Shown here piece after piece: positions 1-64,000 of a stretch of DNA of 64,000 nucleotides. Source of the stretch: Gigantopelta aegis (Eukaryota; Mollusca; Gastropoda; Neomphalida; Peltospiridae). Each line of letters begins with the position of its first letter. The stretch's first letter is position 1. Location of the stretch: assembly GCF_016097555.1 (NCBI RefSeq), contig NC_054712.1, positions 40,925,426 through 40,989,425 on the forward strand. The letters run 5' to 3'. The notes beneath the pieces are model-generated. The model ran no database searches and was not told the origin of the DNA. It saw nothing but the letters and a program-made list of their open reading frames with translations. The position numbers and the translations under genes are program-made.

Positions 1-733
1 GGAACGACAGGTATAAAGAACAAACCTGTATGTGTGTGTGTTTAACAGCAGGGTATGACAAGTTGATTGGTGTGTGTGTCACATCAGGAATGACAAGTTG
101 ATTGGTGTGTGATTGACATTAGGGTATGACAAGTTAATTTGTGTGTGTGTGTCACACCAGGAACGATAGGTATAAAGAACAAACCTGTATGTGTGCATGT
201 TTAACATCAGGGTATGACAAATTGATTGGTGTGTGTTTGACATTAGGGTATGATAAGTTGATTGGTGTGTGTGTCACATCAGGAATGATGGGTATAAAGA
301 ACAAACCTGTATGTGTGTGTCTTTAACATCAGGGAATGACAAGCTGATTGGTGTGTGTGTCACATCAGGAACGACAGGTATAAAGAACAAACCTGTATGT
401 GTGTGTGTTTAACAGCAGGGTATGACAAGTTGATTGGTGTGTGTGTCACATCAGGAATGACAAGTTGATTGGTGTGTGATTGACATTAGGGTATGACAAG
501 TTAATTGGTGTGTGTGTGTCACACCAGGAACGATAGGTATAAAGAACAAACCTGTATGTGTGCGTGTTTAACATCAGGGTATGACAAATTGATTGGTGTG
601 TGTTTGACATTAGGGTATGATAAGTTGATTGGTGTGTGTGTCACATCAGGAATGATGGGTATAAAGAACAAACCTGTATGTGTGTGTCTTTAACATCAGG
701 GAATGACAAGCTGATTGGTGTGTGTGTAGATTC
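1..733. repeat. Splice-donor minisatellite at FANCA exon 21
   Basis: Two copies of a 367-bp higher-order unit (base 1 onward matches base 368 onward almost exactly), each built from 30-60 bp sub-units. Read on the minus strand, the sub-units are versions of the last ~60 nt of FANCA exon 21 plus its 5' splice site. The motif CATACAG followed by GTTTGT recurs near 22, 180, 303, 390, 548 and 672; only the last is the exon end used in the model. The array continues off the left edge of the window. Confidence 0.85.
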
Positions 734-810
734 AACTTGTAATTCCTCAGAACTCAATCTACCAAGAACGAGCTCTATCTTCTCACTGATGATGGATATG
801 AGTTCACTAA
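674..810 (-). CDS. FANCA: FANCA exon 21
   Basis: Phase 1 in, phase 0 out. It encodes [17 protein letters not shown], matching human AQVAVISERLRAVLG, then a linker ending DVKDTHIQ. The 5' splice site is CAG/GTTTGT. The last ~60 nt of this exon lie inside the array at 1-733, so several equivalent donors follow downstream and the true exon end could be one of them. Confidence 0.8.
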
Positions 811-3800
811 CTTCAAAATAAATACATAAACTATGCTATTATTTTCAAAACCAAGAACTGAGCAGAATTAAAAGCGTCACCTACCACAAAGATCACTTGA
901 TTTAAACAATATTTCTTTTTGTTTAAATTAACAGATGGGATTGGCCAACAGGCATCACATGTATTTGCAACTATTGATATTCATAATGTTCATATCAATA
1001 CATACATGTGTATTAAAAAATGTTATAGTACTTAATAAAAAATAATAATTCAAAATTGATTTTATAAACAAAATAATTTGTAATAATATAATTCGTGATT
1101 AATTTACAAAATATTAAACAAGCATAAATACATTTTTAAAATTACAATTGTTTTAGAAATTATCATCCATTTCTTAAATAACAGGCTAATTTACAAGTCT
1201 ACAAAATTTTATTCCAAATATTAAAGTGGACTTTTCCCTTTGATTACAGTAACATTTTAAAAACATTTCTGTGTGAATGGACACAATTTGACTAATTTCA
1301 TTTGGTGATACTTTTTTTTACAACTGCAGTTAATTTTAATGGTGAAAATACAATTTTATAATACAATCAAGTTTACAAACCTTTCTGTTTGAGTGGACTT
1401 GACTGGACAGATGCTGTGTTGACGATGACATCTTGTAACTGACCAAGACGGAATACTAGTTGATCTCTCGGTTCTAACATCATGTCTTCCATGTCGTCAT
1501 GGTCCTGTTCAAACACACCTACACAACAAGTGAAACATGTCATCATGGTGATGTTCAAACACACCTACACAAATGAAACATGTCATCATGGTGCTGTTCA
1601 AACACACCTACGCAAGTGAAACATGTCATCATAGTGCTGTTCAAACACACCTACATAACAAGTGAAACATATCATCATGGTTCTGTTCAAACACACCTAC
1701 ATAACAAGTGAAACATGTCATCATGGTGATGTTCAAACACATCTACACAACATGTGAAACATGCCATCATGGTGATGTTCAAACACACCTACACAACATG
1801 TGAAACATGCCATCATGGTGATGTTCAAACACACCTACACAAAGTGAAACATGTCAACATGGTGCTGTTTAAACACACCTACACACAGGCAGACAGGCAT
1901 AGGCATACAGACAGGCAGGCATACATATATAGACAGACAAATCAACAGACAAACAGACAAAAGTATTTGGGCTTCCTTCCTACAACCCTCATTGTATTTG
2001 GCAGATATCTCGTCACCTTTTATTAAAGACAGACTGAGAGACAAGACAGACAGACTGACATACAGAAAGACAGACACAGTCAAGTATACCATTAAGCAGT
2101 TGTTGAGCTTCCTTCCTACATCCCTCTTCATACTTGGCATACAGAGACAGAGGAATCTTGTCAGCTTTCTTCAATGCATCAATCATCTTCATTCTCGAGT
2201 CACGTTTATCTGGAAGCTGCACAAACAGGAATATTGTAGAAAAAGAACAAAGAAATAAACGTAATATATCATGAGTGTCTTCTGAAGATAGCAAAATTAT
2301 AATTTGAGAGTTGGAAAAAACCCCAGCTGTATCTCAAGGGTTGGGTTACCTAGACCTTGGTTAATTCAAGAAAAAACAGCTGTATCTCAAGGTTGGGATT
2401 TACCTAGACCTTGGTGAATTCAAGACTAAACACTTGTATCTCCAGGGTTGGGATTTACCTAGACCTTGGTGAATTCAAGACAAACAGCTGTATCTCAAGG
2501 TTGGGATTTACCTAGACCTTGGTGAATTCAAGACAAACAGCTGTATCTTAAGGTTGGGACTTACCTAGACCTTGTATTGGTGAATTCAAGACAAAACAGC
2601 TGTATCTCAAAGGTTGGCATTTACCTAGACCTTGGTGAATTAAAGAGAAAACAGATGTATCTCAAGGGTTGACATTTACCTAGACCTTGGTGAATTCAAG
2701 ATGAACAGCTGTATTGCAAGGTTGGGATTTACCTAGACCTTGGTGAATTCAAGACAAAACAGCCGTATCTCAAGGTTGGGATTTACCTAGACCTTGGTGA
2801 AGTTAAGACAAAACAGCTGTATCTCAAAGGTTGGGATTTACCTAGACCTTGGTGAATTCAAGACAAAACAGCCGTATCTCAAGGTTGGGATTTACCTAGA
2901 CCTTGGTGAAGTTAAGACAAAACAGCTGTATCTCAAAGGTTGGGATTTACCTAGACCTTGGTGAATTCAAGACAAAACAGCCGTATCTCAAGGTTGGGAT
3001 TTACCTAGACCTTGGTGAAGTTAAGACAAAACAGCTGTATCTCTAAGGTTGGGATTTCTCTTTCTTCATCAAACACATGTTAGATTATTTTTCTTGCACT
3101 TCTGCATGTACCTACCCATATTCATGATATTAAAAATGGTATCAAATGCCCATTCAACTCAAATGCTACATGATATTTATTCACCCCACATCCAATGTCT
3201 TTTATTGCATTTTCATTGGGAATAAACTGTTATATCAATGTTGCCATTGTATGTCTGGTACTGTCTTCATTCAGTTGGGCACATCAAAATAGTCATAGTC
3301 AGAAAAATAACTTGGATCTCAGGCATAGTGGTATGTAGTAAAATATCTACTCTATGTAGTAGAAATAAAGGCCTTCTGTCCACAATAATGTGTCCATGTC
3401 TCCAAATAATTTAAATTTTTTAAAAACCAAAACCACAATGTTGACCTATTTCTTGGTTACTGATGCATTTAACAAAGACTAACATATTAATAATTATACA
3501 TCTACACAACTATTTATAGCATATTCATGAAGTAATTTACACATCCCATAAATCTGAGATAATAAACAACAACTGAAATGCATGACCAACAATTGACAAC
3601 AATTGTACCGGTACTACTGGCAGTCTTCAGTAAATATCACCAATCATGTACTGCCGCACGTTTATTCATATCTATACACATTTCTGCCCAATAAATCTAC
3701 CACACAATACATGTCTTTTGGTGTCTGGTCCACTTTAACTACATGTATTTCCAAAGTTGATCTCTTTATTATGGGTATGTTAAACGAAGTAAATCATAAA

Positions 3801-6800
3801 ACAAACCATATATATTTCAGGGCTAGCTCTGATTCAGCACATTTCTCCAAATTATCTATTAAACTTCAAAAATTGCGGAAACTCAGTTAATTTGTAACAA
3901 AATATCAATTATTACTTGAAATTATTTTAATAAATTAAAATAAAATTTGCCAATAATTTTTTAAATATGAATTTGGCGAGTACGAGAGGTAGCCCTCTAT
4001 TTGAAGCACAATATATGAGCTAATGTAGACAAAGTACGGTGAAACCTTTCAAAACCAGACCCTCTGTAAACTGGAATTCCCTCAAAACCGGACCCTCTGT
4101 AAACCGGAATTCTCTCAAAACCGGACAACTTAACCTCAATAAACCAGATACCTCTTAAAACTGGACATTTTACATGGTCCTGAGGGTGTCCGGTTTAGAA
4201 GGGTTTCACTGTAAATATAACATACAATGTGAATTAAAAGTAATACAAACCGGTCTGGCTTTCAGCAATGCTGGTAGAAATTTCCCAATAAAATAAGGTT
4301 TCCGAAAAATGCTGAAAAACAATAATTTATTATTTAAAAGATTTGTTTAATTTGAACTACACAATGTACATCTCAATTCTGACAGTTCTGCACTGCTATC
4401 CATGCTATCCGATCAGTGCTACACAGACACAAGTCTTAGTGCATACACATTTAATCTTACAGCAGTTCTCACCAATAGTATTTCTGCAAGAAAGAATTTT
4501 TGGGTATGGCGCTATGGAATTGAATGCAGCCACATGCAGTCAACATGGGGTATAGGAGGCCTAGCCCAGAAAGAAAATGAGTTATGTTTAGGGTTAAGGT
4601 TAAGAAAATCATACAGTAATGAAAAGAGTAATTAATTTTGTCAAAAGATTAACTTAAAAAAAAAATCTGAAAAAAAAAAGTGGGTATATGGCGCCATACT
4701 CGTTTTACCCCTCTGGCAGAAACCCTGACAAATTCTTTACTTCTCTGTCAACCTGTTTTCTTTCGCTCCTCCTTCATGTCTCTCACTCTGCTCTACTTCT
4801 TTGTTTTCTGTTTCTCTTTAATCTGCATTCATAACTTATTTACCGGCCTCGGTAACATAGGTACTGGGTTCGGATCCCAGTCGAGGCATGGGATTTTTAA
4901 TCCAGATACCGACTCCAAACCCTGAGTGAGTGCTCCGCAAGGCTCAATGGGTAGGTGTTAACCACTTGCACCGACCAGTGATCCATAACTGGTTCAACAA
5001 AGGCCATGTCTTGTGCTATCCTGCCTGTGGGAAGCGCAAATAAAAGATCCCTTGCTGCTAATCGGAAAGAGTAGCCCATGTAGTGGCGACAGCGGGTTTC
5101 CTCTCAAAATCTCTGTGGTCCTTAACCATGTATGACGACATATAACCATAAATAAAATGTGTTGAGTGCGTTGTTAAATAAAACATTTCTTTCTTTCTTT
5201 CATAACTTATTACTTTATGTTCAATTACCCACAGCTGTTGTTACTACTTCTATCAGTTATGTATATGCGCTACTATTGACTGTTAACCGGCCTCGGTGGT
5301 ATCGTGGTTAAGCCATAGGACTACTGGCTGGTACAGGTAGGTACAGGGTTCGCAGCCCGGTACCGGCTCCAACCCAGAGCGAGTTCTTAAGGGCTCAGTG
5401 GGTACATGTAGGTGTAAGGCAACTACACCCTCTTCTCTCTCACTAACCAACTAACAACTAACCCACTGTCATGGACAGACAGCCCAGATAGCTGAGGTGT
5501 GTGCCTAGGACAGCATGCTTGAACCTTAATTGGATATAAGCACGAATATAAGTTGAAATGAAATTAAATTGACCGTTATCTTGTTTACATGAATATATCT
5601 GTCCTATGTACAACTTTGTTTCCGGTTTCTCTTTAATCTGCGGTCATAACTGATTACTTTATGTTCAGTTATCCACAGCCATTGTTACTGTTTCTATCAG
5701 TTATGCTACTATTGACAGTCATCTTGTTCATCTTGTATCTGTTCTACATTTGTAGGGAAAGGTCCTAATATAGACTAATGCCTGTCGACCAATCGCTACC
5801 ACCATGTAAAAGACGGAATAAATATTGTTTAAAACAATTCTGACCGGGCAATAAATTTTTTAAATTTAATGAACACATGTTTAATACAAAATCTTGCATA
5901 TGTAGTTAGGTCTTCACTCGACAGACGTCATGTCCTTTTCTACACACACTCGTAGTATGATATTCTTGTGCACTACAAACGGGTGCAATAATCAACATGG
6001 GAAAACAAATGGCATATGGATCTGCATATCTCTATCTCCAGGCTGTGGCAACCACCAGTGAGGTTCAGTCACCCACTGCATATATGTATTCCAGGCTGTG
6101 GCAACCACCAGTGAGGTTTAGTCACCCACTGCATATATGTATCTCCAGGCTGTGGCAACCACCAGTGAGGTTTAGTCACCCACTGCTTTCTCTTGACTAA
6201 AGGTTGACAGGTCTGCACCCAATGCACATTGGCAAACTGTTATACCAATATCATACTGTGAAATTAGCAGCAACATAATAACAAAATTCACTTCCACTGC
6301 TAGTTTGATGCATTTAGATAAGTTAAGTTACAGTTTACCTATTAACTATAGATGTTCATAACAGTTATACTGTTTACCTATTAACTACAGATGTTCTTAA
6401 CCGTTACATGTAGTTACAGTTTACCTATTAACCTACAGATGTCCATAACAGTTAAGTTACGGGTTATTTATTAACCTACAGGTGTTCATAACAGTTCAGT
6501 TACAGTTTACCTATTAACTACAGATGTTCTTAACAGTTACAGTTTACCTATTAACTACAGATGTTCCATAACAGTTAGTTACAGTTTACCTATTAACCTA
6601 CATATGTCCATAACAGTTAAGTTACGGTTTATCTATTAACCTACAGATGTGTATAACAGTTAAATTACAGTTTACCTATTAACCTACAGATGTCCAGAAC
6701 AGTTAAGTTACGGTTTATCTATTAACCTACAGATGTTCATAACAGTTAAATTACAGTTTACCTATTAACCTACAGATGTTCTTAACAGTTAAGTTTACTT

Positions 6801-9800
6801 TTTAATTACAGATGTTCATAACAGTAAAGTTACAGTTCACCTATTAACCTACATATGTTCATAACAGTTAAGTTACAGTGTACCTATTAACTGCAGATGT
6901 TTATAAACAGTTAAGTTAGTTTAGTTTAAACAATATTTATTCCATTTTTTCTGGTGGGATTGGTCGACAGCATACAAGCCTATATTAGGACCTTTCCCTA
7001 CATTTTTTAACAAACAAACTGACAAAATGACAGACAAAGTACATATAATAACTAACAATAATAAAACATAATAGAAGATAATTAACATAAAAGTGAGCTA
7101 CAGAATGAAAAAGTACATACAGAGAATTAAGACAGGTAGAGAAATGAAACGGTGCTATTAAGTTTCAAAACGTTTAGTGCTAACAATAAAGTCATGAACG
7201 GATTTAAAAATGTCTATATGTCTATGACACAAGAAAAGTTCAACATCTTCCACATGATGCTCACAAGCACATTTTGGATTATCTAAGAGATGACGCTTAA
7301 ATTTATGACCATTTAGGTTACTGTCACCCATTCTAAGTCGACAGTGTAGTATCTCCTGACGTTTTTCACCATAATAAAAGTATGATAGGATAGGTTCAGT
7401 TGCATTAGTTGCATATTTGAACGTAGTTAATGATTTAGTTTTTGATGTTAGAAGACATATTATTCCATAATTTAACTGACGAGGGAAAGAACGAATTTGC
7501 AAAGAGCGTTGTATGACAAAAGAAAGTATTCAAGTGATCTGCATTACGTAAAGTTACAGTTTACCTATTAACCTATATGTTCTTAACAGTTAAGTTATAG
7601 TTTTCATATGTGAATGTTTGTACATACATGTAGCTGTATGTAAGCAGTATACCACTGAGATGGAACAAGCCAGGAGAGAAATGAAAGAAAGAAATGGTTT
7701 ATTTAACAACACACTCAACACATTTTATTTACGGTTCTATGGTGTCGGACATACAATGTATGGTTAAGGACCACACATACTGAGGGAGGAAATCTGCTGT
7801 TGCCACTTCATGGGCTACTCTTTTTGGTTAGCAGCAAGGTATCTTTTATATACACCATCCCATAGACAAGATAGCACATATCATGGTATCAGTCGTGGTG
7901 CATTGGCTGGAACGAGAAATAAGCCAGGAGAGTGTAATTATTTACCATCTGTCTCATCGTACCTGGCTTCCATCACAGAAGATGGAACTTTTCCTGTCGA
8001 CTCAAATGCAGTTATAGCTGTCAGGACATCCTGATCACTTCTCAGTAGACTCTACAAACAAAAATGAAGTCCTTCACAATTTACGATATCAGTCGCCAAG
8101 CCATCAGATATTGACTGAATTTACCCTATAATTTACCCATAATATTCATGTCATAAACCCATTTGATATTTACCATTTACAACATGAACAACATGTAACA
8201 GTTTCTAGACTACATCCTCCAACAACATGAATGATGTGTAACATGAACAATATGTAACAGTTTTAGACTACATCCTCCAACAACATGAACAATGTGTAAC
8301 AGTTTCTAGACTACATCCTCCAACAACATGAACAGTGCGTAACAGTTTCTAGACTACATCCTCCAACAACATGAACAGTGTGTAACAGTTTCTAGACTAC
8401 ATCCTCCAACAACATGAACAGTGTGTAACAGTTTCTAGACTACATCCTCCAACAACATGAACAGTGTGTAAGTTTCTAGACTACATCCTCCAACAACATG
8501 AACAATGTGTAACAGTTTCTAGACTACATCCTTCAACAACATGAACAATGTGTATCAGTTTCTAGACCACAACCTCCAACAACATGAACAATGTGTATCA
8601 GTTTCTAGACTACATACACCAACAACATAAACAATGTGTAACAGTTTCTAGACTACATACTCCAACAACATAAACAATGTGTAACAGTTTCTAGACTACA
8701 TACTCCAACAACATAAACAATGTGTAACAGTTTCTAGACTACATACTCCAACAACATAAACAATGTGTAACAGTTTCTAGACTACATACTCCAACAACAT
8801 GAACAATGTGTAACAGTTTCTAGACTACATACTCCAACAACATAAACAATGTGTAACAGTTTCTAGACTACATCCTCCAACAACATGAACGATGTGTAAC
8901 AATTTCTAGACTATATCCTCCAACAACATGAACAATGTGTAACAGTTTCTAGACTACAGCCTCCAACAACATGAACAATATGTAACAGTTTCTAGACTAC
9001 ATCCTTCAACAACATGAACAATATTAGTTTCTAGACTAAATCCTTCAACAACATGAACAATGTGTAACAGTTTCTAGACTACATACTCCAACAACATAAA
9101 CAATGTGTAACAGTTTCTAGACTACATCCTCCAACAACATGAACAATGTGTAACAATTTCTAGACTACGTCCTCCAACAACATGAACAATGTGTAACAGT
9201 TTCTAGACTACATCATTTAACAACATGAACAATACGTAACAGTTTCTTGACTACATCCTCCAACAACATGAACAATATGTAAGTTTCTAGACTACATCCT
9301 TCAACAACAAGAACAATGTGTAACAGTTTCTAGACTACATCCTTCAACAACATGAACAGTGTGTAACAGTTTCTTGACTACATCCTCCAACAACATGAAC
9401 AATATGTAACAGTTTCTAGACTACATCCTCCAACATCATGAACATTGTGTAACAGTTTCTAGACTACATCCTTCAACAACATGAACAATGTTAGTTTCTA
9501 GACTAAATCCTTCAACAACATGAACAATGTTTAACAGTTTCTAGACTACATCCTTCAACAACATGAACAGTGTGTAACAGTTTCCAGACTACATCATTTA
9601 ACAACATGAACAATACGTAACAGTTTCTTGACTACATCCTGCAACCACATGAACAATATGTAACAGTTTCTAGACTACATCCTCCAACATCATGAACATT
9701 GTGTAACAGTTTCTAGACTACATCCTTCAACAACATGAACAATGTTAGTTTCTAGACTAAATCCTTCAACAACATGAACAATGTTTAACAGTTTCTAGAC

Positions 9801-12800
9801 TACATCCTTCAACAACATGAACAGTGTGTAACAGTTTCCAGACTACATCATTTAACAACATGAACAATACGTAACAGTTTCTTGACTACATCCTCCAACC
9901 ACATGAACAATATGTAACAGTTTCTAGACTACATTCTCCAACAACATGAACATTGTGTAACAGTTTCTAGACTACAGCCTCCAACAACATGAACAATATG
10001 TAACAGTTTCTAGACAACATCCTTCAACAACATGAACAATATTAGTTTCTACACTAAATCCTCCAACAACATGAACAATATGTAACAGTTTCTAGACTAC
10101 ATCCTTCAATAACATGCACAATGTGTAACAGTTCTAGACTACATCCTTCAACAACATGAACAATACGTAACAATTTCTAGACTACATCCTTCAACAACAT
10201 GAACAATATGTACCAGTTTCTAGACTACATCCTTCAACAACATGAACAGTGTGTAACAGTTTCTAGACTACATCATTTAACAACATGAACAATACGTAAC
10301 AGTTTCTTGACTACATCCTCCAACCACATGAACAATATGTAACAGTTTCTAGACTACATTCTCCAACAACATGAACATTGTGTAACAGTTTCTAGACTAC
10401 AGCCTCCAACAACATGAACAATATGTAACAGTTTCTAGACAACATCCTTCAACAACATGAACAATATTAGTTTCTAGACTAAATCCTCCAACAACATGAA
10501 CAATATGTAACAGTTTCTAGACTACATCCTTCAATAACATGCACAATGTGTAACAGTTCTAGACTACATCCTTCAACAACATGAACAATACGTAACAATT
10601 TCTAGACTACATCCTTCAACAACATGAACAATATGTACCAGTTTCTAGACTACATCCTTCAACAACATGAACAGTGTGTAACAGTTTCTAGACTACATCA
10701 TTTAACAACATGAACAATACGTAACAGTTTCTTGACTACATCAACAATATGTAACAGTTTCTAGACTACATCCTCCAACAACATGAACATTGTGTAACAG
10801 TTTCTAGACTACAGCCTCCAACAACATGAACAATATGTAACAGTTTCTAGACTACATCCTTCAACAACATGAACAATATTAGTTTCTAGACTAAATCCTT
10901 CAACAACATGAACAATGTGTAACAGTTTCTAGACTACATCCTTCAATAACATGACTACAGTTCCTACATCAACAACATGAACAATATGTAACAATTTCTA
11001 GACTACATCCTTCAACAACATGAACAATATGTACCAGTTTCTAGACTACATCCTTCAACAACATGAACAGTGTGTAACAGTTTCTAGACTACATCATTTA
11101 ACAACATGAACAATACGTAACAGTTTCTTGACTACATCAACAATATGTAACAGTTTCTAGACTACATCCTCCAACAACATGAACATTGTGTAACAGTTTC
11201 TAGACTACAGCCTCCAACAACATGAACAATATGTAACAGTTTCTAGACTACATCCTTCAACAACATGAACAATATTAGTTTCTAGACTAAATCCTTCAAC
11301 AACATGAACAATGTGTAACAGTTTCTCGACTACAGCCTCCAACAACATGAACAATATGTAACAGTTTCTAGACTACATCCTTCAATAACATGCACAATGT
11401 GTAACAGTTCTAGACTACATCCTTCAACAACATGAACAATACGTAACAGTTTCTAGACTACATCCTTCAACAACATGAACAATATGTACCAGTTTCTAGA
11501 CTACATCCTTCAACAACATGAACAATGTGTAACAGTTTCTAGACTACATCCTCCAACAGCATGGACAACATGTAACAGTTCTAGACTACAACCTTCAACA
11601 ACATGAACAATATGTAACAGTTTCTAGACTACATCCTCCAACAACATGAACAATAAGTAACGGTTCTAGACTACAACCTTCAACAACATGAACAATATGT
11701 AACAGTTTCTAGACTACAACCTTCAACAACATGATTAATATGTAACAGTTTGAAGACTACATCCTTCAACATGAACAATGTGTAACAGTTTCTAGACTAC
11801 ATCCTTCAACAACATGAATAAGGATTTACTTTTTTTTTATTACATCTTTGGGCTCGAAAAAGGAAGTAAATTATGGCCTGCTGTTATGTTTTTAAAACAG
11901 TATGCCAACAGAAATATGTCCTGATTAAACAAATAATGGCCTGCTGGAAATATGACAGCATGTGGTTTGGGATAGTGTGTGAACAACAGATATATATTTG
12001 AGAGCATTATGGATTTAAAATATAACAGAATCTTACGGTAAACACCAGATGAGATAATCAGTTTCCAAAAAAAAAAAAAGACCTGCTTTTCAGGGATCAC
12101 GATTTCGAACCCTGCATCTCACCTGCTTTGTGTCACTCTGACCAGCAGTGCTAACCTCATAGATACCATCATCGTTCAACGTCTCCTGTAAGAAATGAGC
12201 AGATCAGTAACATCATTTTATATATCCTAGTAGAAAGAATGTGCAGATACCATCACCATTAAAAGTCTCCTGTAAGAAATGAACATATCAGTGACATTGT
12301 TTTGTATATCCTAGTAGAAATTACCTGCTGATACCATCACCGTTTAACATATCCACTAGGTCAGTTAATTGTTTATTAAATATTTTAACTAAGAATAATT
12401 TATTTTAGTGATAGCATGCCTGCCTATATTGTGTAGGAAGTGAGAAAGACAAGAAAGAACACATAAATTACCTTCAAATCGGCCAGTCTTGTCTTTGCCA
12501 AGGCAACATAGTCGGATAAAAGATCTCTGCATTTCGGTGGAACATACGGAGGTCGTACAATGTGAACCTGAACAAATCAGCAGAACAATGATATCATTTT
12601 ATAAAAATAGAAAGTATGTCTTGTAACTAATAAAAATAGAAAGTATGTCTTGTAACTAGTCGTAAAAATAGAAAGTATGTCTTGTAACTAGTCGTAAAAT
12701 AGAAAGTACATGTGTATGTCTTGTAACTAGTCGTAAAAATAGAAATTATGTTTTGTAACTAGTCGTAAAAATAGAAAGTATGTCTTATAACCACTCATAA

Positions 12801-15800
12801 AAATAGAAAGTATGTCTTGTAACTAGTAAAAATAGAAAGTATTTCTTGTAACTAGTCGTAAAAATAAAAAGTATGTCTTGTAACTAATCGTAAAATAGAA
12901 AGTATGTCTTGTAACTAGTAAAAATAGAAAGTATGTCTTGTAATTAGTCGTAAAATAGAAAGTATGTCTTGTAACTAGTCGTAAAAATAGAAAGTATGTC
13001 TTGTAACTAGTCGTAAAATAGAAAGTATGTCTTGTAACTAGTAAAGCTAGAAAGTATGTCTTGTAACTAGTAGTAAAAATAGAAAGTATGTGTTGTAACT
13101 AGTCGTAAAAATAGAAAGTACATGTTGTAACTAGTCATAAAAATAGAAAGTACATGTTGCAACTAGTCATAGAAAGAGAAACAAGTCGTAAAAATAGAAA
13201 GTATGTGTTGTAACTAGTCCCAAAAATAGAAACTATATTTTGTAACTAATTGTAGAAATAGAAAGTACACATGTACATGTATGTGTTGTAACTAGGGATG
13301 GGACGATTATTCGATGTTACCGATAAACGCGGTTTTAGGCCCACGGTTCGGTGCACCATTTTCCAATTTGCGAACCGCGGTTCATTTTGGTTTTTTTTTT
13401 TAAATATGGTACATGTACATGTATAAAAATTTTCACACATTGCTGGCAATCTTGATGACCCGCAAAGTATTTCGGCCAATTACAGCATTTGATTCCCTAA
13501 ACCGGACATGTTTGCATGGGCAATATTTTTTTATAAACTTGAAACAGCCTTTATTGGGAATATAAACTTATGTAGTGTTATCTCCTGATATTTGACTGCA
13601 AATTATAATTAAAAACACTCTGCTGATGAATGTCATATTGGAGCTACATGTAAAAATATATATTTTTTTTTTTAAAGCAAGTGGCATCAACCACACATAC
13701 ACATGTAGTCAGTTCTCTGTAAACAGTTTACATTGAGATTTTTCCCTTTTTGCACAGTGCGATATCTGTATAAAATTTACCTTGAGATTTTTCCCTTTTT
13801 GCACAGTGCAAATTCTGTAAACAGTTTACCTTGAGATTTTTCCATTTTTGCACATTGCAATATCTGTATAAAGTATACCTCAGTCCTTGCCTTTTGAAAA
13901 ACAAAGGTGAGTGAAAAATCGCACACCTCAAAACGCTTAGGCGAGTGAAAAATCGCACTCATCAAAATGCTAAGGCGAGTGAAAATCAAGCATTTATTAA
14001 TTTAGTAATTGGTACATGTAAATGTAGAGACATATGTTGCAAAAATGAACCAATAAACCAATGTTTTCTTCTAATTTTATGTTGTTTGGTTCATTAGTGT
14101 AGTCTGACTTCTTTTCCCTTTCAGGAATGGAGTTATAGTTTATTAAAAAGTTTTAGGAGTAGTACTATAGAAATATAATTATGACATGTATACACTGAAG
14201 CAAACCATTTGATTTCTTAATTACAATATGTATTATTCAGATAATTTGATGCACACAATTATACATATACCTTTTCAGTGTTAGATGGTTTGATAAACGT
14301 GCAGCTAAACATATATAGGAACCAACTTGTCTCGAATTTGATTATTATGTACAACGAACATGATTAGGATAGTTGGGATGGGAAAAAACACTGGTTCCGA
14401 GGAGGTGGTTCATGAACTACGACACAAGCATATCAGGTGTGCACTGCCGACTCATACTCGTGAAACGTGGGCCTACAATTACTTCAAATGATAGTGTTAG
14501 TTGGGACACTGACATTCACATGGCATTTTTAATTCAACATGACGCAACCAATCTCCCTCCCTCAACATTTTGTAACATGTCATTTAACCTACCGCTACAA
14601 GTTATGAACAGCTCTGACGGCGTTATATCATTGATCTAGAACGGCCCCATTGTTGTTAATAACAAAATACACAAACTCTGAAAAAAATCTTTCATTGCAA
14701 AGGATTTTATTCAAAACGTGGGATGCCATAATAAAGATAATATAAAAAACCCATAATTTTAGACACCATCATCAATGCGTATTAAGTTGTCAAGTAGACC
14801 AGCGTGTGCGTGCAGAATTCCAAGAGTAAAAATAATCTGACACCAATAGCTCTGATTGGTCAATATGCCACAGACTACTGCGCATCAAATCATGTTCCAG
14901 TCACGTGGTCTGTGACTTTCTAACAAATGAAACAAAAATTAAATAGTCGGAAATGATCATTGATTACTGTTACTATAGTGTGTACATATATACATATCTA
15001 AATAACATATGCACATTTATTAACCTCTGGCTGAAATACAAATATTTAAATGAAGTTTTTTTTTGTGTTTTTTTATTATTCAATCTAATTTTTTATTTTT
15101 TTAAAAAAAGTATAAAATTACACGATTGCCATTTTCTGGACCTTACGTAAGCTTTGTAGGCTAACAGTTATGAACTAATCGAGACAATTTGACCGACTTC
15201 GCTGATTTCCGTAACAAGTTCATTTGTGTAGGCTACAGAAGCCACTATTTAATTCAATCCCATTTCTTTTTTTGTCATAACTATATGAACAGTATAAATG
15301 AGTTATCCTTATCAGACGATCTATTACCTTACAAAAGTGAACTGTTTCTATTTAATAATAAATTAAATAGGCAAAGAATTTTGATCGGATTGGTACATCT
15401 TCGAAGATGTCTATTAAACCTGTGTTTTCCGATTTGTATAGCACAGATAAGTACCAGTCATATATTAAAATCTTGCATGGACGCTACCGTTCTCGTAACA
15501 TTTTTTTCTGGTATTATTAAATGGATCTTTCTATCAGCTACATAAGATACATGTACAATGTAAATAGTGGCAATCAATATACAAAATTATTTTATGTGCA
15601 CTGTTTGTTAAGTGTAACGTGCATTATTTTTCACACTCGCCAGATTGAAATTATGTGCGCTGTACGAGCGCGATCGCACCCGCGCACCTTAAAAAGCAAG
15701 GTCTGATACCTTGAGATTTTTCCATTTTTGCACAGTGCGATATCTGTATAAAGTTTACCGTGAGATTTTTCAATTTTTGCACAGTGCGATAACTGTATAA

Positions 15801-18800
15801 AGTTTACATGTAGATTTTTCCTTGTTTCATATGGCTCAATATCTGTAAATAGTTTACCTTTAGATGTTTCCCTGTTTCGTAAGGCACGATATCTGTCAGA
15901 AACTTCATGAGGAATGTAAAAGATTTTCTGCTGGATGCTGGAGACCGGGATCCATCTCCAAATGTTTTCTTAAAATAAACAAACAAATATAATACAATGA
16001 AATGATGTGTTCTCACTCGTCATACTCAAATCAATAAAATCACTGTTCTTGACTTCTAACATAGTTGCTACATTTTAACTTTATTGTTGTGGAAGTAACA
16101 ATAATATGCCACTCACTACTCAGCAAATCAGCAGCATTTAGGTGACAAATTTAGTGCCATCAGAAAAAAAGTGCCCTTTTCATTACTTTGCTTTAGTTAG
16201 TTGTGATGTGTTAGGCTATCCATTGATCATAATTATGGTGTCAATACAAGGTCAATCCATTCGACAGATCCTGCTGTATGCTGCCTTCATTTGTTCACCG
16301 AACTGAACGCCAAATCCTGCTCTATGCTGCCTGTATCCTGAAGTTTAATTAAAGCAGCGTCCTATTTCAGACCCCTTCAAGTAAACTGTAGAAATATTTC
16401 AAACTCAAAGTTGAAATATGTCGAACTCAGTGGAAATATGTCAAATTCAAAGTATCAAATGTATTTTTTTTTTAGCAGGATGACATGATCACCATATTTA
16501 TAATTATCTTGTGTTAATATTTTTGCTGGACCTTTTCAGGTTTATTTTGTCAAATAAATTTGAATTTTTTTTTTTTAGGGGTTTCTATCATATGTGTTGG
16601 TGGATTTGTTACTGTTAATAGTAATGGGTCACTTTTAAGAATTGTAACCCTTCCAAGGACAGACTTTTTCTAATTGACCAAGTTTTAATTAAGTCCTGCA
16701 TTTCCATAATCTTAGAGTTATAATTATCTTCTATTATACAATCTAAATTAACTGTAAAGATTATATACAAAGACGATAAAAAAAATTCCACATCCCATTT
16801 TTGTTTCCATCGTGTGTGATGATAGACTTCTTTGAAATGCTTTTTGCTACATATCCAAATGGCTTTTAACATGTGTAATTAATTCTTAAACCAGTAATAG
16901 TCAAGTAAAAAACCATCGTATTATTGAGAGACCGGGATGATCCGTCTAAAATAAACATTGTATCATCAGTGTATTGTGGTATCAGGTATTCTTCGCCATC
17001 AATAGTAATGCCCTTTATATCTTTGTTGTTTCTCACCAAAATAGCAAGAATATTGGCGCAAATTATAAAAAATATACGTGGACACCTTCCACACAGCACT
17101 GTTAGGATTACATATATTTACCTGAAACCAATCCTGGTAGGTGGGAAATATGTGGACACCTTCAACACAACACTGCCGCGCCAGCAGGAATGCAACGATT
17201 GTGTTCTCCATCTCACAGTTCTCCAGCCCTTCCTTGAGAACGCTTGAAATGTGATCTACAAACACAAAACAGCTTCTACTGATGTGTGGACGAGTCCAGC
17301 ATACAGCAAAATATGTCTGGTATAGAAATTATAGCAAAAAGCTACCCATTTTAACTTGTGTTAAAAATATGCATTATGTTTTATTCAAAATATTTTTAAT
17401 GGGTATTATCTCAATTAATTGAGTAAACAGATGAGATATGATAGTCTCATATCACAATATCTCACGACATTTTAACTGAGAAAACAAACGAGATATGTTA
17501 CAGTTTCCTATGACAATATGTCACCTCTGATGAACTGAGGAAAGAGACAAGATATATGTTACAGCTTTGTATGACAATATCTCACAACTGAGTGAGGAAA
17601 CATGAGATATGTTATAGTTTCCTATGACAATATCTCATGACTGATTAACTGAAGAAACAGACAAGATATGTTAGTTTTATATGACAATATCTCACCACTG
17701 ATTAACTGAGGAAACAGACGATATGTTAGTTTCATATAACAATATCTCACCACTGATGAACTGAGGAAACAGACGAGATATGTTAGTTTCATATGACAAT
17801 ATCTCACAATTGAGTGAGGAAACGTGATATGTTACAGTTTCATATGACAATATCTCCCCACTGATTAATGGTGGAAACAGATGAGATATGTTAGTTTCAT
17901 ATGACAATATCTCCTGACTGATTAACTGAAGAAACAGACAAGATATGTTAGTTTCCTATGACAATATCTCACGACTGATTAACTGAGGAAACAGACTAGA
18001 TATGTGACTATATCTTTCCACTGATTAACTGAGGAAACAGATGAGATATATGAGTTTCCTATGACAATATCTCACCACTGATTAATTGAGGAAACAGACG
18101 AGATATGTTAGTTTCGTATGACAATATCTCACGACTGATTAACTGAGGAAGCAGACAAGATATGTTAGTTTTATATAACAATATCTCACCACTGATTAAG
18201 GAAGGAAACAGACAAGATATGTTAAAGTTTCGTATGACAATATCTCACCACTGATTAACTGTGGAAACAGACGAGATATGTTAGTTTCATACGACAATAT
18301 CTCACAACTGAGTGAGGAAACGTGATATGTTACAGTTTCATATGACAATATCTTCCCACTGATTAATGGTGGAAACAGACAAGATATGTTAGTTTCATAT
18401 GACAATATCTCACAACTGAGTGAGGAAACGTGATATGTTACAGTTTCATATGACAATATCTCCCCACTGATTAATGGTGGAAACAGATGAGATATGTTAG
18501 TTTCATATGACAATATCTCATGACTGATTAACTGAAGAAACAGACGAGATATGTTAGTTTCATATGACAATATCTCACGACTGATTAACTGAGGAAGCAG
18601 ACAAAATATGTTAGTTTTATATAACAATATCTCACCACTGATTAATGGTGGAAACAGATGAGATATGTTAGTTTATGACATATGACAATGTTAGTTTCAT
18701 ATGACAATATCTCACGACTGATTAACTGAGGAAGCAGACAAGATATGTTAGTTTTATTTAACAATATCTCACCACTGATTAAGGGAGGAAACAGACAAGA

Positions 18801-21800
18801 TATGTTAAAGTTTCGTATGACAATATCTCACCACTGATTAACTGTGGAAACAGACGGGATATGTTAGTTTCATACGACAATATCTCACAACTGAGTGAGG
18901 AAACGTGATATGTTACAGTTTCATATGACAATATCTTCCCACTGATTACTGGTGAAAACAGATGAGATATGTTAGTTTCATATGACAATATCTCTTGTCT
19001 GATTAAATGAAAAAACAGACGAGATATGTTAGTTTCTTATGACAATATCTCACAACTGAGTGAGGAAACGTGATGTTACAGTTTCATATGACAATATCTT
19101 CCCACTGATTAATGGTGGAAACAGATGAGATATGTTAGTTTCATATGACAATATCTCATGACTGTTTAACTGAAGAAACAGACGAGATGTGTTACAGTTT
19201 CATATGACAATATCTCACGACTGATTAACTGAAGAAACAGACGAGATGTGTTACAGTTTCATATGACAATATCTCACGATTAACTGAGGAAACAGACGAG
19301 ATGTGTTTCAGTTTCATATGACAATATCTCACGATAGATTAACTGAGGAAACAGACGAGATATGTTACAGTTTTATATGACAATATCTCACCACTGATTA
19401 AGGGAGGAAACAGTCAAGATATGTTACAGCTTCGTATGACAGTATCTCAAGACTGATTAACTGAGTAAACAGATGAGATACCTGTATGTTAGTTTCATAT
19501 GACAATATCTCAGGACTGATTAACTGAGGAAAGATACAAGATATGTTACAGCTTTGTATGACAATATCTCACCACTGATTAACTGAGAAACAGATGATAT
19601 GTGTTACAGCTTTGTATGACAATTATGTCCCAATATCTCACCACTGACAGGAAACAGACAAGATATGATACAGCTTTATATGACAAAATCTCACCACTTA
19701 TTAACTGAAGAAACAAGATGAAATATGTTACAGTTTCATATGACAATATCTCACGACAGATTAACTGAGGAAACAGATGAGATAAGATACAGCTTTGTAT
19801 GACAAAATCTCACCACTTATTAACTGAGGTGCGCCTGGGAAACAGACGAGGTACGTTGCGAGAAATGACAGGAGAGTCTCCCAGTTGACTTCCTGTCTGT
19901 CAAGGACTCGTTGCAAGATCTCAAGAACATCACCCGCTGCAAACGGGATGAAGAGCTGCAAGCAAAAACAATAAAGACAATCATTGTGAACACTCAAACG
20001 GGACAACACAATCGTTGTGAACACTTAAACGCAACAACACAATCGTTGTGAACACTCAAACGGAACAACACAATCATTGTGAACACTCAAACGGGACAAC
20101 ACAATCATTGTGAACACTCAAATGGAACAACACAATCATTGTGAACACTCAAACAGAACAACACAATCATTGTGAACACTCAAACAGAACAACACAATCA
20201 TTGTGAACACTCAAACGGAACACACAATCATTGTGAACACTCAAACGGAACAACACAATCATTGTGAACACTCAAACGGAACAACACAATCATTGTGAAC
20301 ACTCAAATGGAACAACACAGTCATTGTGAACACTCAAACGGAACAACACAGTCATTGTGAACACTCAAACGGAACAAAGAGCTACAAGCTATTTAAATAC
20401 TTTCCATTGATATCCTCATTCCTTTCAGTCCAGAACAAATTACACATAAAATAATGAAAATGAATGTTATTAACATCAGGTGCAAATTAGAAATTTCGAA
20501 AACTTAATTGAATTGTACAGTTCTCAGGAAAGTCATTAATGAAAATTTAATTTACATAACAAGATCATCCAAGATGAGGTCTGTTGCCAGGGCAACGACT
20601 GACATGTTATAGTCAGTAGCATTCTCATATGTCTCATCCTGAGCCCAGTAGGCTACCACAAACTTTTTCCCCTTTGACTTTAACTTTTCTATTTTTCCAG
20701 AATAGATCACCTGGTGACCATCCTCATACCACACTTGACAGATGGAATTCCCAACACATTTTCCCGTCAATATGTCTGCAATATGTTTGTGTTTGGTGCC
20801 TGACAGTTTTGGAAATATTTCAGGAATTTCATCTATTTCAATCTGTTTTAGTTTCTTTTTCTTAATCCTTTCTTAAACAGCTTTTGTTAGGATGGCATCC
20901 CTCTTTTTCTTGTCCATGACACCAAGGTAGTCGACTGTGCCATTTTTCTGGGGTCTCATTTTGCTTCAGAGATAGCAGAGAGTAGCATTCTGGGCCCTTT
21001 TCTTGGCAGAGCTAAATATACTCATGACTTCTTCAGCCTCAATGTTATGTGTACGGACTGACTTTGTTTTATTCTTCAATCCAACTGTGATAGTCAAGTC
21101 GAAGTATTTTTTAGTACTGCCGCAGAACAACATCAAGCACAGCACCGATACAAGCATCCATCATTGATGTAAAAATGTCTGCATTTTTGGTAGGGTGTCT
21201 CAGGGCCTGAAGTGTATGATCTGAGGTTTCCAGCGGATAATCAAAAACATCTCTCTCCCAATAAAGAAGATCAAGTGGATCCCTTTTCACTTTCAGCTTT
21301 TCCAGCACCTTTTTTACCATTGTAATGTCTTCGACATGCTCTATTTGATCCTCTGCACTCCTGTAGAACTTTATTATCCATGGACCAGTGACGAACTTTC
21401 CAAGGAGACTAAGCACTTGCATCTCTATGTGAGCTGTAGCTAGATTGAAGTTGCTGAGAAGGCTTGTTCGTAAGCCCCCACAAGACATACCCTTCTCAAG
21501 AAACGTTTGGAACATAACTTAATGCTGGATCAGAACACCGCAAATGTGGAAAAGGATATGGAGACGATTGCCTCTGTAGCATGGGAGTATTCCACAGGGA
21601 AGACCTTCATTTTCTAAAACAATCACAAAGCCACGAGGGTCGCCCTTACTGTCCTTGTATCGCAATTTGTTCATGGCTAATATAATATTGGCAGCGACAC
21701 AGTCTTTGCCAAAGAGTCTCTTAAAGAGATGTGGTATGGCGTCCTCGCATTTCTTTAAAGCTGATCTTGCTTTGGTGGCTACTGAATCCAGAGGATGTAA

Positions 21801-24800
21801 GTGACAATTCAGCTTGTTCAGCGATTTCTTCCAGGCCTGATTCACCAGCTGGATAGCAGCATAGTTTGCCGCACACCTGTCAGTTAAGGTGTTCGAAATG
21901 TTCGAAATTACTTTTCTCTTGCAGTCTTCTTGATCCAACTCGAGAAAATAAGAATGAACATATGCCAAATTGTCTACCAAGTCACAAATGTGGTTGCTGT
22001 AATCCTCAGCACTACCTCCAGTTCATCGACAGCAACAATAAAACATTTCGATTCTGTGGTTACATGAATGCTGTTCACGTGGCTTCCCACCTAACATGGT
22101 GTGTTTGTTGGCAATTATTGCTTCTGCTGTCTGAAGATTGGATATGGCTCCCAATTCCCGTGTCATTGCCTCGACTGTTGTTCTGTGAGGAATGTCTGAT
22201 AAAGTAATACCACATCGCTCACCAAACGTTTTCATAATGACTGGTATGTTAGCAGTTGGCACCTGGTTGACGAGGGCATCATATACCATCATCCTCACAT
22301 GGGAAGAATACCCCTTCCCATCTACCTTGGTAGTTTTGTTATCTGCTTTCATCTCCTCTACTTTCTCTTCAAGCAACATTTTCTCTTTTTCTTGTGGTAA
22401 TTTGTTGTTTTGCCAAAGAAGAAACCTGGTCTTGCACTGTCTTCAGAACTGTACCAACATTGGAATCACTGAACTCATCTCTAAGCCTTAATATTTTATA
22501 ATTTTTGCATTGGACAGATTGATTTGAAGTCTTTACAGATCTCTTTTGTTTTGTTCTTATATTTCGGATAGCCAGTATCTTCTCCCTTTGCATTGTAAGT
22601 TTTTTTTGTCACAATACCATTAAACTAGTCCGGAGTCTTTTACAGTTGGCGCACTTTGAAATCTTCCTTGTTTTTACAGGTGATTTGAGAAGAGGTGGTG
22701 TGGTTATGCCTGCCGTCGGCATTTCTTGCATTTCTGATACATCATGACTAGTTAAGTTGTCTGGAATTAAGGAAAATTATTCTTGACAAACTGACTTGAA
22801 GCTGTTAATTTCATTATGATCAGATAGGTGCCGAAACCTGTTGAGAGACTGATGAACAATTCTTTTGACTCTTGCATCGAAGATAGCGTAAAATTGCTTC
22901 ACTATGGGTTTCATGCTGATACATTGAAGGAATATGCTTAAAGATATCTCCCTTTGTTTTGGCACGACTACAGTCACAGCTGCTGATATAAAGAAATAAA
23001 ACGTGTCCCTTCAAAAAATCCAAGGAAGTAGGCAGTCGAAAAGTTGTCTTAACAGTCACTGCTTCGTGATACCTGGTTGGGCAGGAGCGATAGACTGAAA
23101 TGCTTTCTTACGTTTAGGTAGCATCTGGAAAAATTAAATAAAAACAAAATTTAATTAGTGAAAAGATTATAACCAGGACAGTACATACCACATCCTTTGG
23201 TATACTATGGTGCACTAGCTGGAAAGGGAAAAAGCCCAATAAAAAAATTGGTCCACTAAGCAGATTTGATACGTAACTGAATCACATCAGGTGAATGCTC
23301 AACTCACTGAGCTGGATCCCACTCTATCAAATACTATTAACCTTTATAAAAAAGATTTTAAGCAAAACAATTTGCATTAGAATGTGATAGTATTAAGTAA
23401 GTTACTGTAACTGATATTAAAGTAATATTTAATAGCCAGGATCTTTAATATGAACTTTCCCATACAAAACAGTACATAACACAGCCTTATGGGGAGGAGA
23501 AGCACTGGCTAGAATGGGAAAAGTCCAATGGTAGTCAGGTCCACGAAGATTCGACCGGGCCCACCTTAAGCGACAACTCTACCAACTGAGCTAAATCTGG
23601 TCCCATATATAATTATTTATATGAACACAAACTAAGTCAAACCAAGAATATATATTATGTATATGGGGGGTGGGGGTTGTAATAACTTTTTAAAAAATAA
23701 GTTGTAATAACATAAAAATAAGCTGTAATAACTTAATTCACAAACATAATGATTAAATTTAATTTTGTGAACCTGTTGAAAATTTAATTAAAGAAAATTC
23801 ATTTCAATAATTAAAAAACACATTTAAACCAAAACAGAATCAGGGTATATGCACTTGGGTTTTATTTTGACTGGCCAATCAGGCCACTCACAGCAACACT
23901 TTGACTCGTCTGTACAACTTTTGAATGGCCCACGACCGTATTTCGTTAAACAAAAAGAACTTACTTAAATTGCACTTTAAAAACATGTTATCATATCATA
24001 CAAACAATAATAACAACACAAAAGAAGGAAACAGAACTTGTTTTAGTTTTATTACAAACTGTTGTAATTAAATTATAATTATTATGTTGTCACGGGACCC
24101 ACACATTAAAACATCTGGAATGTTATACCAAGGCTCAGTCTTGGAATGAATAAGGTGCTATTAATAATTATGGTCGTATGACGAGGAATTAAAAAATACT
24201 AAGCTGACAGCAATCTATGATGACATCGTTCGCAGTGACGATTGGGTGTTTGGTATAGTAGACTTGGTATATTCCACAAGAAACAAAAACATACATTTGT
24301 ACCAACACAATGTAACATTGGATAACCTCAGGCTTGTAAACAAATTTTGTTTGTGAAACATAGCGTACCAGAATGTGACGAGTTGTTCAGATTGTAACTA
24401 AATGGAAAGTAAAGACGGACATAGCCTAAGTGTTCCGACTGAACCTACAAACACATTTACGTGGTCAAGGTTTTCTGAATACATAATCAAAACCGTCCGA
24501 GACTGTTCGATAGACTGGGGAAGTGATTGCTATTATGTCCTATATAGATTTGGTTGCGCAGATACTAATAGAAAACCAGTTAAAAACAATAAATAAAAAA
24601 TAACTTTCCGATCTCTTACAAACATTAATTATTTGCATTTTGATATGCGGAAATTTTCGGTCGCGATATGGGCGACACGTGATAAGGTTTTGACTTGCCC
24701 GACGCTATTTTACAATACAATATAAATACTGTTAATCATGTCCACTTACCTTTTAAAGGTGTCCGATTCCTATGTAGGTGAGATTTTGCTGGTTGAAATT

Positions 24801-27800
24801 CAGTGATGTTTTCAAAGCGATGTGAAATGAAAAATATTGATCTTGTACAAAATTTTAAAAAAACGAAACCGGAAAGGGATATCTACACTACGTCACAGCC
24901 ATGAATCATTCGGATTCCCCCCTTGTGAACCAATGAAAACCACGCTTTTGTAGACACCACTGCAAACAGAGGAGTTCTCCTGACACAGTTATCTGGTTAG
25001 AACTGGCCACTGTCGATAGTGTGTATTCCCACATACCTACAATTATACATATCGCAATTGTGGGGTGCTAGCATTTTGTTGATACAGTTGTAAATGCATC
25101 TTAAAATATCATAAAATCATGGGGCTCTATAGGAAACAAAATAAGTTGTTTTTGTTTGTTTGTTTTAACTTACTTTGAACTGTTCTGTGTTTGTGGTTCC
25201 TCCAAAATTGTCAATGACTATACGCAATTATAATTTTGAACCGCATACCAGTCTACAGCACCAGAAGTATAGGTAATGCGAAAACAAGAACACGTACACG
25301 GACCGAATTAAATTTTAAAAAATGAATTACGGACTTGAAACTTTCACGTATGTATATTAATTTAGCGTACAAGCGTATTTCTGTTCATCCATGCGTACAA
25401 AATATGCACAAATCGTCCACATAGGCAGGTCTGTACAGTACCATAAAACAATATATACAACAATGTATATTTCACAACAAACATTTATGACCCAGTTTGC
25501 AAAGCCTGATTTTGACTTGCACATTGTGTAACTACTTTATGTTTCAACATTAACCCTATTATGTACAAGATACCTGGTATTAAAGTAACCATGTAAACAG
25601 AGGACAAAATAAAAGCATTAATTCTTGATGGAAACAGAATGTAGATTAAACGGATACGTTGAAAAATACAGTGTAACTGGTTAGAGATAATTTAACAAAA
25701 ATTACCTGTTTATAAAAAGAAGAAATGCAAGCCTCCACTTTCGCCGATTTCCAATTTCTTTGTTGTTTCAAGGCTTGGGAAACTAAAAATTAGCAAAAGT
25801 AAGATTTATGTATTCATTCAATACCTTGAAGACACAAAAAATACACTCAAGATGCATTAATATGTTTTATTTTTAATGTGTATTTTTCATGCACAAACTT
25901 ATAACAGCCAAAAGAATTTGTTACATGCAGGTAATGTTCAAACACACTCTCCTGGACACACATATCCAGATAATGTATAAAATGTGCATGAGAAGGAAGG
26001 AAGTGTTTTATTTAACGACGCACTCAATACATTTTATTTACAGTTATATGGCGTCAGACATATGGTTAAGGACCACACAGATATTGAGGGCGGAAACCTG
26101 CTGTCGCCACTTCATGGGCTACTCTTTTCGATTAGCAGCAAGGGATCTTTTATATGCACCACCCCATAAACAGGATAGCACATACCACAGCCTTTGATGT
26201 ACCAGTCATGGTGCACTGGCTGGAGCGAGAAATAGCCCAATGGGCCCACTGATGGGGATCGATCCCACACTGACCGCGCATCAAGTGAGCGCTTTAGCAC
26301 TGGCCTACGTCTGCCCCATTTTGTTTAACGACATTATTAAAGCACAATGATTTAGCACAAAATTTTTGTACTCAGAGAGGAAAGCCACTACATTTTTTTT
26401 TCAATTAGCAAAGGATCTTTGCACCATCCCACAGACAGAATAGCCTTTGATATAACAGTCATGGTGCACTGGCTGGAACGAGAAATATCCTAATGGGCCC
26501 AATGACAGGGATCGATCCCAGACTGACCGCGCATCAAGCGAGCACTTTAGCACTGGACTACGTTCCACCCCACAATGCATAAAGTTACTGTACTGGGGCC
26601 TAATTCACTCAACTCTCGCAACTTTGCTAAAAGACTTGCAAAGAGAATGCTTTGTTGTCTAGCAGAGCCTAATAGAGCTTTGAGAATTAGGCCTCTGGTA
26701 TATACCACACAACAAGTGAAAGACAACAACTCAGACCTTTCAAACATGGCTTGTAGCTCATAATCAGTGACAGCGTGTGTGTGCAGAACTTCCGAACACT
26801 GACCGGGCTGATTTCGGCACTCGGAGTAAGACACGCGTATCTCAACAAGGACGTCTCACCGGGCTTCGCAAGGAAGTCTGAAGGAAAAGTTACACACAGT
26901 GTAGCAGATTGTGTAACCAGTAGATGTTAGGCATAAATCAAGGCTTCTAGATTATGGTAGCCCCACTCTTATGGCTAGTGATATCCAATGTTGGGCTAGT
27001 AAATAACTACTATTGCCATGCCCGACGGCTAGTGATTTTTTTTTTGTCAAATGTTGCAGTTAAGTCTATTTTGTAAATATGAATATCCTGGCCCCAACCC
27101 ACCTTCATGTTGGTGTTTGTAAGCTCTGTCTCACTCTTTAGGTGACATATCTGATTATTACTATTATTTAGTGAAATTGTATTAACTTAAAGTAAAGTAG
27201 GGCTAGTAAATTTTTAATTGTGTCTAGTAATTAGTTTTAAATCACTGATCCCATGGCTAGTGGATTTTATAAAAATTCTAGAAACGCTGATCATAAATAT
27301 ATATTACCAATTGCTACACACTGGTGTTCAGCATCGCAAAGAAACTTGCAAACACTAAGTGAGTTACTGTTTTCAATTAACAGAAAATGTTTTAATAGGT
27401 GCTTTCAACAGATAAAATACAAAGAATTATGCAATTTGATATACAACTTCTGTAACAATTAACAATTAATATGTATCTTAAGGATTTCAAACAATCATAA
27501 AATGAAGAAAAAAAACCCTTTAATTGTGTATCATTTGCCTTACTTTTTGTTAATCCATCCACAATAGAGATGCAAACCTGAATAAAAAGAAAAGAAAACA
27601 GATATGCAAACATGGATCAAAACGTTTAGAATATCAGCAATTAGCCAATGATAGCACCTAGATTGTACAAACATTAAATGTTAGTAAGCATATTTTTATA
27701 CTGTACAAACTTTAAATTTGTTAGCAAACAAGTCTTTTCATATTGCACAAATGTTAAATTTGTATAGTAATCAATCAATCAATAAAATATTTACATGCTC

Positions 27801-30800
27801 CTATACCACGAAGGTTTCGAGCATGTCTATCCCAGGTTCGGCCACCGGATGCCAGTAGTCCAACCTGGGACAGAACAATTACTGGGGCAATTTTGATATT
27901 TAACCAAACAGGGAAAAAGGACTTTACAATAAATAATTTTGTGCGTTATTTTCCCAAACAATATTTAATATACAGCAAACAACTAACAATTTGTAACGCA
28001 AATTTAGATCGGGCAGTCCTAAATATAAATATATTTTAAAATAATTTTTTAAATATATTAATTAGCCCTCAAAATAGAGGTGGCAGGTGACTAAGAGGTT
28101 AGGCTTCAGCCACAAAAAGGTTTTTTTAATAGGAAAATATGTTTTACTTAGGGGCACCCATCGTATTGGGGACTTCGGTGTGGCCGAAACCGGGGAAGGC
28201 TCCGGGGGGGGGGGGGGGGGGGGGGGGGCAGTCCCCCGGACAAACCTAACACCCCTTACGGCCAAAACCGCCTACGCCTACCGCCCTAACCATCTTCCGG
28301 TGGTAATCATGTATTTTTATATAATTGTACATATGTACAGTTTGTTAGCTCATCTTTTTAGTTAAAATTGTAAATTGTTAAAGTGACAGAACATATTTTT
28401 CACTATTAAAGCTGTTTCTGACAATTTAAATTAGAAGTACTTCCATTTATTATTTAGAATATTCATTTTCATACACCTGCAGTGGTTCAGGTCATCCAGG
28501 TTTTTATAATACCCCAAAATGCATTTTTCATTTAAAAAAAAAGACTTTTAATAGAAGATATTTATTTTTAGCTAATTATTCTATTGCTAAAAGAAAAAAG
28601 ATTTTTAACAAACAATATTTATTTTTAGCTAATTATTCTAGTTAAAAGAACCAAACAGATTTTTAACAGAAGATATAAATGTTTACCTAATTATTATAAT
28701 TATTATTGTTAAAAGAAAAAAGATTTTTAACAAAAAATATTTATTTGTAGCTACGGTAATCATTCTATTGTTAAATTTTTTTTTAAATGGTTTTGAATAG
28801 AAGATATTTATTTTTAGCTAATTATTCTATTGTTTAAAAAAAAGATTTTTAACAAACAATATTTTTTCAAGTTCTTTAAATCAGGGCTTCTTGAGAAATG
28901 ATAAATTATTTGAAAAATATTGTGGCATGGATTGAAATTATTTTGTTGGAAAGTTGTTAAACATTCATCCGTTCAGTTTGGGAGGAAGGTAAACATTTAC
29001 AGTTATGAAAACATATTGAATGTTGGGTTGGGGAAGAAGGGAAACATGGCATCCAAAGTTACACTTTAAAAAGATGATATGTAATGCCATTTATTATCAA
29101 TATCGTCAAATTAAAATGTATTGTCCATATCCCTTTAGAATTATTCTTAAAATCCTTAGTGTGGCTGCAGTGTGGCTGCTAATAACAATAGGTTAGCCAC
29201 TAGTACCCGGTGCCGAATAGCAAATGTAGGCTAATTGTGATTTATATATAAAATTTATTATTTCAAACATTGTAGTAGTATAGTCAACATGGTCAGTGAT
29301 GGACTATCATTGTCGTCTTATTCCGATTCAAGTATCATGATTGCTGCAGCAGCCACTTCCTCAAAAGAAGCACCCATGTTGGTAAAGTAACTTCCTGTTC
29401 CAAACTCATTCCTTTCACTGTCCAGGACAGAACAGCTGGAATATGCCCAGGAGAGGTGAAAGGAATGCACCCCATGTCTGTGTGCACTCTGGGAAATTTT
29501 TCGTGACATAGGCATTTCTGTGCTTTGAGCGACATCTACCGGTGACATCAGAATACTAACTTTCAAAATTATTTCAAGTACTTGGGTCACAGGGGATTCC
29601 CATAGTATTTATCGATATAAAACCTGCTTTTTCACTCTATTTTATAAAAACATGATCTAAGTGTGTTACAGTTTTGTAGATTAACCAAAATTAGAATTAA
29701 TTTTCGCAGGCTGAAACTAGGGCGTAGGACTTTAAATACAAGTGTAACACAATCTTTTACCACCAATGAGATTTAGCAGTCTAACAGTAACAGTGTGTAA
29801 CATTGTTTTCAATTTCATGTCTGCAGTATTTCTCTGAAGTACCCAAGCCCAAGTCTAAACTAAAACCACTGTCTATTTTTAAACCATGCACTGGGTCTGC
29901 TGTTAATGCTAATTAGGCAAATACCTTATTCTGATTAAACACTTTTTAACTTCCTTGTAAATAAAGTTTATTTAACCATTGATTAGTATTTTTATCTAAT
30001 CATTTGTATAAACGTTTTTAATTTTAATTTTTTTTTTTTTTTTTTTTATTTTTTTTACTAACATTCTCCCCACCCCTCTTGTTGTGAGCACAGTTTCTGG
30101 CCCTAGTCTTAAATTGATATAAGCACGTTAATTCCCGACATCTGACCTGACAGTCATTTGTGGGCATACATACATACATTCTGATTAGCTAAGAACAATG
30201 ACCTAGACTGACAACTACATGTACAGCTACAATGTACCGGGTAGGTGAACAGTTTAAGCTGACCGTCTGTGTCTCAAACATGTATAGCTATTGAGTTTGT
30301 TGTTGACTGCTGTTGTTGTAAGTCGTCTCACCATTAAATTTTGGATGTAAATAAACAGCACTGGTAAGTAATTGTAACATAGAAGGTGTGTTTCTGATAA
30401 TTAAATACCAGTTAAAAAACCCACAATTAAACTAATTAATTAATAATTATTATGTATTAATAACAAATGGAAAACTAATTAAAAGATGTGTTAATGAAGG
30501 TTTTTTGTTTTTTTCCTGGTTCATTTAATTATTATTTATTATTATTATTTATTTATTTTTTAAACAAAACTGGCCCCATGTCTGGGAATAAGCCCACCAC
30601 ATGCTAAGCTCACAATGAGTTGTCTTAGCCACCTGGGCTTATTTCCGGTATATTTTATTCAGAATATGTTGTTCAGTAGATACATCTGTCATTCATAATG
30701 TACATTATTCAGTAGTTACTTTTTTCAAGGATCCAAAGCTTTCCTCTTTCTTCCTCTTTTCTGGAAACCCATGATTCACAAGGAAACTAATGAAGCCTGT

Positions 30801-33800
30801 TGTTAAAAAAAAGACATACAAAATTTAACATATAATATATTATTTCATCAAAATCTGTGCCATCTGACACATTCATAACTTTGTACTGTATCATTTGATA
30901 ATAATTTTAATACTACATATGAAGTAAATTTACAATCCACGATTCCTCACCAGTGTTTCCACTAGAGATTTATTCTAGAGTACGTTCTCGGTTGGCCGTA
31001 AAGCCTACCAGGGCTCGTGCCGAAGTTATGGTCATTTAAAATATCATTTCAACAATATCATAATGTATGTATATAAAGTACAATGAATACTCTAATATAA
31101 TGCACTTTGTGTTATTCAGGGGTGGGGGGAAGTGGTGAACAGTAAAAAAGAGGAAATCTATAGGGGTCCCGGAAATTCTTGAAATCCTAGGTTAAAATCT
31201 GTGCCATCTGACACATTTTGGAGGAAAGGGCAATTAAAATGCAAGGAAACGCAATGTTCCATGAGAGGAGAACAGCTGATCCAAGGAGAATTCCCCATCC
31301 CTGGTTATTGCAATAAATTATGTTTAAAGTCATACAGGAACACTTAAACTACTTTTTAACATTAAAAATAAAATTATATCTGAAAATATTACGGTACACG
31401 TCAGTACCCTAAGAATACTTTAAGGTTCGCATTTTTACATCTGGAAAAATTCCTGTTCACCTTTCATGATATCATCTTTGACTGGTCCACTGTCTCTTTG
31501 GTGACTGCATAAACAAAACAGCTGATTTGCAAAATCTTGGGAAAATCCATCTTCTACCAGTTTACTGCAAGTTTAAACAAAACAGTCATTGACAGATCTA
31601 CTACAAGTTTAAAGAAAACAGTCTTTTAAGATTGCATGTCACCATTTATTTTTGCAAACTTCTAAATGTAAAATTATTTTTCCAATCATTACATAATTAT
31701 TAAATTTGCAATACATTATTTTTCGAGCGCAGGAAATGTTTTATTCATTATCTTTTGTTTCATACTCAATAGCCAATGTATTTTTTGTGCTGGGGTGTCA
31801 TTAATCATTTATTTATAGTTTAATGCTGTTAAGTGTTTATTTTAAACTGATGGATATTTTAGCATATTTTTCTAGACAAATATTAAAAATAGCCTTTGAC
31901 TAATTTACACAATGAAAAGTTATTTACTTTCATTTAGTGGTTTTATCAATGATTAGAATTTAGCATGGTAATTTTAAAGCATGGCCAGATAATTTTTAAT
32001 TCACTGGCCCTACAAGAAGTGAATTGTATTTTTATTCTAGAACCCCTGGTGTACATACAGATGTACAAACAGCATAAATTGGATGAAGAAAACATGGTAC
32101 ATATAGGTCAGGAAACAGGATATCAGCTGACTGATATTTCAAGGTGGAGTGGTGGCAAGATCAGATTACTGTTAGACGGTAATAACATGATTCATACTTT
32201 CAAACAAAACACTGATTACAGTTAGACTGTGATAACATGACACATACTTTCAAACAAAACACTGATTACAGTTAGACTGTGATAACATGACACTTACTTT
32301 GAAAAGAAGCTATCCAACACAAGCACTCCACTGGTGTGGAGACGCCATATCACTTCCAACGGCAACGAAGACTGAAACAGGACAAAAGACGAAGATGAGA
32401 AGACTGCATGCTACATGTGTATAGATCACTGACAGGGATTGATCCCAAACCGACCACGCATCAAGCGAGCACTTTACCACTGGGCTACGTCCCATCCTAT
32501 GACGATGAGAAGACTGCATGCTACATGTATATATGTATATGTATGTTTGATGCACGTCAGAAAATCTCTAAACAGTGCCAGTTCCTGTCCTATCACTGCT
32601 GATAATAATTATAGTGTATTAGCAAGGGATCTTTTTATGCACTTTCACATAGACAGGATAGCACACATGATGGTCAATTTATGTTGATGCCGAGTATGTT
32701 GGTTAATAAACACTGTTTTGAGGCCATCAAACAGACCAGAAAATAGAAAATGTTTTATTTAACGATGCACTCAACACATTTTATTTACGGTTATATGGCA
32801 TCAGACATATGGTTAAGGACCACACAGATATTGAGAGAGGAAACCTGCTGTCATCCACTTCATGAGCTACTCTTTTCAATTAGCAGCAATGGATCTTTTA
32901 TATGCACCATCCAACAGACAGGGTAGTACATACCACAGCCTTTGATATACCAGTCGTGGTGTATTGGCTGGATTGAGAAATAGCTCAATGGGCCCACCGA
33001 CGGGGATCAATCCCAGACCAACCGCGCATCAAACGAGCGTTTTACCGCTTGGCTACATCCCGCCCTTCAAACATACGAAAAAAAGTGAACTGTTCAAGGG
33101 CGTATGGTCAGTCTTGTAGCCATGTATTTCATTCAAGATATACAAGACATTCAATTGGAAAAATGCTTCAGTTGATGATGGAGTTTTTAGATTTGCTGGT
33201 GTTACTGTCAATTTGAAGCCCTGAAATGTTTACCGTATTTTCCCATGTATTATGCGCACTTTTTTTTCAGAAAATACAGGTTAAAAATGGGGGTGCACAC
33301 TATACATATAACAATAGAAAAAACTGTCTTTTAAAAATGTCCAGCGGTCACCCATAAAAAATCGCCGATCAGTAGTTTACGGTACTTTACAGGTTATTGA
33401 CAGTGTTCATTACAATGAAATGCCAAAACACTCTTAAAAATCGTTTTTACTTGTGATGGTTGTAATAAATGCAAAATAAATGTACAAAAGTATCCATACC
33501 TCGCCAAAAAGTGCACAAAAATGACAAAACTGGATCGTAAATATGTTTGATTTCCATGAGATTGAATTCGGCCATTTCCATCAAACCGGAAATATGCCAC
33601 ACTACTATAAATGTAGAAATCTTGCGCATTCATGTTAGCTACGAGAACCAGTTGTAATATGCTATATTTTTGTTTTCATTGATGTATTGTCATTTACAGT
33701 GTATGTGAATATAATTTTGTTTTGATTTATGCACGTGTGAGTCTGTGACATGTAAGTACGCAAGTACTAGCCTATGTTTAATGTGACATGCAGGTCTATG

Positions 33801-36800
33801 TAATTAAGTACCTAACTTAACTTTTGTTTCCTGAATATACCGCTGCTTTCGCTCTTCGTTAATTTTGGTGACAGGGGTAAAACGGTACATCTTGCATTTA
33901 CCATCGATTTTGTGGTTTAAAAAAACGGTGCGCATTATATTGTGGTTCATGTATTTTTTCTTAGAATAAATGTTGGGGGTGCGCATTATACATGGGAAAA
34001 TACAGTAATTGTTTTATTTTAGGCTAATGCTTTTAATCAAAAAGGTGAGCTCACTGGCACTACGTTAGACTCCCACCCAGACATCAACGATTAATGTCAT
34101 GTGTGTTACTTTATGTCCAAAAACAAACTAAGAGAAAATTTCAAAAGTAAAAAATAATCTACAAGTATAAACACTAAACACTTTTTAAACTTAGACAAAT
34201 CACTTGAATGAAACCATTAATGTGTTACATACAATTAGTACGTTTTTGATTCATTGTTTTAGTGAAAAAAACGTTCACAAACTAACTGATGTACAGTTCT
34301 GACAGGTTACCTCCCTTGACAGAACAGTGATGAAATGCGTTCTACTGAACTGCTGCTCTTCAATAAATTTCTGTACAAGATGTAAACACATCGTCAGTTT
34401 CTCCTGAAATAACATTACACTTAATAAACATATCATCAATGTCTCCTAAAATCACATGTCATTAAAGTTTCAGTACACTTAAATAAATAAATAAATACTT
34501 AAAAACGTACATACATTTATAGATAGATAAGACAGACAGACAGACAAAAAAAGATAATACATAAAAAACTAACTAAAAATAAATAAACAAATAAACAAAC
34601 AATAAACAAACTATATAATGGACAAACGTATAAATAAATTAAAGAATTAACTTTAAAAACAAAATCTCTGTCATCTTGAGGAACTGATAGACAATAATGA
34701 CTGCTAATTTGATAATAAAATTGATCATTTTACCAATAACAAAATTCATGAAATATTGTAAATCAGTTTACTTCCAAAACAAAATGTGGTCCCAAAAATA
34801 GTGATTGAGAATAACAGCCACATATGCATGTAAGTAAGTAAAACTTTCTTGATTTTTTTTGTGCAGTTCAAACATTTACTTATCTAAAACATTTTTTATA
34901 AACCCCACGAACATTTAACTTATCTTTAAACAAACAATTAAAATTTTATGTCTTTATAAACTTTTAAATTAAAATATGCCAGGAAAAGTTATAAACTTGT
35001 ACCCCTCAAAGTATTAAAATTAAATAATTGATGAGGTTTTTTAATGGAATGGGAAATAATAAAGTAAACCATACCAAAAGACAGACAATCCAAGAGGTGA
35101 CATTAAGTGATACAAAATAGCAGAAAGTGAAAATGTGTAAATCCACATCTTTGAAGGAAGGAAGGAAATGTTTTATTTAACGACGCACTCAACACATTTT
35201 ACTTTACAGTTATATGGCGTCGGACATATGGCGTCGGACCACACAGATATTGAGAGCGGAAACCTGCTGTTGCCACTTCATGGGCTACTCTTTTTGATTA
35301 GCAGCATGGGATCTTTTATATGCACCATCCCACAGACAGGATAACACATACCACTGGCCTTTGCTATACCAGTCGTGGTGCACTGGATGGAACGAGAACC
35401 ACATCTATGAGTCCTGCACCTGATGTTTGTCAAAAGTCAGTTGATTATCTTACTAGGTTTAATGGTGTAACAAGTTCTTTACAGCTGCTGTCAAAATCAT
35501 TATGTCGGATCATTTCTACAATCTTTCCTGCACATGTTTCAGCTGCTGCAATGCTGGAAGTTTGACATTTAGCCGTTGATTCTTGGTAGAGACATTGAGA
35601 TACTGAAAAACACAAAACATGTTAGACTCTATCTGGTTAGTTGATTCTTGGTAGAGACATTGAGATACTGAAAAACACACAATGTGTTATATTGTATCTG
35701 GTTAGTTGATTCTTGGCATAGACATTGAGACACTGGAAAACACACAAAGTGTTACACTATCTGGTTAGTTGATTCTTGGTAAAGACATTGTGACACTGAA
35801 AAACAAAGTGTCAGACTCTATCTAGTTATCCATTTAAAAAAACACACACAGTGTTACTCTGTATCTGGTTAGTCCATTTTTGGTAAAACATTGGGTAACT
35901 AAAAACATTCACAAAATGTTTCTATCTGGTTAATTAAATTAAAAACGGTTCTATGGATGTTCCTATTAATCAAGTACTTGGAGCAATTCTCACTTGAACC
36001 ATTTGACAAATTAACCAAGTACAACTTTTATGAATTGAACTTGACTAGAGTTACTTCCCTTATAGATCCACAGTCATTGGCCACAATTATTTATGTTATG
36101 TGTTTCAATAGGCCCATGGATTTTTGTACGCACATTTGCCTGCCTGGAGGCAACATACGCTGAAAACAACAACCCCTGTTGTCCAGCTCTTTCTTCCAGG
36201 ATATTGGTTTAAACAAACACACCCACTAAACCTGGCCAAAGTACTCACATTCTTCACAAAAGTACTACATTTGCATGAGCTGGAATGTACCACAAAAACG
36301 CCTTCAATGTTAACACATGCTCTCCCATATCAACTTCAGTCTAACAATTGCCCCTTCAAATAATCACAGTCAAACAGCAGACTCCTTGTGCATACATATT
36401 TCTGGATTTTGGTCAACCAAATGGTAAGTAACTGTGATCTGTGGCCTACTGGTCAAGGTGTAATAATTTCTTTTAATTTGCATAATTCAAGTTTTCATAT
36501 TCAATTTAGTGTCAGTCTGCAAATGTAATACTGTAATATAATAGAACTAGTGGTTTTCTCAGTCTTAGTCTTCAGGTGTCAAACTGTTATATTCAGTGTA
36601 CATTAAATGTTTCTTCATCAATATACCGATTTAATAAATAATCACACAGTCTATTAATTAGTATTACATGAGGCAACATTGTTCCTTCTGTTTTTAAATC
36701 TCCTATCTTTTAACAATTATTTAATATTGTTTTAGAATTAAAAAAAAACTACACCCACACAGTTTGTGTAAATAGGTAACAGGTTTAAGTTCAAACTATC

Positions 36801-39800
36801 ATTTACTTTAGTTTGGCGAAATAATTTCATGTAATAATTGACTTTTTTTTTTTAAATAACTGACAATTTCTACCATTTTTGAAGTTTAATAGACAATTTG
36901 GCAAATTGTTTTGCTCACCCAGAGTTAACCCTGAAGCTGAGCCAAGCACAAGTGAGAATTGACAAGCTGAGTCAAACTGATAATCATAAAAAGCGCTAAC
37001 AAACTAATGTGTAATATTTGGTTTTTAAAATAAACAACAGGACTCAAACTTAGGAATTTGTCTCCCACAGCAAGTTGCAAAATAATTGCTATGGGTGAAA
37101 CAGCCTACCAATGGCAATTTTGATTCTGGCTATGGCAATTTTATAAAAAGTGGCACTCATAGCAAATAAACATGACTGAAAGGTAATTTTGCTGTATGTA
37201 GACATATTTCAAATGTGTAAATGTTAAATACTGGCAGATAATATACAACAGGTGTATACATTTTGCTATTGTTGAGGAGTTTTACTAATGGCACGTCAGT
37301 GATGCTCTCTATCTATCTCAATTTATATCTCAATGACGGCAATTGTCGTCGATGCTGTTGTTAAGTTTGAGCCGTGAAACACTACGGAAAACCTCAGTTA
37401 TAGTGGTGAAGGAATGAACGAATGAATGAATGAATGTTTAACGACACTCCCAAAGTGGTGAAGGAATGACATCAACCAAACACATCAAAATTACCTACAT
37501 AGACAGGTCATATAATTAGCCACGTTCTGTGCAGCATAGTGTTTACCTGCTGGTAACAGCACTGTAACATTCGGGCTGGAGGGTGAGATGGCTGGTGCTG
37601 CACTACACGAATCAGTAGCTGTCCCCACATGAGATGAATCAGTGGCTGACCCCATATGAGATGAATCAGTGGCTAGCTTCACATCAGATGAATCAGTGGC
37701 TAGCTTCATATGAGATGAATCAGTGGCTGGTCCCACATGAGATGAATCAGTGGCTGACCCCACATGAGATGAATCAGTGGCTAGCTTCACATGAGATGAA
37801 TCAGTGGCTGGTCCCACATGAGATGAATCAGTGGCTAGTCCCACATGAGATGAATCAGTGGCTCGTCCCACATGAGATGAATCAGTGGTTCTCAGCTGCA
37901 GAATCTTTAAGAAACAATACAGAGAAACAAGGTTATACTCTACTTAAATGATGTAGTCCTGAGCGAAACTAAAGTAAAAACTAGACCTAAAATTATAACA
38001 TTAAAAGTTTGTATGATAAAAAAAAAAACAAAAAAAACAGATTTTATTTATGCATATTGCATGAGTATGAGTATATTCATTAAATAAATAGCACAGATTT
38101 TATCACTTATAATGCAAGAGTGTCAATATATTAATTAAATAAAAGAGTTCTTATCATGTATACTAAAAGTGCTAGTATGAATATTCATTAAACAAATACA
38201 AAATTTTATCATGTATAATAAAAGTGTGATCATATTAAATAAATAAAACAGAAATTTTTATCATGTACATAATGCAACTGTGTGAGTATATATTATGTGC
38301 ATTCACTAAAAAAGTAAATCACTGCCAACCTCAGACAGCAAACTGTCAGTGTTCTGTCGTGAAGTCACTAGTTGAAAGACAGCGCTGCGCAACTGTGATC
38401 GACTGGCCTGAGACAGAGAAGGACGCGCAGACTGCCGCATCTCTAGAACACAAAGACAATTACAATTAGAACATAAAGCCTATATTAAACAATACACCAT
38501 ACCATTAAATAATGAGGACTGACACATCTCAGGAATGTTCACAAAGACAATTACAATTAGAACATAAGCCTATATTAAACGATACACCATACCATTAAAT
38601 AATGAGGACTGCCACATCTCTAGAATGTTCACAAAGACAATTACAACATAAAGCCAGCATTAAACGACACACCATGCCATTAAATAATGAGGACTGCCAC
38701 ATCTCTAGAACACAAACATAATTACAATTAGAACACGAAGACAATTACAATTAGAACATAAAGCCTTCATTACACGATACAACATAAATTAAATAAGAAG
38801 GAATGCCACATCTTTAGAACACAGACAATTATAACATAAAGCCTGCATTACACGATACAACATACAATTAAACAATGTGGACTGCCGTATCTAATTTAAT
38901 TTAAACTCCAAACATAGTAAAGTGGAATTGGGGCGAGTTGACCAACCACTGGGGCAAGTTGGCAACATTTTCAGGGCAATTAAGTTGACTAAACAGTGGA
39001 ACGGTTTGGTAGGGAGCAGGTTGACCAACAGCTGGGGCTGGTTACTAGGGAGCTGTTTGACAAACTGCTACTGTGCTGGGGCAGGTTGGTAGGGGGCGGG
39101 TTGACCAACTACTGGTGCGGGTTAGTAAGGTGTGTATTGACCAATGCCTGGGGATGGTTAGTAGGGTGCGTGTTGACCAACTACTGGGGAGGGTTAGTAG
39201 GGGGTGTGTTGACCAACACCTGGGGCTGGTTAGTAGGGGGGTGTTGACCAACGCCTGGGACTGGTTAGTAGGGGGTGTGTTGACCAACTACTGGGGCTGG
39301 TTAGTAGAGGGGTGTTGACCAACTACTGGGGCTGGTTAATAGGGGGGTGTTGACCAACAGCTGGGGCGTGTTACTAGGGGTGTGTTGACCAACTACTGTG
39401 GCTGGTTAGTAGGGTGTGTGTTGACCAACAGCTGGGGTGGGTTAGTAGGGGGGTGTTGACCAACTACTGGGGCTGGTTAGTAGGGTGTGTGTTGACCAAC
39501 AGCTGGGGCGTGTTAGTAGGGTGTGTGTTAACCAACGCCTGGGGCTGGTTAGTAGTGGGTGTGTTGACCAACAGCTGGGACTGGTTAGTAGGGTGTGTGT
39601 TGACCAATGCCTGGGACTGGTTAGTAGGGGGATGTTGACCAATGCCTGGGGCTGGTTAGTAGGGTGTGTGTTGACCAACGCCTGGGGCTGGTTAGTAGGG
39701 TGTGTGTTGACCAACAGCTGGGGCGGGTTAGTAGGGTGTGTGTTGACCAACGCCTGGGGCTGGTTAGTAGGATGTGTGTTGACCAACAGCTGGGGCGGGT

Positions 39801-41958
39801 TAGTAGGGGGGTGTTGACCAACAGCTGGGGTGGGTTAGTAGGGTGTGTGTTGACCAACACCTGGGGCTGGTTAGTAGGGGGGTGTTGACCAACGCCTGGG
39901 GCTGGTTAGTAGGGTGTGTGTTGACCAACGCCTGGGGCTGGTTAGTAGGGGGGTGTTGACCAACGCCTGGGGCTGGTTAGTAGGGTGTGTGTTGACCAAT
40001 GCCTGGGGCGTGTTAGTAGGGTGTGTGTTGACCAACGCCTGGGGCTGGTTAGTAGGGTGTGTGTTGACCAACACCTGGGGCGTGTTAGTAGGGTGTGTGT
40101 TGACCAACACCTGGGGCGTGTTAGTAGGGTGTGTGTTGACCAACGCCGGGGGCGTGTTAGTAGGGTGTGTGTTGACCAACGCCTGGGGCGGGTTAGTAGG
40201 GTGTGTGTTGACCAACGCCTGGAGCTGGTTAGTAGGGGGTGTGTTGACCAACGCCTGGGGCATGTTAGTAGGGTGTGTGTTGACCAACGCTGGGGGCGTG
40301 TTAGTAGGGTGTGTGTTGACCAACGCCTGGGGCGGGTTAGTAGGGTGTGTGTTGACCAACGCTTGGAGTGGGTTAGTAGGGGTGTGTTGACCAACACCTG
40401 GGGTGGGTTAGTAGGGTGTGTGTTGACCAACACCTGGGGCTGATTAGAATGGGGTGAGTGTTGACCAACGCTTGGGGTGGGTTAGTAGGGTGTGTGTCGA
40501 CCAACTGCTGGGGCAGGTTAATAGGGGTGTGTTGACCAACGCTTGGGGCGGGTTAGTAGGGGTGTGTTGACCAACGCTTGGGGTGGGTTAGTAGGGTGGT
40601 GTTGACCAACACCTGGGGCTGGTTAGAATGGTGTGTGTGTTGACCAACGCTTGGGGTGGGTTAGTAGGGTGTGTGTCGACCAACTGCTGGGGCGGGTTAG
40701 TAGGGGTGTGTTGACCAACGCTTGGGGTGGGTTAGTAGGGTGTGTGTTGACCAACAGCTGGGGCTGGTTAGTAGGGTGTGTGTTGACCAACGCCTTGGGT
40801 GGGTTAGTAGGGGGGTGTTGACCTACGCCTGGGGCTGGTTAGTAGATGTGTGTTGACCAACGCCTGGGGCTGGTTAGTAGGGGGGTGTTGACCAATGCCT
40901 GGGGCTGGTTAGTAGGGGGTGTGTTGACCAACAGCTGGGGCATGTTAGTAGGGGGGGGGGGGGTGTTGACAAACGCCTGGGGCGTGTTAGTAGGGTGTGT
41001 GTTGACCAAGAGCTGGGGCTGGTTAGTAGGGTGTGTGTTGACCAACGCCTTGGGTGGGTTAGTAGGGGGGTGTTGACCAACGCCTGGGGCTGGTTAGTAG
41101 GTGTGTGTTGACCAACGCCTGGGGCGTGTTAGTAGGGTGTGTGTTGACCAACAGCTGGGGCTGGTTAGTAGGGTGTGTGTTGACCAACGCCTGGGGCTGG
41201 TTAGTAGGGGGGCGTTGACCAATGCCTGGGGCTGGTTAGTAGGGGGTGTGTTGACCAACAGCTGGGGCGTGTTAGTAGGGGGGGTGTTGACAAACGCCTG
41301 GGGCGTGTTAGTAGGGGGTGTGTTGACCAACAGCTGGGGCTGGTTAGTAGGGTGTGTGTTGACCAACACCTTGGGTGGGTTAGTAGGGGGGTGTTGACCA
41401 ACGCCTGGGGCTGGTTAGTAGGTGTGTGTTGACCAACGCCTGGGGCGTGTTAGTAGGGTGTGTGTTGACCAACAGCTGGGGCTGGTTAGTAGGGTGTGTG
41501 TTGACCAACGCCTGGGGCGTGTTAGTAGGGGGGTGTTGACCAACGCCTGGGGATGGTTAGTAGGGGTGTGTTGACCAACGCTTGGGGTGGGTTAACCAAC
41601 ACCTGGGGCTGGTTAGAATGGGGTGTGTCGACCAACTGCTGGGGTGGGTTAGAATGGGGTGTGTCGACCAACTGCTGGGGCTGGTTGGTAGGGGCAGGCT
41701 AGTTGGGTGTGTGTTGACCAACTGCTGGGCTGGTTAGTAGGGGGCGGGTTGACCAACTGCTGGGGCGGGTTAGAATGGGGCAGTTTCCTGAGTTTGACCT
41801 TCTCCCGTACTGTAGATCATATGCATTTTTAAATGGGTTTTATTTGATGGGTGAACATAATTTTTAAAAAAGAAAAAAGATATGTAATTACTCATAAGAG
41901 CCGAATACTTTTTCTGCATATCTAGCACATTGTTATCATTTTCTATTTCAAATGACAT
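674..41958 (-). CDS. FANCA: FANCA, Fanconi anaemia complementation group A (5' part of gene, 20 exons in window)
   Basis: FANCA is a scaffold subunit of the nuclear Fanconi anaemia core complex (with FANCG and FAAP20), which lets FANCL monoubiquitinate FANCD2-FANCI during interstrand-crosslink repair. Exons on the minus strand: 41892-41958, 38330-38442, 37499-37904, 35454-35602, 34311-34403, 32298-32371, 31461-31564, 30720-30796, 27544-27577, 26737-26877, 25706-25782, 19814-19955, 17122-17255, 15858-15968, 12472-12567, 12123-12185, 7963-8051, (18 not found), 2090-2216, 1381-1518, 674-810. All have GT-AG borders and compatible phases. Diagnostic matches to human FANCA (from memory) include [28 protein letters not shown] (identical), [22 protein letters not shown] and VMEA. 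About 790 codons are present against 1455 residues in the human protein; the remainder lies off the left edge. Oddities: a coding minisatellite in exon 3, splice-junction arrays at ten exon borders, and no exon found for the human IFRRPYY segment. Confidence 0.93.
811..1380. other. FANCA intron 20, unique AT-rich sequence
   Basis: No gene. AT-rich intron. Bases ~895-955 weakly resemble the LINE 3' tail seen at 6927-7020 (TTTAAACAATATTT, then TGGGATTGGCC). Nothing else recognised. Confidence 0.6.
1381..1518 (-). CDS. FANCA: FANCA exon 20
   Basis: Phase 1 to phase 1. Encodes [19 protein letters not shown] and then [14 protein letters not shown]; it corresponds to the human acidic linker and EPLGQLTAALGELRASM. 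I place the acceptor at TTGTTGTGTAG/GTGTGTTTG because only this one agrees in phase with exon 19. The alternative AG eleven nucleotides further in (GAACAG/GACC) would break the frame. Confidence 0.85.
1505..1885. repeat. Splice-acceptor minisatellite at FANCA exon 20 (about 9 copies, 45-50 bp)
   Basis: Units on the minus strand read TTGTGTAG/GTGTGTTTG and on to GAACAGCACCATGATGA: the exon 20 acceptor plus its first ~28 nt. Copies begin near 1511, 1557, 1600, 1643, 1688, 1734, 1780, 1832 and 1869, the first being the genuine exon start. Nearly all keep the AG. Confidence 0.85.
2090..2216 (-). CDS. FANCA: FANCA exon 19
   Basis: Phase 0 in, phase 1 out. Encodes [20 protein letters not shown] then [18 protein letters not shown], closely matching human [30 protein letters not shown]. 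Acceptor GTGCAG/CTTCC, donor AATG/GTATAC. Confidence 0.93.
2309..3055. repeat. Intronic minisatellite, ~53-bp unit, ~14 copies
   Basis: Unit of the type GGTTGGGATTTACCTAGACC followed by TTGGTGAATTCAAGACAAAAC. It lies in FANCA intron 18. On the minus strand each unit contains a donor-like TCTAG/GTAAAT. I could not tie the unit to an identified exon; it sits in the interval where the missing exon 18 is expected. Confidence 0.85.
3056..3826. other. FANCA intron 17/18 interval, no gene recognised
   Basis: AT-rich unique-looking sequence. I searched the minus strand here for the FANCA segment equivalent to human IFRRPYY..FLPALL and did not find it. The short plus-strand open frame at 3603-3890 has no recognisable similarity. 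Confidence 0.5.
3827..4006. mobile_element. MITE, AGGGCTAGCTCTG family, copy 1
   Basis: Starts CAGGGCTAGCTCTG and ends GAGGTAGCCCTCT, imperfect terminal inverted repeats. The interior is related to the copies at 47087-47290 and 36765-36925 (TTTGGCGA, and a long AT-rich middle). hAT-like by the CAGGG start, non-autonomous. Confidence 0.6.
4032..4214. mobile_element. MITE with GGTGAAACC termini
   Basis: Flanked by TACGGTGAAACC and GGTTTCACTGTA, with repeated internal phrases (AAAACCGGACCCTCTGTAAA). TA ends fit a Tc1/mariner-type target; non-autonomous, about 180 bp. Confidence 0.65.
4485..4695 (+). repeat. Dispersed repeat, pair with 51375-51570
   Basis: Shares blocks with 51375-51570: TTTTTGGGTATG, GAATTGAATGCA, TAATTAATTTTGTCAAAAG and an A-rich tract ending in GGGTATA. 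Non-coding; class not determined. It recurs in both FANCA and the NDUFB9 intron. Confidence 0.6.
4841..5200 (+). mobile_element. tRNA-derived SINE, full length, with target-site duplication
   Basis: Head ACCGGCCTCGGT with box-B-like GGGTTCGGATCCC, the shared SINE core GATCCCTTGCTGCTAAT, and a (CTTT)n end. Direct repeats CATAACTTATT flank it at 4830-4840 and 5201-5211, so it is a complete insertion. The head differs from the GTAGCCCAGTGG head of other copies, so the same tail has been joined to two different heads. Confidence 0.85.
5286..5568 (+). mobile_element. tRNA-derived SINE, second family, with target-site duplication
   Basis: Head ACCGGCCTCGGTGGTATCGT with box-B GGGTTCGCAGCCC, and a tail ending TTGGATATAAGCACG. 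Near-identical direct repeats TTGACTGTTA and TTGACCGTTA lie at 5276-5285 and 5569-5578. The same head as the SINE at 4841 but a wholly different tail. Confidence 0.8.
5625..5735. repeat. Uninterrupted paralogue of the SINE-interrupted segment 4816-5590
   Basis: CTTTAATCTGC, CATAACT, TTACTTTATGTTCA, CTATCAGTTATG and CTACTATTGAC occur in this order both here and around the two SINEs. The segment was tandemly duplicated, and the left copy then took two SINE insertions. Confidence 0.75.
5745..5840 (+). mobile_element. LINE 3' tail fragment
   Basis: GGGAAAGGTCCTAATATAG, GTCGACCAATC, GGAATAAATATTGTTTAAA: the same tail, opposite strand, as the LINE fragment at 6927-7547. Strongly 5' truncated. Confidence 0.7.
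6030..6190. repeat. Minisatellite, 53-bp unit, 3 copies
   Basis: CCAGGCTGTGGCAACCACC, AGTGAGGTTTAGTCACCCAC repeated three times in FANCA intron 17. On the minus strand each unit has TATATGCAG before TGGGTGAC, acceptor-like, but no FANCA exon could be linked to it. Confidence 0.85.
6320..6926. repeat. Minisatellite, ~44-bp unit, split by a LINE
   Basis: Units ACAGTTAAGTTACAGTTTAC, CTATTAACCTACAGATGTTC. About 14 copies, then a LINE fragment, then one or two more copies at 7548-7610. The array therefore predates the LINE insertion. Confidence 0.85.
6927..7547 (-). mobile_element. 5'-truncated non-LTR retrotransposon (LINE) fragment
   Basis: The minus-strand frame at 7158-7502 ends in a typical LINE C-terminus: [20 protein letters not shown], then [17 protein letters not shown], the RLR.G.S.LN.H and C-x-C-x(3)-ED pattern seen after the reverse transcriptase in Jockey/CR1-like elements. 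The 3' tail TCGACCAATCCCACCAGAA and AATAAATATTGTTTAAAC follows. Only the last ~600 bp are present, inserted in a minisatellite inside FANCA intron 17. Confidence 0.8.
7548..7612. repeat. Right-hand remainder of the 44-bp minisatellite
   Basis: AAGTTACAGTTTACCTATTA resumes immediately after the LINE fragment and continues the array at 6320-6926. Confidence 0.75.
7679..7920 (-). mobile_element. tRNA-derived SINE, head-truncated, with target-site duplication
   Basis: Core and tail of the common SINE in reverse: AACACATTTTATTTACGG, GGGCTACTCTTT, CCAGCCAATGCACCACG on the complement. It lacks the tRNA-like head. Perfect 12-bp flanking repeats AAGCCAGGAGAG lie at 7667-7678 and 7921-7932, 30 bp from the FANCA exon 17 donor. 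Confidence 0.85.
7963..8051 (-). CDS. FANCA: FANCA exon 17
   Basis: Phase 0 in, phase 2 out. Encodes [20 protein letters not shown] then KVPSSVMEA; human [27 protein letters not shown]. The donor GCCAG/GTACGA is preferred to a GTAAAT 24 nt further on because human continues VMEAS. Either way the phase does not join exon 19 (phase 0), so an exon is missing between them. Confidence 0.92.
8160..11820. repeat. 3.65-kb minisatellite, 43-bp unit, about 85 copies, with higher-order structure
   Basis: Unit ACAGTTTCTAGACTACATCC, TCCAACAACATGAACAATGTGTA. Variants such as ACATCATTTAACAACATGAA recur near 9210, 9590, 9847, 10271, 10693 and 11090, showing blocks of 260-420 bp duplicated as groups. It occupies FANCA intron 16. 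On the minus strand each unit reads GGATGTAG/TCTAGAAACTG, weakly like the exon 17 acceptor TTTGTAG/AGTCTACTGAG. Confidence 0.95.
12123..12185 (-). CDS. FANCA: FANCA exon 16
   Basis: Phase 0 to phase 0, 21 codons: [21 protein letters not shown]. Human: [20 protein letters not shown]. Acceptor CTTACAG/GAGACG, donor AAGCAG/GTGAGA. Confidence 0.92.
12160..12362. repeat. Duplicated 3' splice site of FANCA exon 16 (2.5 copies)
   Basis: The exon 16 start and its upstream intron recur at ~12250-12290: GATACCATCACCATTAAAAG then TCTCCTGTAAGAAATGAAC, the complement of CTTACAG/GAGACTTTTAATGG. A third partial copy lies near 12330-12355. Unit ~100 bp. An early stage of the junction-array pattern. Confidence 0.85.
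12472..12567 (-). CDS. FANCA: FANCA exon 15
   Basis: Phase 0 to phase 0, 32 codons: [20 protein letters not shown] then [12 protein letters not shown]. Human: [20 protein letters not shown] then [12 protein letters not shown]. This is the most conserved exon of the locus and fixes the gene identity. Confidence 0.96.
12593..13285. repeat. Minisatellite, 31-33-bp unit, about 20 copies
   Basis: Units AAAAATAGAAAGTATGTCTT, GTAACTAGTCGT in FANCA intron 14, starting ~25 bp upstream of exon 15. It does not include the acceptor itself. Confidence 0.9.
13286..13724. other. FANCA intron 14, no gene recognised
   Basis: Begins with GGGATGGGACGATTATTCG and a CGCGGTT/AACCGCGG pair that looks like a decayed repeat. 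Open frames here lack similarity to anything I know. Confidence 0.5.
13725..13875. repeat. Left part of the exon 14 donor array
   Basis: Three ~56-bp units (CTTGAGATTTTTCCCTTTTT, GCACAGTGCGATATCTGTAT), the same as at 15700-15857. The two halves were one array before the insertion at 13876-15697. Confidence 0.85.
13876..15697. mobile_element. ~1.8-kb element with TCAG[T/A]CCTTGC termini inside the exon 14 donor array
   Basis: The left end TCAGTCCTTGCCTTTT and the complement of the right end TCAGACCTTGCTTTTT are inverted repeats; TACC flanks both sides. It interrupts one tandem array, proving insertion. Inside are three AGGCGAGTGAAAAATCGCAC-like repeats near the left end and an open plus-strand frame at 15189-15545 (118 codons) that I do not recognise. 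Class unknown. Confidence 0.65.
15700..15857. repeat. Splice-donor array at FANCA exon 14 (right part)
   Basis: Minus-strand units ACAGATATCGCACTGTGCAA, GGAAAAATCTCA, GGTAAACTTTAT: derived from exon 14's end (ACAGATATCGTGCCTTACGA .. CATCTAAAG/GTAAAC). Three copies here, increasingly diverged away from the exon, and three more at 13725-13875. Confidence 0.85.
15858..15968 (-). CDS. FANCA: FANCA exon 14
   Basis: Phase 0 to phase 0, 37 codons: [20 protein letters not shown] then [17 protein letters not shown]. Human: [20 protein letters not shown] then FTFLSELVPFESPRYLQ. Donor AAAG/GTAAAC. Confidence 0.93.
15969..16614. other. FANCA intron 13, no gene recognised
   Basis: AT-rich intron. A short imperfect repeat, AATCCTGCTCTATGCTGCC-like, occurs twice near 16265-16325. 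Nothing else supported. Confidence 0.5.
16615..17105 (-). mobile_element. LINE reverse-transcriptase fragment
   Basis: Minus-strand frames give [20 protein letters not shown], then [20 protein letters not shown] with ILDGS, the ADD/YxDD catalytic block of non-LTR reverse transcriptases (usual QYADDT), followed downstream by a region like [20 protein letters not shown]. It is a short internal piece, disrupted, ending 17 bp from FANCA exon 13. Confidence 0.8.
17122..17255 (-). CDS. FANCA: FANCA exon 13
   Basis: Phase 1 in, phase 0 out: [20 protein letters not shown] then [20 protein letters not shown] and QDWFQ. Human: [20 protein letters not shown] then RQAALEGPSAFLSYADWFK. Donor CAG/GTAAAT. 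Confidence 0.95.
17430..19815. repeat. 2.4-kb splice-donor minisatellite at FANCA exon 12 (more than 40 copies, ~57 bp)
   Basis: On the minus strand the unit reads CTCGTCTGTTTCCTCAGTTA, ATCAGTG/GTGAGATATTG, TCATATGAAACT. The genuine exon 12 end is CTCGTCTGTTTCCCAGGCGC, ACCTCAGTTAATAAGTG/GTGAGATTTTG, so each unit carries about 27 nt of coding sequence (a 9-nt deletion relative to the gene) and about 30 nt of intron including the donor. Most copies keep GTGAGAT. Confidence 0.93.
19814..19955 (-). CDS. FANCA: FANCA exon 12
   Basis: Phase 0 in, phase 1 out: [20 protein letters not shown] then [20 protein letters not shown] and GAPQLIS. Human: [20 protein letters not shown] then [20 protein letters not shown] and EAQQLLE. 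Acceptor TTGCAG/CTCTTC, donor AGTG/GTGAGA at the head of the large array. Confidence 0.96.
19975..20385. repeat. Minisatellite, 31-bp unit, about 13 copies
   Basis: Unit GAACACTCAAACGGAACAAC, ACAATCATTGT. It starts 20 bp upstream of the exon 12 acceptor and covers the polypyrimidine/branch-point zone but not the AG. Confidence 0.93.
20545..23126 (-). mobile_element. Decayed DNA transposon with large transposase-like protein, superfamily not identified
   Basis: A run of minus-strand frames starting [18 protein letters not shown] at 23126 reads, in order, through [20 protein letters not shown], then [20 protein letters not shown], then [20 protein letters not shown], then [20 protein letters not shown], to a C-terminal module [35 protein letters not shown] that looks like a Tudor/chromo-type barrel. 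I recognise this architecture as a protein repeated in invertebrate genomes and assume a transposase. Several frame breaks show it is dead. It lies in FANCA intron 11. I could not define terminal repeats. Confidence 0.55.
23178..23340 (-). mobile_element. tRNA-derived SINE fragment
   Basis: Relative of the copy at 23470-23605; the complement has AGCTCAGTGAGTTGAGC and a TGCACTAGCTGG-like core in reverse. Decayed. Confidence 0.5.
23470..23605 (-). mobile_element. tRNA-derived SINE head
   Basis: The complement begins GGGACCAGATTTAGCTCAGT, TGGTAGAG: a clear A box (TAGCTCAGTTGG) and B box (GGTCGAATC) spaced as in tRNA. The core resembles the common SINE (GCACTGGCTAGAATGGG) more distantly. Confidence 0.7.
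25706..25782 (-). CDS. FANCA: FANCA exon 11
   Basis: Phase 1 in, phase 0 out: [20 protein letters not shown] then SFYKQ. Human: [20 protein letters not shown] then SLYRR. Acceptor TTTTTAG/TTTCCC, donor AACAG/GTAATT. Confidence 0.93.
25993..26320 (-). mobile_element. tRNA-derived SINE, near full length
   Basis: The complement starts at the head GTAGGCCAGTGCTAAAGCGC with B box GGGATCGATCCC and runs through GCACCATGACTGG, GATCCCTTGCTGCTAAT to AATAAAATGTATTGAGTGCG. Lies in FANCA intron 10. Confidence 0.88.
26400..26574 (-). mobile_element. tRNA-derived SINE, 3'-truncated
   Basis: Head and core of the same SINE (complement: GTAGTCCAGTGCTAAAGTGC, GGGATCGATCCC, GATCCTTTGCTAATTG), lacking the tail. 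Confidence 0.8.
26597..26693. repeat. Short palindromic element GGCCTAATTC..GAATTAGGCC
   Basis: A 10-bp terminal inverted repeat encloses ~97 bp with further dyads (CTCTCGCAACTTTGC). MITE-like; it ends about 40 bp from the FANCA exon 10 donor. Confidence 0.55.
26737..26877 (-). CDS. FANCA: FANCA exon 10
   Basis: Phase 1 to phase 1: [20 protein letters not shown] then [20 protein letters not shown] and YKPCLK. Human: [20 protein letters not shown] then TQILTHSPVLK. Of three frames only this one is open from the TTCAG/AC acceptor to the AAAG/GTCTGA donor. The donor is weak. Confidence 0.88.
26938..27292. mobile_element. MITE, AGGCTTCTAGATTATGG family, copy 1
   Basis: Starts AAGGCTTCTAGATTATGGTA and ends TTCTAGAAACGCTGA. 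The interior has several GGCTAGTGAT motifs and matches 50845-51192 along its length. Confidence 0.75.
27544..27577 (-). CDS. FANCA: FANCA exon 9
   Basis: A 34-nt microexon, phase 0 in and phase 1 out: [11 protein letters not shown]. Together with exon 8 it gives [14 protein letters not shown], aligning with human DVLQRMLIFALDAL. Acceptor TATTCAG/GTTTGC, donor AAAAA/GTAAGG. Confidence 0.85.
27775..27890 (-). mobile_element. LINE 3' tail with (TGAT)n end
   Basis: The complement reads TCCCAGGTTGGACTACTGGC, ATCCGGTGGCCGAACCTGGG and ends in ATTGATTGATTGATT. A tandem tetranucleotide tail is typical of CR1/L2-type elements. No coding part is present. Confidence 0.65.
27891..28530. other. FANCA intron 8, includes a 26-nt G tract
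   Basis: Contains GGTTAGGCTTCAGCC, GGCCGAAACCGGGGAAGG and then an uninterrupted G run at 28203-28228, probably part of a dispersed repeat. The open frames across it are an artefact of the G tract. Confidence 0.6.
28531..28870. repeat. AT-rich tandem repeat, ~62-bp unit, 5-6 copies
   Basis: AAAAAGATTTTTAACAAACA, ATATTTATTTTTAGCTAATT, ATTCTATTG repeated in FANCA intron 8. Contains no exon sequence. Confidence 0.8.
28871..30719. other. FANCA intron 8, no gene recognised
   Basis: AT-rich. An open minus-strand frame at 29318-29590 has no recognisable similarity and no convincing splice borders in phase with FANCA. Confidence 0.45.
30720..30796 (-). CDS. FANCA: FANCA exon 8
   Basis: Phase 1 in, phase 0 out: [20 protein letters not shown] then FGSLKK. 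Human: [20 protein letters not shown]. Acceptor ACAACAG/GCTTC, donor AAAAAA/GTAACT. Confidence 0.9.
30797..31460. other. FANCA intron 7, no gene recognised
   Basis: The phrase ATCTGTGCCATCTGACACAT occurs twice (30853-30872 and 31197-31216). A GGGGTGGGGGGAAGTGG stretch lies near 31120. Nothing else supported. Confidence 0.5.
31461..31564 (-). CDS. FANCA: FANCA exon 7
   Basis: Phase 2 in, phase 1 out: [20 protein letters not shown] then [14 protein letters not shown]. Human: [20 protein letters not shown] then MEASCQHADVARAML. Acceptor TTGCAG/TAAACTG. The donor AAAG/GTGAAC is chosen because it gives the phase needed by exon 8. Confidence 0.9.
31560..31632. repeat. Duplicated 3' splice site of FANCA exon 7 (2 copies)
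   Basis: The complement reads GACTGTTTTCTTTAAACTTG, TAG/TAGATC and then, 47 bp on, GACTGTTTTGTTTAAACTTG, CAG/TAAACTG. The second is the real exon start. A minimal, two-copy case of the junction-array pattern. Confidence 0.85.
31640..32190. other. FANCA intron 6, no gene recognised
   Basis: AT-rich. The plus-strand frame 31965-32225 has no similarity I recognise and runs into the exon 6 donor repeats. Confidence 0.45.
32180..32300. repeat. Splice-donor repeat at FANCA exon 6 (3 copies, ~50 bp)
   Basis: The complement gives TTTCAAA/GTAAGTGTCATG at the true exon end, then two downstream copies with TTTGAAA/GTATG (ATGTGTCATGTTATCACAGT, and one more diverged). Confidence 0.85.
32298..32371 (-). 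CDS. FANCA: FANCA exon 6
   Basis: Phase 0 in, phase 2 out: [20 protein letters not shown] then SFFS. Human: [20 protein letters not shown] then ELLE. Acceptor TTTCAG/TCTTCG, donor TCAAA/GTAAGT. Confidence 0.94.
32425..32500 (-). mobile_element. SINE head fragment
   Basis: The complement has GTAGCCCAGTGGTAAAGTGC and GGGATCAATCCC, the tRNA-like head of the common SINE. A core fragment (GATCCCTTGCTAATAC) lies at 32615-32675. Confidence 0.7.
32745..33066 (-). mobile_element. tRNA-derived SINE, full length
   Basis: The complement runs from GTAGCCAAGCGGTAAAACGC through GGGATTGATCCC and GATCCATTGCTGCTAATTG to AATAAAATGTGTTGAGTGCA. In FANCA intron 5. Confidence 0.88.
33234..34008. mobile_element. 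775-bp non-autonomous DNA transposon with 28-bp TIRs
   Basis: The left end TACCGTATTTTCCCATGTAT, TATGCGCAC and the complement of the right end TACTGTATTTTCCCATGTAT, AATGCGCAC form long inverted repeats with TA at both borders. The form TA-CNGTATTTTCC suggests a pogo/Tigger-type Tc1-mariner relative. The open frames inside are short and unrecognised. Confidence 0.75.
34311..34403 (-). CDS. FANCA: FANCA exon 5
   Basis: Phase 0 to phase 0, 31 codons: [20 protein letters not shown] then [11 protein letters not shown]. Human: [20 protein letters not shown] then RLSFCQELWK. Donor GGGAG/GTAACC. Confidence 0.9.
34380..34465. repeat. Duplicated 3' splice site of FANCA exon 5 (2 copies)
   Basis: The complement ATTTCAG/GAGAAACTGACGATG (exon 5 start) is repeated ~43 bp upstream as ATTTTAG/GAGACATTGATGATA. 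The upstream copy still has an AG. Confidence 0.8.
34466..35142. other. FANCA intron 4, simple-sequence-rich, no gene
   Basis: Long runs of AAATAAATAAATA and GACAGACAGACAG around 34480-34650. Otherwise AT-rich with nothing recognised. Confidence 0.55.
35151..35398 (-). mobile_element. tRNA-derived SINE, head-truncated
   Basis: Tail and core of the common SINE (complement: TGCACCACGACTGG, GATCCCATGCTGCTAATC, TGTTGAGTGCGTCGTT). Flanking CCACATCT repeats lie at 35143-35150 and 35399-35406. It sits ~50 bp from the FANCA exon 4 donor. Confidence 0.82.
35454..35602 (-). CDS. FANCA: FANCA exon 4
   Basis: Phase 1 in, phase 0 out: [20 protein letters not shown] then [20 protein letters not shown]. 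Human: [20 protein letters not shown] then RMVASSVGQICTAPAETSH. Acceptor TTTTCAG/TATCTC, donor ACCTA/GTAAGA. Confidence 0.9.
35578..35935. repeat. Splice-acceptor minisatellite at FANCA exon 4 (about 6 copies, ~64 bp)
   Basis: The complement unit is GTGTTTTTCAG/TATCTCAATG, TCTCTACCAAGAATCAACTA. The exon 4 start is TATCTCAATGTCTCTACCAA, GAATCAACGG, so each unit holds the acceptor plus ~28 nt of coding sequence. The outermost copies are degenerate. Confidence 0.88.
35936..37498. other. FANCA intron 3, no gene recognised
   Basis: Contains a partial MITE at 36765-36925 related to 47087-47290 (TTTGGCGAAATAATTTCATG, TTTTGCTCACCCAGAG). Other open frames (36105-36363) are unrecognised. Confidence 0.5.
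37499..37904 (-). CDS. FANCA: FANCA exon 3 with coding minisatellite
   Basis: Phase 0 in, phase 1 out, 406 nt. It opens [14 protein letters not shown], followed by about ten tandem copies of a 9-residue unit ([18 protein letters not shown]), then [36 protein letters not shown]. The end aligns with human LSKVIDCDSSEAYANHSSS, leading into exon 4. The repeat has no counterpart in human FANCA and adds ~90 residues of Ser/Thr/Asp-rich, presumably disordered sequence. Acceptor TTCTTAAAG/ATTCTG, donor CTAT/GTAGGT. Confidence 0.75.
37614..37893. repeat. 27-bp coding minisatellite, ~10 copies
   Basis: Plus-strand unit GATGAATCAGTGGCTGGTCC, CACATGA. All units keep a 27-bp length, so the FANCA frame is preserved on the minus strand. 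Substitutions fall mostly at the GP/KL positions. Confidence 0.9.
38030..38305. repeat. AT-rich tandem repeat, ~66-bp unit, 4 copies
   Basis: AATTTTATCATGTATAATAA, AAGTG, ATATTCATTAAATAAATA repeated in FANCA intron 2, ending ~25 bp from the exon 2 donor. Contains no exon sequence. Confidence 0.8.
38330..38442 (-). CDS. FANCA: FANCA exon 2
   Basis: Phase 1 in, phase 0 out: [20 protein letters not shown] then [17 protein letters not shown]. Human: [20 protein letters not shown] then LNALLLEVEG. Acceptor GTTCTAG/AGATGCGG, donor CTGAG/GTTGGC (weak). Confidence 0.88.
38428..38890. repeat. Splice-acceptor repeat at FANCA exon 2 (about 6 copies)
   Basis: Each unit contains GGACTGCCACATCTCTAGAA, CACAAAGACAATTACAATTA; the complement GTTCTAG/AGATGTGGCAGTCC is the exon 2 acceptor and its first 14 nt. 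Unit length ~60-120 bp with internal variation. Confidence 0.85.
38995..41800. repeat. 2.8-kb G-rich minisatellite, 36-bp unit, about 75 copies
   Basis: Unit TGTTGACCAACGCCTGGGGC, TGGTTAGTAGGGTGTG in FANCA intron 1. Because 36 is a multiple of three, several frames on both strands stay open for 60-160 codons; these are not genes. The plus strand carries repeated GGGG/GGG runs. Confidence 0.95.
41892..41958 (-). CDS. FANCA: FANCA exon 1 (start codon)
   Basis: Encodes [22 protein letters not shown] and ends phase 1 at ATGA/GTAATT, exactly the phase exon 2 needs. Similarity to human at the extreme N-terminus is weak, so the start rests on phase, position and the promoter-like gap to NDUFB9. Confidence 0.7.
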
Positions 41959-42140
41959 TTTCTTTTTATAAATTTCCCGCTTATCTCATTTCTCATGTCA
42001 ATAATCTCCCAACACCAAATTACTGAACAATGCTACGCGTTAACAGTGTATCAGTTAATCGCTTATTAACTGATTCCTACACAAGTTGATGCGCTTTACT
42101 GACAGCTCTAACCTACTGCCACGAGCACCAGTGTAGCAAA
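41959..42140. promoter_or_regulatory. Divergent FANCA / NDUFB9 promoter, 182 bp
   Basis: The two start codons face away from each other across 182 bp that must contain both 5' UTRs and both transcription starts. A perfect E2F-type octamer TTTCCCGC lies at 41973-41980, 15 bp from the FANCA ATG. No TATA box is evident in either direction apart from TTTTTATAAAT at 41963-41973. Confidence 0.75.
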
Positions 42141-42241
42141 ATGTCGTACATGCAAACAACCGTGATCTCGCACGCAAGGCGAGTCAGGCGTTTGTATAAA
42201 GAAGGATGTCGGGTTTTACAATCGCATTTCGGCACACAGAG
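42141..42241 (+). CDS. NDUFB9: NDUFB9 exon 1
   Basis: MSYMQTTVISHARRVRRLYK then EGCRVLQSHFGTQ, ending phase 2 at CAGAG/GTATAG. Contains the LYR-family motif (R-R-L-Y-K). The first ATG gives an N-terminus the same length as in human. Confidence 0.93.
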
Positions 42242-45200
42242 GTATAGAGTAGTTATTCACGTGCAGGGTTGATACCTTTTGTATTTACTGTTCATTTGTG
42301 TATAAATTTAATAGTCACAGTCAAGGCCAGACAAGGGCAAAGAACAATTTCTTGAATTTGAGAATTGTGAATTGAGGTGGCACGGACTGACTGAGTCTGA
42401 CAGACAATAATAAATGCAACATGATTTTGCACAGTATTGAGAGGAGGGTTTAGAATGGGCGATTATTCGTAAAGCTCAACAATGACAAAGTGTATACACC
42501 TGGTGTGTATGATGATGATCTGCTATAGCCCTAGTTCATCAAGATTAACTTTGGCTACAAGTGCAAGCACTACCAAAGGTTAATCCTGGGGACGAACAAC
42601 GCCATTAGCGCCCTTCCGAGCAATTTTGCTCAGAACGGAATTCAATCCAAATTGCGGTCAAACTAAAAGAAAAACGACTGTCATCACGTTTCTCCACCCA
42701 AATCGTGTACTGTGATCTATTTGGAGCATATGGACACTAAGAAATACTTACTTTGAAATGATCTTCACTTTGAATTAAAGGAAAAACGACCGACTGTATG
42801 ACTTGTTTTTAAAACGCGGGGTACATTATGGGAGGAAAATGAAACTCGGAACAATCTTGTATGTGGAAAAGGATCGGTGAAGTCATTTCTCGTTTCATAA
42901 TGAATAAAACAAAAACCATAAAACTAAAAATTAATTAAAGTTAATAAAATAACTTAAAAGTAAAAATAAATGAAATGAAATTAAACTTTAAAGTTAATAA
43001 AAAACCCCAAAAAACCCATTAATTAATAGAAATGAAATAAAAATTATGATTTACACACACACACATATTATATATATATACTCTTCAAAAAAAGAAACGC
43101 AAAAGGGTACAAATGGGTTATAACTCCGATTTTATGTTTCCTACCGGTTCATGCTTTGTGAATATAAGGTCATTGCATGTCCCAAACACATTCCCACGGT
43201 TACATTCGATAAAACGCAGCTACTGTACAATAAAGTTCCAAAATGTGAATATTCGCAAAAACGCAGCCACGTGCAAACCATGTCACCACTGCACGTGCGT
43301 TGTCTGCACGTGCAACATGAACACCGACAGTATAAAAGTGCAGGGTGTTCGCTTGCCTGGCCTCTGTATCTGGCCGACAGTTGACAATCCAGGACATGCC
43401 ACGTCTCAGTGAACCGCAGAGAAACAATGCCATCGCCGACTAGACGCAGGCGAATCCAGAACGGCCGTTGCCAGGGCATTCCATGTGTCCCCAAGCACCA
43501 TCTCCAGACTGTGGGACCGTTACCAGCAACATGAATCAACACGTGACCTCCCTAGATCCGGTCGACCACGGGTCACTACCCCCGGGCAGGACCGCTACAT
43601 CCGGGTACGCCACCTTCGGGAACGATTGACTACTGCCACCTCCACAGCCGCAGCAATACCAGGTTTTGCGCAGGAGATCCGACCAGACCGTACGGAACCG
43701 CCTACGTGAGGTAGGCATTCGTGCCAGGCGTCCAGTTCGAGGTGTCATCTTAACACCACAACACCGTCGACTCCGACTGCAGTGGTGCCAGATTCATCGA
43801 CAATGGCCTCAACTGCAATGGAGACAGGTGTGGTTCAGTGACGAGTCCCGATTTCTGCTCCGACGTCATGATGGAAGATGTCGTGTGTATAGGCGTCGTG
43901 GTGAACGTTATGCGGCAAACTGCGTGCAGGAAGTGGACAGATTCGGCGGGGGTAGTGTCATGGTGTGGGCAGCCATCTCACACACTGGCAGAACTGACCT
44001 GGTCCACGTGCAGGGCAACCTGAATGCACAGGGCTACATTGACCAGATCCTCCGGCCACACATCGTTCCAGTTATGGCCAACGCCAACGCAGTGTTCCAA
44101 CATGACAACGCCAGGCCTCACACAGCACGTCTCACAACGGCTTTCCTACAGAACAACACATTAATGTCCTTCCTTGGCCATCGATATCACCGGATTTGAA
44201 CCCAATTGAGCATCTATGGGACGAGTTGGACCGACGCCTCCGACAGCGACAACCACAGCCCCAGACCCTGCCCGAGCTGGCAGCAGCCTTGCAGGCCGAG
44301 TGGGCCACCATCCCCCGGGACGTCATCCGTACTCTGGTTGCTTCAATGGGCAGGCGGTGCCAGGCAGTTGTCAACACACGCGGAGGCCACACCCGGTATT
44401 GACTCCAGATGACCTTGACCTTGGTGGTGTGTCTTATCACTTACTCACAATGGACTAGAGTGAATTGTGAACAATCCTGCAACATTTGGTAATTATCGGA
44501 CTCACCATTCAATAATTAAATCAATTCTCCAAATGTTACGACAATGTGGTTTTGCGTTTCTTCTTTTGAAGAGTATATATATATATATATTTTTTTTTTT
44601 TTTAAAGAAAAAAACAGTTCATTAATGTCTCTAAAAATAACTAAAACATAAGTACTAAGTTTTAAAATTACTTAACTGTCTTTTTTCTGAGTTTTCTTCT
44701 AAAATCGTCCGGGTGTGTGTGGGGGGGGGGGGGGGGGGGGGGGGGTGCCAATGAAACATATTTCTCTCTCCTTTTAATGAGGAATCATTTCTGTTTAACT
44801 TATGTAAAATCCTGAACAGGGCACACATCAAATTTGGTATATCTTGTTCAACTCTCTGGCCTCCTCGTGGCGAGCAAGGGGCAACAGTAACGTTTTTACG
44901 TACTGGCAAACAAGAGAGAAATATGTTTCATTCCCCCCCCCCCCCCCCACACACACACACACACACACACGGACGATTTTAGAAGAAAACTCAGAAAAAA
45001 GACAGGTAAGTAAGTTTAAAACTTAGTGCTTATGTTTTAGTTATTTTTAGAGACATCAATGAACTGTTTTTTTCTTTAAAAAAAATAATATATATATATA
45101 TATATATAATATGTGTGCGTGTGTGTGTAAAACAATTTTTATTTAATTTCTATTAATTAATTAATGTTTTTTTTTTATTTATTAACTTTAATTTCATTTA

Positions 45201-48200
45201 TTTTATTTTAATTTATTAACTTTAATTTATTTTTACTTTTAAGTTATTTTATTAACTTTAATTAATTTTTTGTTTTATGGTTTTTGTTTTATTCATTATG
45301 AAACGAGAAATGACTTCACTGATCCTTTTCCACATACAAGATTGTTCCGAGTTTCATTTTCCTCCCATAATGCACGACGTGTTTTAAAAACAAGTCATAC
45401 AGTCGGTAGTTTTTTTTTTAATTCAAAGTGAAGATCGTTTCAAAGTAAGTATTTCTTAGTGTCCATATGCTCCAAATAGATCACAGTACACGATTTGGGT
45501 GGAGAAACGTGATGACAGTCGTTTTTCTTTTAGTTTGACCGCAATTTGGATTGAATTCCGTTCCGAGCAAAATTGCTCGGAAGGGCGCTAATGGCGTTGT
45601 TCGTCCCAAGGATTAACCTTTGGTAGTGCTTGCACTTGTAGCCAAAGTTAATCTTGATGAACTACTATAGCCCGAGTTTGTAAGAGAGCTATTGTCCGAA
45701 CCGAATTGTTAACAACTTACAAAAAATGACTCTCCTACCTTTAATTGCCGTTAGATTTCCTCCAAAGTTTGTCCAGACACAAATCGTAAAAAAACCCACT
45801 ACAAATATACAGATTCCACACACGAGACTGCAACAATGTCGCTGAGATTGCATAGGGAAAAATACATGCATTTTTCTGCCGTCTGCCATGTTGCTTGTTT
45901 ATGGAATACTTTTCAAGAGGGGTGAAAGCCTCCAAAGTATGTGACACAATATGAAATCAATGATCTCTTGTGGTATCATTAAACATTTTTTAATAATAAT
46001 AATTAATAATATGACGTCATCACATCTGCTTTTATATCATAACATGTTATGACGTTGTTAGATTAAGTCCTATCCTTTCACCCCTCTTGGAGAATATTCC
46101 ATAAAAAGTCAAAATGGCAGCTAGCACAAAATTACATGCTTTTTGCCCTATGCGCTCTCAGCGAAGTCGATATAGGTGACATAGTTATCATCTGGTATGT
46201 GGAAACTGTGTCATTGTAGTGGTTTTTTCAAGATTTCTGTCTGGACAAACTTTGGAGGAAATCTTAACGGCAATTAAAGATAGGAGAGTAATTTTTCGTA
46301 GTTGTTAACAATTTGATTCGGACAATAGACGGACATTTGGATATGAATACGCTCTCATTACAGTCGGAGACCAAGCTATGTATCTTTTTGGCAATTGCCG
46401 ACAACCAAAAAGTTGTCAAAGATTTCCGCTCTAATACCACAACAATCCTATGATTGATGTCAAATACATTTACATCAACCATTTTCGAGTTGCTTGATTA
46501 AAAAAAAATCAGATATTAATCACTAATACACACACTACAAAAAGAAACCCGACAGCACCCACATTCAGCTAAGCTTCGGCAAACTCCGGACAGCAGAATT
46601 CTAAGTTTGCCCATGGCAGTTCTTTACAAAATTAAGACAAATTCTTAAGTTTAAGCCCTGGATAATACCGGCTGAGGGGGCAGGGAGGGAGGCAAAAGTG
46701 AAAATGGCAGAGTTCGACAAATCCAATGCCTTGGGCTAGTGCTTTTAACACGGGGCTAGTGATAAATGCAAAACCAGTAGGCTGATGGGCTAGTGGCTTT
46801 AAAAAAAAAACCAAAACTCTTCTAGCTCACAATAATTTTTGTCCTCCACTGAGGTACGTTTGATAAATGTTATTCTGAAATTGGTCATCACATAATATCA
46901 ACAAATCAATAAGTATATATACTTTATATATATATATATATATTAATGTTCGACTTGAACTAGATTTCTACAAAATGCAGTACTTAACATGAAGTTTCTA
47001 TGTACATCGTCAGGTTCAACAATACACACAATGCAGACTTTGTTTTATTTTCACTTTCAAGTTTCATGTCCAGATAGGAAATACTAACAGGGCTAACTCT
47101 GGCACTCGCCAGATTTGCCAGTTGCGAATTTTGAAAGCAGTTGGCAAATTTTATTTTCATTTGGCGAAATAATTTTATGTAATAAGTTAATAACTGACAT
47201 TTAAAAAAAAACCAACTTGATTTCTACAATTTTTGAAGTTTAATGGACAATTTGGCGAAATATTTTGCTCACCCAGAGCTAGCCCTGACTAAGCTTATAT
47301 AACATGCATGTTTTGATTGTACAAGTCACGTGGTAGTAAAATCTTGCACATGTATTGGTGTAAACAAGGTGAAAAGGTGTGAATCGCCAGTCCCAATTAA
47401 TTAACAGGCTAGTATATACCTGAAGTACAACCCCAGTCATGTTTAGAAGTACTGTGTTTGTGTTATTTATCTATTGTCTTATAATTTAATGCCTCACTTA
47501 CTTGGGATAGGGATGTTGGCATTCGGGGAAAACTATATTGTCATGATAACAGCTCCGATCCAGCTTGGACAACATTTCACACTTGTACATGATAATACTT
47601 TTTTTTCTTTTTTTTTTACATCTATTGATCAGTTAATGAGTTAAATCTTGCCAATATATATGTTGATATCTGTCTGACATGGGATATTATATTTCCCTGT
47701 AGGCTATTTGAGCAACTGACATCACCATTCCAGGTGATAATTAACTACAAAATACACTGAACAAAACACCATGCATTATTGTGTTGCACACCCACATATT
47801 GTGCATTTAATTCTTTTGTTAGAAAGAGAGGAGTTTGTTAAATTACTTACCCACTCTGTATAAGTAGGCGGGAAGGGGGTCTTAACATATTCTTGTATGA
47901 CTGTTAACTTTATTCATTATGAAGTTACTTGCCAATTCATCAGTTTTCATTTGATGCAAACAGATTATATATGGTGAGCACATGGTTATTATTCAACAAA
48001 GAACATTCTAGTTTTGATTTTGGCTGTGCAGTTATTGATAATTGGAGGGCTAGTGAGAGATGTTATACTTCCAGCCCCTTTTCATTTCAGTTTTGTTGGT
48101 CGCTACTGTGGAGCTAACACTTTTATTATGTTCTGGTCACATGTTATCATTACAGCTTATAAATGTGTCTTTGTCGTCTCATTGCAGACATGTTTTCCGC

Positions 48201-51200
48201 TACAACGCGGTGCTGCTGAGGGCGAGATTTGACGAGAACCTGAACGAGACAGACATGCGCAAAGTGAAGAAGTTGCTGTTGGACGGAGAGCGTGAACTTT
48301 TCCTCAAGACTCACCCACAGCCACTCAAATGTACGTTCAACTACTCTGTCTTGTGGTAGTCATTAAAACTCTCTTCAAGACTCACCCACAGCCACTCAAA
48401 TGTACGTTCATCTACTCTGTCTTGTGGTAGTCATTAAAACTCTCTTCCTCAAGACTCACCCACAGCCACTCAAATGTACGTTCATCTACTCTGTCTTGTG
48501 GTAGTCATTAAAACTCTTCCTCAAGACTCACCCACAGCCACTCAAATGTATGTTCATCTACTCTTGTCTTGTGGTAGTCATTAAAACTCTCTTCCTCAAG
48601 ACTCGCCCACAGCCACTCAAATGTATGTTCGTCTTTTCTGTCTTGTGGTAGTCCTTAAAACTTCCTCAAGACTCACCCACAGACACTCAAATGTATGTTC
48701 GTCTTTTCTGTCTTGTGGTAGTCATTAAAACTCTTCCTCAAGACTCGCCCACAGCCACTCAAATGTATGTTTATCTACTCTTGTCTTGTGGTAGTCATTA
48801 AAACTCTCTTCATCAAGACTCGCCCACAGCCACTCAAATGTACGTTCATCTACTCTTGTCTTGTGGTAGTCATTAAAACTCTCTTCATCAAGACTCACCC
48901 ACAGCCACTCAAATGTACGTTCATCTACTCTTGTCTTGTGGTAGTCATTAAAACTCTCTTGATCAAGACTCACCCACAGCCACTCAAATGTACGTTCATC
49001 TACTCTTGTCTTGTGGTAGTCATTAAAACTCTCTTCCTCAAGACTCACCCACAGCCACTCAAATGTATGTTCGTCTTTTCTGTCTTGTGGTAGTCCTTAA
49101 AACTTCCTCAAGACTCACCCACAGCCACTCAAATGTATTTTCGTCTTTTCTGTCTTGTGGTAGTCCTTAAAACTCTTCCTCAAGACTCGCCCACAGCCAC
49201 TCAAATGTATGTTCGTCTTTTCTGTCTTGTGGTAGTCATTAAAACTCTTCCTCAAGACTCGCCCACAGCCACTCAAATGTACGTTCATCTACTCTGTCTT
49301 GTGGTAGTCATTAAAACTCTCTTCCTCAAGACTCACCCACAGTCACTCAAATGTATGTTCGTCTTTTCTGTCTTGTGGTAGTCCTTAAAACTCTCTTCCT
49401 CAAGACTCACCCACAGCCACTCAAATGTATGTTCATCTACTCTGTCTTGTGGTAGTCATTAAAACTCTCTTCCTTAAGACTCACCCACAGCCACTCAAAT
49501 GTATGTTCATCTACTCTGTCTTGTGGTAGTCATTAAAACTTTCTTCCTCAAGACTCGCCCACAGCCACTCAAATGTATGTTCATCTACTCTGTCTTGTGG
49601 TAGTCATTAAAACTTTCTTCCTCAAGACTCGCCCACAGCCACTCAAATGTATGTTCATCTACTCTGTCTTGTGGTAGTCATTAAAACGTTCTTCCTCAAG
49701 ACTCGCCCACAGCCACTCAAATGTACGTTCATCTACTCTTGTCTTGTGGTAGTCATTAAAACTTTCTTCCTCAAGACTCGTCCACAGCCACTCAAATGTA
49801 CGTTCATCTACTCTGTCTTGTAGCCATTAAAACTAGGAGTGGGGTGTTGCTGAACACACTTATCTCAAAGTGCAATGGAGAGTAACTGACTGAGCCTAGA
49901 ATATGTTGCATGTTGTTTTACAAACAGTACATAAAGAATTTGAGAATAAGTGACTATGTCTAACCTATGTTAAATGTTGTTTTACAAACAGTATATAATG
50001 AATGAGAATAAGTGACTATATAATATTAAATGGTGGGGTTTTTTTTACAAACACTATATTTTACAAACACTACATTATGAATGTGAGAATAATAAGTGAC
50101 TATATTACCCACCGGGTGAGCACCTGGGTGTCTTGTACAAATTCTGTTCTTATCTAGTAGTGTGTATTAGTAGCAAAATGTCTCACTGAGTAATGTCAGT
50201 AAATTAATGTAAAACTTTACATTATTTGATTGTGGGTAATAAATAAAATACCACACTCAGTTTAGCTAGATAACATTTTATGAAACTTGTAAACATCCCA
50301 TGGTATCTGACCTTACTTTTGTTCATGCAGATACTAACATGAAAATTTAGCCCATTTAATTAAATTTATATGTAGCAAAAACGAGTGTAGTGTTCTATAT
50401 GTATCTAACTTATGTTAAATGTTTGGGTTTTTATAAAAAAAACAGTGCATAATGCATGTGAGAAGAAAGTACATACCTATTGCTTGCAGTTACTAACAAA
50501 GCTCTACAAGATGACTTTTCCAGCAGGTCACCTGTTATGAGCAGTCAACCAATGAGCTATCAGTATACGGGTTGAATCCTTTTGACCAATGGACTAAATG
50601 TGAAAAATGATGTTATTTCAAGCAAGAAACTACAATTTAGACAGAACTAATGTACGGCAATATAAGAGTGCCTTTGTTGTATACATCACTTTGACGTGGA
50701 TGTTTTGTGTTTTTATTTCAGTTCCCAACTCTCCAGGTGGTGTAGCCTATGCCAGAGAGCCTCATGTACCTGACTGGGTAAGTTTATCTTCACATGTAGT
50801 GTTCTCGCTGGGTGAAAATTAAAAGAGTGGTGACTGCACAACCCCAGGGCTTCTAGATTATGGTAGCCCCACTCCCATGGCTAGTGATATTCAGTGTTGT
50901 GCTAGTAAATAACTACTATAACTAGCCCGACGGCTAGTGGAAAAATGAACTCTTGTCAAATGCTGCATTTAAGTCTTATTTTGTAAATATAAATATCCTG
51001 CCCTTATTCCCACCCCAAATCTAAGGGGGTTTAAGCTCTGTCTCCCTCTTTAGATGACATATCTGATTATTACTATTAGTAAAATTGTATTTATTTAAAG
51101 TAGGACTAGTGAATTTTTAATCATGGCGAGTAAATTTTTAAAATCACTGATCCCATGGCTAGTGGATTTTTATAAAATTCTAGAAGCCCTGAACCCCCAC

Positions 51201-52400
51201 TTCCAGTTACTGTATATCATCGTGTGTTGGTCGACTTTGTGGAAAGTGCTACCCTTTATTTTGCTCTTCTGTACATCTGGTACAAAAAGGTTGGTACGAT
51301 GTTGTACAAGCTGACTTATCTTTTATGTATTTGAACTGGATATATTATTGGTCTGACATTCAAGGCAATGTTTTTGTCAGAAAGACATTTTTGGGTATGT
51401 CGTTATCGAATTGAATGCAACCACAGTCAACAGGGCGTATGGGGGGGCTTCCCCCCAGAAAAAAAAAATGCTTACGTTTAGGTTTAAGGATAAGAGTAAT
51501 TAATTTTGTCAAAAGGTTAACTTTAAAAAAAAAAAAAAAGCAAAACATTTGGGTATACCCATGAAACCCAGCAATGGCATTCATTTTGGTGAACCAATCA
51601 AAGTTTTAATATTATTTTAATAAAGATTTCAAGATACATTGTGTATCTCAAAAATAATAAAGATGTTTTGAGGTGATCCTCCAATTGTGGGATAACATTT
51701 TTGAGTTCTTTTTATGTCTATCTTCTTCGAAAGTATTAATTGCATTCACATACGTAGCTGGTAAAAATAGTTTTGCCCCCCCAAGATAAATTATTTAATT
51801 ATGAGAGGTGATATCCCTAACAAAAGGAAAAGTTTATAATCTTTTATTAGGATTTGCTAAATAAACAAATGACCGTAAGTAATAATCATCAGACCAACTT
51901 AATCTGCAATTGAGGTAAAAATATTAGACAAGTGTCGGTGGGTACAAGACTAAATGACTGTTCTGATCACGTGACAAATTTGGCACCAACTAAGTCTTTT
52001 TTCAGTCGGGAGATTGTCTAAAATAAAAATAAAATGTTTTATTTGCTCAAATAAAATGTAACGTTTATTGTGTGTATCCAACTTACATATGGATACAGGT
52101 ACATGTATGGGACACAATAGAGGCTGTTTAAAATACTGTTAACTTACATTACTGCAACTGTCATGAGCCACTGTAGTTTTTCATCAGTTGCGTTTCTGTA
52201 CACACTGCTGCTTGTTTTCTTTGATGTCCAGTGTCCACACTGATTATTATTTTGTTACATTTCAGCTATTAGACACATGGACACCGCTCGAGAAGGCGCA
52301 GTATCCTGAGTATTTCGCTCGGCGAGAGATTCGCAAGACAGAGTTCATAGAGAGGTGGGAGAAGAAGTATGGGAAGGTCGACCCCGAGGAATCCCACTGA
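42141..52400 (+). CDS. NDUFB9: NDUFB9 (complex I subunit B22, LYR protein), 4 exons
   Basis: Accessory subunit of the membrane arm of mitochondrial NADH:ubiquinone oxidoreductase; LYR-family proteins bind acyl carrier protein on the matrix side. Exons: 42141-42241, 48188-48330, 50722-50777, 52266-52400; phases 2, 1 and 0 join cleanly and give 144 residues (human 179, with a longer C-terminus). Key matches: the LYR-type motif VRRLYKEG (human VLRLYKRA), RYNAVLLRARFDENLNETDM (human [20 protein letters not shown]), HPQPLKFPNSPGG (human HPQPYIFPDSPGG), and WTPLEKAQYPEYFARRE (human [17 protein letters not shown]). Intron 1 (5.9 kb) holds the palindrome and the mariner; intron 2 (2.4 kb) holds the donor minisatellite. 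No convincing poly(A) site located. Confidence 0.95.
42515..43078. repeat. Left arm of a large palindrome, outer part
   Basis: GTTCATCAAGATTAACTTTG through ACACACATATTATATATA is the reverse complement of 45100-45690 at roughly 90-95% identity by eye. The inner part of the arm continues at 44574-44757 after a mariner insertion. Confidence 0.9.
43081..44573 (+). mobile_element. Tc1/mariner-type DNA transposon, nearly complete, disrupted
   Basis: The ends CTCTTCAAAAAAAGAAACGC and GCGTTTCTTCTTTTGAAGAG are inverted repeats between TA dinucleotides (43079-80, 44574-75). The transposase shows an N-terminal HTH (VSPSTISRLWDRYQQH, SGRPR), then the DD34E catalytic core WFSDESRF, HDNARPHTA and DLNPIEHLWDELDRR. 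Main open stretches: 43485-43709, 43666-44199 and 44196-44402; a few frame breaks show it is inactive. GC-rich against an AT-rich host. It sits in the left arm of a palindrome and must be younger than it. Confidence 0.92.
44574..44757. repeat. Left arm of the palindrome, inner part
   Basis: AACAGTTCATTAATGTCTCT through AATGAAACATATTTCTCTC, including a G tract, mirrors 44928-45095. Confidence 0.88.
44758..44927. other. Palindrome spacer
   Basis: About 170 bp of unique sequence at the hairpin loop (TAAAATCCTGAACAGGGCAC, CTGGCCTCCTCGTGGCGAG). No feature recognised. Confidence 0.8.
44928..45690. repeat. Right arm of the palindrome
   Basis: Continuous, uninterrupted partner of 42515-43078 plus 44574-44757. 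Transcription across it would give a stem of about 750 bp. Confidence 0.9.
45688..45935. repeat. Second inverted repeat, left arm
   Basis: Reverse complement of ~46070-46330 (~75-80%): shared AGTTTGTCCAGACA, TTTCCTCCAAAG, AATTGCCGTTA, CACCCCTCTT. On the minus strand it carries an ATG-initiated frame (see next entry). Confidence 0.85.
45737..45889 (-). other. Possible first exon of a small membrane protein (unassigned)
   Basis: MADGRKMHVFFPMQSQRHCC then SLVCGICIFVVGFFTICVWT and NFGGNLTAIK, followed by AAAG/GTAGGAG, a good donor. It predicts one transmembrane segment of ~18 residues near residues 24-41. The mirrored copy at ~46114 starts MAASTKLHAFCPMRSQRSRY and stops soon after. No downstream exon was found, so this may be a transposed gene 5' end rather than a gene. 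Confidence 0.3.
46070..46335. repeat. Second inverted repeat, right arm
   Basis: Partner of 45688-45935 across a ~135-bp AT-rich spacer. More diverged than the large palindrome, hence probably older. Confidence 0.85.
46336..48187. other. NDUFB9 intron 1, right part; no gene recognised
   Basis: Holds GGGCTAGTG-type repeats at 46730-46800, a (TA)n run near 46920 and a MITE at 47087-47290. Otherwise AT-rich. Confidence 0.5.
47087..47290. mobile_element. MITE, AGGGCTAACTCTGG family, copy 2
   Basis: The ends CAGGGCTAACTCTGG and CCAGAGCTAGCCCTGA are inverted repeats. The interior ATTTGGCGAAATAATTTTAT matches 36765-36925 and 3827-4006. Confidence 0.75.
48188..48330 (+). CDS. NDUFB9: NDUFB9 exon 2
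   Basis: Phase 2 in, phase 1 out: HVFRYNAVLLRARFDENLNE then TDMRKVKKLLLDGERELFLK and THPQPLK. Acceptor CATTGCAG/ACATG, donor CAAAT/GTACG. The last 34 nt of the exon are the seed of the array that follows. Confidence 0.96.
48290..49835. repeat. 1.5-kb splice-donor minisatellite at NDUFB9 exon 2 (about 22 copies, 69-75 bp)
   Basis: Each unit is CTTCCTCAAGACTCACCCAC, AGCCACTCAAAT/GTACG, then CTACTCTGTCTTGTGGTAGT, CATTAAAA: 34 nt of exon 2 plus the donor and ~35 nt of intron. GT is kept in nearly every copy, as GTACG or GTATG; one copy near 49137 has ATTTTC instead. Long artefactual open frames run through it on both strands. Confidence 0.95.
49850..50470. repeat. Diverged ~72-bp repeats in NDUFB9 intron 2
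   Basis: ATGTTAAATGTTGTTTTACA, AACAGTA, GAGAATAAGTGACTAT recurs about four times (49890-50110, then one isolated copy at 50395-50470). The remainder to 50721 has no recognised feature. Confidence 0.7.
50722..50777 (+). CDS. NDUFB9: NDUFB9 exon 3
   Basis: Phase 1 in, phase 0 out: FPNSPGGVAYAREPHVPDW. Human: [20 protein letters not shown] W. Acceptor ATTTCAG/TTCCC, donor TGG/GTAAGT. Confidence 0.95.
50845..51192. mobile_element. MITE, AGGGCTTCTAGATTATGG family, copy 2
   Basis: CAGGGCTTCTAGATTATGG and CTAGAAGCCCTGA form terminal inverted repeats. The interior matches 26938-27292 over its whole length. The CAGGG start suggests a hAT-type family. Non-coding. Confidence 0.8.
51193..52265. other. 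NDUFB9 intron 3, no gene recognised
   Basis: Holds the dispersed repeat at 51375-51570 (partner of 4485-4695). Otherwise AT-rich, nothing supported. Confidence 0.55.
52266..52400 (+). CDS. NDUFB9: NDUFB9 exon 4 (stop codon)
   Basis: LLDTWTPLEKAQYPEYFARR then EIRKTEFIERWEKKYGKVDP and EESH stop. Human: [20 protein letters not shown] then [20 protein letters not shown]. The ~35-residue human C-terminal extension is absent. Confidence 0.95.
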   Translation, partial: LLDTWTPLEKAQYPEYFARREIRKTEFIERWEKKYGKVDPEESH

Positions 52401-53103
52401 CGACAGTGTGAAAACGTTTACCTGGCGAAACGCTGACGACCGTGAAAAAACATTTACTTGGCGTCACGCTCGCCACCTCGCGGATGTGGTGTTTTGTGGA
52501 CATGGTTTCATGATTTGGTGGGTGGCCAGTGGATTTAAACTACTGTCTACCAGTCAGCTATCAACAGGGGCCGTTCAACAATTATATGTTGTCTTGAACA
52601 GTGGGTCAAGCAGTTACCTCAGAATGAGTTACAAAATGTTGTGGGAAGGGGTGTTTGTTTAGAGTTGAATAACATTTTCTATTTTTTACTTATAAAGGAA
52701 AATGCTACCCGTCATTGCAGGTTTGTAGAAAGTAGGGGAGAAGCCGATATTGACGAATGCTATACAGTTATAGTGGAGTGCCATAGCATTAAAAAATGTT
52801 ACTTGAGGTTGAAGAGGTATAAAAATCATTCCTAGTTTTGCAATATGTAGTTGTTGAACGGACCTGTAATACAAACACTGGGTGAACTAATATTGCTGTT
52901 ATAGCTTTGTACAATTTAACAAGGGGTTTTCACATTTTGATGATACTTGCATTTTAATAGGTGGCCCACAAAACATGATATACATGTACTTTAGGATAAT
53001 TGTTATTTTAGTGCTAGCAAATTAGACATCTGCAATTTTCAGATAATTGCATTTTCATCGTAAGCCATAAAACAGAAGCTTTAAGATAACTGTTTTTAGG
53101 TTA
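52401..53103. other. NDUFB9 3' UTR and flank
   Basis: No further coding sequence recognised. An ATTAAA occurs near 52788, but I cannot tell whether it is the poly(A) signal. Confidence 0.5.
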
Positions 53104-53150
53104 ATCAGGGCCGTAGCTAGAAGGGGGTGGGAGCAACGGGGGCAGTTGCG

Positions 53151-53182
<32 letters not shown>

Positions 53183-53366
53183 ATAACAAAATTACTGGTT
53201 ATTGATATTGATGTTTTAAGTATGTAACTTCCCAGAAATGGCTGCAAAATAGTACTTCAGAGCCTCCTGAATTCCGGACCCGCTAGTATTTTGTGCCTTC
53301 CATGCTTTTTCATTCCAAAAATATATCTGCTCCCCACACAAAAAAATCCTAGCTGCAGCCCTGATT
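53104..53366. mobile_element. MITE with AGGGC(CG)TAGCTAG ends and a ~33-nt C tract
   Basis: TCAGGGCCGTAGCTAGAAG and CCTAGCTGCAGCCCTGA are inverted repeats. A run of C occupies ~53150-53182. hAT-like ends, non-coding. Confidence 0.7.
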
Positions 53367-53549
53367 AAATAACAACAGATTTAAGATTATTGTATTTTAA
53401 TGGGAACCCATTAAGCATCAGTGAGTTTTAGATAATTGTATTTAATGGTAGCCCATTAACCATAAAGCTGTTTAAAATAACTATACCTGATTGGCTGGTA
53501 AAATAAAAAAAATGCAGGATACTTATAAACAGTCTAGGACAACCCACAA

Positions 53550-53750
53550 TACAAACATTGGGTAAGGCTTTACTGCTATGATGGCAACAGTAAGTTAATC
53601 TTTGTCCAGTAATTGAGAAAATGGTGGATTTAATGCATGGAAAACTTATACAAACATTGGGTACGGCTTTACTGCTATGATGGCAACAGTAAGTTGACCT
53701 TTGTCAAGTAATTGAGAAAATGGTGGATTTAAGGCATGGAAAACTTGTCT
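53550..53750. repeat. 100-bp tandem duplication
   Basis: ACAAACATTGGGTAAGGCTT, TACTGCTATGATGGCAACAG to GGAAAACTT occurs twice in succession, almost identical, so recent. Confidence 0.85.
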
Positions 53751-54935
53751 GTTTTGGATGACCATTGTACGAACACTGGCAACTCATCATGCTGGTGTAT
53801 TCGGTGTTGTTTCGTAAAACTCTGATTTTAGTTGTAGTCCTGTGACTTGAACAGTAAACAGCTCTGTATTGTCTGATCCACAGTGCCAACACCAAGTTGA
53901 CAAAAACTGCCGTCATAGTTTTCTATCACTCTGTTTCTTGGTCTAAAGGTTTAGGAAATGTTCCTTCTTACTAGCTACTCTGATGAATCTTATTTCCATT
54001 GAGCTACAATACATATAATCAATACCCAGGCACGGTGGAGTAATAATTCTGAATTGAAAATATTATTGGTAGTAAATCATTGTAGAATGCAGGAAATTGC
54101 ATTTCAGGACATCTAGTTTTAAAAATTTGACGGGGAAGCATACTCCCCGAACCCCACTATAAACATTTCTTTGCGCCCTCGATCTCAGTCAGCGCCACCC
54201 CCCTCTTCATGTCTACTTGCTTCCACCGTGCCCAATACCTACAGGTTTTCATTAATGCCCATTTGTCAGCTACATAAAATCCACAATGGGATCACTGGAT
54301 CAACTTTAGATATAGAAGAAAGATTCTCTCGTCATGTTTTACCAGCCATGATCTCTGGTATGCTGAATGTGTGCAGACATCATATTTATAGATTTGTACA
54401 TAAACCAACTGTTACTAGTGAGCAAATAAACATTTTCTCATTACTACTATGTGCGTATATCATTATTCATTTGTTAATTCTCCGAAGGTTGGTTGGTTGG
54501 TTTGTTTGTTTGTTTTTCCTTCCATCTTGTAACAACGACATCTGTTTTCTCATGCATCTTTTATCTTAGAATTATTGTATCCATAACTCTCCATTGCAAA
54601 AAGAGTATAGGTTTATTAATGTTTTATGGTCATATCTACACGGCATTGCATAGCGGATGGAGGGTAGGTGGAGTTGCAGAGTAGAGAAATTTGTTTTCAG
54701 ATTTCTGCATAAGCATCAATCTTAGAGAATAAATACTTGGCAAGCATTTGACCCACGTGAAGGAACTGGGAAAAATAACAGCATTGAGAAGCAAACCCCT
54801 CAAAAGCAGACACCCCCGTGGCCAAGTAAAAGATCTGGGATTAAAGGATATCCTATTTAGAGAGATTCATTTCTCCACTAATATTTTAAAAGGGACGGTG
54901 AAACAGGTTTTAAGGGGATTCACGTTTGCTTAAAG
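53751..54935. other. Intergenic, no gene recognised
   Basis: The plus-strand frame at 54171-54569 is low-complexity with no known similarity. GACGGGGAAGCATACTCCCC at ~54130 looks like part of a dispersed repeat. Confidence 0.45.
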
Positions 54936-55317
54936 GGACATTCCTGAGTTTGCTGCATTGTAAGATGTTTCCGACTAATAAAATAGTTCTACGATTAAAC
55001 TTACATATTATATATATTTTCTGGTTTAGTTTATCAGTATCTGTATATTCAATGTGTTTCTGGTCGTCTTAATGTTTGTAAGAAGCCCAAACTGGAGTTT
55101 GTCTTCAAATAATTTCGTACGTACGAAAAAATAATATTTTAGGAAATAAAATGAAATTTAACCTAGGAAAAATATTAGAACGATGAGAAAACGTTTAATA
55201 TACAGCCAATAATATTTTATGAAGAAAAATATATTTGATATGTAATTACAATCGTTAAAAAGTCTCTGTTAGTCGATAACATCTTAAAAATGGCAGCAAA
55301 CTCAGGAATGTCCCTTT
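54936..55317. mobile_element. 382-bp MITE with ~39-bp TIRs and TTAA target
   Basis: The left end AAAGGGACATTCCTGAGTTT, GCTGC, TAAGATGTTT and the complement of the right end match over ~39 bp. TTAA at both borders suggests a piggyBac- or Kolobok-type transposase in trans. Non-coding. Confidence 0.85.
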
Positions 55318-55737
55318 AATGTCCGGTTTAGATTAGTTTCATTATATTAGAATAGTTTGCTCTGTTAAATGCTTATTCCCCAGCCATTGTGGGGGACATA
55401 ACCGCACGCGCGCGCACGCACACATACACCAATCTCCATATGAGCGTCACTATGAAGGGCCACTACAATATTACGAGTACAGTTCTGTTGTACATTAGTT
55501 GAGAAACATCTACAGCTACTTAGTCTAGTACTTTTGTCAGTGATTGTTTTCTTATGAAATATTTCATCGCACCCCATAAAGAGATGGCACTACTGTCCTT
55601 TAAGCTGAAAGTCACAAGCGGTGTGTTGGATTGTTAACTCTTATTTTCAATATCTGGTGTGCCTTGTTTGGTTTAGCACAGACTGACAGCGGGACCTCAT
55701 GCTCCTAAACAGATTCATTAAAAAAAAAAAAACGCCT

Positions 55738-56050
55738 GAGATATGGCTTGTCACGCCCAGATTAATACCGCGGAGGGCTGGAAAATCCCATGGGACTGGG
55801 TGTGTCCTATACTCTGTGGCTTGTCACACCCAGATTAATACCGCGGAGGGCTGGAAGATCCCATGGGACTGGGTGTGTCCTATACTCTGTGGCTTGTCGC
55901 ACCCAGATTAACACCGCGGGGGGCTGGAAGATCCCATGGGACTGGGTGTGTCCTATACTATGTGGCTTGTCGCACCCAGATTAACACCGCGGGGGGCTGG
56001 AAGATCCCGTGCGACTGGGGTATTACTGGAAGATCCCTTGCGACTGGTGG
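55738..56050. repeat. GC-richer minisatellite, 73-bp unit, 4-5 copies
   Basis: CACCCAGATTAATACCGCGG, AGGGCTGGAAGATCCCATGG, GACTGGGTGTGTCCTATACT repeated. The frames through it (55699-56174) are artefacts. Confidence 0.9.
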
Positions 56051-56117
56051 AGTCATGTACTCTGTGGCTTGGATCGACCAACGCGTTCTGTATGGTTCGG
56101 ATACAGCGAACAGGCAG

Positions 56118-56250
56118 GAAACATCTTACAATGCAGCAAACTCAGGAATGTCATCTGGGTATGAACAAAAATAAACATTCGCAAATTGTGAATCAGCAAA
56201 GCCGTTCTCACATAAGTTTGCGGGTGATTGTTTTTGTTCATACCCAGATG
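56118..56250. mobile_element. Nested MITEs
   Basis: The end of a TTAA-family MITE (ACATCTTACAATGCAGCAAA, CTCAGGAATGT) is followed directly by a 99-bp palindromic element with perfect 20-bp ends, CATCTGGGTATGAACAAAAA and its complement (56152-56250). Confidence 0.75.
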
Positions 56251-56593
56251 AATTTAAAAGAAATAACAGACAATACTTATAATTAAATTTTAGCTATACT
56301 TGCTAATAATAACACTAAAAGTTTCTTACTTTATTTCGAATTAGTGTTGGTCCATAAACAACGCTTAATAAGGCAACTTGCCCATATAAAATGATATTCT
56401 CCGACGACGTCATTTTCACGTACATCAAGAAATTAACAAACTCCCGTTGCATTGCCAATTTATCGGTGACCTTTTGACATTTTAACAGATGCGTCACGTT
56501 CAAGAATTTCCAACTGGTTGGCGCTGAACATTGTGCATCACGAGCATCCCCCAGTTCTTTTACTGGCTGGATGTTGGGTTGCATTGACTTTAT

Positions 56594-56899
56594 GGGGTGG
56601 GTCGTAGCCCAGTGGTGAAGTGCTCGCTAGATGTGCAGTCTAGGATCGATTCCCATCAGTGGGCTCATTTATTTATTTCTCGTTACAGCCAGTGCACCAC
56701 GACTGGTATATCAAAGGCCGTGGTATGTGGTATCCTGTCTGTGGGATGATGCATACAAAAGATCCCTTGCTACTAATGGGTAAAATGTAGAGGGTCTTTA
56801 AAACTATATGTCAGAATTACCAAATGTTTAACATCGAATAGTCGATGATTACTAAATCAATGTGCTCTAGTGGTGTCGTTAAACAAAACAAACTTTAAC
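56594..56899 (+). mobile_element. tRNA-derived SINE, variant tail
   Basis: Head GTAGCCCAGTGGTGAAGTGC, B box GGATCGATTCC, core GATCCCTTGCTACTAATGGG, then a different 3' end (CCAAATGTTTAACATCGAAT, GTGGTGTCGTTAAACAAAAC). It shows the shared core joined to yet another tail. Confidence 0.88.
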
Positions 56900-57248
56900 T
56901 GTGAATTAATGGATTCGCAGACAATTGAACCTCTGTAAGTTGGAAAAGTCGTGAATATTAAAACGAACATCGAGACAAAAGGCAAGAGCCGAGACACAAA
57001 CTGCCCACAAGCACTCCAGATGTAACGGCATTCTAATGACTGAGACCAATAATATGGTCCAAAGAACTGGTCTGTGTAAAACCAGGGGCGGACCTGGGGG
57101 GGGGGGGGGGGGGGGGGGGGTCGAATATGAACCAAGTGGACCCTTTTTCTATTTTGTTTTTGCACCACCAGAAAGTCCATATGTATCAACCTGTATGTTT
57201 TAGTCCGAAAGCGGACCATTTGCTTCAGCGGGGAGAGGGGTTCATCCG

Positions 57249-57281
<33 letters not shown>

Positions 57282-58019
57282 AGCCTACGCTCATGAAAAC
57301 TTCTATCACAGATGGTATTAGGCCTACCGTGCTGGGACGACTAGGGCCTGGTCATAAGCGTACGAGACGGAGGCATGGGAAGGGAGAGGGAGGGGCCGGG
57401 GCCAAAATTAGAGATAATCGGGCAAAATATGCTAACCTGAGACCTTTTCATCATTCTACCTGCAAAATTACTTGTATTCCATGTAAAAAAAAATGCGTAG
57501 TGCTTCGTTTGCAACACTATATATAGCCTAGTTGTTTGGTAGTAATGCTAATATGAAAAACTGTTGTTACTCGGATTCGGTCATGTTCGTCTAATTCGGG
57601 CAAAACCCAGCGTGCCCCTTACAAATGGGAGCCCGAACCCCTATTGGCCTGGTGATCACAGCCTCGCATGAGTACGGGCTCCCATTTTTCTAGACGGGGT
57701 GTAAGTGGAGCAGGCCTATTTTTGTCCGAATTAAATAAAAATGCCGGAATCTGGATAACCATGATTCATATTAGGACTAGTTCCGAACGGCTAAATAGTA
57801 TTGCAATCGAATCACTACTCATTTTCATAAGGATTACAACTAATATCGAGGGTAGAATGATGGAAATATATCGTGAACAGGTTTACGGCAAGCTCATTTT
57901 CCCCCAATATCTCTTATCTTATTTGCCCGAATTGTAGGATTTGCTCAAGCAGTTGACCCAACCCCCGCCTCTCTGGCTTTTACGCATCATCTTGTGAACT
58001 GGTAGCTAGGATGTTAAAT
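56900..58019. other. Intergenic with opposed G and C tracts
   Basis: Pure G run at ~57097-57120 (after GGGGCGGACCTGG) and pure C run at ~57250-57279 on the same strand, about 130 bp apart: a repeat whose two ends carry complementary homopolymers. No gene recognised. Confidence 0.55.
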
Positions 58020-58530
58020 ATACTAAGTACGTCGTGGCATCTTTACATAATTAACTCGATAAAACAAATTGTATATTAGACTTTGAGTTATCACACACGC
58101 AATCTTTATATAATTAACTCAAGAAGACAGAAATTGTATATTACATATTGATTTATCACACACGTAATCTTTACATTATAATTAACTCGAGAATAAAGAA
58201 AGTCTATATTACGTATTGAGTTATCACATACGTAATCTTTACATAATTAACTCGAGAATAAAGAAAGTCTATATTACGTATTGAGTTATCACACACGTAA
58301 TCTTTACATAAATTAACTCGAGAACACAAAAATTGTATATTACATATGGAGTTATCACACAGTAATCTTTACACAATTAACTTGAGAATACAGATATTGT
58401 ATATTTCATATTGAGTTATCACACATGTAATGTTTACACAGTTAACTCGAGAATAGAGAAATTGTATATGGCATATTGAGTTATCACACACGTAATCTTT
58501 ACACAATTAACTCGAGAATATAAAAGGTAT
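58020..58530. repeat. Minisatellite, ~65-bp unit, 8 copies
   Basis: TAATCTTTACATAATTAACT, CGAGAATAAAGAAAGTCTAT, ATTACGTATTGAGTTATCAC repeated. Intergenic. Confidence 0.9.
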
Positions 58531-58794
58531 AAAAACTGAAAAACTATAAACTGCGATACTTGGCCTTCGTGCTAAACGTGTCGGTCCCTTTGTAAAAATT
58601 TGCCAATGAATGTGTTTTTTTCTGTTAGGAAATTAAATTAGTTGTTTTTAGACATGTTAAAGGTACTCAGTAGGCAACTAACGTTTCAGAACAAAACTTA
58701 CAATATCATTTAGACATTATGCAAATTAGAGAGTTGCTTTAACATGTCTCTGACTGATACGAGAATATCCAGGTCCCACGCCTACATTCCTAGT

Positions 58795-58930
58795 GTCACG
58801 AAATTGGAAAACAAGGAATTCCTATAACCAAGAAACTGGAAAACGTGGAATTCCTATAATCAAGAAACTGGAAAACGTAGAATTCCTATTGTCACGAAAC
58901 TGGAAAACGTGGAATTTCTAGTATCACGAA
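58795..58930. repeat. 34-bp tandem repeat, 4 copies
   Basis: CACGAAACTGGAAAACGTGG, AATTCCTAT repeated four times. The rest of 58531-59427 shows no gene. Confidence 0.85.
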
Positions 58931-59427
58931 GCTTCAGTCTCCGATAATATTTAACAATGAACAATTTAAAATTGACTATTTAATTTCTTGAACAGTTATC
59001 GGTTGTTTTCCTGTAAGGCGCCAATCTTGGATCTTTGCTTGCACTCTAGTCCACTCTCCAGTGTTCTAACCCGGGGTTAGGTATAATTCAGTGGTGTATG
59101 GTGGCCTACAACATTGACCAGAGGTATGGGTGTTCGTGGAATCATCATCAGTGGATCTCTCGTGGATTTAAGCTTCCCAGCCAATACTGCACACCTGTAC
59201 TTCAAAGACTGAGGTATGTGCTGTCTATGGGGACATTTGAAAAAAATAAATACCTTGCTGCAATTCGGCAGGAGTAGCCTATGTGGCAAAACTGGGTTTC
59301 TGCTCATCCCTCTAGACCAAGTCTCGAAATTACCATAATATGTAACTTTGTAAGGCATCAATGAGCCGTAGTTTAAAATGGACTTTCGTTTTCTTTATAT
59401 TTGACCTTAGACCAGCCTCTGTAGTAC

Positions 59428-60417
59428 TCATGAATACGTAGGCTCTGTCCTGTTACAACGACAAAATTTAGCAAAGAATATTTGTCTAAAATTCTTGCCA
59501 AGAAAGCAGTAGAAGACAAAGTTTGTTGAGAAGTTCACATCAATAAGAGTGTTACAGACGCGATGTACAATTTCTCGATTGTTATGAAAGATATTCCAGT
59601 CAATTTCATCCATGATGTAAACCACACCAGGAAACGTACAACAGACAAGAAAACAAAACGTAATTCCTAGTGTGACGCCGATCCATACGTCACCATCATG
59701 GCCGTGTATTCCGGTTCCGGTAACAGCATTCTGATTTCTGCGAGATAATATTTGAAGGATGCGGACATTAAAAACGAGAAATATGAAATAGGGTACTATC
59801 AACAAAAGTATTGCAACACTAAGTAAGCAATACATTGATTTGTAATGTCCATATACTGATCTGTAACAGTTAACAGACATATACGTAGAGTTACCGACCG
59901 TCACAACAAATATTTTCATTGATCTCAGCGACCCAAATCCTAGGGATGTCAAAAATATTATTAGTATGATTTTCCAACTGACGGAAACTGTGCACAGCGC
60001 ATGCGCCTTTAGTGGATAGGCCACGGCAACGTATCTCTCTACGGTGACGGCCACTGTAGTATATACGGAACAGGCTCCCATCGTGACGCGGATAGTGACA
60101 ATTACAGACTCTGAAATGGTCGAATCTGACGTCACCACGTCGTCAACGTCATTATATAAGCTTGTAACAAGGAACAGACAATTAAACAACGACATCATCG
60201 TCAGATAGAGAGACGTCGACGATCTCAGAGTGCGCTCTGCCAATACCACGACCGATAAAACATGGCCGACAATTCCAAAAACTTGAACCACAACATGGAT
60301 CCACAACAGAATCGTTTTTAGCTTCTCAACGTTATTCGACGAAGTGGCTGGCTCGGTGGAAGACACGGCACTGAGAGACATCAACAGAAAGGTTATTTGG
60401 CCGAGGAACCCCGCCAT
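59428..60417 (-). CDS. Class A GPCR, FMRFamide-receptor-like (GPCR-1)
   Basis: Intronless, 329 residues from the ATG at 60417. I prefer this start because it gives a signal peptide (MAGFLGQITFLLMSLSAVSS); the frame is open further upstream but only with a GTG. Seven hydrophobic segments; TM1 ~35-59, the DRY-type motif is ERY at 127-129, TM6 has CCTFPGVVY in place of CWxP, TM7 has NFSTNFVFYCFLGKNFRQIF in place of NPxxY. The TM2 acidic residue is Asn (SLFNCLF), and the residue 25 before the ERY Arg is not Cys, so the usual TM3-ECL2 disulfide may be missing. Such peptide-receptor-like families are expanded in lophotrochozoans. Ligand unknown. Paralogue at 62784-63671; a 65-bp repeat array lies directly upstream. 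Confidence 0.9.
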   Translation of the reverse strand: MAGFLGQITFLLMSLSAVSSTEPATSSNNVEKLKTILLWIHVVVQVFGIVGHVLSVVVLAERTLRSSTSLYLTMMSLFNCLFLVTSLYNDVDDVVTSDSTISESVIVTIRVTMGACSVYTTVAVTVERYVAVAYPLKAHALCTVSVSWKIILIIFLTSLGFGSLRSMKIFVVTVGNSTYMSVNCYRSVYGHYKSMYCLLSVAILLLIVPYFIFLVFNVRILQILSRRNQNAVTGTGIHGHDGDVWIGVTLGITFCFLVCCTFPGVVYIMDEIDWNIFHNNREIVHRVCNTLIDVNFSTNFVFYCFLGKNFRQIFFAKFCRCNRTEPTYS

Positions 60418-60469
60418 CGTGTTCTCCTTTCCAAGGTGTAACCACACACATACACTGGCGGCAAACAGC

Positions 60470-61330
60470 GTTGAGAAATACTAGATTTCTTGTAGGCAAA
60501 GTGCCACCTAAGTCAAACAGTAATGTGCAGCGGCGTTGTAAAATACCGGATTCCTTGTTAGCAAGGCGCCACCAAAGTCAAACAGTAATTTGCTGCAGCG
60601 TTGTGAAATACCGGATTCCTTGTTAGCAAGGTGTCACCAAAGTCAAACAGTAACGTGCTGTAGCGTTGCGAAATACCGGATTCCTTGTTAGCAAGGTGTC
60701 ACCAAAGTAAAACAGTAATGTGCAGCAGCGTTGTGAAATACCGGATTCCTTGTTAGCAAGGTGCCACCAAAGTCAAACAGTAATGTGCTGCAGCGTTGTG
60801 AAATACCGGATTCCTTGTTAGCAAGGTGTCACCAAAGTCAAACAGTAATGTGCTGCAGCGTTGCGAAATACCGGATTCCTTGTTAGCAAGGTGTCACCAA
60901 AGTCAAACAGTAACGTGCTGTAGCGTTGCGAAATACCGGATTCCTTGTTAGCAAGGTGTCACCAAAGTCAAACAGTAATGTGCAGCAGCGTTGTGAAATA
61001 CCGGATTCCTTGTTAGCAAGGTGTCACCAAAGTCAAACAGTAATGTGCATCAGCGTTGTGAAATACCGGATTCCGTTTTGGCAAGGTGTCACCAAAGTCA
61101 AACAGTAATGTGTTGCAGTATTGCGAAATACATGATTCCTTGTAGGGAAGGTGTCACCAAAGTCTAACAGTAATGTGCTGCAGCGTTGTGAAATACCGGA
61201 TTCCTTGTTGGCGAGGTGTCACCAAAGTCAAACAGTAATGTGCAGCAGCGTTGTGAAATACCGGATTCCTTGTTGGCGAGGTGTCACCAAAGTCAAACAG
61301 TAATATGCTGCAGTATTGCGAAATACAGGA
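60470..61330. repeat. 65-bp minisatellite upstream of GPCR-1, ~13 copies
   Basis: Unit GTTGTGAAATACCGGATTCC, TTGTTAGCAAGGTGTCACCA, AAGTCAAACAGTAATGTGCT. Each unit contains the near-palindrome CCTTGTTAGCAAGG. It begins ~50 bp upstream of the GPCR-1 start, i.e. in its 5' UTR/promoter. One or two diverged copies occur upstream of GPCR-2 at ~63735-63830. Confidence 0.92.
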
Positions 61331-62783
61331 GCATTGAGAAACGTAGTCGTTGAGACAGGAACAGATACTCCATGGTCTAAGGGACTCTTCAACTCACATG
61401 TTAAAACTTGAAACTGGCGTCCTTTTGATGACCAGTCGTACCGAGTTAATTAAAAAGTTCGTTTTTGTTTTCTTGTAAATTCACGCAGCAACACAAATTA
61501 AAACAATACCGTAACAAGTTATCCATAGCCATATATTTGTAAAAGACAAAGTCCACAGAATAATTATATCAAGTCATGGCATGATTATTTGAAATATGTC
61601 CAGAATGTTATCGGGTTGTCGATGTTTCCAGTACGTTTAAACATCAGTCAGGTTGGTGATCCTTTTAAAATAAGCGTAATAATAAAATAAAAAAAATGGT
61701 TTTACCAATCGCTTTTCTTCAAAGAAAATGGAAACTATATTAATCAAATGTGTCAGTTATATTATAATTTGTTGTTTTCTTGCGGATATAACAACGAATC
61801 GACAATGTACGTATTCATATGTTTCATAAATACTTGGAAACGTTTTGTGGTGAATATCTTGAATTTCCACTGTAGTCATTTAGCAGTTGAAAACGTCAAA
61901 AATCAATGAATATCTAACTCTCTCTCTCTCTCTCCTATATGCATTGTTGACATGATCATGATCTAACGTTTTAAGACATGCGCACATGTAATGTCCGTCC
62001 GCCTCTCTCTCCTATATGTATTGTTGACATGATCATGATCTAACGTTTTAAGACATGCGCATATGTAGTGTCCGTCCAGGAACCGCAAACAAGGCTATAG
62101 ACATGGCTTCTATGGACTACTAACAGACGTACAGGGCTATACTAGAATCGGTTTCTTTTATCACTTTGACCCATTTGCACGAAATCTGGACAACATGCAC
62201 AACCGGAATTCACCAGTGACGCTTGACCGATGTTGCGAAGCGACTGAATCAATCAGAGTTTCGCATGAGAGGAATAAGACGTTATGTCAAACACTGGCAA
62301 ACAATTACTGTCTGTTAACGTGATGCACACACGCCGCGCTGGTAAGAAGATCTACCATTGTTATACTGTCGGGCTGTCAGAACGGTGTCTGTCGGATGTT
62401 TGTTCCACACTAGTTCGGAACGCCATCACGCTATTTGACCGTTATCGTTCTGTTGCCCTCTGTAACTGATGATCCAAACACAAGCTGCAGTAATTAGACG
62501 CCGTGTGTTTGCTTGTATTATTAAAACAATTACTAGTTAACTGCATGTCATGGGTTTAAGCGAAGAAATATCATATGCCATATTGGTGATGGCGGTGATA
62601 TATTTCATCTATAATTTAATTAGACACATCAAACGAGCGATTTAATACGCCCACAGTTGGTCTGCGATTGCTATAAATTCAGGGATTAGTAGATAAAGAA
62701 AAATGAAAAGTCATAAATGTTATTAAAATGTTTTTGCGAAAAACTACATCGTTCTTTGCAATCACTACAAGTCATCAGAATTC
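61331..62783. other. Intergenic between the two GPCR genes
   Basis: Contains a 78-bp tandem duplication at ~61925-62090 (TATTGTTGACATGATCATGA, TCTAACGTTTTAAGACATGC twice) containing the dyad CATGATCATG. The 61-codon frame at 62284-62469 is unrecognised. Confidence 0.6.
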
Positions 62784-63671
62784 CTACAATATTCTTTTGC
62801 AACTGCAAAATTTAGCTAGAAATATTTGTCGAAAATTCTTGCCAAGAAAGCAGTAAAACACAAAATTGGTTGAGAAATTGACAATAATCAGAGTACTGCA
62901 TATGCTGTATAAAATGTCATGATTGTTGTCAAAAATATCCCTGTTTATTTCACCTATGATGTAGACCACTCCAGGAAACGTACAACAGACGAGGAAACAA
63001 AAGGTAATTCCTAGTGTGACGCCAATCCATACGTCACCATCATGGCCGCGTATTCCAGTTCCGGTGACAACATTCTGATTTCTGCGAGATAATATTTGAA
63101 GGATGCGGACATTGAAGGTGAGAAATATGAAATAAGGTAGTATTAACACGACTACTACACCACTCAGTAGACAATACAATACTTTGTCTTGTACTTCTGA
63201 GGGGCTGTGGCAATTAACACTAATATCAGTAGAGTTATCGGCCGTTACAACAAACATTTTCATTGACCTTAGGGACCCAAATCCTATCGAAGTCAAAACT
63301 ATCATAAGTATGATTTTCCAACTTACGGAAACTGTGCATAGCGCATGCGCCTTCAATGGATAGGCCACAGCAACGTATCTTTCTATGGTGACGGCGACAG
63401 TTGTGTAAATAGAACAAATTCCAATTGTAGAAAGTATGGTGATCATTACAGACTTGGGAACTGTCAAATCTGACGACTCCACGCCATCGAGGTCGCGGTA
63501 TAGGCTGAGAACGAGGAAGAGACAATTAAACAACGACATCATCGTCAGATACAGAGACGTCGACGATCTCAGAGTGCGCTCTGCCAGAACCATGACCGAT
63601 AAAACATGGCCGACCACTCCGAAAACCTGTAGCACGACGTGGATCCACAAGAGAATGTCCTTTAACTCCAT
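62784..63671 (-). CDS. Class A GPCR, FMRFamide-receptor-like (GPCR-2)
   Basis: Intronless, 295 residues; strongly similar to GPCR-1 from TM1 onwards (e.g. VMVLAERTLRSSTSLYLTMM, VTIERYVAVAYPLKAHALCT, IGVTLGITFCFLVCCTFPGV) with the same Asn in TM2 and the same degenerate NPxxY. It lacks the signal peptide: in the region matching GPCR-1 residues 26-30, an in-frame stop immediately precedes the ATG used here. It may therefore use this internal start, or a 5' exon could supply the N-terminus. Same strand as GPCR-1, tandem duplicate. Confidence 0.88.
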   Translation of the reverse strand: MELKDILLWIHVVLQVFGVVGHVLSVMVLAERTLRSSTSLYLTMMSLFNCLFLVLSLYRDLDGVESSDLTVPKSVMITILSTIGICSIYTTVAVTIERYVAVAYPLKAHALCTVSVSWKIILMIVLTSIGFGSLRSMKMFVVTADNSTDISVNCHSPSEVQDKVLYCLLSGVVVVLILPYFIFLTFNVRILQILSRRNQNVVTGTGIRGHDGDVWIGVTLGITFCFLVCCTFPGVVYIIGEINRDIFDNNHDILYSICSTLIIVNFSTNFVFYCFLGKNFRQIFLAKFCSCKRIL

Positions 63672-64000
63672 TTAGTTATTCGATGAACTGGCTGATTGTC
63701 TTGTAGACATCTTATTACAGTAGAACATCAGGGTGATGAACGGTGTTACGAAACTCGGTATTCCGTGTAGACAAGATGTTATCTCAGTAGAGGGCAGCGG
63801 TATTGTGAAATAAAACTATATTCAGAAGAGTAGGCGTTGAGATAAAAACTGTTTAAAAGAACTGTGAACGTCCCTTGATTACCAGTGACCTTGATTTATT
63901 TGTAAACATCGGGATTCCGCCGCGTATCCCCATACAGCATAGCTAATCTAGAACAGTACACCCGTAAAAGAATACTCATAGCAGTGTCTCTGTATCCAAA
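63672..64000. other. 5' flank of GPCR-2
   Basis: Homologous to the flank of GPCR-1: CTTGTAGACATCTTATTACA, then diverged 65-bp-type units (TACGAAACTCGGTATTCCGT; GGTATTGTGAAATAAAAC) and GTAGGCGTTGAGA, which matches 61342 onward. No other gene. Confidence 0.7.

Follow-up and report, generated by a model that had tools for sequence, protein, structure and literature searches.

The window analyzed here, a single assembly stretch of 64 kb that forms the whole basis of this work, carries a FANCA gene on the minus strand and an NDUFB9 gene on the plus strand. The FANCA exons, located by tblastn with the human (7kzp_A) and Xenopus (6lhs_B) FANCA proteins, run down from 38.4 kb past the low end of the window, and the borders of E2 to E21 (674 to 38442) were set base by base. 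Once joined, E2 to E21 form an uninterrupted frame of 772 amino acids that matches the Pfam families Fanconi_A_N (E = 6e-77) and FANCA_helical (E = 3e-32); E8 and E9 were assigned by phase, length, and weak similarity. NDUFB9 (42141-52400; tblastn with the human protein; Pfam Complex1_LYR, 1.8e-5) comprises four exons at 42141-42241, 48188-48330, 50722-50777, and 52266-52400, also with borders set base by base. Together, the 20 FANCA and 4 NDUFB9 exons define 46 splice boundaries.

Other sequences populate the same stretch. Upstream of FANCA exon 2 lies a 2.7-kb array of 36/71-bp units (39006-41748), whose coding-strand unit contains TACTAAC and then CAG, a succession that we take to be branch point/acceptor-like. 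FANCA exon 1, a candidate seed of this array, was not found in the window by tblastn, including a low-threshold run that returned mostly noise. A dispersed repeat family, possibly a short interspersed element, occupies about seven sites (4975-5283, 7680-7922, 25991-26311, 26420-26575, 32745-33065, 35152-35414, and 56590-56783). Two related rhodopsin-type receptor genes (Pfam 7tm_1; self-similarity) are arranged in tandem on the minus strand as single open frames (59431-60480 and 62787-63671), and a 65-bp array of 13.8 copies (60432-61330) ends ∼15 bp upstream of the likely start codon of the first receptor, as read from its frame.

All 20 FANCA exons are uninterrupted in the start phase of their human counterparts and end in the human end phase. 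Ten exons (E6, E9, E11, E12, E13, E14, E15, E17, E18, and E21) have the human length, whereas E10 and E19 each correspond to two human exons. E3 measures 358 nt, against 94 nt in human. Because of this agreement with the human gene in start and end phases, the FANCA introns appear, on this evidence, to be ancestral and the arrays described below younger.

Tandem arrays at splice borders

Arrays were called unsupervised with TRF, and merged arrays with a period of at least 15 within 1-52400 were considered. Softer penalties with a score of at least 100 yielded 31 arrays, of which 11 cross splice borders, and these are exactly the eleven borders that a first-pass annotation had assigned to repeats built from the junction itself. 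Default settings returned 29 merged arrays, 9 of them crossing borders, all on that list, and a score of 50 returned 55 arrays and 12 crossings, the additional one being a doubtful case at the E8 donor with a period of 16. At a score of at least 100, therefore, 11/46 boundaries (24%, matching the quarter estimated in that annotation) lie within arrays and 11/31 arrays lie on boundaries, with five donors and six acceptors affected. The copies extend head to tail in the intron, and their number ranges from 2.0 to 42 (TRF), as the annotated span of 2 to more than 40 had indicated. The exonic portion inside the arrays differs from the 14 to 60 nt previously stated; it measures 7 to 54 nt, with only 7 in E6 and E7, and the position of the border within the unit is variable.

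Among the FANCA donors, all on the minus strand, the E12 array (17414-19829; border 19814/19813) consists of 42 copies (TRF) of a 57-bp unit with 16 exonic nt, and GT is present in 22/34 aligned copies; these counts, here and below, include the live copy. The E14 array (15707-15905; border 15858/15857) has four copies (TRF) of a 49- to 50-bp unit with 48 exonic nt (GT in 3/3 aligned), the E6 array (32164-32304; border 32298/32297) 2.8 copies of a 50-bp unit with 7 exonic nt (GT in 3/3), and the E21 array (1-727; border 674/673) a composite 36/122/367 unit with 54 exonic nt (GT in 6/6 aligned). The single NDUFB9 case, at the exon 2 donor on the plus strand (48297-49834; border 48330/48331), comprises 21 copies of a 74-bp unit with 31 to 34 exonic nt, and GT is kept in 21/21.

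The acceptor arrays belong to FANCA and thus also lie on the minus strand. The E20 array (1490-1885; border 1518/1519) has 8.8 copies of a 46-bp unit with 29 exonic nt (AG in 9/9), the E4 array (35575-35945; border 35602/35603) 4 copies of a 65-bp unit with 28 exonic nt (AG in 5/5 aligned), and the E2 array (38430-38893; border 38442/38443) 3.5 to 5 copies of a 90-bp unit with 13 exonic nt (AG in 3/5 aligned). The E16 array (12161-12347; border 12185/12186; unit of 84 bp, 2.2 copies, 25 exonic nt) and the E5 array (34383-34465; border 34403/34404; unit of 42 bp, 2 copies, 21 exonic nt) each keep AG in 2/2. The weakest case is E7 (31558-31632; border 31564/31565), with two copies of a 36-bp unit and 7 exonic nt, in which the copy matches little beyond the AG and only the live copy could be scored for AG. 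The sole array found inside an exon, again as annotated, is the coding array of E3 (37589-37888, minus strand), which is in frame and has 10 to 11 copies of a 27-nt unit.

In favor of an assembly artefact stands a duplication of 367 bp at the edge of the window, which is 99% identical. However, distinct substitutions or indels distinguish the copies in the aligned arrays, and several two-copy cases are old (78 to 83% identity). We consider such an artefact highly improbable.

Junction copies were also sought by aligning each border (30 exonic plus 12 intronic nt) to at most 1500 bp of adjoining intron and, as a control, to 300 distant stretches. For 14/46 borders the match was better than all 300 controls, and 13 of these matches span the border; the fourteenth, at the E19 donor, is exon only. 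The 13 comprise ten of the eleven named borders plus the E9 acceptor, the E12 acceptor, and the E20 donor, three borders missing from a list that was otherwise borne out. E7 reached only p 0.02, below the top level of the scan, as did the E18 acceptor (p 0.023). The E12 acceptor (minus strand; border 19955/19956) is adjoined by a 31-bp, 13-copy array (19974-20389; TRF span, 19974-20377), the distal end of which (20366-20389) holds the copy of its junction. The other two additions, both on the minus strand, are single degenerate copies, 34 bp upstream of the E9 acceptor (27597-27622) and 116 bp downstream of the E20 donor (1256-1282). The affected borders number 11 to 14 in two genes, the last three being weaker.

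The coding sequence repeated at E12, E14, and NDUFB9 exon 2 aligns to the human proteins (tblastn), and at E16 a resemblance to human is visible by eye. Because of this conservation, the intronic copies at these four borders derive from the exon, a direction that we assume for the remaining ones. No related pair emerged when the junction arrays were compared with each other, for which reason they seem to have arisen independently. In intron 14, the E14 unit is found a second time, in an array (13716-13895) that lies 1.8 kb from the one at 15707-15905, as if an insertion had divided a single array. The E16 array (12161-12347) is weakly similar (76% over 58 bp, E 6e-5) to 12567-12619, in the intron directly upstream of E15.

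Copy identity is 69 to 99% in junction arrays, 69 to 94% in arrays of the intronic flanks, and 69 to 95% in deep intronic arrays (means, calculated by hand, of 83, 83, and 80%), and copy numbers overlap among the three classes. On account of these similar identities and overlapping copy numbers, a single duplication process seems active everywhere. The median unit (by hand) is 50 bp in junction arrays, 31.5 in flank arrays, and 41 in deep arrays; longer junction units are expected if border crossing is commoner for longer duplications.

The units carry the live GT or AG, as had been claimed and as the aligned junction-spanning copies demonstrate. The site is intact in every aligned copy of 8/11 arrays, a pattern that could be read as selection for spare splice sites, i.e., as duplicated junctions being kept for redundancy or regulation. 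However, AG persists in only 3/5 copies in E2 and GT in only 22/34 in E12, where site divergence is 0.21 versus 0.13 to 0.18 in the rest of the unit, and retention elsewhere is, by a rough estimate, near that expected from low divergence. Moreover, use of the second NDUFB9 donor would insert an in-frame stop after 9 codons, as read from the frame. Since the E12 sites decay like the remainder of the unit, nothing points to selection for spare sites, and we regard it as very unlikely. Splicing at copies deeper in the intron would lengthen the product. From the reading frame we infer that splicing uses the copy attached to the exon, which would make junction duplication silent.

Two ways of counting border crossings

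The choice of null decides whether arrays meet borders more often than expected. When covered bases are counted, there is no excess, since 24% of boundaries but 34% of intron bases lie in arrays (20% versus 32% with default TRF). In the present sequence, the overlap of arrays with borders is therefore no higher than with random intronic points, nominally the outcome that the first-pass annotation had named as refuting its idea, although each expanded array is counted many times in this comparison. In a seed null, which reduces every array to a single unit, the expectation is 1.8 to 2.4 crossings, against the 11 observed (Poisson p 3e-6 to 4e-5). Default TRF gave 1.6 to 2.0 expected versus 9 observed (p 4e-5 to 2e-4), and a score of 50 gave 2.5 to 3.1 versus 12 (p 1e-5 to 9e-5). 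Border-crossing arrays are thus ∼4 to 6 times as frequent as random seeding on the collapsed sequence predicts. We think that this null, in which an array enters a single time through its founding unit, is the fairer of the two, because a growing array gains no borders and present-day bases therefore overcount introns. The earlier assertion that the overlap is more than chance placement suggests consequently stands for founding units within this window and falls for bases covered.

Founding units number 5.25 per kb at junctions, 1.20 in flanks within 200 bp, 0.41 in deep intron, and 0.46 in exon interiors (11, 8, 11, and 1 arrays, respectively). Junctions exceed the flank alone (11 of 19, p 0.0016) as well as all noncoding sequence (p 6e-7), and a stringent count requiring at least 10 exonic nt gives 9 of 30 (p 6e-7). 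Flanks are in turn denser than deep intron (8 of 19, p 0.02). As this gradient exists and the contrast of junction with flank is the weaker one, the greater age of near-exon DNA may account for part of the junction signal. In the junction-copy scan, 13/46 borders versus 12/278 intron points were positive (Fisher p 2.7e-6), with the qualification that the intron control skipped 194 points deep in arrays, which would erase the excess if counted as positive. The p value would be 0.05 had only ∼10.5 kb of gene been exposed when the arrays arose. Because the window had been offered for this very pattern and the cut-offs (score of 100, 200-bp flank, and 10 exonic nt) were fixed after the pattern was visible, all these p values overstate the genome-wide case.

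These reservations feed the strongest rival explanation, which dispenses with any initiation bias: duplications would be random, introns would turn over fast through transposon insertion and deletion, and an extreme window would have been picked from many. Surviving arrays would then gather in the old DNA beside exons, as the denser flank arrays suggest, and the introns do contain dispersed repeats (5.0 of 52.4 kb recognized from the window alone). The lack of excess by bases covered and the use of one preselected window point the same way. Set against this, junction density is still ∼4 times that of the flank, junction arrays show no greater divergence than deep arrays, and the excess persists in the stringent count of arrays with at least 10 exonic nt. 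We deem this combination of intron turnover and window choice possible, although we lean against it.

In a further rival reading, duplications are started at splice borders by a junction-specific process, for example paused transcription, a nucleosome edge, an R-loop, or the exon-intron GC step. In its favor, the first array unit holds 11/46 points at the border itself, 7/46 at a depth of 30, and 4/46 at a depth of 60, and the same measure averages 2.8% at depths of 100 to 1500. Donors and acceptors are both affected, and GC amounts to 46% in nonarray exon DNA versus 34 to 36% in introns. However, the border position within the unit varies between 7 and 54 exonic nt, numbers are small, and the coding-strand GC skew of the junction arrays is mixed in sign (mean, 0.05), which also speaks against R-loop ends, the example put forward in the first-pass annotation. 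We judge a start of this kind rather improbable. That splice borders are true hot spots of array birth in this genome, through a process linked to transcription, splicing, or the chromatin of exons, and that genes thereby build up ladders of splice sites with time, appears to us unlikely.

Proposed origin and comparison with known junction arrays

Our preferred reading, to which we assign a probability of about 0.55, is that the arrays are junction-spanning minisatellites, whose excess at borders results from seeding at exon edges combined with loss of exon-internal duplications. Segments of ∼20 to 120 bp would be tandemly duplicated throughout the DNA of the window, some of them expanding into arrays. 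Where a duplicated segment by chance took in a splice junction, splicing could continue at the copy contiguous with the exon body; the protein would then remain unchanged, the additional copies would turn into intron, and the array would be free to grow. Duplications may begin more often in exons or at their edges, in DNA that is older, GC-richer, and not of transposon origin; those wholly within exons would mostly be eliminated, while those crossing an edge would survive because they are silent. With a single exon-internal array in the window, this elimination stands as a proposal. Exon-edge seeding, which we propose as the cause of the border excess, fits a 36-bp two-copy array (52397-52470) whose first base directly precedes the NDUFB9 stop codon and which extends into the 3′ untranslated region, another edge at which duplication would be silent. 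Tolerance alone, the other cause originally suggested, should not raise junction density over that of equally tolerated introns.

An excess that held throughout the genome would mean that tandem duplication is not blind to gene structure and that introns grow partly by copying their own ends. The arrays, ranging from two degenerate copies to 42, would then also offer a natural series for studying the choice of the spliceosome among near-identical adjacent sites, and would bear on disease variable-number tandem repeats (VNTRs) such as that of ABCA7. Should the excess fail genome-wide, the window still shows the need to count array coverage and array founding separately.

Two known mechanisms were also considered. 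A mobile intron-like element (introner) finds no counterpart, as no two junction arrays match, and recurrence elsewhere in the window is limited to the E14 unit in its own intron and the weak E16 match. For the creation of introns by tandem duplication (the Rogers model), a derived intron position and an exonic AGGT serving as both splice sites were looked for. The end phases of the 20 exons equal those of human, and the units consist of exon plus intron of one existing border. Only one border is repeated in 9/10 of the introns concerned, and in intron 6, where both are, the units are unrelated. The duplication is nonetheless of the same kind as in published cases of intron gain, where the duplicate includes the intron-exon junction with its splice signals (PMC4974935). 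There a new intron arose, whereas here no intron appears new, and we give this origin practically no credence.

Extended junction ladders had initially been thought undescribed, a view that two reports contradict. In human genes within segmental duplications, TRF repeats occur at the exon-intron boundaries of many genes (PMC2812944). Those repeats are variable and are described there as making novel introns or alternative splicing, whereas in FANCA the introns appear ancestral and the copies were added to them. The human ABCA7 intron 18 VNTR has a 25-bp unit, the first two bases of which are the live exon 18 donor, and ∼12 to 427 copies; transcripts can keep one unit when a copied donor is used, and skipping of exon 19 increases with length (PMC5954066). 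No recurrent junction arrays within one gene were recognized in the open-licence PMC literature, among the matches listed and judged by titles and abstract starts. The arrays of the window share with the ABCA7 VNTR a live splice site in the unit and head-to-tail copies extending into the intron. However, the ABCA7 repeat concerns one donor in one gene and starts from the GT without exonic sequence, whereas the present arrays, known from DNA alone, affect donors as well as acceptors, at 11 to 14 borders of two genes, and have exonic sequence in the unit. What is new is thus the recurrence of junction arrays, a single such array having already been published in ABCA7.
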